Shown here: positions 1-40,782 of the stretch, one piece after another | Layout: each line of letters begins with the position of its first letter | How positions within the stretch are numbered: position 1 is the first letter of the stretch | From: Bacteroidetes bacterium 4572_128 | GTDB taxonomy: Bacteria > Bacteroidota > Bacteroidia > Bacteroidales > 4572-128 | Assembly (NCBI GenBank): GCA_002084355.1 | Contig: NBLL01000003.1 | Location: 1-40,782 of the forward strand | Reading direction: 5' to 3' | DNA: 40,782 nt | Made by a program: the position numbers and the translations under genes | The notes under the pieces: generated by a model | Databases searched by the model: none | What the model was told of the DNA's origin: nothing | Seen by the model: only the letters and a program-made list of their open reading frames with translations

Positions 1-310
1 AACCAAAAAATTGTCGTTTTTTTGAAAAAAAAATTTTTGAATTAAAAAAAATCATTAAAAAAATGGCGTTTTTTGGAAAAAATATTTTTTTTAATTATAA
101 AAAATCATTAAAAAATTGACGTTTTTTTGAAAAAAAAATTTTTTTAATTATAAAAAATCATAAAAAAATTGACGTTTTTTTGAAAAAAAAATTTTTTTTA
201 ATTATAAAAAAACATAAAAAAATTGACGTTTTTTTGAAAAAAAAATTTTAATTATAAAAAAACATTAAAAAATTGACGTTTTTTTGAAAAAAAAATTTTT
301 GAACTAAAAA
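1..310 (+). repeat. AT-rich tandem repeat array, 6 units
   Basis: Six units of about 53 bp. Each has the core TTGACGTTTTTTTGAAAA (first two copies are TTGTCG and TGGCG variants), followed by an A-run/T-run and an AATTATAAAAAATCATTAAA spacer. This is the plus orientation of the family that fills most gene gaps here. No gene is visible in this stretch; it directly precedes the promoter of the 359 lipoprotein gene. Confidence 0.85.
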
Positions 311-321
311 TAAAAATATTA

Positions 322-329
322 TATATTGC
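322..329 (+). promoter_or_regulatory. candidate -7 element (TATATTGC variant)
   Basis: TTATATATTGC lies 29 nt upstream of the ATG at 359. The same 11-mer occurs upstream of the giant gene at 1089. It departs from the Bacteroidota TAnnTTTG consensus at the last positions. No -33 box is obvious. Confidence 0.35.
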
Positions 330-358
330 GTTGAAAATTAAATTAATTAAAAAAAATT

Positions 359-886
359 ATGAAATCTATTTTTTTAGTTTTGGTTGTTTTTGTATTTTCT
401 TTTACTTCTTGTGAAGAAGATATTCAAAATATTGAACCAAATAATTTGGAGAAAAAAGAAGTCTTAGAAAAAAGAATTACTAAGGCAGATCTTGCAAAAT
501 TTTTTGATGTGTCTGAGAAATATATTATTTTTGATGATAAAGCAGAGGATTTTGATTTTAAATTTGTTTCTCATTTTACAGAAGAAGAAGAAATTGAAAT
601 TTGTTCTTTATGTAAAAATTTAAAAGATGGAGAATCTTTTTATCCTTTTTATGATAAAAATGGTAAATTTAATTATTTTTATGGAGAGTTGGACGCAGTA
701 AAGAAAAAAGTAATAAATCACCATAATTTATCATCATCTATAAATTGTAATTCTGATGTTAAAGCTACAAGTATATCTTTTATACTTTCATCTATAAATA
801 AAGATAAAGCCCGTGAAGGAAGAACTATTTCTGTTATTTCTTATGAAAAATATATTTATGTAATAAATGAATTTCATATTAAATAA
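359..886 (+). CDS. putative lipoprotein, function unknown
   Basis: A 175-residue protein with a lipoprotein signal: a basic start (MKS), a hydrophobic stretch of about 13 residues and the lipobox FTSC, with the lipidated cysteine at about residue 18. The mature part is acidic and lysine-rich and has no family I recognise. A CSLCKNL segment lies near residue 82 and an isolated cysteine near residue 130. It is probably anchored in the outer or inner membrane. The ATG is preceded by an A-rich leader and no Shine-Dalgarno sequence, which is normal for Bacteroidota. It stands alone: repeats lie upstream and a strong hairpin terminator downstream. The reading frame is uninterrupted. Confidence 0.7.
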   Translation: MKSIFLVLVVFVFSFTSCEEDIQNIEPNNLEKKEVLEKRITKADLAKFFDVSEKYIIFDDKAEDFDFKFVSHFTEEEEIEICSLCKNLKDGESFYPFYDKNGKFNYFYGELDAVKKKVINHHNLSSSINCNSDVKATSISFILSSINKDKAREGRTISVISYEKYIYVINEFHIK

Positions 887-922
887 AAAAAATAATTAAT
901 TAATTATTTTTTCGTATAATTT

Positions 923-957
923 AAAACAAAAACATTTTAAAAATGTTTTTGTTTTTT
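923..957 (+). terminator. Rho-independent terminator
   Basis: A 15-bp stem (AAAACAAAAACATTT paired with AAATGTTTTTGTTTT) with a 3-nt loop runs into a T-tract, 36 nt after the lipoprotein stop codon. The A-rich left arm could make it bidirectional. Confidence 0.75.
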
Positions 958-1040
958 TTATTTTAAATAAAATTACATAGAATTTTTCAAAATTATTATA
1001 AATAATAATTTTGAAAAATTTTTTTTTATTAAAAAAATTA

Positions 1041-1048
1041 TATATTGC
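1041..1048 (+). promoter_or_regulatory. candidate -7 element (TATATTGC variant)
   Basis: TTATATATTGC is identical to the element before the 359 gene and lies about 40 nt upstream of the ATG at 1089. Its reuse for two neighbouring secreted-protein genes suggests a shared sigma factor or regulator, but two copies are weak evidence. Confidence 0.35.
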
Positions 1049-1088
1049 AAAATATTAATTTAAAAATTAAAAAAAAAAACAAAAAATT

Positions 1089-4000
1089 ATGCGAAAAAAA
1101 ATTTATTTATTTTTTTTATTGTTGAATTTCTTTTTTCTGTTCTCTTTAGCATCTATTGGGCAGAATTGTCAACATACAGTTATACTTTATGATGCTTACA
1201 GCGATGGATGGGACGGCAATTTATTGACTATTAATGTTGATGGGATACCAGTATTGGAAAACATTACTTTTGATAATTCTATTAATGATGGAGACAGTGC
1301 CATATTTACTTTTCCTGCTACTACTGGAAGTATAATCACAACTACATTTACTGCAGTTTCATATTCTTATGAAGCAGATTATACCATATTTGATAATGAA
1401 AATAACATTATAGCAACTGATGGTGATGGTGGTACAAGTAGTTCAAGTGGTACTGCCCCTGTTGGTTTAACAGAAGAAGATAACATTTTTGGTTTTTGTC
1501 CGGAAGGTGATATGGAATATCTTTCAGGAACAACTTTTTCGGCTGACACTTTAATTGTAAATCCAGGTTCTTTGAATAAAACAATTATTGGTTTAGAGAT
1601 TATAAGTGGAGTTGGTATTGATAACCCATTTAATTTAACAAGTTTAAATTTCAATACTAATGGTTCAAGTGATGCAATAACAGATATTACAAATGCAAGA
1701 GTTTATTGTACATTATCTGACAGTACTTTTTCTACTGATTCTCTTTATGGTAATTTTGAAAACCCAAATGGAGATTTTACTGTAAATGGTGAAATTTTAT
1801 TGAATTATGGGAAAAATTATTTTTGGTTAACTTATGATATTTCACAAGATGCTACATTAAATAATTTTGTAGATGCTGAATGTACTTCTTTTGTAATTTC
1901 TGGAAATACAGAAACACCAGAAGTTACTGCTCCTGCAGGAAATAGAGAAATATCTTCAGATGTTTATTTAGTCGCAGGAATAAATGAATTAACCACTTGT
2001 GATGTAATGGTTTATGATGAAGGTGGTCCAAATGGAGATTATGAAAATAATTTTGATGGTACAATTACTTTTTATCCAAATGAAGAATTGTCTTATATTC
2101 AGGTTGAAGTTCTTTCTCTTGTCATCGGTAATAATGAAGATTATTTGAAAATATATGATGGTAATTCTACAGATGCTCCCTTAGTTGCAAATCTTACCGG
2201 AACTTTAAATGATACAACTTTCATTGCTTCTAATGATGGTTCTATGACGATTGAATTTACAACAAATATAGCTGGAACTTTTGATGGTTTTGTTTTAAAT
2301 GTTAGTTGTTATGAACCGATAGAAGCTCCATCTATTGCTGTAAATCCTTTGCCTTTTGATGGTATTGAAGTAGGAGTTCTTGATGTTTCTGGTACTTTAA
2401 TGTCTTGGGATAATGTTCCTTATTCATTAGGTTATTATATTAATTTTGGTACAGATAATCCACCAACTAATATTTTAAATAATGAAGATCTTGGTTTTAC
2501 TAATTCTTACACTCCAGAATTAGATTATTTACAAACTTACTACTGGCAAATAATTCCTTATAATAATATAGGAAGTACAGCAGATTGTCCAGTATGGTCA
2601 TTTTCAACTTCGAGTGATGTTCCTGTTGCAAATATTAATTTAAATTTTGCTGACTTTGGTACATCAACTATTTATCCTCCCGCTGTTTCTGACACAATTT
2701 TTAATTTTACATTAACAAATCTTGGTGTTGGAGAATTAAGCATTGAAAGTTTTACTGACCTTGAAGGAACACCATTTTCAACTAATTTAGGACTTGGCGC
2801 TGATACTATATCTCTTGCTTCTAATGAAACTTCTGAACCTTTTATTTTTGCATTCCAACCTACAGAAGAAGGTTATTTTGAGACTGAATTTACAATTGTT
2901 ACTTCAGGTGGTGAAATTACTGTTACTTTATCTGGAGAAGGTTATCTTCTGCCAAGTGGAATGGTTGAAGTGGGAACTGGTGATTTAATAAACCAAAGTT
3001 TACCTATGGAACCTTTTTATGGTTATAGTTATTCGCAATCAATTTATTTACAACATGAAATAAAAGAAGACGGCAGAATAGAAAGAATTTATTATCATTA
3101 TAATGGATACCAAGAATGGGGTCCTGATGCAATTAAAATTTACATGGGACACACAACTTTAACAGGATTAGACAATTGGGTTTCTATCGATGATTTAGTA
3201 GAAGTTCACGAAGGTGAATTAAGTGTGGAAGCTGTAGACGGCTGGGTTGAAATAGTTTTAACTACTCCTTTTGAATATAATAATACTGACAATCTTGTGG
3301 TAGCTTTTGAAGAAAATACAACAGGATACCACAGTAGTAGTTCTGAATTCTTCTGTACAGAATCTGATACAACTATGAGTATTTGTTATTATAATGATAA
3401 TAATAATCCAGACCCAAATGACCCTCCAGATGGAAACCTAATGGAATCTCGTCCAAATATCCGCTTTTTATTTGCACCTATTCCAACAGGTCCAGCTATT
3501 ACTTTTTCTCCTATGGAATTAGATTTTAATGAAATAATTGCAGCGAATGATTCTATAACAACAACTTTCACTGTCATTAATAACGGTGTAGAAAACTTAG
3601 ATATTTCTGGTATTGATGTTGAAGGACCTTTTGTAATTAATTTTGACGGCGAAATAACTATAGAAGCCGGAGAAAGTTACGATTTTGAAATAGAGTTTTT
3701 CCCAACAAGTTCTGGTGTTTTTACAGGAACAGTTACATTTACAACTAATGCAACAACTGGCGATGGAGTAATTACTTTGATGGGAACTGCCTATCCTTCT
3801 ACTTATCTTGGCGAAAGTTTTGAGGAAGGATTTCCACCACTTGGATGGACAATAGAAAATCTTTCAGAAGGAAATGATTGGACACAGTATAATTTAGGTG
3901 CTTTAGAAGGAAATTATAATGCACAATTATATTACAATGGTACTAATTTTTCTGATGGACGTTTAATAACTCCTTTGCTTGAATTAAACACCGTAGATGA

Positions 4001-7000
4001 AATTGACGATTTTGTTAGCTTTTATGCAAAAAGTAACAGTACAGATGCAATTCTAAAAGTAGAATATTCTTATGATGGAGTTAATTTTATTGAAATAGAT
4101 GAAATAGATTTAGAACCAAATTACAGTCAATATGTAATTGATTTAAATACTATTACAGTAATAGAAGATCAAGGTATTTTTATTGCATTTCACGGAATAA
4201 CAACAACAAATTATTACACTTCTATTTATATGGATGTTGTTTTATATCCTCCAACTTTCTTAGATCCAATCTCTCCGGTTGCAAGTTCTAATCCAATTCC
4301 AGAAGATGAAACATCTGAATTAAATATTCTTTCTTTAGATTTAGGATGGGATGAAATTTTCGAAGCTACTGGATATTATGTAAATATTGGAACAGATAAT
4401 CCTCCAACTAATATGATTCAAAATGAAAGTGTTGAAGAAAATTCTTTTAATTTGAATGATTTAGAATATAGCACGACATATTATTGGCAAGTTGTACCAT
4501 ATAATACTTTTGGTTCTGCAGAAGAATGTCCAATATGGTCTTTTACAACTATGGATCCTTTACCTCCAGGTGTTGTACAATACAAGTGAAGAACTTGTAA
4601 ATGATGTAGAAGGTACTGCAAGAATAGAAAAAATTAGTTATTATTATAATGGAAATTCTGCATTTGGTCCAGATGAAATTCAAATTTATATGGGACATAC
4701 TAATTTATCTAATTTTGAAAATGACTCTTGGGTAACTACTGATAACTTAGCTTTGGTTTATGACGGAGAAATAAGTGTTACGAATGAAGAAGGATGGATT
4801 GATATTGTATTATCTATTCCTTTTACATATAACGGTACTGATAATTTAGTTGTTGGTTTTGATGAAAACACAGATGGTTTTCACGGTAGTTCAGATGATT
4901 TTTATTCTTCGGCAACAGATTCTATAATGAGTTTAAATTATTATTCTGACGGAACAAATCCTAACCCAACAGATTTAACATCTATTCCATCTGCAACAAC
5001 TATAGCTGCTCGACCAAATACACAATTTTATTTTGGAGCTTTACCAACTGGTCCTGTTGTTATGTTTAGTTCTTCCGATTTGTCTTTTTCAACTATACCT
5101 GCTGAAACAGAGGATAGCATTCAAATAAATATATTTAATACAGGTATTTCAACCGACAGAAGCTGGTATATTTACAGATACTTTGTGGTCTAATTCTAAC
5201 ACTTCAACTATAGAAGTATTTGCAGTTTTAAGTGGAGCATCTTATCCGTCAAATTATATAGGTGAAAGTTTTGAAAATGAATTTCATCCGGAAGGTTGGA
5301 ATATTCAAAACAATGGTGTAAACCAATGGGTACAATATTCTTATGGATCTTATGAAGGTGAGAAATGTGCACGTTTAAGTAATTCTAGTCTTGGAAATTC
5401 CATTTCTAATTTAATAACTCCTCAGTTAGTAATAACTAATAATGATTTTATTACTTTCTATGCGAAAAAAAATTCTACTAGTTATGGTTCATTAATTATA
5501 ACTTATTCTGAAGATAGTATTAATTTTATTAATTTAGATACTATAAATTTAAGTACTTCTTATGAAAGTTTTACTGTTTCTTTTGAAAATATTCCAGAAG
5601 GAAATTATTATATAGGTTTTCTTGGAGACTTATCTACAGTTTATAATTATTTATCATTAGACGCTGTTATTTATCCACCTATTTATATTCCTCCTTATCC
5701 ACCTGCGGCTTCTACAGAACCTGTACCTGCTGATTTGACAGAAGATTTATCTATTTTTACTGTTGATATGAGTTGGAATAATAACTTTTTTGCAAATGCT
5801 TGTAAAATAAATTTTGGTACAGACCAATCAACTTTTACTGAAGATAGTGCAGAAGATTTAGGAAATCTTGAAAATTATCAAAAAACAAGTTTAGAATATG
5901 GCACAATTTATTACTGGCAAATTTTACCTTATAATGATTACGGTACTGCAGAAAATTGTCCTATATGGTCATTTACAACTATGGCAGACCCAACAATTAC
6001 AAGCTTGCCTTGGTTCGAAGATTTTGAAGAACCAGAAGGATGGTTAACGCAAGGTACATTTAATTGGACATTATATGTTCCTGCCGGAGGAGATGATAAT
6101 GTACAAGGAATAAGAGCATTATATCCAGCTTACTCTGGTGGAAATGCTGAAGCTATTAGTCCACCTGTAGTTCTTGATGTTGATGCTGAATTAGTTTTTA
6201 AATGGTCTCACGGATATACCACTAATAATCCAACAGCACAAATGCAAGTTTCTACTTCTACAAACGGTTTAGATTGGGAAGTAATTTGGGATAAAGAAGG
6301 AGAAGATTTTGATTCTGATGATGGAGCAAATTCTTTCGCTCCCGGAGATTATGTGAATGCTGTTGTTTCGCTTGCAAATTACAACGGACAAACAGTTTAT
6401 GTGAAATTTGATGCGATTAGTGAATATGGTGGTTATCCAGTTTTTGTTGACTCTATAGAAATTAAAGAATCTGTTGATATGGAATTTATCTCTACTACAA
6501 CAACACAAACAAATACTTCTTCAGATAACGATTTCGAAGAAATTAATGAGTTTGGTTCTGTAAATAATCCTAACGGTGATTTTACAATTACAGGAACACA
6601 AAATATTCTAGGAGGAACAAATTATTTCTGGTTGGTTTATGGGATTTCTGAAAATGCAACCTTAGAAAATATTGTGGATGCACAATGTAATTCTGTGAAA
6701 ATAGACGGTATCATTCAAAATACTGAAATTAGTATTCCTGACGGAGATAGAGAGATACACATTGCTCCGGATACAATAATTATGGGAACAACAACAGAAA
6801 TTAATACTTGTTTTGCTTATTTCTATGATAATGGTGGAGTAAACGCTAATTATATTTCGGCTTCTAATGAAACTCTTGTTATTTATCCAGATGGAGCAGA
6901 TGCAAAAGTTAAAATTAATTTTTCTGTTTTTAATACTTATTTTTCTGACGATTTAGTTATTTATGATGGAAATAGTAATTCAGCTCCTTTAATTGGAGAA

Positions 7001-8400
7001 TATTCTGGCAGTACTATTCCAGAAGAAATTATTTCTTCTGCAAACGACGGAAGTTTAACTATTGAATTTTCACCATCTAGTAATGCAAATGCTGGTTGGG
7101 AAGCTGTTGTTAGTTGTCATTATATGATTCCTGATTTAGAGCTTAGCGTGAGTTCTATAACTTTCGAAAATACTTATGAAAATGTTGCCGCTCCATCTCA
7201 TGAAATTTTTATTAGAAATGATGGTGCTGCTAATTTAAATGTTGCAAGTCATCAAATTAACGGAGCAGATGCAAGTATGTTTAGTGTTTCCGCAACTTAT
7301 CCTATGGAAATTATTCCCGGAGATAGTGTTGCTGTTTATATTGGTTTTACACCAACTTCTTACGGTGATAAAATTGCGGGTGTTTTATTTACTGATGTAA
7401 CAGGTGAATATACTGACCTTGCTCTTTTATATGGACATTGTATAGATCCAACTTTAACACCTTCATTTACTGAAACATTTAATGAAAGTGTACCTGCTGC
7501 TGGATGGCAATCTTACGAAGGTCAATTAACAGAAAATTCTAATTTAACAATTGTTCCAGTTGGATGGTTTAGTGCTGATTTTGCAAATGACAATGAACAC
7601 GAAAACGGTGCTTCGGCAAAAAGAGAACCTTATTTCGAAGAAAATTATTGGCTAGTAACTCCTCCTATTAACTTAGGAACTCAAGGTTTTGATTTGCATT
7701 TTGATTTAGCTTTAACTACACATAATGAAAATGAAGAAAGTTCTATAGATCTAAACGGAAAATTTGCTGTTGTTATTTCTACAGATAATGGAGAAACTTG
7801 GTCTTCTAATAATATTCTACAAGAATGGAATAATTCTGATACAATTTCTAATGTTGGAGAATCTGTTTCTATTTCGCTTGATGATTATTCTGGAACTATT
7901 AGATTAGCTTTTTATAGTGAATTAACTCAGATAGCATCTGATGGCTACGATATATTTGTTGATAATGTTACTGTTGGAACACCTTGCGATTTAAATATTG
8001 ATTTAGGTGATGATATTAATACAAATGTAATTGATTTACCTTATACAGTTTCAATAGAAGATAATTATGCTAGTTATCAATGGTTTAACAACGGTGTTGC
8101 AATAGATGGTGAAACAAATAATAGTTATGAAATTACTGCATTGGGATTTTATCAACTTACTCTGGAAGTAACCGACGAAAACGGTTGTCAAGCATCTGAC
8201 GATATTAATGTTGAAATATTTATTGGAATGGAATTATTGAATAATACAAAGATTTCAATATATCCAAATCCAAATGCTGGAATATTTAATTTAGAAATTA
8301 ATTCTGAATAATAGATATTTCTCATTTAGAAAAAGGAATTTATTACATTAAAGTTATAAATGCTAATTCTGTGAAAACAGAAAAATTAATTATAAAATAA
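1089..8400 (+). pseudogene. giant T9SS-secreted adhesin-like protein, frame broken three times
   Basis: One gene by homology of its internal repeats. It has a signal peptide (MRKKIY plus a hydrophobic core to about residue 25), a CUB-like domain (CDVMVYDEGG, about residues 298-405), repeated FN3-like modules (TYYWQIIPYN, WSFTT), ASPM/Hydin-like Ig modules, cleaved-adhesin/MAM-like modules (GESFEEGFPPLGW; again in the second half) and a T9SS type A C-terminal sorting domain (ISIYPNPNAG then DISHLEKGIYYIKV). Expected product: a cell-surface or secreted adhesin exported by the Por/T9SS machinery. The frame breaks at about 4570-4585, 5140-5150 and 8309-8313. At each point residues present in the homologous repeat or family domain are missing, so these are deletions rather than single-base slips. 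The open segments are 1089-4589, about 4580-5193 and about 5150-8311, with the last 29 codons in a third frame up to 8400. Confidence 0.8.
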
Positions 8401-8418
8401 AAATTATTTTTGTTTTTT

Positions 8419-8458
8419 AAAAGCGATTTTTTTATAAAAATCGCTTTTTTGTTTTTTT
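8419..8458 (+). terminator. Rho-independent terminator
   Basis: Hairpin AAAAGCGATTTTT / AAAAATCGCTTTT with a 4-nt loop and a T-rich tail, 18 nt after the true stop of the giant gene. Its position supports 8400, not 8311, as the original gene end. Confidence 0.8.
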
Positions 8459-8459
8459 A

Positions 8460-8570
8460 AATTTTTGAAAAAATTTTTTCAAAAAAACGCCAAAATTTTA
8501 ATGATTTAAATAATTAAAAAAAAAAAATTTCAAAAAAACGCCAAAATTTTAATATTTTTTATTTTGAAAT
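8460..8570 (-). repeat. AT-rich repeat, 2 units (minus orientation)
   Basis: Two copies of TCAAAAAAACGCCAAAATTTTAAT separated by about 53 bp, lying between the terminator of the giant gene and the 3' end of the minus-strand 8573-9223 gene. Confidence 0.75.
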
Positions 8571-8572
8571 TT

Positions 8573-9223
8573 TTATTTATAAAATAAAAATTTCACTGCT
8601 TGCAAATTAATATAAATTTGCTTTAAATCAACAAATTTTAAACTATCTAATATGTTTGATACAAAATATTCATAATTATTATTTTTATCTTTTTCCAGAA
8701 TAATAAATTGCCATAACCTACCAATTACAAAACTCCCTATAATTTTATTAGAATTATTCAAATTTATTGCAGCAAGCATTGCCGCAAGAACTTGATTTTC
8801 TGGATTTCCTGTTGCATTAAGAGATCTCTTATATTCTTGTAAAAAGAAAAATGGATTTTTAGGTCTTTCTATTCCTTTTGCAATTATAAAATCTGGTTTT
8901 CCTTTTAATAAAAAACCATTAATTTCACAACTTATTTCCTCGCCATACCAATCAAAAATATCTTTAAAATGAAAATCTACTTTATTTAAAATAGGACCTA
9001 TAAATTTTATAGATAATTTTTGTTCATTATAATAGGATAAATACAATCTATTTTTTTTTATTAAATTTAAAAAAAAATTTTTTTCATTTTCAGAAATTTG
9101 ATAATTATAATTAAACCATTTTTCAAATTTTTCATCATTAATAACAGGACGAATATTAACAACTTCCATTAATTTGTCAATTGTTGCATCTCTAAATTTA
9201 ATTACTTTTTCCTTGTTATTCAT
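8573..9223 (-). CDS. PD-(D/E)XK nuclease-like protein
   Basis: A 216-residue cytoplasmic protein without signal peptide or membrane segment. The middle contains GKPDFIIAKG followed by PFFFLQEYKRS, i.e. PD, about 20 residues, then E-x-K. This is the catalytic arrangement of the PD-(D/E)XK nuclease fold, as in the N-terminal domains of type I restriction subunits and in many stand-alone Bacteroidota proteins. Then come NPENQVLAAMLAA and GSFVIGRLWQFIILE, typical of these families. No helicase or methylase partner is adjacent, so the substrate is unknown. The frame is intact. It is a single-gene unit with repeats on both sides. Nuclease activity is an inference from the motif. Confidence 0.65.
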   Translation of the reverse strand: MNNKEKVIKFRDATIDKLMEVVNIRPVINDEKFEKWFNYNYQISENEKNFFLNLIKKNRLYLSYYNEQKLSIKFIGPILNKVDFHFKDIFDWYGEEISCEINGFLLKGKPDFIIAKGIERPKNPFFFLQEYKRSLNATGNPENQVLAAMLAAINLNNSNKIIGSFVIGRLWQFIILEKDKNNNYEYFVSNILDSLKFVDLKQIYINLQAVKFLFYK

Positions 9224-9240
9224 ATATTTTTTTAATTAAT

Positions 9241-9800
9241 TTTTTATATAAAAAAAATATAATTAATTTTTTTAAAAAACATCCAATTATTTTTTATTTG
9301 AAATTAAAAAATTTTTTCAAAATTCGTCCAAAATTTTAATATTTTTTGTAACCGCTCATTATAGTATGGTAAAAAAAGTTTTTTCGCAAAAAATAAAAAC
9401 CATAAAGCTTTGATTTTAAGGTTGTTACGTTTTTTGTAAAATGCTGAGCGGATACCATTTTTTAATTTTTTAATTTCAATTAAAAAAAAAATTTTTTCAA
9501 AATTCGTCCAAAATTTTAACATTTTTTAATTTTTTAATTTCAATTAAAAAAAAAATTTTTTCAAAATTCGTCCAAAATTTTAACATTTTTAATTTTTTAA
9601 TTTCAATTAAAAAAAAAAATTTTTCAAAATTCGTCCAAAATTTTAATATTTTTTAATTTTTTAATTTCAATTAAAAAAATTTTTTCAAAATTCGTCCAAA
9701 ATTTTAACATTTTTTAATTTTTTAATTTCAATTAAAAAAAAAATTTTTTCAAAATTCGTCCAAAATTTTAACATTTAAAAAATTTTTTTCAAAAATCGTC
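9241..9800 (-). repeat. AT-rich repeat array, about 7 units of about 62 bp
   Basis: Units read AAATTCGTCCAAAATTTTAA followed by CATTTTTTAATTTTTTAATT and TCAATTAAAAAAAAAATT, in minus orientation. Unit positions are about 9317, 9498, 9560, 9622, 9681, 9747 and 9790. The 9317 unit is split by the insertion at 9348-9456. Its copies translate to runs such as KILKFWTNFEK, but no real gene is present. Confidence 0.85.
9341..9463. mobile_element. MITE-like insertion (109 bp) with 7-bp target duplication
   Basis: The element spans 9348-9456 and is flanked by ATTTTTT on both sides (9341-9347 and 9457-9463). Its ends are imperfect inverted repeats: GTAACCGCTCA (9348-9358) and TGAGCGGATAC (9445-9455), 10 of 11 matching. 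There is an inner inverted pair TATGGT / ACCATA. Removing the element and one ATTTTTT restores a repeat unit identical to the one near 9636-9680, which is direct evidence of insertion. It is too short to encode a transposase. Confidence 0.7.
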
Positions 9801-9839
9801 CAAAATTTTAATATTTTTTAATTTCAAAAAAAAAATTTT

Positions 9840-10190
9840 TATTTTTAAATCAAAATTTTACAAATTTTCATTAAAAAAATTTTTTCAAAAAAACGGCAAA
9901 ATTTTACGAATTTTCATTAAAAAAAATTTTTCAAAAAAACGGCAAAATTTTACGAATTTTCATTAAAAAAAATTTTCAAAAAAACGGCAAAATTTTACGA
10001 ATTTTCATTAAAAAAATTTTTTCAAAAAAACGGCAAAATTTTACGAATTTTTCATTAAAAAAATTTTTTCAAAAAAACGCTCAAATTTTACGAATTTTTC
10101 ATTAAAAAAATTTTTTCAAAAAAACGGCAAAATTTTAACATTTTTAAATTAAAAATTTTTTTTCAAAAAAATGGCAAAATTTTAATGAAT
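9840..10190 (-). repeat. AT-rich repeat array, about 8 units of about 46 bp
   Basis: Units of the form TCAAAAAAACGGCAAAATTT followed by TACGAATTTTCATTAAAAAA, at roughly 45-46 bp spacing (about 9887, 9932, 9976, 10021, 10067, 10112, 10160). A different subfamily from the array just before it. No gene is visible in 9224-10329. Confidence 0.85.
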
Positions 10191-10269
10191 AAAATATTCA
10201 TAATTTATATTCAAGCTTCCTCATTTTTTATTTTTTTTGTTTTTATGAAAAAATGACAAAAAAATTAAT

Positions 10270-10313
10270 TGGCATACGAATTGAAATTCATTAGTTGAAT
10301 TGAAATTTCGAAA
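10270..10313 (+). promoter_or_regulatory. candidate dnaK control region
   Basis: TGGCATACGAATTGAA (10270-10285) resembles a sigma-54 -24/-12 site, with GG and TTG at the right spacing but A instead of C at -12. It overlaps a direct repeat GAATTGAAATT (10278- and about 10296-). No CIRCE element and no TAnnTTTG box is seen before dnaK. Weak evidence. Confidence 0.25.
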
Positions 10314-10329
10314 ATAAATAATTAAAAAA

Positions 10330-12156
10330 ATGGGCAAAATAATAGGAATAGATTTAGGAACAACAAATTCTTGTGTATCTGTAATGGAAGGAAACGAAGC
10401 GGTTGTAATTTCAAATAGCGAAGGTAAACGTACAACTCCATCAATAGTTGCATTTTTAGATAAAGATGAGAGAAAAGTTGGTGATCCAGCAAAAAGACAA
10501 GCAATAACAAATCCAAGAAAAACTATTTTTTCTATAAAACGTTTTATGGGAGAAAGTTATTTTAATGTCAGTAAAGAAGTAAATAGAGTTCCTTATGAAG
10601 TTGTAAAAACTGATAATAATGTTCTAAAGATAAAAATAGAAAATAGAAATTATTCGCCTCAGGAAATTTCTTCTATGGTTTTACAAAAGATGAAAAAAAC
10701 AGGAGAAATTGCTGGATTAGAAGTAAAAAGAGTTGTAAACGAACCAACAGCAGCGGCTCTTGCTTACGGATTAGATAGAAAAGCAAAAGATATAAATGTT
10801 GCAGTTTTTGATTTAGGAGGCGGAACTTTTGATATTTCTATTTTAGAACTTGGTGATTCTATAGTAGAAGTAAAATCAACAAATGGTGATACACATCTTG
10901 GAGGAGATGATTTTGACCAGGTAATTATTGATTGGATGGCAGAAGACTTTTTGAAAAATGAAGGTGTAGATTTACGCCACGATGCTATGTCTTTACAACG
11001 TTTGAAAGAAGCAGCAGAAAAAGCAAAAATAGAACTTTCAAGCTCAACGATGACAGAAATTAATTTGCCATATATTATGCCAGTAAACGGTATTCCTAAG
11101 CATTTTGTAAAATCTTTATCCAGAGCAAAATTCGAACAGCTTGCAGATACTTTAATACAAAATACTATGGAGCCTTGTAAAAAAGCTCTTGCTGATGCTG
11201 ACTTAAATGCAAATGAAATTGATGAGGTTATTTTAGTTGGCGGCTCAACTCGTATGCCGGCAATTCAAAATATTGTAGAAAAATTTTTTAAGAAAAAACC
11301 ATCAAAAGGGGTTAATCCAGACGAAGTTGTTGCAATAGGTGCAGCTATACAAGGAGGAATACTTGCCGGAGATGATTCATTAAAAGATATTTTATTATTA
11401 GATGTTACGCCTCTGTCTCTCGGAATAGAAACTATGGGAAGAGTAATGACAAAATTGATAGAATCAAACACAACTATACCGTCTAAAAAAACAGAAACTT
11501 TTACTACTGCTGTTGATAATCAGCCTTCTGTAGAAATACATGTTTTACAAGGTGAGCGTCCAATGGCTGCAAATAATAAAACTATAGGTCGTTTTCATTT
11601 GGATGGAATTCCACCAGCACAAAGAGGTACTCCGCAAATAGAAGTTACTTTTGACATTGACGCTAACGGAATTTTAAATGTTTCTGCGAAAGATAAATCT
11701 ACGAATAAAGAGCAAAGCATACGTATAGAAGCATCTTCTGGTTTAAGTGATACAGAAATAAATAAAATGAAAGAAGAAGCAAAAGCTAATGAGGAATCTG
11801 ATAAAAAAGAGAAAGAAAAAATAGATAAGTTAAATAGTGCTGACAGTACAATCTTTCAAATAGAAAAACAAATGAAAGAAATGGGTGATAAATTACCAGC
11901 AGAAAAGAAAGAACTAATAGAAAGTAGCATATCTAATTTAAAAGAAGCTCATAAAGCTCAGGATTTAGATGCCATAGATAAATATATGGACGAATTAAAT
12001 AAAGTATTTCAAGAAGCGGCTCAAGGAGCACAAGGACAAAATGGAAATCCAAATTTTCAAGATGCTAACTTCCAAAATCCAAATGAAAAACAAGAAAACA
12101 AAAAAGAAGACAAAAAAGGAAAAGACGAATACACTGATTTTGAAGAGGTAAAATAA
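10330..12156 (+). CDS. dnaK: DnaK (Hsp70) with an internal 31-residue gap
   Basis: ATP-dependent Hsp70 chaperone. The N-terminus [11 protein letters not shown], the [12 protein letters not shown] phosphate loop, [18 protein letters not shown], the [13 protein letters not shown] interdomain linker, the substrate-binding domain and a C-terminal EEVK-like tail are all present. It is 608 residues against about 635-640 in Bacteroidota. The shortfall is one in-frame gap between T124 and G125: the universally conserved block that links LQKMKKTAE to [11 protein letters not shown] and contains VITVPAYFND is absent. As written, the nucleotide-binding domain lacks a core strand and would not fold normally. 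Single-gene unit with its own terminator. Identity is certain; functionality of this version is doubtful. Confidence 0.95.
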
Positions 12157-12183
12157 TAAAAAAAAACCACAAAATTTTTTCAA

Positions 12184-12220
12184 AAAAAACCCAAATGTAA
12201 TTTTATATTTGGGTTTTTTT
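12184..12220 (+). terminator. Rho-independent terminator of dnaK
   Basis: A 13-bp stem (AAAAAACCCAAAT / ATTTGGGTTTTTT) followed by a T-tract, 28 nt after the dnaK stop. Confidence 0.85.
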
Positions 12221-12309
12221 AAAAAAATTAAATTATAATCATATTAAAAATATTTGATTATAATTCAAATTATAATCATTTTTATTTCGTATAAATTCGT
12301 ATAAATATG

Positions 12310-12480
12310 AGAAATAAAATTTTTTTTTTCAAAAAAACGTCATTTTTTTTATTTTTAATTTTATCAAAAAAAATTTTTTTTTTAAAAAACGACCAAATTT
12401 TTATCATTTATTTCAAATGAAAAATTTTTTTCAAAAAAACAGCATTTTTTTAATGATTTTTTTAAATAAAAAAAATTTTT
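12310..12480 (-). repeat. AT-rich repeat, 3 units
   Basis: Three degenerate copies (cores ACGTCA, ACGACC, ACAGCA beside TCAAAAAAA and A/T runs) in the 388-bp gap between dnaK and the batE-like gene. Nothing else is seen here apart from the terminator and the promoter. Confidence 0.7.
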
Positions 12481-12511
12481 TTTATTTAAAATCTTATATC
12501 AAATTTTTTTT

Positions 12512-12519
12512 TAATTTTG
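12512..12519 (+). promoter_or_regulatory. -7 element TAATTTTG
   Basis: Match to TAnnTTTG, 25 nt upstream of the batE-like ATG. Confidence 0.5.
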
Positions 12520-12544
12520 TTTTTTTATAACAAAAATTTTAATA

Positions 12545-13281
12545 ATGAAAAAAATATTTTTTATATTTTTTATATTTTTTAGTTTTATTTCTTTTTCACA
12601 AAATTCAGATTGGAAAAATGAAATTTCTAAAGCTAATAATTTTTATAAAGAAAAAAAATTTAAAAAAGCGGTAGAAATTTACGAAAATCTCATAAAACAA
12701 GATTTTGAATCTTCAGAATTATATTATAATCTGGGAAATTCGCATCTGCAATTTTAAATTTTGAACGAGCAAAATTATTAGCTCCAAATGATGACGATAT
12801 AAAAAATAATTTATTAATCTCTCAGAAAAGCACAAAAGATAAAAATGAAAAAGTACCTCAATTGTTAATTTTTGTATGGGCAAAAAATTTAATTAAAATA
12901 TTTCATTTTGAAACTTGGGCAACAATTAGTGTAATATTTTCATTTTTATTTCTATCGCTTTTTACTGCTTTTTTATTATCTAATAAAATTAAAATGAAAA
13001 AATTATTTTTCTTTATTAGTGTTTTATTTTTAATAATAAGTTTAAAATCTTTTATATTTGCTCATTATCAAAATGATATGCAAATTAATCACAAACAAGC
13101 AATTATATTTGCTCCCTCAGTTGAAATAAAAAGTGAACCGAGTGAAATGGGGACGATTTTATTTCCTCTTCACGAAGGAACGAAAGTTCTTGTTTTGGAT
13201 GAAGAAAATAATTGGTTAGAAATAAAAATAAGCGACGGAAGAATCGGATGGATACAAAAAAAAGATTTAGAAATAATATAA
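12545..13281 (+). pseudogene. batE: BatE-like TPR/SH3 membrane protein, frame broken
   Basis: N-terminal signal peptide (MKKIFFIFFIFFS), then a TPR (FKKAVEIYENL, SELYYNLGNS). A frame change at about 12740-12745 follows, and the next frame continues the same TPR fold (SAILNFERAKLLAPNDDD). Two membrane helices come next (about 12900-13070), then an SH3-like tail (APSVEIKSEPS, GTKVLVLDEENNWLEI, DGRIGWI) to 13281. This order is that of BatE in the Bacteroidota Bat (aerotolerance) operon, which also carries batA-D; those partners are not here. About 8 codons between GNS and SAIL (normally a YYKxG-type TPR turn) are missing, so the lesion is a small out-of-frame deletion, not a one-base slip. Confidence 0.75.
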
Positions 13282-13306
13282 AAGTTTTTTTTTTTCAAAA
13301 AAAAAT

Positions 13307-13314
13307 TAAATTTG
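13307..13314 (+). promoter_or_regulatory. -7 element TAAATTTG
   Basis: Match to TAnnTTTG, 32 nt upstream of the FKBP ATG, in the short gap after the batE-like gene. Confidence 0.5.
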
Positions 13315-13346
13315 CGTTTTTTTAAATTAAAAATTTTTAATAAAAA

Positions 13347-14063
13347 ATGAAAAAAATTTTTTTTTATTCGGTATTTTTTCTTGGAATATCTTTTTTTACT
13401 TCTTGTAAAAAAGACAAATGTGATACGAGTACTATCAATTTGAAAAATGAAGTTGATTCTTTGAGTTATAGTTTTGGAAGTGATTTTGCTAATCGTTTTA
13501 AAAAGCGTAAAATAGAAAAATCTCAAATCAATGAAAAAGCATTGATGAAAGGTTTTATGGATGCTTTCAATGATAAAAAGGAAGTCATAGAAACGAAAGA
13601 TGCTCGTAAATTAATTCAAGCATTTTATAGAGACTTGAGAAAGAAAAAAGATAAAACAAAAAGTAACAAATACAAAAACCACAGAAAAGAAAATGTTGCT
13701 TTTTTAGAAAAAAATAGAAAAGTCAAAGGAGTTGAAGTTCTTAAAAGTGGGTTACAGTATCAAATTCTGAAAAAAGGAAAAGGTGAAATACCAAGCATTA
13801 AAGATAAGGTAAAAGTTCATTATCACGGAACTTTAATAAACGGGAAAATTTTTGATAGCTCTGTAAAACGAGGTAAACCGTCTTCTTTCAAAGTTAGTGG
13901 GGTCATAAAAGGTTGGACAGAAGCATTACAGATGATGCCTGTTGGTTCAAAATGGAAATTATTTATTCCGCAAGAACTTGCATATAAAGACAGAGAAGCA
14001 GGTAAAATACCTCCTTATTCAACACTGATTTTTGAAGTTGAGTTATTAGGGATTGAAAAATAG
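13347..14063 (+). CDS. FKBP-type peptidyl-prolyl isomerase lipoprotein
   Basis: A 238-residue protein with a lipoprotein signal (lipobox FTSC, cysteine at residue 20). It has a FkpA/Mip-like helical dimerisation region (about 30-125; SLSYSFGSDFANRFKK, LMKGFMDAF) and a C-terminal FKBP domain (about 145-236) with VKVHYHGTLINGKIFDSS, VIKGWTEALQMMPVGSKW and TLIFEVELL. Expected role: proline isomerisation and chaperoning of envelope proteins in the periplasm. The binding-pocket residues of FKBP (Y, F, D, W, Y) are in place. Intact frame and normal length. One residue is missing from the usual GAGGKIPP turn (here EAGKIPP), within family variation. Confidence 0.9.
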   Translation: MKKIFFYSVFFLGISFFTSCKKDKCDTSTINLKNEVDSLSYSFGSDFANRFKKRKIEKSQINEKALMKGFMDAFNDKKEVIETKDARKLIQAFYRDLRKKKDKTKSNKYKNHRKENVAFLEKNRKVKGVEVLKSGLQYQILKKGKGEIPSIKDKVKVHYHGTLINGKIFDSSVKRGKPSSFKVSGVIKGWTEALQMMPVGSKWKLFIPQELAYKDREAGKIPPYSTLIFEVELLGIEK

Positions 14064-14070
14064 AAATAAA

Positions 14071-14111
14071 TTTAATAATTCTTTTATAATTCATATAAAA
14101 GAATTATTAAA
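14071..14111. other. 18-bp perfect inverted repeat
   Basis: TTTAATAATTCTTTTATA (14071-14088) is perfectly repeated inverted at 14094-14111 around a 5-nt loop, between the FKBP gene and the ABC ATPase. An A-run, not a T-run, follows on the plus strand, so it is not a textbook terminator for the upstream gene. It may attenuate transcription or stabilise the 3' end. Confidence 0.55.
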
Positions 14112-14149
14112 AAAAACGCCATTTTTTCAAAAAATTTTTTTTATAAAAA

Positions 14150-14803
14150 ATGATAGAAGTAAAAAATATAACAAAATCTTTTGGTTCTTTGAAAGTTTTA
14201 AAAGGAGTAGATATTTTTATTAAAAAAGGTGAAATAGCAACTATTGTCGGTAAAAGCGGAGCAGGAAAAACTACACTTTTGCAAATTATGGGAACGCTTC
14301 TAAAAGCGGACAGCGGAATTATCAAAATAAATAATAAAAATATTAATAAACTTAAAACCAAAGAGCTTTCTTTATTTAGAAATAAAAATATTGCTTTTGT
14401 ATTTCAATTTCATCATTTGTTAAAAGAATTTACCGCAATTGAAAATGTTTGTATTCCAGCTTTTATTGCTAATAAACCTAAAAAAGAAACTGAAGAAAAA
14501 GCAAAAGAACTTTTAAATTTTTTGAAAATATCTGACCGTTTTAACCATAAACCAAATGAGCTTTCTGGCGGCGAACAGCAAAGAGTTGCGGTTGCACGTG
14601 CATTAATTAATCAACCAAGTATAATATTCGCAGACGAACCATCAGGAAATTTAGACACACAAAATAAAGAAGAATTACATAATTTATTCTTCGAATTAAG
14701 AGATAAATTTAAACAAACTTTTGTTATCGTTACTCACGATATTTCTTTATCTAAACTTTCTGACAAACAAATTCAAATGGAAGATGGAAAAATTAATAAT
14801 TAA
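14150..14803 (+). CDS. lolD: LolD-type ABC transporter ATPase
   Basis: A 217-residue stand-alone nucleotide-binding domain. Walker [10 protein letters not shown] (34-42), Q-loop [16 protein letters not shown], signature [15 protein letters not shown], Walker [13 protein letters not shown] and H-loop VIVTHD are all present, as is the LLKEFTAxENV segment typical of the LolD/MacB/FtsE subgroup. Expected to power lipoprotein release from, or a MacB-like process at, the inner membrane with a separately encoded FtsX-like permease (none in this window). A single degenerate repeat unit (AACGCCATTTTTTC) sits just upstream. Length is normal and frame intact. The choice between LolD and another member of the subgroup is uncertain. 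Confidence 0.85.
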
Positions 14804-14814
14804 TTATTTTTTAT

Positions 14815-17493
14815 TTAAAAAAATTCTACATCTCCATAACTTTCGAAAATTTTAAAACCCATAACTGAAACATCATCAACTTGTTTATTATCTTTTTTCC
14901 ATTCATAAAAAGTATTTTTGATTATCTCTTTTTGTTCTGATAGTTCTTTTTCGCAATTTTTCAATAGAAAATCTTTAAAATTTTTCCTCATAAATTTCCT
15001 ACCTTTTTCACCGCCAAATTGATCTTGAAAACCGTCAGAAAACATATAAATCATATCATTTTCATATAATTGAATTTCATTATTTTTAAAATCTTTTTCT
15101 TTTATATAATTTCCTATTGGTATTCTGTCTGCTTTAAAATCTTGTATTTCATATTTTTTATTATTGTTTTTTCTCATCAAAATTAGAGGAATATTTGCTC
15201 CAGCATATTGCAATTTTTTATTTGTCAAATTAAAAACACAAAAAGCAATGTCCATACCATTATTATTTCTTTTACTTATTGCTTCCCCTTGAAAAAGAAT
15301 TTTTTTTATTTTTTCTCTTAACTTATTCAAAACTTCATTTGCTTTTATTTCTCCTTTCCATCCAAAATCAGAAATAATTTCGTTTAAAGATGTAATACCT
15401 AAAATACTCATAAAAGCTCCAGGAACTCCGTGTCCTGTACAATCTGCTAATGCTATTAATATATTGTCATTAAATTGTTTAACCCAATAAAAATCTCCAC
15501 TTATTATGTCTTTTGGCAAATAAACAACAAAATTTTCAGGTAAAAATTGTTTTAAGTAATGGTATTTTGGCAACATAGCATGTTGAATATATTTAGCATA
15601 ATTTATGCTTGAAATTATATTTTTATTTTTTAATTTTAATTCATCATTTGTGGATATTATTTTTAATTGATTTTCTTTTTCCCTAGTAACATTTTCTATA
15701 ATTACTAATATATTAGTAATTATTCTATTATTATTTTCTAATGGAATTGTTTTATATGAATAAAACAAATTATTCTTTGTTTTTACAATAAATTTTTTTT
15801 CTTTACCATCAAAAGTTTTTAAAAGATTTTTTTTAATAAAAGAAAAATTTTTTCTAAAAAGTATTTCATTCAAATTAAGATTTAAAAAATAATTTATATT
15901 TCGTTTTATATTTTTAAATTCTTGTCCAGAAATAAATTTTATATCCATATTCTTATCAATTATAGAGATGAATGAATTAGGGTAATTTTCTATTATTCTT
16001 AATAAAAGTTTTTCATTAATTCTTATTTTTTCTTTACTTAAAAATAGTTCTTCATTTTGTGCTTTATATTCTTCATTTATTGTAATGTATTCCTCATTTA
16101 TTTCTCTTAGTTTAATTTCTTTTTCTTTTATCTTTGTAATATCATTGAAAATTGTTAATTTCTCAAAATCATTAATAATTATATTTCTTACAAAGAAATA
16201 TTTATTATCTTTCTCTAATTCATAATTTATTATTTTTTCTTTTTTTAAATTATCAAAAATACACCATGAACAAATTTTATTATTATTATTACGAACTTTA
16301 TAACATTTTTTTCCAATAATATTTTTTCCATATCTTTTTTTCATTTTAGAATTTGCAAATTTTATTTTGTAATTTTTATCTGTAATATAAATTACATCAG
16401 GAATTCCATTTAAAATTATTTCTAATGTTTTTTTTCCCTCTTTTGCAATTATTTCTGATTTTTTTCTTTTTTCTATTTCTGAAAATAATTTTTCTTTGCT
16501 TTTTTTAATAAAATTTTCTATTTTAGAAAAATAAAAATAAAATAGAATAAATAGAATAAATAAAATAGATAAACTAACAATTATTTGTTTTTTTATTAAA
16601 TTTTCTGTATAAGTTTTTTGTTTTGTAATATTATGAATAAAAATAATTTTACCAACATTTTGTTTTTTTACGTCTAATAAATCTATAGATTTATATAAAA
16701 AAAATTTTTCTTTATTTATTTTCAAGAATTTTTCATTTTTTATTTTCAAAAAATTTTTAATTTCATTGAAATTTTTTAAAGTATTTTCAACAACAACAAA
16801 ATTTTTAAAATCATCCCATTTATAATTATTTTCATTATTTAATATTCTTATACTTTCTTCCCATTTTTCTTTCTCAAGAAAATTTTTATCTATCATAAAA
16901 ATAAAATCAAAATTAGTAAGTTCTTTTAATGTTTTTGTCAAATTGTCTAATTTTTTTCCAAGTCCTAAATATCCAATAACTTTATTATCTAAAATCAAAG
17001 GCATAACTAATCTTATAGCAAAAATTCCATAATGACCGAGTTCCATTCCGTAAAAAATTTTTTTATTTTCTTTTGCTTTTTTATAAATAAAATTATCTAT
17101 TTTATTACCAAATCTTTTTTTGTTGTGCATACGTAAAAAAACATTATCATTTGTATCTATAAAATAAAAAAGTGTTATTTTAAATTCATCTTTTAATTCT
17201 TTATAAATTGAATTCCCATATTTTATTAAATTTTTTTTATCTTTTTTCAAAAATAAATTTTGTAATTTTTTATCTTTTGCAAGGAATAAAATATTAGATT
17301 TTAAAATATTCACTTCATCAGAAATAATATGTTCAAATATTCTTTTTACAGAATTTACTTTTTCATTATTTTCATGAGTGAAATTTTCCTCTTGAAAATT
17401 CAAAATTTCTATGATAAAAAAAGAAATTATAACTATGAATGCAATTGTTCCTGGTAATAAAATTTTAAATTTTATTTTTTCGTATTTTTTCAT
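14815..17493 (-). CDS. membrane sensor PP2C (SpoIIE-type) phosphatase with Cache and PAS domains
   Basis: 892 residues. TM helix 1 is about 13-31. An extracytoplasmic dCache_3-like sensor covers about 35-295 (ITLFYFIDTNDNVFLRMHNK, GMELGHYGIFAIRLVMPL). TM helix 2 is about 302-322. Two PAS regions follow (one near 350-450 with CxxC-type CYKVRNNN...CSWC; one near 490-605), then a coiled linker and a SpoIIE/PP2C phosphatase (about 650-885) with metal-binding SGDFYW, DCTGHGVPGAFMS, YMFSDGFQDQFGG and QVDDVSVMGFKI. Expected to dephosphorylate a serine/threonine-phosphorylated regulator in response to an external ligand. The partner anti-sigma or STAS protein is not adjacent. Intact. It converges on the ABC gene 11 bp away. 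Confidence 0.85.
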   Translation of the reverse strand: MKKYEKIKFKILLPGTIAFIVIISFFIIEILNFQEENFTHENNEKVNSVKRIFEHIISDEVNILKSNILFLAKDKKLQNLFLKKDKKNLIKYGNSIYKELKDEFKITLFYFIDTNDNVFLRMHNKKRFGNKIDNFIYKKAKENKKIFYGMELGHYGIFAIRLVMPLILDNKVIGYLGLGKKLDNLTKTLKELTNFDFIFMIDKNFLEKEKWEESIRILNNENNYKWDDFKNFVVVENTLKNFNEIKNFLKIKNEKFLKINKEKFFLYKSIDLLDVKKQNVGKIIFIHNITKQKTYTENLIKKQIIVSLSILFILFILFYFYFSKIENFIKKSKEKLFSEIEKRKKSEIIAKEGKKTLEIILNGIPDVIYITDKNYKIKFANSKMKKRYGKNIIGKKCYKVRNNNNKICSWCIFDNLKKEKIINYELEKDNKYFFVRNIIINDFEKLTIFNDITKIKEKEIKLREINEEYITINEEYKAQNEELFLSKEKIRINEKLLLRIIENYPNSFISIIDKNMDIKFISGQEFKNIKRNINYFLNLNLNEILFRKNFSFIKKNLLKTFDGKEKKFIVKTKNNLFYSYKTIPLENNNRIITNILVIIENVTREKENQLKIISTNDELKLKNKNIISSINYAKYIQHAMLPKYHYLKQFLPENFVVYLPKDIISGDFYWVKQFNDNILIALADCTGHGVPGAFMSILGITSLNEIISDFGWKGEIKANEVLNKLREKIKKILFQGEAISKRNNNGMDIAFCVFNLTNKKLQYAGANIPLILMRKNNNKKYEIQDFKADRIPIGNYIKEKDFKNNEIQLYENDMIYMFSDGFQDQFGGEKGRKFMRKNFKDFLLKNCEKELSEQKEIIKNTFYEWKKDNKQVDDVSVMGFKIFESYGDVEFF

Positions 17494-17554
17494 AAATTAT
17501 AAAAAAAATTAATTTAATCTTTTTATATAAAACAAAGATGTAGTTTTTTTTTTT

Positions 17555-17722
17555 TTTTAATATTTTTTTTTATTGAAGTTTTTTATTCAAAATTTCAAAA
17601 TAAAATTGTAAAATCTTATCGTTTTTTTTTGGATTTTTTAATAAATTTGTAAAATTTATCGTTTTTTTTTTGGATTTTTTTTTATTTCAAAATAAAATTG
17701 TAAAATTTGTCGTTTTTTTAGA
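17555..17722 (+). repeat. AT-rich repeat, 3 units
   Basis: Three copies of AAAAT(C)TT(A/G)TCG followed by a T-run and GGATTTTTT, in the gap between the 17726 and 17493 genes (both minus). Confidence 0.7.
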
Positions 17723-17725
17723 AAA

Positions 17726-18982
17726 TTAAAATCTTTCTAAAATATATAAATTTCTTTTTCCGCTGTGTACACTATCTATAAAAATATATTTTCCATCATA
17801 ACTAAAACGAGGATGTAAATCGCATCTTGTTTCTTCATAAAACTCTAAACTTTCAAAAAATTCAGCTATTTTTTCCACATTGTCATTTTCAAAATCATAA
17901 ATAAATAGTTCTTGCATTCTTGATTTATTTGGGTAAGTATCAAAAACCATTTTATTTTTATAAATGTTTGGATGACCATCACCAATATTTATAAAAAATT
18001 TATTTTTGCTAAAATTACTAATTTTATTCTTCCTTAAATTTATAATAAAGTAATTATCTATTTTTTTATCATTTCTTAAATAAGCAATAATTTCATTATT
18101 ATTTTTCCAGAAACAATGACTTACCATTTCATTATCGCTCAAAATTTTTAAATCTTTATTTTCTAAAAATCCTAAAATTAATCTGTCTTTTTTTATTCCA
18201 TTTTTTATCCATCTGTGTAAAAAAATATATTTATCTCCATTTGGACTGATCATAATATGATTGACATAATGTTTTGCTTTTTCAAAAGAACTTTTAAAAT
18301 TAAATTTTATAATTTCTTCCATAGAAAGAATTAAATTATAATTGCCTGTCCCAAAATCTATTTTGAAAATTCCGTCATTTTTATAAGAAATCTTTTTTAT
18401 ATTTAAATTTTTATAAGAATAATCTTTTGCATATAAAAATAAAGCATTAAAATTTAAACTTAAAGCAAAATTTTCAAAACTATCGTAAATTGGAAATGAA
18501 TTTTCTTTTTTTAAAAAAGCCTCATTTTTTTTAATCTTATATATTAAAGAAATATATTTTGAACTTTTTTTATCAAAATTATTAAAAATAAAAGTTTCAT
18601 TATCTATCCATTGCAATTTACAAGCCTGCTGCCAATTGTAAGAAAAAACATCTGCAATTTTTATAAAAAAATCTTCTTTTAAATTATATAAAAAAATTTT
18701 TATCGATTTATCTTTTTTTGGTTTTTCTTTTGTCGAAAAATTAACACTTAGAAAAAGCACAAAAGTATTATCTAAATTTACCGGAGATTTATCATAATAT
18801 CCAAAAAAACTTTCTTCATTCTCAAAACTTATTTTTTTCATTTTTAATTTCGAAGAAAAATTTTTTTTCGGTTTATTCAAAAAATATTGGAATAATTGAT
18901 AATATTTTTTTGATATTCTTTTTATAAAAGGATAGTCTTCAAGAAACCTTGCAATACTTTTTTCTATTTTATTATAACTCAT
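17726..18982 (-). CDS. beta-propeller-like protein of a polysaccharide/lipid cluster
   Basis: 418 residues, no signal peptide. After an N-terminal helix comes FGYYDKSPVN and then a series of WD40/TolB-like blades (LQWIDNETFIFNN, HIMISPNGDKYIFLHRW, GDGHPNIYKNKMVFDTYPN, DLHPRFSYDGKYIFIDSVHSGKRNLYIL). The FGYYDKSP start and the closing HPRFSxDGKYI blade are typical of TolB-like proteins found in capsule and glycan biosynthesis clusters. No catalytic motif is recognised. It begins 5 bp after the CDP-alcohol transferase gene, so the two are almost certainly co-transcribed and probably work on the same cell-surface polymer. Frame intact; function is inferred only from context. Confidence 0.6.
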   Translation of the reverse strand: MSYNKIEKSIARFLEDYPFIKRISKKYYQLFQYFLNKPKKNFSSKLKMKKISFENEESFFGYYDKSPVNLDNTFVLFLSVNFSTKEKPKKDKSIKIFLYNLKEDFFIKIADVFSYNWQQACKLQWIDNETFIFNNFDKKSSKYISLIYKIKKNEAFLKKENSFPIYDSFENFALSLNFNALFLYAKDYSYKNLNIKKISYKNDGIFKIDFGTGNYNLILSMEEIIKFNFKSSFEKAKHYVNHIMISPNGDKYIFLHRWIKNGIKKDRLILGFLENKDLKILSDNEMVSHCFWKNNNEIIAYLRNDKKIDNYFIINLRKNKISNFSKNKFFINIGDGHPNIYKNKMVFDTYPNKSRMQELFIYDFENDNVEKIAEFFESLEFYEETRCDLHPRFSYDGKYIFIDSVHSGKRNLYILERF

Positions 18983-18987
18983 TAAAA

Positions 18988-19740
18988 TTATTTTAAATAA
19001 GAAATTACATTTTTAAATTTAAAAAACGAATAAATATTGTATATAATCAATAAAAAAATTAAATATATTTTCATAAAATAATAAAAATTAAATATATTTT
19101 CTAAAATAAAAATCAAAGGTAAAAGCAAATAAAAACCTCCTTTTGAAAGCATAAATTTTATAATATGAAATAAAAAATTCTTATCTTTTATCTCTTGATT
19201 TATATTTTTATCTTTTTCTTTATTTTTTGAAAAAAGTTTATAAAAATCAGAAATCCCAACGAAAAGCTCTGTAAAAGTGGTAATTAAAAATAATATAAAA
19301 TATATTAATGAAATTTCTCTAAAAACAGAAATTTTATAAATATAAATTAGAAAAAAAAGCGGCAAAGTAAACCACAATAAAAAGTCAAGAAATTCGCCTT
19401 TTTGCGAAGTTTTTTTCCTTAAACGTGCAACTTCTCCGTCAATGACATCTAAAAAATAAATAAAATAAAATAAAATAATTGCCAAAAAAATCAAATTTAA
19501 TATTGAGTTTAAAAACAATAAAATAAATGGCGAAACAAAACTCAAAAAAGCCATAAAAGACGTAATTTGATTTGCTGTAATTGACGTATTTTTTACTATA
19601 AAAGTAGAAAAATAAATTGATATTGGACGCAATATATAAAAAGCAATAAACTCTTCCTTTGCTTTTGGCTTTTGAATTTCAATACGTAAATTTTTTGTTT
19701 TTTTACTATCAAAAAATAAACTTGGATATATTTTTTTCAT
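18988..19740 (-). CDS. CDP-alcohol phosphatidyltransferase family protein
   Basis: A 250-residue integral membrane protein with about six hydrophobic segments. The signature D-xx-DG-xx-AR-x8-G-xxx-D is present as DVIDGEVARLRKKTSQKGEFLD. The family signature continues xxxD; here the last position is W (DFLLW), so the fourth Asp, the catalytic base in characterised members, is absent. Expected chemistry: transfer of a phospho-alcohol group from a CDP-activated donor onto an alcohol acceptor in the membrane. The partner gene downstream is a TolB-like propeller. The missing Asp may mark a subfamily with altered chemistry or an inactive enzyme. The frame is intact. Confidence 0.75.
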   Translation of the reverse strand: MKKIYPSLFFDSKKTKNLRIEIQKPKAKEEFIAFYILRPISIYFSTFIVKNTSITANQITSFMAFLSFVSPFILLFLNSILNLIFLAIILFYFIYFLDVIDGEVARLRKKTSQKGEFLDFLLWFTLPLFFLIYIYKISVFREISLIYFILFLITTFTELFVGISDFYKLFSKNKEKDKNINQEIKDKNFLFHIIKFMLSKGGFYLLLPLIFILENIFNFYYFMKIYLIFLLIIYNIYSFFKFKNVISYLK

Positions 19741-19744
19741 TTTA

Positions 19745-20570
19745 TATAAAAAATTTTATTTCAAATAAAGCAATTTTTTTTGAAATAAAATTTTAATATT
19801 TTTATTTCAAATTTAAAAAAAATTTTTTTTTTAATTCGTGAAAATTTTAATGCTTTTTATTTCAAATAAAAAAATTTTTTTTTAATTATTAAAAAATCAT
19901 AAAAAAATGGCATATTTTTGAAAAAAATTTTTTTTAATTATTAAAAAATCATAAAAAAATGGCATATTTTTGAAAAAATTTTTTTTTAATTATTAAAAAA
20001 TCATAAAAAAATGGCATATTTTTGAAAAAATTTTTTTTAATTATTAAAAAATCATAAAAAAATGGCATATTTTTGAAAAAAAATTTTTTTTTTAATTATT
20101 AAAAAATCATAAAAAAAATGGCATTTTATTGAAAAAAATTTTTTTTTTAATTATTAAAAATCATAAAAAAAATGGCATTTTATTGAAAAAAATTTTTTTT
20201 TTAATAATTAAAAATCATAAAAAAATGGCATTTTATTGAAAAAATTTTTTTTTTAATTATTAAAAATCATAAAAAAATGGCATATTTTTGAAAATTTTTT
20301 TTTTTAATTATTAAAAAATCATAAAAAAATGGCATTTTATTGAAAAAATTTTTTTTTTAATTATTAAAAAATCATAAAAAAAATGGCATTTTATTGAAAA
20401 AATTTTTTTTTAATTATTAAAAAATCATAAAAAAAATGGCATTTTATTGAAAAATTTTTTTTTTAATTATTAAAAAATCATAAAAAAATGGCATTTTATT
20501 GAAAAAATTTTTTTTTAATTATTAAAAAATCATAAAAAAATGGCATTTTATTGAAAAAATTTTTTACCGT
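19745..20570 (+). repeat. AT-rich tandem repeat array, 13 units of about 52 bp
   Basis: Thirteen units of TTAATTATTAAAAAATCATA followed by AAAAAATGGCATTTTATTG or TGGCATATTTTTG and A/T runs (unit cores from about 19909 to 20539), preceded by one degenerate copy near 19825. The two core variants alternate in blocks, as expected of local duplication. No gene lies in 19741-20666. Confidence 0.9.
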
Positions 20571-20589
20571 AAAAATATTTTAATTTTTT

Positions 20590-20624
20590 CAAAAAAAAAT
20601 TGTAAAAATATTTATTTTTACAAT
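20590..20624 (-). terminator. terminator of the hyd operon
   Basis: An 11-bp stem (TTGTAAAAATA / TATTTTTACAA, 20600-20623) with a 2-nt loop. Reading the minus strand, a long T-tract follows. It lies 43 nt past the hydA stop. Confidence 0.75.
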
Positions 20625-20666
20625 TTTCTTTAAATTTTAGCAATAATTTAAAATTTTCTATATTTA

Positions 20667-22448
20667 TTAATAACGGTTACGTTTTGTGTATTTAGTATGA
20701 AGTAAATGATGAGACTTTTGTCCAAGAGGCTCTTTTAAAAAATCTCTATAAAGTTCTTGTACTTCTTTTACTTCGTGCGATTTACGAACAGGCATATTTG
20801 CATCTTCTTCATAAATCGCATCTATACGCTTTTGACGAATTTCACAATTTGTTGGTATCGGCTGACCACCGCCACCTATACAACCACCAGGACAAGCCAT
20901 AATTTCAATGAAATGATAAGGAGATGTTCCTTTTTCAACCTGATCCATAACTATACGAGCATTTATTAAACCATGAGCTATTGCAATTTTTAATTCTACT
21001 CCTTCTAAAAAAGAAAATGCAGGAACACAATTTTCTATTTTTATAGTTGCTTCTTTAACACCCTTTAAACCTCTTACCGGAGTAATATTTAAGTTTTTAA
21101 ATGGTACTTCTCTTCCAGTAACAACTTCATAAACTGTACGTAATGCTGCTTCCATCACTCCTCCAGTTGCACCAAAAATAACTCCTGCTCCGGAAGACTC
21201 ACCCATTAAACTGTCAAATTCTGTTTCTTCTAAAGAAAGAAAATCTACTCCAGTTTCTTTTATCATATGTCCAATTTCTCTTGTAGTTAAACCAGCATCT
21301 ACATCATTGTATCCACTACTTTTCATCTCTGGACGATTAGCTTCATATTTCTTAGCCGAACAAGGCATACCCGCAACACTTACTATATCTTTTGGATCAA
21401 TACCCTTTTTTTTAGCATAATAAGTTTTTGCAAGCGCACCAAACATTTGTTGTGGTGATTTACAAGTGGAAAGATGACTCAAATAATTTGGATACATATG
21501 TTCAATAAATTTAACCCAACCAGGAGAGCATGAAGTTATCATTGGTAAAGAAACTTTTTCTTTATCAACAAATACTCTTTTTAACCTATGTAATAATTCA
21601 TGACCTTCTTCTAAAATTGTAACATCAGCAGCAAAATCTGTATCAAGAACAGCGTCAAAACCTATTTTTTTCAAAGCAGTAACCATCTTTTTTGTTACTC
21701 TTGTTCCAACAGGAAAACCTAAAGTTTCTCCCAATGCAACTCTAACAGACGGAGCAGTATTTATTATTACATGTTTTTTTGGATCACCTATTGCGTCCCA
21801 AATATTATCGTAATATCTTCTTTCTGTTAATGCACCTGTCGGACAATGAATAATACATTGACCACAATTTACACAAACAACTTCGTTCATATGTAAATCC
21901 ATAAAAGTAGAAATTTTCATATCTTTACCTCTATAAGCAACATCTAAAGCATTTACATGTTGTAACTCTGCACAAGTTCTAACACAACGCTGACAACGAA
22001 TACATTTACTATCATCTTTTTCTATAGACCATGAGGATCTATCTACTTTAGATGGTTTTAAAACACTTAAATAAACTTCATTATCTATATTGTATTCAGC
22101 AGCAAGGTCTTGTAATTCGCAATTTTTACTTCTATAACAAGTAGTACATTGAGTATTATGTTCAGAAACTAAAAGAGCAATTAAATCTTTACGTGCTTTT
22201 CTAACTTTTGGAGTCATCGTATGTATAATCATTCCATCTAATGCTGGAGTAGAACAAGATGGTACTAAATTATGCACTCCTTCTTGCTCAACTACACAAA
22301 CTCTACAATTTCCTGCAACACATAAATCTTCATGATGACAAAGAGTAGGAATTTTTATATTTAATTGTTTTGCTGCATCTAATATTGATGCATTCTTTTC
22401 TAATTTTACTTCTATTCCGTCTATTTTTATTTTTACAGTATCTGTCAT
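20667..22448 (-). CDS. hydA: [FeFe] hydrogenase catalytic subunit HydA/HndD
   Basis: 593 residues. Order of sites: a plant-type [2Fe-2S] ferredoxin domain (CHHEDLCVAGNCRVC...C, about 37-65), a His-ligated [4Fe-4S] motif (HNTQCTTCYRSKNC), two [4Fe-4S] motifs (CIRCQRCVRTC and CVNCGQCIIHCPTG), and the H-cluster domain with L1 TSCSPGW, L2 MPCSAKKYEANR and L3 MACPGGCIGGGGQP. It reduces protons to (or oxidises) H2. In a complex with HydB/HydC it couples this to NAD(P)H and ferredoxin by electron bifurcation. Length fits HndD/HydA of the trimeric type. All cluster ligands are present and the frame is intact. The HydEFG maturases are not in the window. Confidence 0.95.
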   Translation of the reverse strand: MTDTVKIKIDGIEVKLEKNASILDAAKQLNIKIPTLCHHEDLCVAGNCRVCVVEQEGVHNLVPSCSTPALDGMIIHTMTPKVRKARKDLIALLVSEHNTQCTTCYRSKNCELQDLAAEYNIDNEVYLSVLKPSKVDRSSWSIEKDDSKCIRCQRCVRTCAELQHVNALDVAYRGKDMKISTFMDLHMNEVVCVNCGQCIIHCPTGALTERRYYDNIWDAIGDPKKHVIINTAPSVRVALGETLGFPVGTRVTKKMVTALKKIGFDAVLDTDFAADVTILEEGHELLHRLKRVFVDKEKVSLPMITSCSPGWVKFIEHMYPNYLSHLSTCKSPQQMFGALAKTYYAKKKGIDPKDIVSVAGMPCSAKKYEANRPEMKSSGYNDVDAGLTTREIGHMIKETGVDFLSLEETEFDSLMGESSGAGVIFGATGGVMEAALRTVYEVVTGREVPFKNLNITPVRGLKGVKEATIKIENCVPAFSFLEGVELKIAIAHGLINARIVMDQVEKGTSPYHFIEIMACPGGCIGGGGQPIPTNCEIRQKRIDAIYEEDANMPVRKSHEVKEVQELYRDFLKEPLGQKSHHLLHTKYTKRNRY

Positions 22449-22478
22449 TTTTTTAAATTTTTAAATTATAAATTAAAT

Positions 22479-23660
22479 TTAGTAAATCATTTCTTCTCTA
22501 AAATTTTCTACTATAGAAGAGAAAGAATTAGCGACAGATTGACCTAAACCACATTTAGAAGTTAATTTCATTGTATCAGTAAGTTCCAATAATTGCTTTA
22601 AATATTCTTCAGATTTATCTCCTCTTTTAATTGCTTTAATTCCCTTTAATAATTGTTGGCAACCAATCCTACAAGGCGTACATTGTCCGCATGATTCATT
22701 TGTAAAAAATTCTAAATAATTATGAAGAACATTATACATAGAACGAGAACTATTAAACAACATCATAGAACCTCCAGTAGGTAAAGAATCGCCATCTAAA
22801 TCTTCCTTATAACCTATGGTAGTTGTTTCAAATTTTTTACGTGGCACACAAAAACCAGAAGCACCTCCCACTTGCACAGATTTTGTATCACCATCTCCAA
22901 ATTCTTCTACAAAATCAATTAATGACATTCCAAATTCTAATTCATAAATTCCACTTTTTGGAGTATCGCCAGAAATAGAAAATAATTTAGAACCCGTAGA
23001 ATCATGAATACCTAATTTTTTGAAATTTTCTGCTTCAACTTGACAAACCATCATTACTAATGCTAAAGTTTCAACATTATTAACAACTGTAGGTTTTCCT
23101 AAATATCCATATTGTGTTGGAAAAGGTGGTTTATTACGAGGTTCGCCTCTTTTCCCTTCCATAGATTCTATTAAAGCAGTTTCTTCTCCGCAAATATAAG
23201 ACCCACTACCAAGAAATATTTCTATATTAAAATCAAAATCTAATTCATTTTTTAATAATTTATGGAAATCAGAAATCCCTTCTTTTAACTGAGGAACAAG
23301 AAATTTATATTCGCCCCTTAAATAAATAAATCCTTTATTTGCTCCAACAACTTTTCCTGCAATAGCCATTCCTCCAAGAACTTTAAACAAAGCCTTATCT
23401 AAAATCTTCCTATCTTTAAATGTACCTGGCTCACCTTCGTCAGCATTACAAATAATATATTTTTGGTCAGCAACTTCTGATTTTGCAAATTTCCATTTCA
23501 TTCCTGTTGAAAAACCTGCACCACCTCGGCCTTTTAAACGTGAAGTAATTAATTCGTCTAAAATCTCTTCTCTTGTTTTTCTGAAAGTTTTTAATAAAAC
23601 TTTTTTAGACTCTTCGTTTGAGCTAAAAATAAAATCTACTCTTTTTAATTTACTTTGCAT
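22479..23660 (-). CDS. hydB: NADH-binding hydrogenase subunit HydB/HndC (short form)
   Basis: 393 residues, homologous to NuoF. The NADH/FMN-binding segments GRGGAGFSTGMKW, CNADEGEPGTFKDR, GSGSYICGEETALIESMEG and KPTVVNNVETL, and the [4Fe-4S] motif SCGQCTPCRIGC...C, are all present. Most HydB proteins are near 600 residues, with an N-terminal thioredoxin-like [2Fe-2S] domain and a C-terminal ferredoxin domain. Both are absent here and the gene ends soon after the NuoF core. This is a compact form, not an obvious truncation, because start and stop fit tight operon spacing (30 bp to hydA, 26 bp from hydC). The missing modules would have to be supplied elsewhere or be dispensable. Confidence 0.9.
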   Translation of the reverse strand: MQSKLKRVDFIFSSNEESKKVLLKTFRKTREEILDELITSRLKGRGGAGFSTGMKWKFAKSEVADQKYIICNADEGEPGTFKDRKILDKALFKVLGGMAIAGKVVGANKGFIYLRGEYKFLVPQLKEGISDFHKLLKNELDFDFNIEIFLGSGSYICGEETALIESMEGKRGEPRNKPPFPTQYGYLGKPTVVNNVETLALVMMVCQVEAENFKKLGIHDSTGSKLFSISGDTPKSGIYELEFGMSLIDFVEEFGDGDTKSVQVGGASGFCVPRKKFETTTIGYKEDLDGDSLPTGGSMMLFNSSRSMYNVLHNYLEFFTNESCGQCTPCRIGCQQLLKGIKAIKRGDKSEEYLKQLLELTDTMKLTSKCGLGQSVANSFSSIVENFREEMIY

Positions 23661-23686
23661 AATTAATTTTTTAATGATTAAATTTT

Positions 23687-24154
23687 TTAATTAATGTTTT
23701 CTTTGTATTTTGCGATAATATTGCGAATTTTTTCCGGAGTTAATTCCGTATAAACTTCATCATTTACTAACATAACTGGACCTTTATGACACCAACCAAG
23801 ACACTCAGTTTTTAATAAAGAAAAACGTTTGTTATGAGTTGTTTCGCCAATTTTTATTTTCAGTAGATCTTCTAAAGTTGATATTACTTCTTTTTTGCCT
23901 CGCATATCACAAACAATAGTCTCACAAACACGAATAATATACTTACCTTTTGGTTTTGTGTTTAAAAAAGAATAGAAAGTACAAGTACCATAAACCTGAG
24001 CCGCTGAAATATCAAGCTGACGAGCAATTTCAACCATTGCTTCATCTGAAATATAACGTTCCTCTTGAACTACACCTTGCAAAATTGGAATTAAATTTTC
24101 CCTTTTCCTTCCGTATTTTTCCGCTAATTTAAATATTAATGCTTTAATTTCCAT
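23687..24154 (-). CDS. hydC: NuoE-like [2Fe-2S] hydrogenase subunit HydC/HndA
   Basis: 155 residues. Helical N-terminus (LIPILQGVVQEERYIS, QVYGTCTFYSFLNTKPKG) followed by the thioredoxin-like [2Fe-2S] fold with ligands CETIVC and ECLGWC. First gene of the hydC-hydB-hydA operon. It relays electrons between the HydB flavin and other clusters. Intact and of normal length. The leader is short, with candidate -7 boxes just upstream. Confidence 0.92.
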   Translation of the reverse strand: MEIKALIFKLAEKYGRKRENLIPILQGVVQEERYISDEAMVEIARQLDISAAQVYGTCTFYSFLNTKPKGKYIIRVCETIVCDMRGKKEVISTLEDLLKIKIGETTHNKRFSLLKTECLGWCHKGPVMLVNDEVYTELTPEKIRNIIAKYKENIN

Positions 24155-24176
24155 AAATCAATTTTTTTTTTTTTAA

Positions 24177-24193
24177 CAAATATAACAAATATA
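24177..24193 (-). promoter_or_regulatory. duplicated -7 element TATATTTG before hydC
   Basis: On the minus strand TATATTTG occurs twice in tandem, offset by 9 bp (24193-24186 and 24184-24177), 22-31 nt from the hydC start. The remaining 24194-24421 gap is AT-rich, with scattered TATTTGTA words and no gene. Confidence 0.45.
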
Positions 24194-24421
24194 TTATTTG
24201 TATAATAATAATATGATTTTTGTTACTTTTATTTTTTTTAAAAATAATATGTCATTTGTATATTTATATAAAATAAATATTTTATAAAAAACAAATTTAT
24301 TATTTGTATTTATTTAATAATATGACTTTTATCAGTTTTTTTATTTTTAATAAAAAAAACAAAAATTTAATTTTATAAATATTTATAAATCAAGTTTTTA
24401 CATAATTAAAAAATAATTATT

Positions 24422-24878
24422 TTAAAAATTTTTATAAATTAAAACATTTGCAAATGCTTCTATTCCTTCTTCTTTTCCAACAAAACCTAATTTTTCTGTT
24501 GTTGTAGCTTTTATAGAGATATCTTCTAAATCTATTTTCATAAATCCAGATAAAACTTTTTGCATAATTGGTATGAAAGGAGAAATTTTTGGCTTTTGTA
24601 AAACTATGGTTACATCTATATTTCCTATTTCAAAAGAATTTTTTCTTATTAAAACCATAGTTTCTTCTAAAAAAAATTTACTATCGAAATTCTTAAATTT
24701 TTTATCTGTGTCTGGAAAATGAAAACCTATATCTCTTAAATTCGCAGCACCTAAGATCGGCATCAGAATGTCCGACAGTTCCCTTATGGTAATTTATATT
24801 TACTCCACCAAGTATTAAACTTTCATTTTCTTTTAAACGATGAACGTCATAACCAAAACCAATACGTATTTTTTTCAT
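24422..24878 (-). pseudogene. ispF: IspF (MEcPP synthase), frame broken in the active site
   Basis: 2-C-methyl-D-erythritol 2,4-cyclodiphosphate synthase of the MEP isoprenoid pathway. The start at 24878 gives [20 protein letters not shown] then [18 protein letters not shown]. The frame then changes at about 24750-24758, and [29 protein letters not shown] and ATTTEKLGFVGKEEGIEA follow in the other frame. Between DAD and LGAA the family has about ten residues (VLLHAICDAL-type), including the metal-ligand His; these are missing. So the lesion is an out-of-frame deletion of roughly 30 bp. As written the enzyme could not work, although the pathway is normally essential. Confidence 0.85.
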
Positions 24879-25005
24879 AAAAAAAACATTTTTTTTAAAT
24901 TAAAAAAAAACAAAAAAATCATTTTTTTGATAAAAATTAAAAAAAATAGCTTTTATAATTTGAAAAATTTTTTTGATTTTTTAAATTATATTAGATTTTT
25001 TTTAA

Positions 25006-25167
25006 TTAAATTAATGGGTCTTTACCACTTCCGCCCCAAGGATTACAAGATAAAATTCTTTTTAAAGCAAAAGTTGGTGTATATCTGCAAGTTGAAGGTA
25101 AAAATGGAGATAATGCAATTTGATAAAAACGAATAATTAATATAAAAGGTTTAGCGAGTAATCTCAT
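25006..25167 (-). CDS. yidD: YidD membrane-insertion factor with internal gap
   Basis: A 53-residue reading frame: [20 protein letters not shown], then STCRYTPT fused directly to [19 protein letters not shown]. YidD proteins (about 70-85 residues) assist YidC in membrane-protein insertion. The usual block between CRFTPT and the LKRILRCNPW motif (CSxYAxEAIxxHGxxxG, about 20 residues) is absent, in frame. Its start overlaps the end of rnpA by 17 bp, the conserved rnpA-yidD order. Identity is secure from both ends; function of this shortened form is doubtful. Confidence 0.8.
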
Positions 25168-25528
25168 TTTCAAATTTATTTAGAATTTCTATAATAGATT
25201 TTTCAATGGTGTGGTAATCTAAAATTTTATTACTTATATAAAATAAAACAAAAATAATTTTTTCTTAGATTTATTTAATCTATATGCTTCTCTTGTTCGT
25301 CTTTTTAATAAGTTTCTATCTAAAGCTTTTTTAAATTTCTTTTTCGGAACAGCAATTAGAATTTGAGAATTATAACTTGTTTTCAAATCTGTTTTTTTCC
25401 ATAAAATTTTAAATGGAAATGAAAAAAAATTTTTATTCTTACTAAATAATTCTTTTATTAAAACTTTATTACAAAGTCGTTCTTGTTTTTTTATTACAAA
25501 GTCGTTCTTGTTTTTTAAATTTAAACAT
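25151..25528 (-). pseudogene. rnpA: RnpA (RNase P protein), broken by a 25-bp duplication and a second indel
   Basis: Protein subunit of RNase P (5' processing of tRNA). The start at 25528 gives MFKFKKQERLCNK, then hits a stop because a 25-bp segment is repeated in tandem (25466-25515). Past the duplication the frame reads QERLCNKVLIKELFSKNKNF, FPFKILWKKT, AVPKKKFKKALDRNLLKRR and REAYRLNKSK. A second break at about 25255-25262 in an A-run leads to FVLFYISNKILDYHTIEK and a stop at 25151. The RNR-type motif (here DRNLLKRR) is intact. Removing one repeat copy and restoring the A-run gives a near-complete protein. Confidence 0.8.
25466..25515. repeat. 25-bp tandem duplication inside rnpA
   Basis: TTATTACAAAGTCGTTCTTG plus TTTTT occurs at 25466 and again at 25491, a head-to-tail duplication (offset 25) that is not a multiple of three. 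It shifts the rnpA frame after about 12 codons. Confidence 0.9.
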
Positions 25529-25574
25529 ATTTTATAAAAAAAAATTTTTTCAAAAAACCCAAATATTTTTAAAT

Positions 25575-25626
25575 AAAAAAATTAAACACAAAAAAATAAT
25601 TAAAATATTTATTTTTTTGTGCTTAA
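25575..25626 (-). terminator. terminator after the 25639-26032 gene
   Basis: An inverted repeat (AAACACAAAAAAATAA paired with TTATTTTTTTGTGCTT, one mismatch). On the minus strand it is followed by a T-rich tail, before rnpA begins. Confidence 0.65.
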
Positions 25627-25638
25627 AAAATATTAATC

Positions 25639-26032
25639 TTATATATTTTTTATTAAAAGCCATTTTAATGCTTTTTCTTCATTGTCAAATTTTTTTAAAT
25701 TCATCAAATAATTGCTCTACTGATGCTTCAGAAAAAATCTCTTCTGGAACTAGATAAGCATATTTTTTCAAACCCAATTTTATTAATTCTGGATTTAATA
25801 AATGAGCCATCCAAATTTGTTCTTCTGGATTAATTAAATAATTAAAATCCATACACCTATCGTATAAATATTTTGGTTTACATTCTTTAAAAGCATCTAA
25901 CCATTTTCTCATTTCTGATTTAAAATCATCTGCATCCATATTTTCTGTTTCTGGAAACCAATCAGAAAACATTATAGATCTACTATCGTCATAAATATGT
26001 TCTGAATATTTTGACTTATAAATTTCTTTCAT
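25639..26032 (-). pseudogene. small conserved Bacteroidota protein (STAS-like?), 3' frame break
   Basis: The main frame (from 26032) encodes 115 residues: SRSIMFSDWFPETENMDADD, FKSEMRKWLDAFKE, LYDRCMDFNYLINPEEQIWM and KYAYLVPEEIFSEASVEQLF. The pattern (alternating strands and helices, a DCxDFxxxIxPExQxW-type core) resembles the short STAS/SpoIIAA-like hypothetical proteins common in Bacteroidota. At about 25690 the frame ends, but KFDNEEKALKWLLIKNI, the usual C-terminal FDxxxEALKWL helix, continues in another frame to a stop at 25639. A short block is therefore missing here too. Function unknown. Confidence 0.55.
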
Positions 26033-26054
26033 TTTCTTTATTTTGAAATTTTTA

Positions 26055-26062
26055 CAAAAGTA
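26055..26062 (-). promoter_or_regulatory. -7 element TACTTTTG
   Basis: Minus-strand match to TAnnTTTG, 22 nt before the start of the 26032 gene. Confidence 0.5.
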
Positions 26063-26092
26063 ATATTTTTTTTTAAATTTAAAAAAAAATAT

Positions 26093-28560
26093 TTAATGTG
26101 CTTCCATCCAGTTTCTACCTGTTCCCATTTCAACTATTAATTGAACTTTTAATTTGCAAGCTTCTTGCATTTCTTTTTTTACAATTTTTTTAACTTCATT
26201 TAATTCAGACATTTTAACATTAAAATTTAATTCATCGTGAACCTGTAAAATCATACGAGATTTTATATTTTTTTCTTTGAATTTATTCGAAATATTTATC
26301 ATCGCAATTTTTATAATATCTGCCGATGCTCCTTGTATCGGTGTATTAATTGAATTTCTTTCCGCTGTTCCCTTTAATAAACTATTGCGAGAATTAATAT
26401 CTTTTAAAAATCTTTTCCTTCCAAAAATAGTTTTTACACTTGAAATTTTTAAATTTCTCGAAAGTCCAGAAGCTGATATTCCGTAAATAATTCCAAAGTT
26501 TCCACTTTTTGCTTTATTTCTTTCTTCTTTTGTAACGTTCTCTAAATCAACATTATAAATTTTCGATGCTGTTGCTGTATGTATATCTTCACCATTTTTA
26601 AATGTTTTTATCATATTTTCATCTTCGCTCAGATGTGCCATCAAACGTAATTCTATTTGCGAATAATCTGCCGATAAAAAAATATGTATTTTGTAAATTT
26701 GGATTACTTGAACTTAAACGTCCAGTTGTAACAATTGCTTGATTAAAAGAAGTATGAATTTTTTTCGTTTTCGGATTTACCAATTTCGGAAGTGCTTCAA
26801 CGTAAGTTGATAATAATTTTTTTAATGATCTGTAATCTAAAATTTGAGGAATTATTTTATGTTTATCTTTTAACTTCGATAATTCATTTTCATTTTCAAA
26901 TAAAATAATTCCCATTTGTTTCGTGGAATTAATATTAAATTTTTCTTTTGCTGATTCATAAATATTTTTTTCTATATCTAAAATTTCTTTTTTTAATTTT
27001 TTCTCATAAATTTTAATATTTTCAAGATCCAAACTGACACCATTAAATTCCATATCCGCAAGGATATTTATTAAAGGCATTTCAATATTTTCAAAAATCT
27101 CTTTTAAATTATAAGTTTCCAATTCTTTTTCTAAAATATTTTTTAATTGAAATGTTAAATCTGCATCTTCTCCCGCATATTCTTTCAATTTTTCTATATC
27201 AACAAATAATAAATTTTTTTGCTTTTTGCCTTTTTTTCCAATTAAATTTTCTATAGGAACTGGAGAATAATTCAAATATTTTTCTGATAAAAAATTCAAA
27301 TTATGACGGCTATCGCTATCTATTAAATAATGAGCAATCATTGTATCAAAAAATTTTCCTTTGACATTAATATTATGATTTTTCAAAATCAAAATGTCAA
27401 ATTTTAAATTCTGACCAATTTTTAAAATATTTTCTGTTTCAAAAAGCTCTTTAAATTCATTTAAAATTTTTGTATATTCTTGACGATCTTTTGGTAATTC
27501 TACATAAAAAGCTTTATGTTTTTCAAAAGAAAAAGCCATACCAAGTAAATTAGAATTATAAACATCTAAACCAGTAGTTTCGGTATCAAAACAAAATTCT
27601 TTCTTTTCTTTTAATAAAGAAATTAAATTTTTCCTATCTTCAAAAGTTTTTACAAAAACGTAATTATGTTTAACATCTTTTATGCTTTTGAAATTTTTTT
27701 TATTTGAATTTTGCAATGCAGAAAAAAACAAATTCCCCTTTTCTATTGGTTTATCTAAAATTCTTCTTTCTAACTCTTTAAATTCCAACTCATTAAAAAT
27801 CTCTCTTAATTTTTCAACATTATATTTTTTTAATCGAAATTTTTCCTCATCGAAATTTACATCAATTTCTGTAATTATCGTAACGAGTTTTTTTGCAAGA
27901 AAAACATCTTTTTTTCCAATTAATAAACTTTCTTTTTGTTTTCCTTTTAATAGATGAATTTTTTTATAAATTTCTTCTAAGCTTCCAAATTTTTGAATTA
28001 ATTTTTGTGCTGTTTTTTCACCTATTCCTTTTGCTCCTTTTATATTATCCGCGGCATCTCCGCTGAGAGCAAGTATATCAATTACTTGTTCTTTTTTCTT
28101 AATTTTAAACTTTTTTAAAACTTCTGGAACACCCATAATTTCAGGGTTTTCATTATTTCTTCTCGGTTTATAAATAAAAATATTTTCACTAACAAGTTGT
28201 GAATAATCTTTATCTGGTGTCATCATAAAAACTTTATAGCCTTTTTTTTCCGCTTTTTTGGAAATTGCACCTATTAAATCATCTGCTTCAAAACCCTCTT
28301 TTGCTATTATTGGAATGTTAAAATATTCAATAATTTTTTTTATATAAGGAATTGCAAATATAATATCTTCAGGCATTTTCGGTCTTTGTGGCCGCTATAT
28401 GAGTTGGTTTTTCATTAATTATAATCTCGTTCAAAGTATTTACAAAACCTAAAATCGCAGACGTATTTTGATACTTAGAATTTATTCGTGGATTTCTTAT
28501 GAAACCATAATAAGAACGATAAATTAAAGCATAAGAATCAAGTAAAAATAATTTCTTCAT
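26093..28560 (-). pseudogene. polA: DNA polymerase I, three internal gaps (two out of frame)
   Basis: 5'-3' exonuclease (LLDSYALIYRSYYGF, AKEGFEADDLIG, TPDKDYSQLV, GDAADNIKGAKGIGEKTA), 3'-5' exonuclease (FCFDTETTGLDVYNSN) and Pol A palm/fingers (GRLSSSNPNLQN, LSADYSQIELRLMAHLSEDE, RNKAKSGNFGIIYGIS, VHDELNF). Gap 1 (about 28388-28394): after PTHIA the VVFD...TFRHE...YKA stretch (about 20 residues) is lost, resuming QRPKMPEDI in another frame. Gap 2 (about 26684-26690): after NLQN the IPIRTxxGREIRKAF block is lost, resuming in another frame. Gap 3 (about 26440): in-frame loss of about 36 residues between NLKIS and VKTIFGRKRF. The total is about 820 codons against about 930 for the family, consistent with these losses. 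Replication and repair function cannot be retained as written. Confidence 0.88.
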
Positions 28561-28581
28561 AATTGAAAATTAAAATTTTTA

Positions 28582-28589
28582 CAAAAATA
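28582..28589 (-). promoter_or_regulatory. -7 element TATTTTTG before polA
   Basis: Minus-strand match to TAnnTTTG, 21 nt before the polA ATG. Confidence 0.5.
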
Positions 28590-28599
28590 TTTTAATTTG

Positions 28600-29170
28600 A
28601 AATTAAAAAAAATTTTTTTTATAAATGCCATTTTTTTATATTTTTTAAAAAAAAATTTTTTCAATAAAATGCTGTTTTTTTTATGATTTTTTATAATTTA
28701 AAAAAAATTTTTTTCAATAAAATGCCATTTTTTTACGGTTTTTTAATAATTAAAAAAAAAATTTTTCAAAAATATACCATTTTTTTACGGTTTTTTATAA
28801 TTAAAAAAAAATTTTTTCAAAAATATACCATTTTTTTACGTTTTTTTTATAATTAAAAAAATTTTTTTTCAAAATATGCCATTTTTTTATGATTTTTTGT
28901 AATTTAAAAAAAATTTTTTTTCAAAATATGCCATTTTTTTATGATTTTTTATAATTAAAATTTTTTTTTCAATAAAATGCCATTTTTTTACGGTTTTTTA
29001 TAATTTAAAAAAAAATTTTTTTCAAAATATACCATTTTTTTACATTTTTTTTATAATTAAAAAAATTTTTTTTCAAAATATGCCATTTTTTTATGATTTT
29101 TTGTAATTTAAAAAAATTTTTTTTTAAAAATATGCCATTTTTTTATGATTTTTTGTAATTTAAAAAAAAA
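28600..29170 (-). repeat. AT-rich tandem repeat array, about 11 units of about 52 bp
   Basis: Units read TTTTTTTCAAAATATGCCAT followed by TTTTTTATGATTTTTTATAA. This is the reverse complement of the 19.7-20.6 kb array. Core variants include ATGCC, ATACC and ATGCTG. The array occupies the gap between the divergently transcribed polA and PpiD-like genes; no gene is visible in 28561-29288. Confidence 0.88.
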
Positions 29171-29239
29171 ATAAAAAAATGAAATTTTTAAAATTTTTAA
29201 TAAAAAAAAATTTTTTTTTAAAAATAATTAAAAAATTTT

Positions 29240-29247
29240 TATCTTTG
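29240..29247 (+). promoter_or_regulatory. -7 element TATCTTTG
   Basis: Match to TAnnTTTG, 41 nt upstream of the PpiD-like ATG. Confidence 0.5.
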
Positions 29248-29288
29248 TCAAAATTTAAAAAAAAATAATTTTAATAAAAAATTAAAAA

Positions 29289-31388
29289 ATGGCAGTTTTA
29301 GAAAGAATTAGGAAAAAAGGTGGACTTGTTGCAAGTATTGTAGGTTTAGCTTTACTTGCTTTTGTGATGGGCGATTTATTATCTTCGGGAAGTTCTATTT
29401 TTAACCCTGATTATTCGCTTGCAAAAATAGACGGCGAAGAAATACCATTTCCTTTGTATCAGCAAAAATTAAGTCGTTTGGAAAGTATCGTTAAACAAAA
29501 CACAAGAAAATCATCATTAGATGCTTCCACATTAGAAAGTTTAAGAGATCAAACTTGGAACGAAATTTTGAAAGAACATATTATGCAAAAAGAATATAAC
29601 GAACTTGGTTTAGCTGTTAATTCTAATGAACTTTATGATATGGTTCAAGGAGAAAAAATTCATCCGACAGTAGAAAGATTATTTAAAAACCCTGAAACAG
29701 GTAAAGCAGATAAAAATGCAATACTTCAATTTTTGAAAAATCTCGATAATTCTAATGGAAAAAGCCAAAAGAATTATTGGTTATTTGTAGAAAGTACATT
29801 AATGAAAGATAGAATTCTTGCAAAATATGGAAATCTTATAAAAAAATCTTTTTTTGTTACAAAAAATGAAATGGAAAATGATTTCTTAGAAAAAAATAAA
29901 AAAGTAGATTTTAAATATATCGTTCAAAATTTTAAGTCTATTCCAGATAGTACCATAGAAATCACAGAAAATGATATTTCAAATTATTACGAAAAGCATA
30001 AAAAAGATTTCGAGCAAAAAGTTTCCCGAGATATTGAATATGTAGCATTTACAGTTAAAGCATCTTCAAAAGATAGGAAAAATGCAAGAAAATGGGTCTT
30101 GAATCAAAAAACCAATTTAAAAAATTCTAAGAACGATAAACAATATATTTCTTTAAATTCTGACGAAAATTTTGATAAAAAATTTCACAAAAAAGGAGAA
30201 TTAAATAAAAAAATAGATTCTTTAATGTTTGCGAAAGAAATTGGTTTTGTAACTGACGTTTATCAAGACGGACAAAATTATAAAATTTCTAAAATTTCTG
30301 ATATAAAATTTTTGCCAGATACTGTAAAAGCACGTCATATTTTAATAAAAGTTGATGCTAAAACAGATATTGCAAAAGCAAATTCTATGGCAGATAGTTT
30401 GAAAAACTTAATCAAAAAAGGTCAAAATTTTGCGAAATTAGCCAAAAAGTTTTCAGAGGATAAAGGTTCTGGTGCAAAAGGTGGCGATTTAGGTTGGTTC
30501 AAAGAAGGTCAGATGGTAAAAGCTTTTAATGATGCTTGTTTTGAAGGTAAAAAAGGAGATATGACAATAGTAGAAAGTCAATTTGGTGTGCATTTAATAG
30601 AATTACAAGATAAAGGTAAAGAAGTTAAAAAAGTTCAAATTGCTACTTTAACGAAAAAAATCATGGCAAGTGATGAAACAAGAGAAAAAGAATATCAAAA
30701 AGCAAGTCGTTTTCAAGGTATGAATCAAGACGGAGAAAGTTTTACAAATGCTGTAAAAAAAGAAAAATTATCTAAACGTATTGCGAATAATATCAAAGAA
30801 AATGATAAAAAAATTTCTGGATTAGAATCTCCAAGAGAATTAGTTAGATGGATTTATAAAGCAGAAATTAATACGGTTTCCCCTGTTTTTGAATTTGGAA
30901 ACAAATTTGTTGTTGCTTTGCTTACTGAAATTAAAGAAGAAGGTTATGCAAATATAGAACAAGTTAAGAATGAAATAGAATCAAAAATTAGAAAGGAAAA
31001 AAAATCTAAAATTTTAATGGAAAAGGTTAATAAAGAATTAGCAAATGTAAAATCTTTGGAAGAGCTTTCTAAAAAATTAGATACAAAAGTTGAAAATTCT
31101 AAAAATATTTCTTTCTCTTCTAGAAATGCAGGTAAGATGGGTTATGAACCAAAAATCGTTGCATTAGCAACCAATTTGGAAAAGGAAAAATTATCTAAAA
31201 CCATAGAAGGAAATAACGGTATTTTTGTAGTTTTCGTTACAAAAATTACAGATGCAAAATTAAAAGAAGATTATAAAGATGATAAGAAAAAACTTGTCAA
31301 AACAAGAACTTCAAGAGTGGATTATCAAGTTTATAAAACTTTAAAAGAAAGTGTTGAAATAGAAGATAACAGATCTAAATTTTTCTAA
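29289..31388 (+). CDS. ppiD: PpiD/SurA-like periplasmic peptidyl-prolyl isomerase
   Basis: 699 residues. N-terminal anchor MAVLERIRKKGG followed by one TM helix (about 13-33), SurA_N-like helices (YQQKLSRLESIVK; GLAVNSNELYDMVQG, NPETGKADKNAILQFL), a parvulin/rotamase domain (about 340-440: VKARHILIKVD, GGDLGWFKEGQMVKAFNDAC, VESQFGVHLIEL) and a C-terminal helical region. An inner-membrane-anchored folding factor for secreted and outer-membrane proteins. Normal length for Bacteroidota and uninterrupted, unlike its neighbours polA and the transferase gene. Single-gene unit between two repeat blocks. Confidence 0.85.
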   Translation: MAVLERIRKKGGLVASIVGLALLAFVMGDLLSSGSSIFNPDYSLAKIDGEEIPFPLYQQKLSRLESIVKQNTRKSSLDASTLESLRDQTWNEILKEHIMQKEYNELGLAVNSNELYDMVQGEKIHPTVERLFKNPETGKADKNAILQFLKNLDNSNGKSQKNYWLFVESTLMKDRILAKYGNLIKKSFFVTKNEMENDFLEKNKKVDFKYIVQNFKSIPDSTIEITENDISNYYEKHKKDFEQKVSRDIEYVAFTVKASSKDRKNARKWVLNQKTNLKNSKNDKQYISLNSDENFDKKFHKKGELNKKIDSLMFAKEIGFVTDVYQDGQNYKISKISDIKFLPDTVKARHILIKVDAKTDIAKANSMADSLKNLIKKGQNFAKLAKKFSEDKGSGAKGGDLGWFKEGQMVKAFNDACFEGKKGDMTIVESQFGVHLIELQDKGKEVKKVQIATLTKKIMASDETREKEYQKASRFQGMNQDGESFTNAVKKEKLSKRIANNIKENDKKISGLESPRELVRWIYKAEINTVSPVFEFGNKFVVALLTEIKEEGYANIEQVKNEIESKIRKEKKSKILMEKVNKELANVKSLEELSKKLDTKVENSKNISFSSRNAGKMGYEPKIVALATNLEKEKLSKTIEGNNGIFVVFVTKITDAKLKEDYKDDKKKLVKTRTSRVDYQVYKTLKESVEIEDNRSKFF

Positions 31389-31394
31389 AATAAA

Positions 31395-31530
31395 AATTTT
31401 TGATTTTTTAATTTGAAATAAAAAGCATTAAAATTTTCACGAATTTTGAAAAAAAAATTTTTTTTGAAATAAAAAGCATTAAAATTTTCACGAATTTTGA
31501 AAAAAATTTTTTTTGAAATAAAAAATATTT
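31395..31530 (+). repeat. AT-rich repeat, 2 units
   Basis: Two copies of GCATTAAAATTTTCACGAAT followed by TTTGAAAAAA and A/T runs, spaced about 50 bp, between the PpiD-like gene and gldD. Confidence 0.75.
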
Positions 31531-31549
31531 ATTTACAAATATAAAAAAG

Positions 31550-31575
31550 AATTATATTTGTAGTCAAATATAATT
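31550..31575 (+). promoter_or_regulatory. gldD promoter with a 26-bp inverted repeat
   Basis: AATTATATTTG - TAGT - CAAATATAATT is a perfect 11-bp inverted repeat. Its left arm contains the -7 box TATATTTG (31553-31560). The overlap suggests an operator for a dimeric regulator. No T-tract follows, so it is not a terminator. Confidence 0.55.
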
Positions 31576-31607
31576 AATTACTGCGTAACATCAGTAAATT
31601 CAAATTA

Positions 31608-32189
31608 ATGAAAAAAATGTTTTTGTATTTTTTAATGGTTTTTTTATTTTATTCTTGTTCTAATGATTACACACCAAAACCTCGTGCATATTTTAGAATA
31701 GATTTCCCTAAGAAAAAAGAATACCAAATTTATAGAAAAAATTGTCCTTTTGAATTTGAATATTCTAAATATTCTGAAATATTAGCTCATAGTAAGAATA
31801 AACCATGTTGGTTTAATATTTTTTATAAAAAATATAAAGCAAAAATTCATATTTCTTATAAAAGAATAGATATGGGAAATGATATTTTAAAATATTTAGA
31901 AGACTCAAGAAAACTTGCTTTTAAACATACAATAAAAGCTGATGCTATTGGAGAGCAATTATTCGAAGATGATGAAAAAAATGTTTATGGAATGTTTTTT
32001 GATATACAGGGAAATACAGCGTCTTCTGTGCAATTTTATTTAACTGACAGCACAGAACATTTTTTGCGTGGTTCTTTATATTTTAATGTTTCACCAAATA
32101 AAGATTCTTTGAGACCAGTTATTGAATTTATTAAAAAAGATATTTTTCACTTAATTGAAACTTTTAATTGGAAAAAAATTAATAATTAA
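31608..32189 (+). CDS. gldD: gliding motility lipoprotein GldD
   Basis: 193 residues with a lipoprotein signal (lipobox FYSC) followed by the family start SNDYTPKPRAYFRIDFP. Other conserved GldD segments are CPFEFEYSKYS, KPCWFNIFY, YLEDSRKLAFKHTIKADAIG, SSVQFYLTDSTEHFLRG and LYFNVSPNKDSLRPVI. GldD is required for gliding motility and is conserved in Bacteroidota, including non-gliders, linked to the envelope and T9SS apparatus. It lies 9 bp upstream of the phosphopantetheinyl transferase gene, so the two are probably co-transcribed. Intact. Confidence 0.92.
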   Translation: MKKMFLYFLMVFLFYSCSNDYTPKPRAYFRIDFPKKKEYQIYRKNCPFEFEYSKYSEILAHSKNKPCWFNIFYKKYKAKIHISYKRIDMGNDILKYLEDSRKLAFKHTIKADAIGEQLFEDDEKNVYGMFFDIQGNTASSVQFYLTDSTEHFLRGSLYFNVSPNKDSLRPVIEFIKKDIFHLIETFNWKKINN

Positions 32190-32198
32190 AAATTTAAA

Positions 32199-32766
32199 AT
32201 GGGATTTTTTTTAAAAAAGCAAATATCAAAAACTTGTCAAATTGGAATTTGGCAAATAAAAGAGGATTATAAAACACTTTTTTCTTCTTTAAATTTAAAT
32301 GAAGAAGATAAAAGTACCTTAGAAAATTTCAAAAATGAAAAAAGAAAAATAGAATGGTTATCTGTTCGTTTTCTTTTGAAGAAATTAATTGGAAAAGAAA
32401 TGCAAATTCTTTACAAAAAAAGCGGACAACCATTTATCAAAAATTCATCTATTTCAATTAGTATTACGCATAGAAAAAATCGGAAGAATTGCTTTACGTT
32501 TTCTAAGTCAAAAAGAATTAAAAGATATAGATTTTAATCAAAGAATTAAACATTTATATTTGCATTGGTGTGCAAAAGAAACTTTATTTAAAGTTTATGA
32601 AGATAGAGCTTTAGAATTTAAAGAAAATTTAAAAATTCTTAATTTTAAAGTCAATGAAGAAGGAACTTTCGAAGGAATTATTGATAAGAATAATATCAAA
32701 GAAAAATATATCTTAAATTATTTTGTAAAGAACAACTTTGTTGTTGTTTGGACTTTTGTTGATTAA
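32199..32766 (+). pseudogene. 4'-phosphopantetheinyl transferase, frame broken
   Basis: Transfers phosphopantetheine from CoA to carrier proteins (acyl carrier or secondary metabolism). The first frame has RKIEWLSVRFLLKKLIGKEM, YKKSGQPFIKN and SISITH. From about 32470 the second frame has KIGRIALRFLSQKELKDI, HLYLHWCAKETLFKVY and a C-terminal domain to 32766. The residues that should link SITH to the ALRFL helix (about 20, including the Mg-binding GIDIE motif) are missing. The WCAKE motif is intact. The lesion is an out-of-frame deletion; the product could not bind Mg-CoA as written. Confidence 0.82.
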
Positions 32767-32789
32767 ATTTTTTTTATCATAATTTTTTT

Positions 32790-32797
32790 TATTTTTG
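32790..32797 (+). promoter_or_regulatory. -7 element TATTTTTG
   Basis: Match to TAnnTTTG, 17 nt before the ATG at 32815. Confidence 0.5.
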
Positions 32798-32814
32798 TAA
32801 AAAAGTTAAAAAAA

Positions 32815-33937
32815 ATGGCAAAAAAGAAAAAAAAAAAATTTACTATTCTTTATGTTGATGATGAGAAACAAAATTTGATTTCTTTTAAAGCTGCTTTTAG
32901 ACGTGATTATTCTGTAAAAACAGCTTTGAGTGGTAAGGAAGGAATGGCGATTCTAAAAAAGAAAAATATTCATCTTATTATCAGCGACCAACGTATGCCA
33001 GAAATGACTGGCGTACAATTTTTAGAAAAAACTTTACCTGAAAATCCAGATTCAATACGTATGATTTTAACTGGTTTTAGTGATATTAGTGCAATAATAA
33101 ATGCTATTAATCACGGAAAAGTTTTTCGTTATGTTACTAAACCTTGGGACGAGAGAGAGTTAAAAATGACAATAGAAAATGCACGTCAATTATATTCTCT
33201 AAATGAAAAAAACAAAATTTTATTTAAATTTTTACAACAGAAAGTAAAAGAACAAGAAAAAACTTTAAAATTATTTGAAAAATATGTGCCTGCACCTGTT
33301 GTGGAAAAAGTTCTTAGCGAATCAGAAGATTCTATTTTTGAAGGAGAATTAAGAAAAGTTGCTGTTTTATTTTGTGATATAAGAGGTTTCACTCCAATTT
33401 GTGAAAAAGTCGCTCCTAAGGAAATTGTTTCATTATTAAATGATTATTATTCTTTGATGACAAAAAGTGTAAAACGTTATAACGGTTATGTAAATCAATT
33501 TGTCGGAGACGAAGTTTTTGCTGTTTTTGGTGCTCCAATAAATTATAATAATAATGAAGAAAATGCTGTTTTTTGTGCGGTAGAAATGTTAGAGCTATTA
33601 AAAATTTTAAATAAAAAATACGTAAAAATTTTAGGCGAAGAAATAAAAATTGGAATAGGAATTAATTATGGAGAAGTCATTGCAGGAAATCTTGGTTCAG
33701 AAGATAGAATAGAAAAGAATCGAAAGTCTGACAAAAAAATCTCCAAATTCAATTTTAATAAGTGAAAATGTTTATGAAAAAACTAAGCATTTAATAGAAG
33801 TAAAACCTTGGGAAGCAATTTTTGTAAAAGGAACTAAGCATTTAATAGAAGTAAAACCTTGGGAAGCAATTTTTGTAAAAGGAAAAAAAGAAAAAATTTA
33901 TGTTTATGAAATTTTAAAAAAAATTGATGATTTTTAG
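32815..33937 (+). pseudogene. response regulator - adenylate/guanylate cyclase, frame broken plus duplication
   Basis: An N-terminal receiver domain (ILYVDDEKQN, ISDQRMPEMTG with phospho-acceptor Asp, MILTGFSD, YVTKPWDE), a coiled linker, then a class III nucleotide cyclase domain (VAVLFCDIRGFTPI, NGYVNQFVGDEVFAVFGAP, GIGINYGEVIAGNLGSED). At about 33712-33716 the frame changes: the YTVIGDTVNTAA-type block, which carries catalytic Asn/Arg positions, is missing, and RIESLTKKSPNSILISENVYEK continues in another frame to 33937. The C-terminal tail contains an exact 51-bp in-frame tandem duplication (TKHLIEVKPWEAIFVKG twice). It would make cAMP or cGMP under phosphorelay control if intact. Confidence 0.85.
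33781..33882 (+). repeat. 51-bp exact tandem duplication
   Basis: AACTAAGCATTTAATAGAAG... is repeated head to tail (33781-33831 and 33832-33882) with no difference, adding 17 codons in frame to the cyclase tail. The identity of the copies implies a very recent event or an artefact. Confidence 0.95.
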
Positions 33938-33961
33938 AAAAATTTTTTTTAATAATTATAA

Positions 33962-33969
33962 TAAATTTG
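33962..33969 (+). promoter_or_regulatory. -7 element TAAATTTG
   Basis: Match to TAnnTTTG only 12 nt before the ATG at 33982, which implies a leader of a few nucleotides. This also argues against the in-frame TTG at 33967 as the start. Confidence 0.45.
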
Positions 33970-33981
33970 CAAAAAAAAATT

Positions 33982-34499
33982 ATGAAAGAAAAATTAGTAA
34001 TTCTAACGGGTGCTGGAATGAGCAAAGAAAGTGGAATAGCAACATTTAGAGATATGGGTGGTATGTGGGAAGAATATGATGTTGCTGAAGTTGCTACACC
34101 AGAAGCTTGGGAAAAAAATCAAGAATTAGTTAATAGATTTTACAATGAAAGAAGAAAACAGCTTTTCGAAATTAAGGAAAATGAAGCTATAAATGCGAAA
34201 AAGGTTCACAACTTAGACCGCATATTGTTTGGTTTGGAGAAGCAGTTCCAGAGATTATGAATGCCGCTGAAATTGTAAAAAAAGCTGATATTTTTATTGT
34301 TATTGGAACTTCTTTAAATGTTTATCCAGCTGCTGGACTTTTAGATTATGTAAAAAAAAGCACAGAAATATATTTAATTGACCCAAATGAAGTTGCAGTA
34401 AACATAAAAAATCACATTAAAAAAGGAGCAATAGAAGGTGTTAAAATTTTAAAAAAAATACTTTTAGAAAGTATTTTAAAAAAGATAAAAAAAAGTTGA
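33982..34499 (+). pseudogene. cobB: Sir2-family (CobB-like) NAD-dependent deacylase, large internal gap
   Basis: Sirtuin that removes acyl groups from lysine using NAD. Frame 1: [51 protein letters not shown] and NEAINA. At about 34196 the frame changes and [40 protein letters not shown] and the C-terminus follow to 34499. Between NEAINA and CEKG the family has about 70 residues including the catalytic TQNVDxLHERAG and HLHG motifs and the first Zn cysteines; all are absent. The missing stretch of roughly 215 bp is the largest gap I infer in the window. Confidence 0.85.
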
Positions 34500-34573
34500 T
34501 AAAAAATTTGTTTTATATTAATTAATAATTAATTTTGCGACGTATTTCAAATGGATATTTTTTCTTTTTGAAA

Positions 34574-34658
34574 GGAGAAATGGCAGAGTGGACGAATGCG
34601 GTGGTCTTGAAAACCATTGAGGGTCACACCTCCGGGGGTTCGAATCCCTCTTTCTCCG
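34574..34658 (+). tRNA. tRNA-Ser (UGA)
   Basis: Acceptor stem GGAGAAA (34574-34580) pairs with TTTCTCC (34651-34657), discriminator G. The anticodon loop CTTGAAA gives anticodon TGA (34608-34610). A variable arm (GAGGGTCACACCTC) is typical of class II tRNA, and the T-arm is GGGGGTTCGAATCCCTC. CCA is not encoded. 85 nt, intact. Confidence 0.95.
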
Positions 34659-34662
34659 CTAA

Positions 34663-34693
34663 AAAAAACAAAAACTATGTTTTTGTTTTTTTT
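34663..34693 (+). terminator. terminator after tRNA-Ser
   Basis: Stem AAAAAACAAAAAC / GTTTTTGTTTTTT with loop TAT, then more T residues, immediately after the tRNA. Confidence 0.7.
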
Positions 34694-34744
34694 TTATGCA
34701 AAATTTTAAATAAAAAAAAATCACACTTATATATTTTTTAATAA

Positions 34745-34875
34745 TTTTTTTATTTGAAATTAAAAAATATTAAAATTTTGGACGTTTTTTTGAAAAAATT
34801 TTTTTTATTTGAAAATTAAAAAAACCTTAAATTTTGGACGTTTTTTGAAAAAAATTTTTTCCAAAAAACACCGAT
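34745..34875 (+). repeat. AT-rich repeat, 2 units plus a fragment
   Basis: Two copies of AAATTTTGGACGTTTTTTTG with A/T runs, spaced about 55 bp, then a degenerate third copy, up to the 3' end of the 34880 gene. Confidence 0.75.
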
Positions 34876-34879
34876 TTTT

Positions 34880-35665
34880 TTAAAATTTTTCTTCTTTTTT
34901 TTCTTTTTTACTAAGTTTTGCCACCCATGCGGAATGTTCTAAAGATAAAATATCTTCATTTTTTTCAACAAATGCACTATCACTTGCATCGTTTATTTTA
35001 TTATTTCTTTCCCATTTAGCAATATTTAATTTTAAACGGTCTGCTGTTGCTTGATAACTAATAACTAAAGATTGATATTTATGTGATGCAAAATAGCCAG
35101 ACATAGAAGCAGTTACGGAAGTTATCATAGCATTATTTAAATACCATTTCACCTGTCCTTCCACACGTTTTTTTATATAATCTTTTATTTTGAAAGTTGA
35201 TTCATCTGGAAAAATTTCTCTCCATTCATTTTCATTTAATTTTTCTTCAGAAGTTACTTCATATTCTATTTCTGACATTTTTTTATTCATATTACTGATA
35301 AATATAGTAAGTTCTAAATCTCTATTTTCATTATAAGGTGGAGAGGAAAAAATATAACGATATGCTTCAGATTTAAAAGTTTCTGCTGCTGCTCTTGTGT
35401 TTAATTTTAAATTTTCTTCTTCCTGAGTTAGAATTCTTCCGCCAGCAAAAGATGCAAAACCTATGAAAAAAGTACTTCCAAGTACTGCTCCGAGAATAAT
35501 AAACCAAAGAACTCTTTTTTCCCATTTACTAATTTTTTCTTTCAATTCGTTTGCTGTTGCGTCCCAAAGTTCATATTGATCCCATACATATTTTAATAAA
35601 TAATTTTTTTGTTTTTCTGTTTGAACAACAGGAGTATTTACTTTTCCTTTATTTTTTTTTGACAT
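34880..35665 (-). CDS. DUF4231/SLATT-like membrane protein
   Basis: 261 residues. WDQYELWDATANELKEKISK, one hydrophobic segment (about 53-77), RAAAETFKSEAYRYIFSSPP, then a second half with KRVEGQVKWYLNNA and HKYQSLVISYQATADRLKLN, ending near FVEKNEDILSLEHSAWVAKL. The AExLKSEAYRY and SYQATAxRLxxL motifs identify DUF4231, a member of the SLATT superfamily of two-helix membrane proteins often linked to nucleotide-signalling conflict systems. Only one clear membrane helix is seen per place where I would expect a hairpin, and the segment between WYLNNA and the second hydrophobic stretch is short. In-frame losses are possible but less certain than in neighbouring genes. Molecular role unknown. Confidence 0.6.
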   Translation of the reverse strand: MSKKNKGKVNTPVVQTEKQKNYLLKYVWDQYELWDATANELKEKISKWEKRVLWFIILGAVLGSTFFIGFASFAGGRILTQEEENLKLNTRAAAETFKSEAYRYIFSSPPYNENRDLELTIFISNMNKKMSEIEYEVTSEEKLNENEWREIFPDESTFKIKDYIKKRVEGQVKWYLNNAMITSVTASMSGYFASHKYQSLVISYQATADRLKLNIAKWERNNKINDASDSAFVEKNEDILSLEHSAWVAKLSKKEKKEEKF

Positions 35666-35679
35666 TTTTTTAATTTTTT

Positions 35680-35687
35680 CAAAATTA
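35680..35687 (-). promoter_or_regulatory. -7 element TAATTTTG
   Basis: Minus-strand match to TAnnTTTG, 14 nt before the ATG of the 35665 gene, in the 57-bp divergent gap with the epimerase gene. Confidence 0.45.
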
Positions 35688-35722
35688 AAATTTTTTTATT
35701 AATTTGTAAAAAAAAATATTTT

Positions 35723-36727
35723 ATGGTTGTTGTAACAGGTGGCACAGGTTTAGTAGGTTCTCATTTACTTTTGTACCTTGTAAAAAAAAATCAAAAAATT
35801 ATTGCTATAAAACGCTCTGATAAAAATTTGAAAAATGTTATTAATCTTTTTTCTTTTTTTTATCCTAATGAATATAAAAAGATGTTTGATAAAATTATAT
35901 GGAAAAAAGGAGATATTTTAGATTATGATTTTTTACAAAATATTACAAAAAATGCAAAAAAAATTTTTCATTGTGCTGCTTTGATTTCATTTGATTCCTC
36001 AAAAAAAAAAATGATGAAAAAAGTAAATGTAGAAGGAACAAAAAACATTGTAGATGTTGCTTTAGAAAATAAAATTGAAAAATTATGTTATGTAAGTTCA
36101 ATTACTGTTATGGGTGAGGAGGAAAAAAATACTTACATAACAGAAGAAACAGAAAGGACAAATGAAAAAAATTATTATTATTCACAAACAAAATTTGAAG
36201 CAGAGTTAGAAGTATGGCGAGCAATTGCTGAGGGTTTAAATGCTGTAATTGTAAATCCATCTATAATTTTTGGTATTGGAGATTTTAAAAATGGTTCTTT
36301 GACATTTTTTAACACTGTTTATAATGGTTTACCATTTTACACTTCGGGTAAAACGGCTTTTGTTGATGTTAAAGACCTTGTTAAAATAATGATTGAACTA
36401 ATGGAAAGCGATATTTCTAATGAAAGATTTATTGTGTCGGAAAACAATTATTTTTATAAAGAAATTTTAGAAAAAATTGCAAAACATTTAAATAAAAGAG
36501 CGCCTAAAATTTTAGCAAATTCTTTTTTATTATCAATTTTTTGGCGTTTGGAATTTCTCAGAAGTAAATTATTCTTCGCTGAACCAAAAATAACAAAAGA
36601 AACTGCAATTTTATCACAAAAAATTTCAATGTATTCAAATGAAAAAATTAAAAAAAGATTAAATTTTTCTTTCAAAAGTATGGATAAAACAATAAAAGAA
36701 ATTTCCGAATTTATTTTGAAAAAATGA
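35723..36727 (+). CDS. NAD-dependent epimerase/dehydratase (extended SDR)
   Basis: 334 residues with the N-terminal Rossmann motif VVTGGTGLVGSH, the HCAALISF segment, VSSITVMG and the catalytic YxxxK as YSQTK. Then come VNPSIIFGIG and FVDVKDLVKIM, as in extended short-chain dehydrogenases of the nucleoside-diphosphate-sugar or dihydroflavonol-reductase type. Substrate cannot be told from sequence. Normal length, intact, single gene. Confidence 0.82.
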   Translation: MVVVTGGTGLVGSHLLLYLVKKNQKIIAIKRSDKNLKNVINLFSFFYPNEYKKMFDKIIWKKGDILDYDFLQNITKNAKKIFHCAALISFDSSKKKMMKKVNVEGTKNIVDVALENKIEKLCYVSSITVMGEEEKNTYITEETERTNEKNYYYSQTKFEAELEVWRAIAEGLNAVIVNPSIIFGIGDFKNGSLTFFNTVYNGLPFYTSGKTAFVDVKDLVKIMIELMESDISNERFIVSENNYFYKEILEKIAKHLNKRAPKILANSFLLSIFWRLEFLRSKLFFAEPKITKETAILSQKISMYSNEKIKKRLNFSFKSMDKTIKEISEFILKK

Positions 36728-36734
36728 TTTTTTT

Positions 36735-36790
36735 TTATTAAAATTTTATCGTTTTTTTGAAAAAAAATTTTTTTAATGAAAATTTAAAAA
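36735..36790 (+). repeat. single AT-rich repeat unit
   Basis: One unit with core TTTATCGTTTTTTTGAAAAA between the epimerase stop and the methyltransferase promoter. Confidence 0.6.
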
Positions 36791-36798
36791 TGTTTTAA

Positions 36799-36806
36799 TA
36801 TTTTTG
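36799..36806 (+). promoter_or_regulatory. -7 element TATTTTTG of the R-M operon
   Basis: Match to TAnnTTTG, 17 nt before the methyltransferase ATG. No separate promoter is seen before the endonuclease gene. Confidence 0.5.
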
Positions 36807-36823
36807 TATAAATAAAAAATATT

Positions 36824-37606
36824 ATGAAATTAAATAATATATATAATGAAAATTGTCTTGACACTATGAAATTATTTAAAAATAATTTTGTAGATATGAT
36901 TTTAACTTCACCTCCTTATGATGATTTAAGAAATTATAATGGTTATGATTTTCAATTTGAAAAAATAGTAAAAGAATTATATAGAATATTAAAAATTGGT
37001 GGTGTAATTATCTGGGTTGTTGGTGATAAAACAGATAATGGAAGTGAAACTTTAACATCTTTTAAACAAGCATTGTTTTTTAAAAAAATTGGATTTAATG
37101 TTCATGACACTATGATTTATTACAAAAACAATCCTATGCCAACAGCAGGAAAACGTTATCATCAGCATTTTGAATATATTTTTGCCTTTTCAAAAGGCAA
37201 ACCATCAGTTTTTAATCCAATAACAGAATCAACAAAATATCGTGGCATTGCAAATATGAAAAATCGTGGTAAAACTGGAAACATAGATTATAAAAAAATT
37301 GAGCGAACAAAAGAAAAAAAAGTTGGAAATGTTTTTTTTTATTCTGTTGGTGGAGGAATTTCTACAAAAGATAAAATCGCATATAAACATCCAGCAATTT
37401 TTCCCGAGCAGCTTGCAATAGACCAAATTAAAACTTGGACAAATGAAAACGATTTAATATATGACCCTTTTATTGGTAGTGGAACTACGGCAAAAATTGC
37501 GCAAATTTTCAATAGAAAATGGATTGGTTCTGAAATTTCTAAAGAATACACGAAAATAGCAAATGAAAGATTAAAAAAATATTTTAAAAAAAATTTATTT
37601 TTATAA
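36824..37606 (+). CDS. beta-class amino (probably N4-cytosine) DNA methyltransferase
   Basis: 260 residues. The catalytic motif comes first as TSPPYDDLRNY (SPPY, 29-32) and the AdoMet motif last as DPFIGSGTT (about 214-222): the order of beta-class amino-methyltransferases. The SPPY form is typical of N4-cytosine enzymes. The middle region (KNNPMPTAGKRYHQHFEYIF) is typical of small type II modification enzymes. Its stop is 6 bp before a HinP1I-like endonuclease, so it should protect the same site. If that is GCGC, which has no adenine, cytosine must be the target, in agreement with SPPY. Intact. Confidence 0.88.
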   Translation: MKLNNIYNENCLDTMKLFKNNFVDMILTSPPYDDLRNYNGYDFQFEKIVKELYRILKIGGVIIWVVGDKTDNGSETLTSFKQALFFKKIGFNVHDTMIYYKNNPMPTAGKRYHQHFEYIFAFSKGKPSVFNPITESTKYRGIANMKNRGKTGNIDYKKIERTKEKKVGNVFFYSVGGGISTKDKIAYKHPAIFPEQLAIDQIKTWTNENDLIYDPFIGSGTTAKIAQIFNRKWIGSEISKEYTKIANERLKKYFKKNLFL

Positions 37607-37612
37607 GAAATA

Positions 37613-38359
37613 ATGGATTTAATAAAAAAAGGTTCGCATACAGCGAAAGAAGGCTTCAAAAATGAAAGAGATATTGTTAAGAAATTTAATAATTGGAAGA
37701 AAGATAAGGAAGCACAGGACTGGCTAATAATAATGGATTATGAATTATCTGAAATTGAATATGTTGAAGCAATTATTATATCAGCTTATAAAACAGATGT
37801 TCAAGTTCAAATAAAAATAAAATTAAAAAAAGCAATTGATGTAGAAAACTTGCAAATAAAGCTTGTGAGCAATTTAAAAGGTTTTAATCAAATAGATAAA
37901 CGTTGGGTGGATAAATATCAAGAAATGTGGAACATTCCATTTGATATAACTGAAATATTAAAAAAATATACCGGAGAAATTGCTCCAACAATAAAAAATC
38001 CAAAAGATAGCAGACGAATGTTTATCAATGAATTTAGCGAAAAAACTCAAAAAAAATTATTAAACTGGTTTGAAAATAATAAATTTTTAATTATAAATGA
38101 TATAATTAAAGGAAGAGGAAAATTTGCTTCTGAATGGATGCTTGTTGTTCAAAAAATTGAAACAAATTCAAGATGGATTTTAAAAACAATAAATATTGTT
38201 ATAAATCATTTTTCAAACGGAAATGTAATTGTAACAAAAAGAGGTAATATTAAAATTGGAAAAATAACAATGCAGCGCAAAGGTGGAGATGCCGGACGAA
38301 AAACATCACAAATGTTACAATTTAAAATTAATCCTGCGGAATTATTTGATATTGGGTAA
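37613..38359 (+). CDS. HinP1I-like type II restriction endonuclease
   Basis: 248 residues, nearly the same length as R.HinP1I (247). From memory of that enzyme the resemblance runs end to end: GSHTAKEGFKNERDI, EAQDWLIIMDYELSEI, LVSNLKGFNQIDKRW, YQEMWNI, RRMFINEFS, GRGKFASEWMLVVQK, QRKGGDAGRKTSQMLQFKI and ELFDI. The HinP1I active-site residues fall at identical numbers: D62, Q81 and K83 (here KTD...QIK). HinP1I cuts G^CGC, so the same specificity is likely. Second gene of an R-M operon. Intact. Confidence 0.9.
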   Translation: MDLIKKGSHTAKEGFKNERDIVKKFNNWKKDKEAQDWLIIMDYELSEIEYVEAIIISAYKTDVQVQIKIKLKKAIDVENLQIKLVSNLKGFNQIDKRWVDKYQEMWNIPFDITEILKKYTGEIAPTIKNPKDSRRMFINEFSEKTQKKLLNWFENNKFLIINDIIKGRGKFASEWMLVVQKIETNSRWILKTINIVINHFSNGNVIVTKRGNIKIGKITMQRKGGDAGRKTSQMLQFKINPAELFDIG

Positions 38360-38369
38360 ATTTATATTT

Positions 38370-38589
38370 TTGAAAAAAAATTATTTTTAATAATTTGAAA
38401 TTAAAAATCCTAAAAATTTTGGCATTTTTTGGAAAAAAATTTTTTTTAATAAAATCTTAAAATTTTGGTGGTTTTTAGAAAAAAAATTTTTTTTAATAAA
38501 ATATTAAAATTTTAGCATTTTTTTGGAGAAAAATTTTTTTTAATAAAATATTAAAATTTTGGCGGTTTTTGGAAAAAAATTTTTTTTTG
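38370..38589 (+). repeat. AT-rich tandem repeat, 4 units of about 46-48 bp
   Basis: Units read AAAATTTTGGCGGTTTTTGG followed by AAAAAAATTTTTTTTAATAA and AATATT. The unit is the same, and in the same orientation, as in the array at 39349-39700. It ends abruptly at the GC-rich hairpin. Confidence 0.85.
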
Positions 38590-38665
38590 CGCCTGTGCGG
38601 TGTTTTCACCGCACAATTATACATCATAAATTTATGATGTATGAAAACAAGCCCATCGCAAGATT
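38589..38665. other. GC-rich hairpin followed by a 24-bp palindrome
   Basis: TGTGCGGTG - TTTT - CACCGCACA (38594-38615) is a perfect 9-bp stem. At once follows a perfect 24-bp palindrome centred on AAATTT (38619-38642: ATACATCATAA and its complement). It then reads ACAAGCCCATCGCAAGATTT. These are among the few GC-rich bases in this AT-rich region. No T-tract follows the first stem. The rest of 38666-38794 is AT-rich and shows no gene. Confidence 0.75.
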
Positions 38666-38794
38666 TTCCAAAATTTAAAATTATATATTTTTCAAATAAA
38701 ATTAATAAATTTCAAATTCATAAAATTTTATTTTTTTTCAAAAAAAAAAATTTAATTTCGAATTTTCATAAATATTTATTTTTAATTAAAAAAT

Positions 38795-39069
38795 ATGTTA
38801 AGTATTAAAGCAATATATGATGGTAATAATATCCATTTTTTAGAAAAAATTAAATTAAAAAATAGCCAAGAGAAATAATTATAACATTTCTCAAAAAAAC
38901 AAATATTGATTTTGAAAAGTTAAAAACTTATCAAAAACTTGATAATATAGAATATGATATTTCATCAAATGAAATTCAATCTTTATTAGAAAAAGGAAAA
39001 TCTTTTGATTTTCTTGATAATGAAGAAGAAGATATCTATACAGATAGCGATTTAAAAATCAAATACTGA
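38795..39069 (+). pseudogene. antitoxin of a type II TA module, frame broken
   Basis: Starts MLSIKAIYDGNNIHFLEKIK, a DUF104-like antitoxin opening (family pattern xIxAIYDGxxIxLLEPIxL). After LKNS the frame is lost near 38867-38872, but PREIIITFLKKTNIDFEKLK, LDNIEYDISSNEIQSLLEKG and an acidic C-terminus continue in another frame to the stop at 39069, which overlaps the toxin ATG (TGATG). A net change of one base suffices to explain it. Role: would bind and neutralise the downstream toxin. Confidence 0.65.
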
Positions 39070-39348
39070 TGAAAAGAGGAACAATAGTATTAACAAAATT
39101 TCCATTTACAGATTTATCTTCAAGTAAACGACGTCCCGCTGTAATAATATCTATCTTTATAAAAATAAAAATATCTTATTGTCGCTTTTATTTCATCGGT
39201 CATTCCAAAAAAATTATCAAAAACAGATATTGTTATAGATATTTTTGATAAAGAATTAGGATCTATTTCGAATGAAATACAAAAATTAATTGATGCGAAA
39301 TTATTAATTGCATTGGATATAAAAAATCTCAATTTTTTAAAATCTTAA
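39069..39348 (+). pseudogene. MazF/PemK-like toxin, frame broken
   Basis: Starts MKRGTIVLTKFPFTDLSSSK then RRPAVIIS, the opening of MazF/PemK-type endoribonuclease toxins (family pattern GDIVLVPFPFTDLSxxKxRPxLV). After IIS the frame changes near 39150-39170; LIVAFISSVIPKKLSKTDIV and the C-terminal part follow in another frame. The last residues (NFLKS) and the stop codon lie in sequence matching the adjacent repeat unit, so the repeat array supplies the 3' end of the gene. RNA-cutting function is inferred from the family. Confidence 0.65.
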
Positions 39349-39700
39349 AATTTTAGCGGTTTTTGGAGAAAATTTTTTTTTAATAAAATATTAAAATTTT
39401 GGCGGTTTTTGGAAAAAATATTTTTCAAAAAATTATTAAAATTTTGACGTTTTTTGAAAAAAATTTTTTTTAAATAAAATATTAAAATTTTAGCGTTTTT
39501 TGGAAAAAAGTTTTTTTAATAAAATCTTAAAATTTTGACGGTTTTTGAAAAAAATTTTTTTTATAAAATCTTAAAATTTTGGCGGTTTTTGGAGAAATTT
39601 TTTTTTAATAAAATATTAAAATTTTGACGTTTTTTGAAAAAAATTTTTTTTAATAAAATATTAAAATTTTGGCGGTTTTTCAATAAAAAAAATTTTTTTG
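39349..39700 (+). repeat. AT-rich tandem repeat array, 8 units of about 46 bp
   Basis: Eight units, cores GGCGG, GACG, AGCG and GACGG in mixed order, all followed by TTTTTGGAAAAAAATTTTTT and AATAAAAT(A/C)TT. Same subfamily as 38370-38589. The stretch 39701-39931 holds no recognisable gene, only low-complexity AT-rich sequence and the promoter of the next gene. Confidence 0.87.
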
Positions 39701-39901
39701 ATTTTTTTTATTTATTGTTGCAAAACAATTAAAATTTTATAAAATGTTTTATATGGGATGAGTGCATTTACAGAACTATAATAGATCATTAATAGTTTAT
39801 AAAAAAAATATATGAGAAAATATTAAAATAATTATGTAAAAAGATACATAAAGTAATCCGTTATGTTTCACTGCAAAAAACAAAAAAATCTAAAAATAAA
39901 C

Positions 39902-39909
39902 TATCTTTG
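39902..39909 (+). promoter_or_regulatory. -7 element TATCTTTG
   Basis: Match to TAnnTTTG, 22 nt before the ATG at 39932. Confidence 0.5.
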
Positions 39910-39931
39910 TAACAAAAATAAAATATTAAAT

Positions 39932-40782
39932 ATGATATATTTTGAAAAAATAAGAGAATTAACAAAGTTAATACCTGCAAGTATTGTTGATTTCTCAATA
40001 GAAAGAGAAAGAACATCGCCACCAACGCAGGCATCATCAAATTTTATAACAAACAAAGAACAAGGAGATTGGGCTGAAATGTTAATTTTTCGAGCAATTA
40101 ATGAAACTTCAAAAAACTATGTTGCTGTTCGATACGGAAAATCAGATGATATAATTGCAGTTAAAAAACACGACTTTAACTCTGATTTTGGCTATGATAT
40201 TAGTAAAATAAAACATTCTGAAATTGATGATTATGTAAAAAAAGCGGTTGCAGGTTTAGAAATTCGTTCAAGTGCATTTTTGATTGACAAATACGAAAAT
40301 CAAATGCAAAAAAGGACAGATTTAAACTTGAAAAAAGCATTAAGTGTAAAAAAACAAATACTTTTAGAATATTCAGATATACTTAAAGAGCCAAAAAAGA
40401 ACAAATACCTTGAAATTTTAAATGGAATAAATGAAAATACAATCTTTGCTGTTAGTTTCATACGACCAAGTTGGAAATCAACTGAAAAATTGGCGAAATT
40501 ATCATTACTTTTTAAAGAGTTAAAAGATGCTATAATTATTGTTCAAAAAAGAGATTATCTGAGCATTACCCCCAAAGTTGAAGACTTAAAAGTCGTTCAT
40601 AAATGGATTGAAAAATTCAATGTTCCACATTTTTATTTCCAAGTATTTTTTGATAAATCTTTTGGAATATCTTTTCAAAATATCTTATCTCTAATAACCG
40701 AGCCGGAAAAAGAAGGTGAATACTACGAAATAAGCGAAGATATTAAAAATCAGAATAAAACAACGATTAAAATAAATACTCG
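39932..40782 (+). CDS. AccI-family-like type II restriction endonuclease (partial, runs off the window)
   Basis: Open from ATG 39932 to the window edge (283 codons, no stop). Begins MIYFEKIRELTKLIPASIVD and continues EQGDWAEMLIFRAINE, VRYGKSDDIIAV and YVKKAVAGLEIRSSAFLIDK (E110, R112), then INENTIFAVSFIRPSW and a conserved-looking C-terminus. The EQGDWAE / YGKSDDI / EIRSSAFLIDKY combination resembles the AccI group of type II restriction enzymes. I would expect a PD-containing segment (GKRPDLL-like) between SDDI and DIS; it is not seen, so an in-frame loss is possible. No cognate methyltransferase is visible inside the window; it may follow downstream. Confidence 0.55.
   Translation, partial: MIYFEKIRELTKLIPASIVDFSIERERTSPPTQASSNFITNKEQGDWAEMLIFRAINETSKNYVAVRYGKSDDIIAVKKHDFNSDFGYDISKIKHSEIDDYVKKAVAGLEIRSSAFLIDKYENQMQKRTDLNLKKALSVKKQILLEYSDILKEPKKNKYLEILNGINENTIFAVSFIRPSWKSTEKLAKLSLLFKELKDAIIIVQKRDYLSITPKVEDLKVVHKWIEKFNVPHFYFQVFFDKSFGISFQNILSLITEPEKEGEYYEISEDIKNQNKTTIKINT

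Follow-up and report, generated by a model that had tools for sequence, protein, structure and literature searches.

Does a bacterium whose dnaK, ispF and polA are each interrupted by short missing blocks really carry such genes, or were the blocks lost when its genome was put together? This question is raised by a stretch of 40,782 nucleotides with a GC content of 24% (hereafter the window), which is contig C69 (NBLL01000003.1) of the draft genome of Bacteroidetes bacterium 4572_128 (GCA_002084355.1). A preliminary description of the window listed about twenty short deletions or exact tandem duplications in otherwise conserved genes, and offered three explanations: a systematic assembly or amplification error, a decaying relic or transferred copy, and real rearrangement mutagenesis.

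The draft (G000; 2.61 Mb, 151 contigs, 73% complete) was compared with a congeneric reference genome (G001; 3.4 Mb, 330 contigs, 91% complete) and with further genomes of the same order. Pairwise DNA alignment gave about 94% identity between the reference and the window, most window genes being 93-99% identical, with matches dispersed across many small contigs of the reference; the DnaK protein of the reference is 95-97% identical to that of the window. The alignment spans about half of the window and the reference is about 5% diverged, so that some deletion ends are placed to within 1-2 bases. Judged by DnaK, the nearest relatives are Bacteroidota, mostly Bacteroidales. When named genome contigs were scanned with DnaK, all matches came from other Bacteroidota and shared about 65-75% identity; these were discarded as too distant for base-level comparison.

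Relative to the reference, 14 blocks of 22-193 bp are missing from the window, and two units, of 25 and 51 bp, are exactly duplicated in tandem. The lesions affect dnaK, batE, ispF, yidD, rnpA, polA (four), sfp, a cyclase gene, a sirtuin gene and a SLATT-domain gene, and in the DNA alignment the sequence is conserved right up to both edges. They are listed below, together with two further differences in the dnaK tail and in a toxin gene; junctions are placed by the last window base preceding them, and the evidence is the alignment to the reference unless otherwise indicated.

10699..10700, plus strand: dnaK, 93 bp of the reference missing, blunt; removes ATPase-domain residues at about HSP70 profile positions 127-153
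12021..12022, plus strand: dnaK Gln-rich tail, 18 bp shorter, in repetitive sequence
12741..12742, plus strand: batE-like gene, 22 bp missing, frameshift
24752..24753, minus strand: ispF, 29 bp missing, frameshift; profile match split into 1-39 and 48-154, intact over 1-154 in the reference
25070..25071, minus strand: yidD, 57 bp missing
25264..25265, minus strand: rnpA, 28 bp missing
25465..25514, minus strand: rnpA, exact tandem duplication of a 25-bp unit, read as a doubled overlap
26438..26439, minus strand: polA, 99 bp missing
26686..26687, minus strand: polA, 56 bp missing, frameshift
26893..26894, minus strand: polA, 54 bp missing
28390..28391, minus strand: polA, 56 bp missing, frameshift
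32472..32473, plus strand: phosphopantetheinyl transferase (sfp-type), 68 bp missing, frameshift
33712..33713, plus strand: response regulator/cyclase, 35 bp missing, frameshift
33781..33882, plus strand: response regulator/cyclase, exact tandem duplication of a 51-bp unit, read as a doubled overlap
34188..34189, plus strand: sirtuin, 193 bp missing, frameshift
35132..35133, minus strand: SLATT-domain gene (34880-35665), 120 bp missing; apart from the deletions, the region is 99% identical to the reference
35475..35476, minus strand: the same SLATT-domain gene and region, 111 bp missing
39251..39252, plus strand: toxin of a toxin-antitoxin pair, about 83 bp missing

Natural variation may account for the 18 bp by which the dnaK tail differs. 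For the giant gene of the type IX secretion system (T9SS), which has no close DNA copy in the reference, we relied instead on internal paralogy among its repeated modules. These internal protein repeats support three or four further missing blocks, as follows.

4570..4600, plus strand: block missing between the reading frames 1089-4589 and 4492-5193 (near 4580), from internal paralogy
5150..5190, plus strand: block missing between the reading frames 4492-5193 and 5183-8311 (near 5160), from internal paralogy
6490..6540, plus strand: in-frame block missing (near 6510), from internal paralogy
8300..8315, plus strand: block missing in the C-terminal domain (near 8308), the frame resuming to 8397, from three-frame translation

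A second giant T9SS-like gene of the draft (contig C26) is likewise split across several frames, and its homologues in the reference are 1600-2116 residues long.

With the paralogy of the giant gene added to the DNA alignment, the observation of about twenty short lesions in conserved genes was confirmed, as was the presence of one deletion and one duplication in each of rnpA (28 and 25 bp) and the cyclase gene (35 and 51 bp). The original list needs some corrections: polA carries four lesions, not three, and the two deletions in the SLATT-domain gene had been overlooked. The gene at 25639 (25685-26032) is at most affected by a small change of frame at its 3' end, its family members matching over residues 1-114 of 115. 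This gene belongs to a multicopy family of proteins of about 130 residues without a Pfam match (10 matches in the draft, 14 in the reference), with copies also in three other families of the order. In the toxin gene, the missing block of about 83 bp was recovered, whereas the frame break early in the gene, at about 39150, falls in sequence largely common to the reference, whose copy also has small indels. We therefore rejected an assembly artefact as the cause of some of the toxin's frame breaks; the toxin-antitoxin pair (38800-39350), the toxin part of which is about 93% identical to the reference copy, looks truly decayed, and the 83-bp block is the only change in the toxin that resembles the other lesions.

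The lesions are not confined to the window. We sampled 358 kb of other contigs of the draft, of which 65 kb of coding sequence could be aligned to the reference. This comparison added 18 clean deletions, 29-109 bp long and in every case on the draft side, in genes that include mfd, ddl, pdxJ, NAD(P)HX repair, DUF58, malate dehydrogenase (mdh) and an rnf subunit. Indeed, across the aligned genes every clean coding deletion of at least 20 bp falls on the draft side, the reference versions being intact; differences in the opposite direction comprise the two exact duplications and a small number of changes that keep the frame (+12 to +42), located where the sequence is of low complexity or varies locally. 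The density is about one lesion per 2-3 kb of coding sequence, and open reading frames are shorter in the draft than in the reference (mean of 308 versus 394 residues). The window's contig is denser in lesions than the other contigs sampled, for which our first guess is coverage. Exact tandem duplications were also considered as an artefact marker that needs no reference, and almost no case in complex sequence was found in the draft outside the window, so that only deletions are informative there.

As read from these comparisons, the lesions are highly likely to be artefacts of the draft assembly and not features of the organism. Contig ends would have been joined end to end, without Ns, over short stretches lacking reads, each join dropping 20-200 bp; where neighbouring ends overlapped by 25 or 51 bp and were left unmerged, the overlap would have been written twice, which predicts the exact 25- and 51-bp tandem copies. 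We infer that scaffolding or gap closing was the exact step responsible. Counting against this explanation, lesions are denser in the window's contig than in the others sampled, deletion sizes cluster instead of falling off smoothly, and some gaps kept their Ns, one sampled contig of the draft having N runs of 28 and 37 bp. The reference keeps fixed gaps of 100 Ns, and the two observations on Ns together indicate that the tools themselves do not remove them. Skipped gaps and doubled ends are an already-known kind of draft-assembly error: in draft metagenome assemblies, including those made with IDBA-UD and CLC, local assembly errors and scaffold joins that keep overlapping flanks duplicated have been described (Chen et al. 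2020, PMC7111523). The window resembles these cases in its incomplete or wrong genes at joins and in its duplicated flanks from unmerged ends, and differs in that most joins in the draft lack Ns and that the density is high.

The junctions bear on how the blocks were lost. At 33 junctions, microhomology averaged 0.76 bp, compared with 0.99 bp expected by chance in the same sequences, and direct repeats were looked for at the junctions and none was found. The absence of microhomology above chance argues against slippage, microhomology-mediated end joining, collapse of repeats in a de Bruijn graph, and PCR or amplification chimeras. Deletions by replication slippage or microhomology likewise produce short deletions and tandem duplications within genes, but need direct repeats or microhomology at their ends, which the window junctions do not have beyond chance. 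In GC content and folding energy (hairpins) the deleted blocks were like coding segments taken at random, and no motif was found at either breakpoint. Sizes cluster at 54-120 bp, with no smooth fall-off from zero, and only 6 of the 33 deletions are multiples of three, where chance gives one third, showing that selection did not favour in-frame loss.

These properties are relevant to a second technical origin, in which chimerism during amplification or library preparation (for example, whole-genome amplification of few cells) yielded real molecules with internal deletions that were then assembled. Such an origin equally predicts a genome-wide spread, confinement to one data set and invisibility to selection. 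However, template switching by a polymerase normally leaves short microhomology, often with inversions, and the junctions display neither microhomology above chance nor an association with hairpins; exact duplications of 25 and 51 bp are also not its usual product. Because the junctions lack microhomology, we regard amplification chimerism as unlikely, and less likely than a scaffolding error.

If the lesions were instead real, in an organism undergoing mutational meltdown or in a decaying relic or transferred segment, selection on the lesioned genes should be relaxed. Pooled dN/dS between the draft and the reference is 0.151 in 26 lesioned genes and 0.137 in 53 intact genes, and no internal stop was found in the lesioned genes, in agreement with the earlier report of no nonsense substitutions. 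The lesions thus left no trace of relaxed selection. Nor does their density follow divergence: genes with dS below 0.06 (0.41 lesions per kb) and above it (0.37) are hit alike. Accumulation in proportion to dS was rejected at this cut (p = 0.003), and less strongly at a cut of 0.08 (p = 0.02) or 0.10 (p = 0.10). The accumulation of pseudogenes in host-restricted or symbiotic bacteria offers a superficial parallel, as it also combines many frame-disrupted genes with an AT-rich genome, but relaxed selection, nonsense codons and the sparing of essential genes are expected there, and none of these was seen in the draft. Some true decay does seem to occur here, in the toxin-antitoxin pair with its indels in both genomes. 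By contrast, the other lesions are found all over the draft rather than in one segment, without in-frame enrichment, and hit essential genes: dnaK, polA and ispF have no further copy in the draft, within an assembly that is 73% complete. Real lesions of this kind, including the relic or transferred copy proposed at the outset, are therefore very unlikely. An active mutagenesis by rearrangement, or a programmed excision of short blocks with intact copies kept or restored elsewhere, has next to no chance of being right, since nothing favours it except the number of lesions, the joins are blunt and obey no repeat, motif or size rule, no intact copies of dnaK, polA or ispF lie elsewhere in the draft, and the sister genome has no such lesions. 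Rearrangement mutagenesis is also contradicted by the lack of in-frame enrichment and by a lesion density independent of divergence, and would moreover entail the simultaneous loss of dnaK, ispF, polA, rnpA, yidD and ddl.

Taken together, the lesions occur in one assembly only, are absent from its close relative, extend over the whole assembly, and are blunt and blind to frame, essentiality and divergence, a pattern that lends good support to the systematic assembly error first listed among the options.

Several other features of the window were recorded along the way. Intergenic, very AT-rich tandem arrays with units of about 45-64 bp, of the TTTTTTCAAAAAAACG..CAAAATTTTAA type, lie at the following positions.

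5-300, 9456-10184, 19869-20565, 28644-29170, 38413-38588 and 39338-39680: AT-rich intergenic arrays

Related arrays stand between genes on many contigs of the draft and the reference; as judged by sequence they are an unusual dispersed family of intergenic repeats, and they probably also break the assemblies. The gene at 8573-9223, whose protein has no Pfam match, has many relatives at 70-77% DNA identity on other contigs of both genomes and thus represents a multicopy gene family in the genus. The large sensor/phosphatase-like gene at 14815-17493 has at least two further copies in the draft (C119, C122) at 75-82% DNA identity and a 75% relative in the reference (C11). Finally, the segment 34842-38540 (SLATT-domain gene, NAD-dependent epimerase, N4/N6 methylase and R.HinP1I-type restriction enzyme) is about 99% identical to the reference, with flanks at 93-96%, and on other contigs the dS values separating the two genomes also appear to form two classes (about 0.01-0.05 and 0.15-0.25), which suggests that the two lineages recently exchanged DNA or that the bins contain mixed populations.

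A cell carrying solely the window versions would be without the DnaK ATPase core, IspF and DNA polymerase I. That the genome of the living cells has dozens to hundreds of recent, blunt deletions of 20-200 bp throughout, essential genes included, is scarcely credible; if true, it would imply some unknown recent mutagenic event or a way of living with broken genes. Gene loss, pseudogene counts, claims of missing enzymes and odd domain structures drawn from this 73% complete draft are consequently not trustworthy, and such assemblies can be recognised cheaply and without reads where junctions are blunt and show no frame bias while dN/dS is normal. We conclude that in the living bacterium these genes are very probably normal.

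Follow-up and report, generated by a model that had tools for sequence, protein, structure and literature searches.

A short insert interrupts an AT-rich tandem array upstream of dnaK in Bacteroidetes bacterium 4572_128, raising the question of what it is, how it came there and whether it still moves. From the analysis of the surrounding 40,782 nucleotides of contig NBLL01000003.1 (the window), we consider it about 90% probable that the insert is a MITE copy in decay, which owed its mobility to an IS66-family DDE transposase acting in trans and producing target site duplications (TSDs) of 8 bp. Comparisons were made with the window's own genome assembly (G000; 2.6 Mb, 151 contigs, 73% complete) and with a sister species of the same genus (G001).

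The insert and its family

Direct reading and a script agree that the insert (Table 1) starts with GTAACCGCTCA, ends with TGAGCGGATAC and measures 108 bp; an earlier sequence-only reading of this DNA had correctly noticed its presence but gave its length as 109 bp. The two flanks are identical at 7 of 8 positions, with one mismatch; the ATTTTTT which that reading saw on both sides is indeed seven identical bases, but the full duplication is 8 bp. The claim that removal of the insert with one flank restores an array unit is borne out exactly, as the left flank joined to the DNA past the right flank yields 50 bases that are found verbatim at 9630-9679. Relative to the full element, a deletion of about 27 bp has joined TGC to TGAGCGGATAC in the window copy; the junction was mapped against full copies on contigs C64 (9340-9498) and C71 (7510-7637) and in the sister species (G001:C166:2896-3030). 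Since only 11 bp of the right TIR are left, the window copy is probably immobile.

Table 1. The insert, its parts and its target in the window
Feature	Position	Strand	Sequence or size	Remark
MITE copy	9348-9455	+	108 bp	comparison with other copies
Left target site duplication	9340-9347		TATTTTTT, 8 bp	C to T at first base
Right target site duplication	9456-9463		CATTTTTT, 8 bp	
Left TIR, intact	9348-9373	+	GTAACCGCTCATTATAGTATGGTAAA, 26 bp	consensus of many copies; 25/26 match to right TIR
Deletion junction, TGC joined to TGAGCGGATAC	9442-9455	+		right TIR cut to outer 11 bp
AT-rich tandem array	9456-9776	+	64-bp unit, 5.1 copies	insertion target

A search of the genome for further copies of what had been proposed as a MITE-like element found many. 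With a 123-bp query, 58 matches are obtained in G000, and over a dozen other copies match at E = 1e-38 to 1e-48; the 18-base TIR core has 33 exact occurrences and two more with two mismatches, and the reversed control has none. Agreement on this scale is well outside what chance would give. The perfect ends in G000 number 34, made up of 19 left (GTAACCGC..) and 15 right (GTATCCGC..) ends. Nine copies are internal to contigs; 13 left and 9 right ends run into a contig end after about 100 bp of the element, which is what identical repeats should produce in an assembly. This corresponds to at least 22 insertions in G000, most of them at contig breaks, and the family accounts for much of the fragmentation of this assembly.

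The full element is 135 bp long with 26-bp TIRs that are identical at 25 of 26 positions, and the sister copy at G001:C166:2896-3030 is 100% identical to the reconstructed 135-bp consensus (E = 1.6e-65). The element carries no transposase gene and codes for nothing. The internal inverted pair noticed earlier proves to be part of a larger structure, the full-length consensus being a fold-back over almost its whole length. The copies fall into two subfamilies, distinguished solely by the linked sites 47 (C/T) and 80 (G/A), at which the window copy has T and A and is otherwise substitution-free; outside these sites substitutions are nearly absent among copies, an identity that is partly conditioned by assembly in that contig-end copies share k-mers. 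We considered whether sites 47 and 80 form a compensatory hairpin pair and rejected this, as the predicted RNA fold joins site 47 to 89, and a pair of 47 with 80 has P <= 0.02. Taken by itself, the internal core has only a slight folding advantage over shuffles (z -1.15; z -2.16 with the inner part of the TIRs), and an Rfam search gave one sub-threshold chance match only.

The copies that are assembled through (the window copy and those on C12, C106, C129, C35, C52 and C85) mostly have indels or a lost arm, although arm-deleted copies may be over-represented here through assembly bias. It is conceivable, and in our view rather doubtful, that the near-perfect fold-back of what would be a new IS66-type MITE family causes copies to die by one-arm deletion, so that the hairpin would limit their lifetime.

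The likely mobiliser

The sequences of the sister species point to an IS66-type element as the likely mobiliser. Nine left and 11 right contig ends of G001 carry the TIR GTATCC[A/G]CTCAATTTAGTATGG with two distinct interiors; these are the two ends of one IS, present in about 10 copies, the middle of which is missing from the bin. Its TIR differs from that of the MITE at two positions in the shared core (AATTTAG vs ATTATAG), and the two elements have in common the sub-terminal stretch GGTAAAAA..GTTTTTT and the 8-bp length of the TSD. On contig C292 of the sister the IS end leads into a frame-broken ORF, whose open part (165 aa) matches Nostoc plasmid transposases (43%, E = 5e-12); these score as IS66 with both Pfam (E=9e-11) and NCBIfam (E=2e-32), the latter below the equivalog cut-off of the model, which makes them divergent members. 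The Nostoc transposases link the C292 fragment by homology to PF03050 proteins, in their N-terminal part; on its own the fragment matched no Pfam or NCBIfam transposase model. The IS ends on C292 and C177 share the TSD CTTTAAAC, and their joined flanks form an open frame. The gene interrupted there (locus L129, about 767-2360 of C292 with the C177 end) adjoins a methyltransferase-like ORF and is, by eye, possibly a restriction endonuclease.

The Nostoc IS66 elements (single-TnpC type; NZ_CP054697, NZ_CP040273, NZ_CP091914) have ends such as GTATCCGCTCAATAA..GGGGTAG and the perfect 8-bp TSDs AGGAATAG, CATCATCG and GTTTATTT. They are like the present family in their TIR start (GTATC[CG]GCTCA-like) and TSD length, and the N-terminus of their transposase is homologous to that of the sister's IS; the window element differs from them in being 108-135 bp and non-coding, and in a TIR that continues ..TTATAGTATGG and not ..AATAA..GGGGTAG. 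IS66 elements are described as having 8-bp repeats and 20-30-bp TIRs that start with GTAAGCG (PMC11946415). The 26-bp TIR here begins GTAACCG or GTATCCG; it shares GTAA and CG with GTAAGCG, from which it is one base off, and its start is closer to the Nostoc ends than to GTAAGCG.

The search of G000 for an IS66 transposase was negative, although one may exist, given an assembly that is 73% complete and has its contigs broken at repeats. No intact relative of the C292 transposase fragment was found in 295 genomes of the order, nor, beyond the sister itself, in the GTDB contig collection. As to the transposase with matching ends that the sequence-only reading had looked to, related IS ends are present in the sister, and no intact IS66 transposase was found in either assembly. 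Because two positions of the TIR core differ, the direct partner of the MITE may be a sister IS that is missing from the assembly.

These gaps leave some room for a mobiliser outside IS66, in which case the likeness to the sister's IS ends would be convergent or ancient: a transposase flanked by exactly ATTATAG-type TIRs was not encountered, and the Pfam search for IS66 was empty in both G000 and G001 (no PF03050 match). We regard this alternative as improbable in view of the nearly shared TIR, the common sub-terminal stretch, the equal TSD length, and the IS66 homology that runs through Nostoc elements with like ends.

With an IS66-type mobiliser, the parent of the MITE would be an IS with the TIR GTAWCCGCTCATTATAGTATGG and a TnpC gene, and the MITE itself, which is 135 bp long, gene-less and of fold-back structure, with TIRs of 26 bp, would be moved in trans by a single-ORF, TnpC-like IS66 transposase. 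Its spread in G000 was recent, for the most part into AT-rich intergenic arrays and occasionally into genes. The window copy entered an array unit upstream of dnaK, with CATTTTTT as its target; it then lost about 27 bp from the right arm, by which it was probably immobilised, and its left TSD acquired a C to T change.

Target duplications, empty sites and recency

Exact 8-bp duplications flank the in-contig copies that have both outer ends, on C106 (ATTTTTTA), C64 (TAAAAAAT) and C71 (CATTTTTA), as well as the copy on C12 (AAAATTTT) and the sister copy on G001:C166 (ATAATTTT). When all left and right ends are paired, 14 pairs agree for a duplication length of exactly 8 bp, none for 9 bp and one for 10 bp, where shifted controls for 8-bp matching give 0 at most offsets (range 0-6 in AT-rich flanks). 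A lone match between homopolymer-like 8-mers is a weak argument for a TSD, whereas TAATCTTA is strong evidence. The latter is shared by the element ends at the start of C99 and the end of C22; when their flanks are joined, a 391-aa AAA_15 ATPase frame reads through without a break. The sister has only distant homologues of this gene (~30% identity), and hence no empty site for it. A one-ended remnant in C52 introduces a stop codon into a TPR-repeat gene.

For the window insertion, G001:C152 matches the left flank at 98% identity along 775 bp that end precisely at the insertion point, beyond which it continues through AACATTTTTTAAATTC without the element. The empty target reads CATTTTTT, the same as the right TSD, so the C to T change in the left TSD came later. 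The evidence from this empty site is one-sided, the right side of the G001 locus differing through array turnover and a paralogous gene. A reciprocal, two-sided empty site exists for the G001:C166 insertion: in G000:C73 its flanks (93-96% identity) adjoin each other without the element. The insertions are lineage-specific, and the TSDs, the empty sites and the restored AAA_15 frame together show that the MITE reading holds and that transposition was recent. The element had earlier been called active; recent transposition is supported by the lineage-specific and nearly substitution-free copies, but present-day activity is not what the data show, and the window copy, with its shortened right end, is probably dead.

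An assembly artefact, in which a repeat fragment and the array were joined as a chimera, is suggested by the fact that the element breaks most contigs and that the window copy is without part of one end; it is very unlikely, since both ends are present, the 8-bp TSD is matched at 7 of 8 positions and the right TSD is the target found in the sister species. Least credible is a dispersed structural repeat (a REP- or terminator-like palindrome) spread by recombination or a REP-type enzyme and not by cut-and-paste transposition, which would suit the nearly perfect fold-back, the mostly intergenic positions and the other AT-rich palindromic repeats around, but is contradicted by the defined ends, the exact 8-bp TSDs, the sister empty sites and the ORF-interrupting insertion.

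The insert thus belongs to a real, recently mobile MITE, new as a family and known as a kind, and in that sense fairly ordinary mobile DNA; it documents a MITE family in an uncultured Bacteroidales genus and ties it to IS66-type ends. MITECca01 of Cardinium is derived from the IS982 family, is ~240 bp long and is present in 169 copies (PMC9769881). It is likewise an IS-derived MITE in Bacteroidota with many near-identical, mostly intergenic copies and a parent inferred from common ends, and differs in its length and its IS982-family parent. MITEPsy1 of Pseudomonas syringae has a 4-bp TSD and an IS5-type relation, and its transposition was shown experimentally (PMC3189936); as a ~100-bp bacterial MITE with short TIRs and insertions in genes, it too resembles the window family. 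We met no IS66-derived MITE in the open-access literature searched, the partial coverage of which makes this weak evidence of novelty. The plasmid records and viral contigs searched held no copy of the MITE.

Older relatives and neighbouring genes

Diverged, old relatives of the MITE are seen at G000:C132:5450-5582 (133 bp, 81% identical) and at loci L123 and L124, with a TIR of ..CTCAATTTTTATGG; the family is therefore older than its recent burst. Weak matches at C55, C118, C44 and the start of C85, and in other families of the order, were set aside as AT-rich chance or TIR-only matches. In a genome of another family of the order (locus L080, G048:C267, about 1530-1557), an end GTATCCGCTCAAAAAAGTGTGGTATAC resembles the MITE TIRs, with no transposase nearby.

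Two AT-rich tandem arrays, with units of 64 and 47 bp and cores CGTCCAAAATTTTAA or AAACGGCAAAATTTTACG, occupy 9456-10184 of the window upstream of dnaK, and related units match at well over a hundred places in the sister genome. At 8573-9223 (-) lies a 216-aa ORF with no significant Pfam match, nuclease-like by eye (PDFIIA..LQEYKR); it has a 98% orthologue in the sister and many 71-77% paralogues beside AT-rich arrays, which by sequence comparison makes it a member of a multi-copy gene family.

Elsewhere in the window, DNA polymerase I (26093-28376, -) is read in two overlapping frames with parts of PF00476 in both, which suggests a frameshift, real or from sequencing. A 4'-phosphopantetheinyl transferase at 32199-32766 (+) also appears split into two overlapping frames. 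At 36824-38359 (+), a DNA methylase (PF01555) and, directly after it, an R.HinP1I-type restriction endonuclease (PF11463, E=5e-88) are predicted from these domain matches to form a restriction-modification pair.
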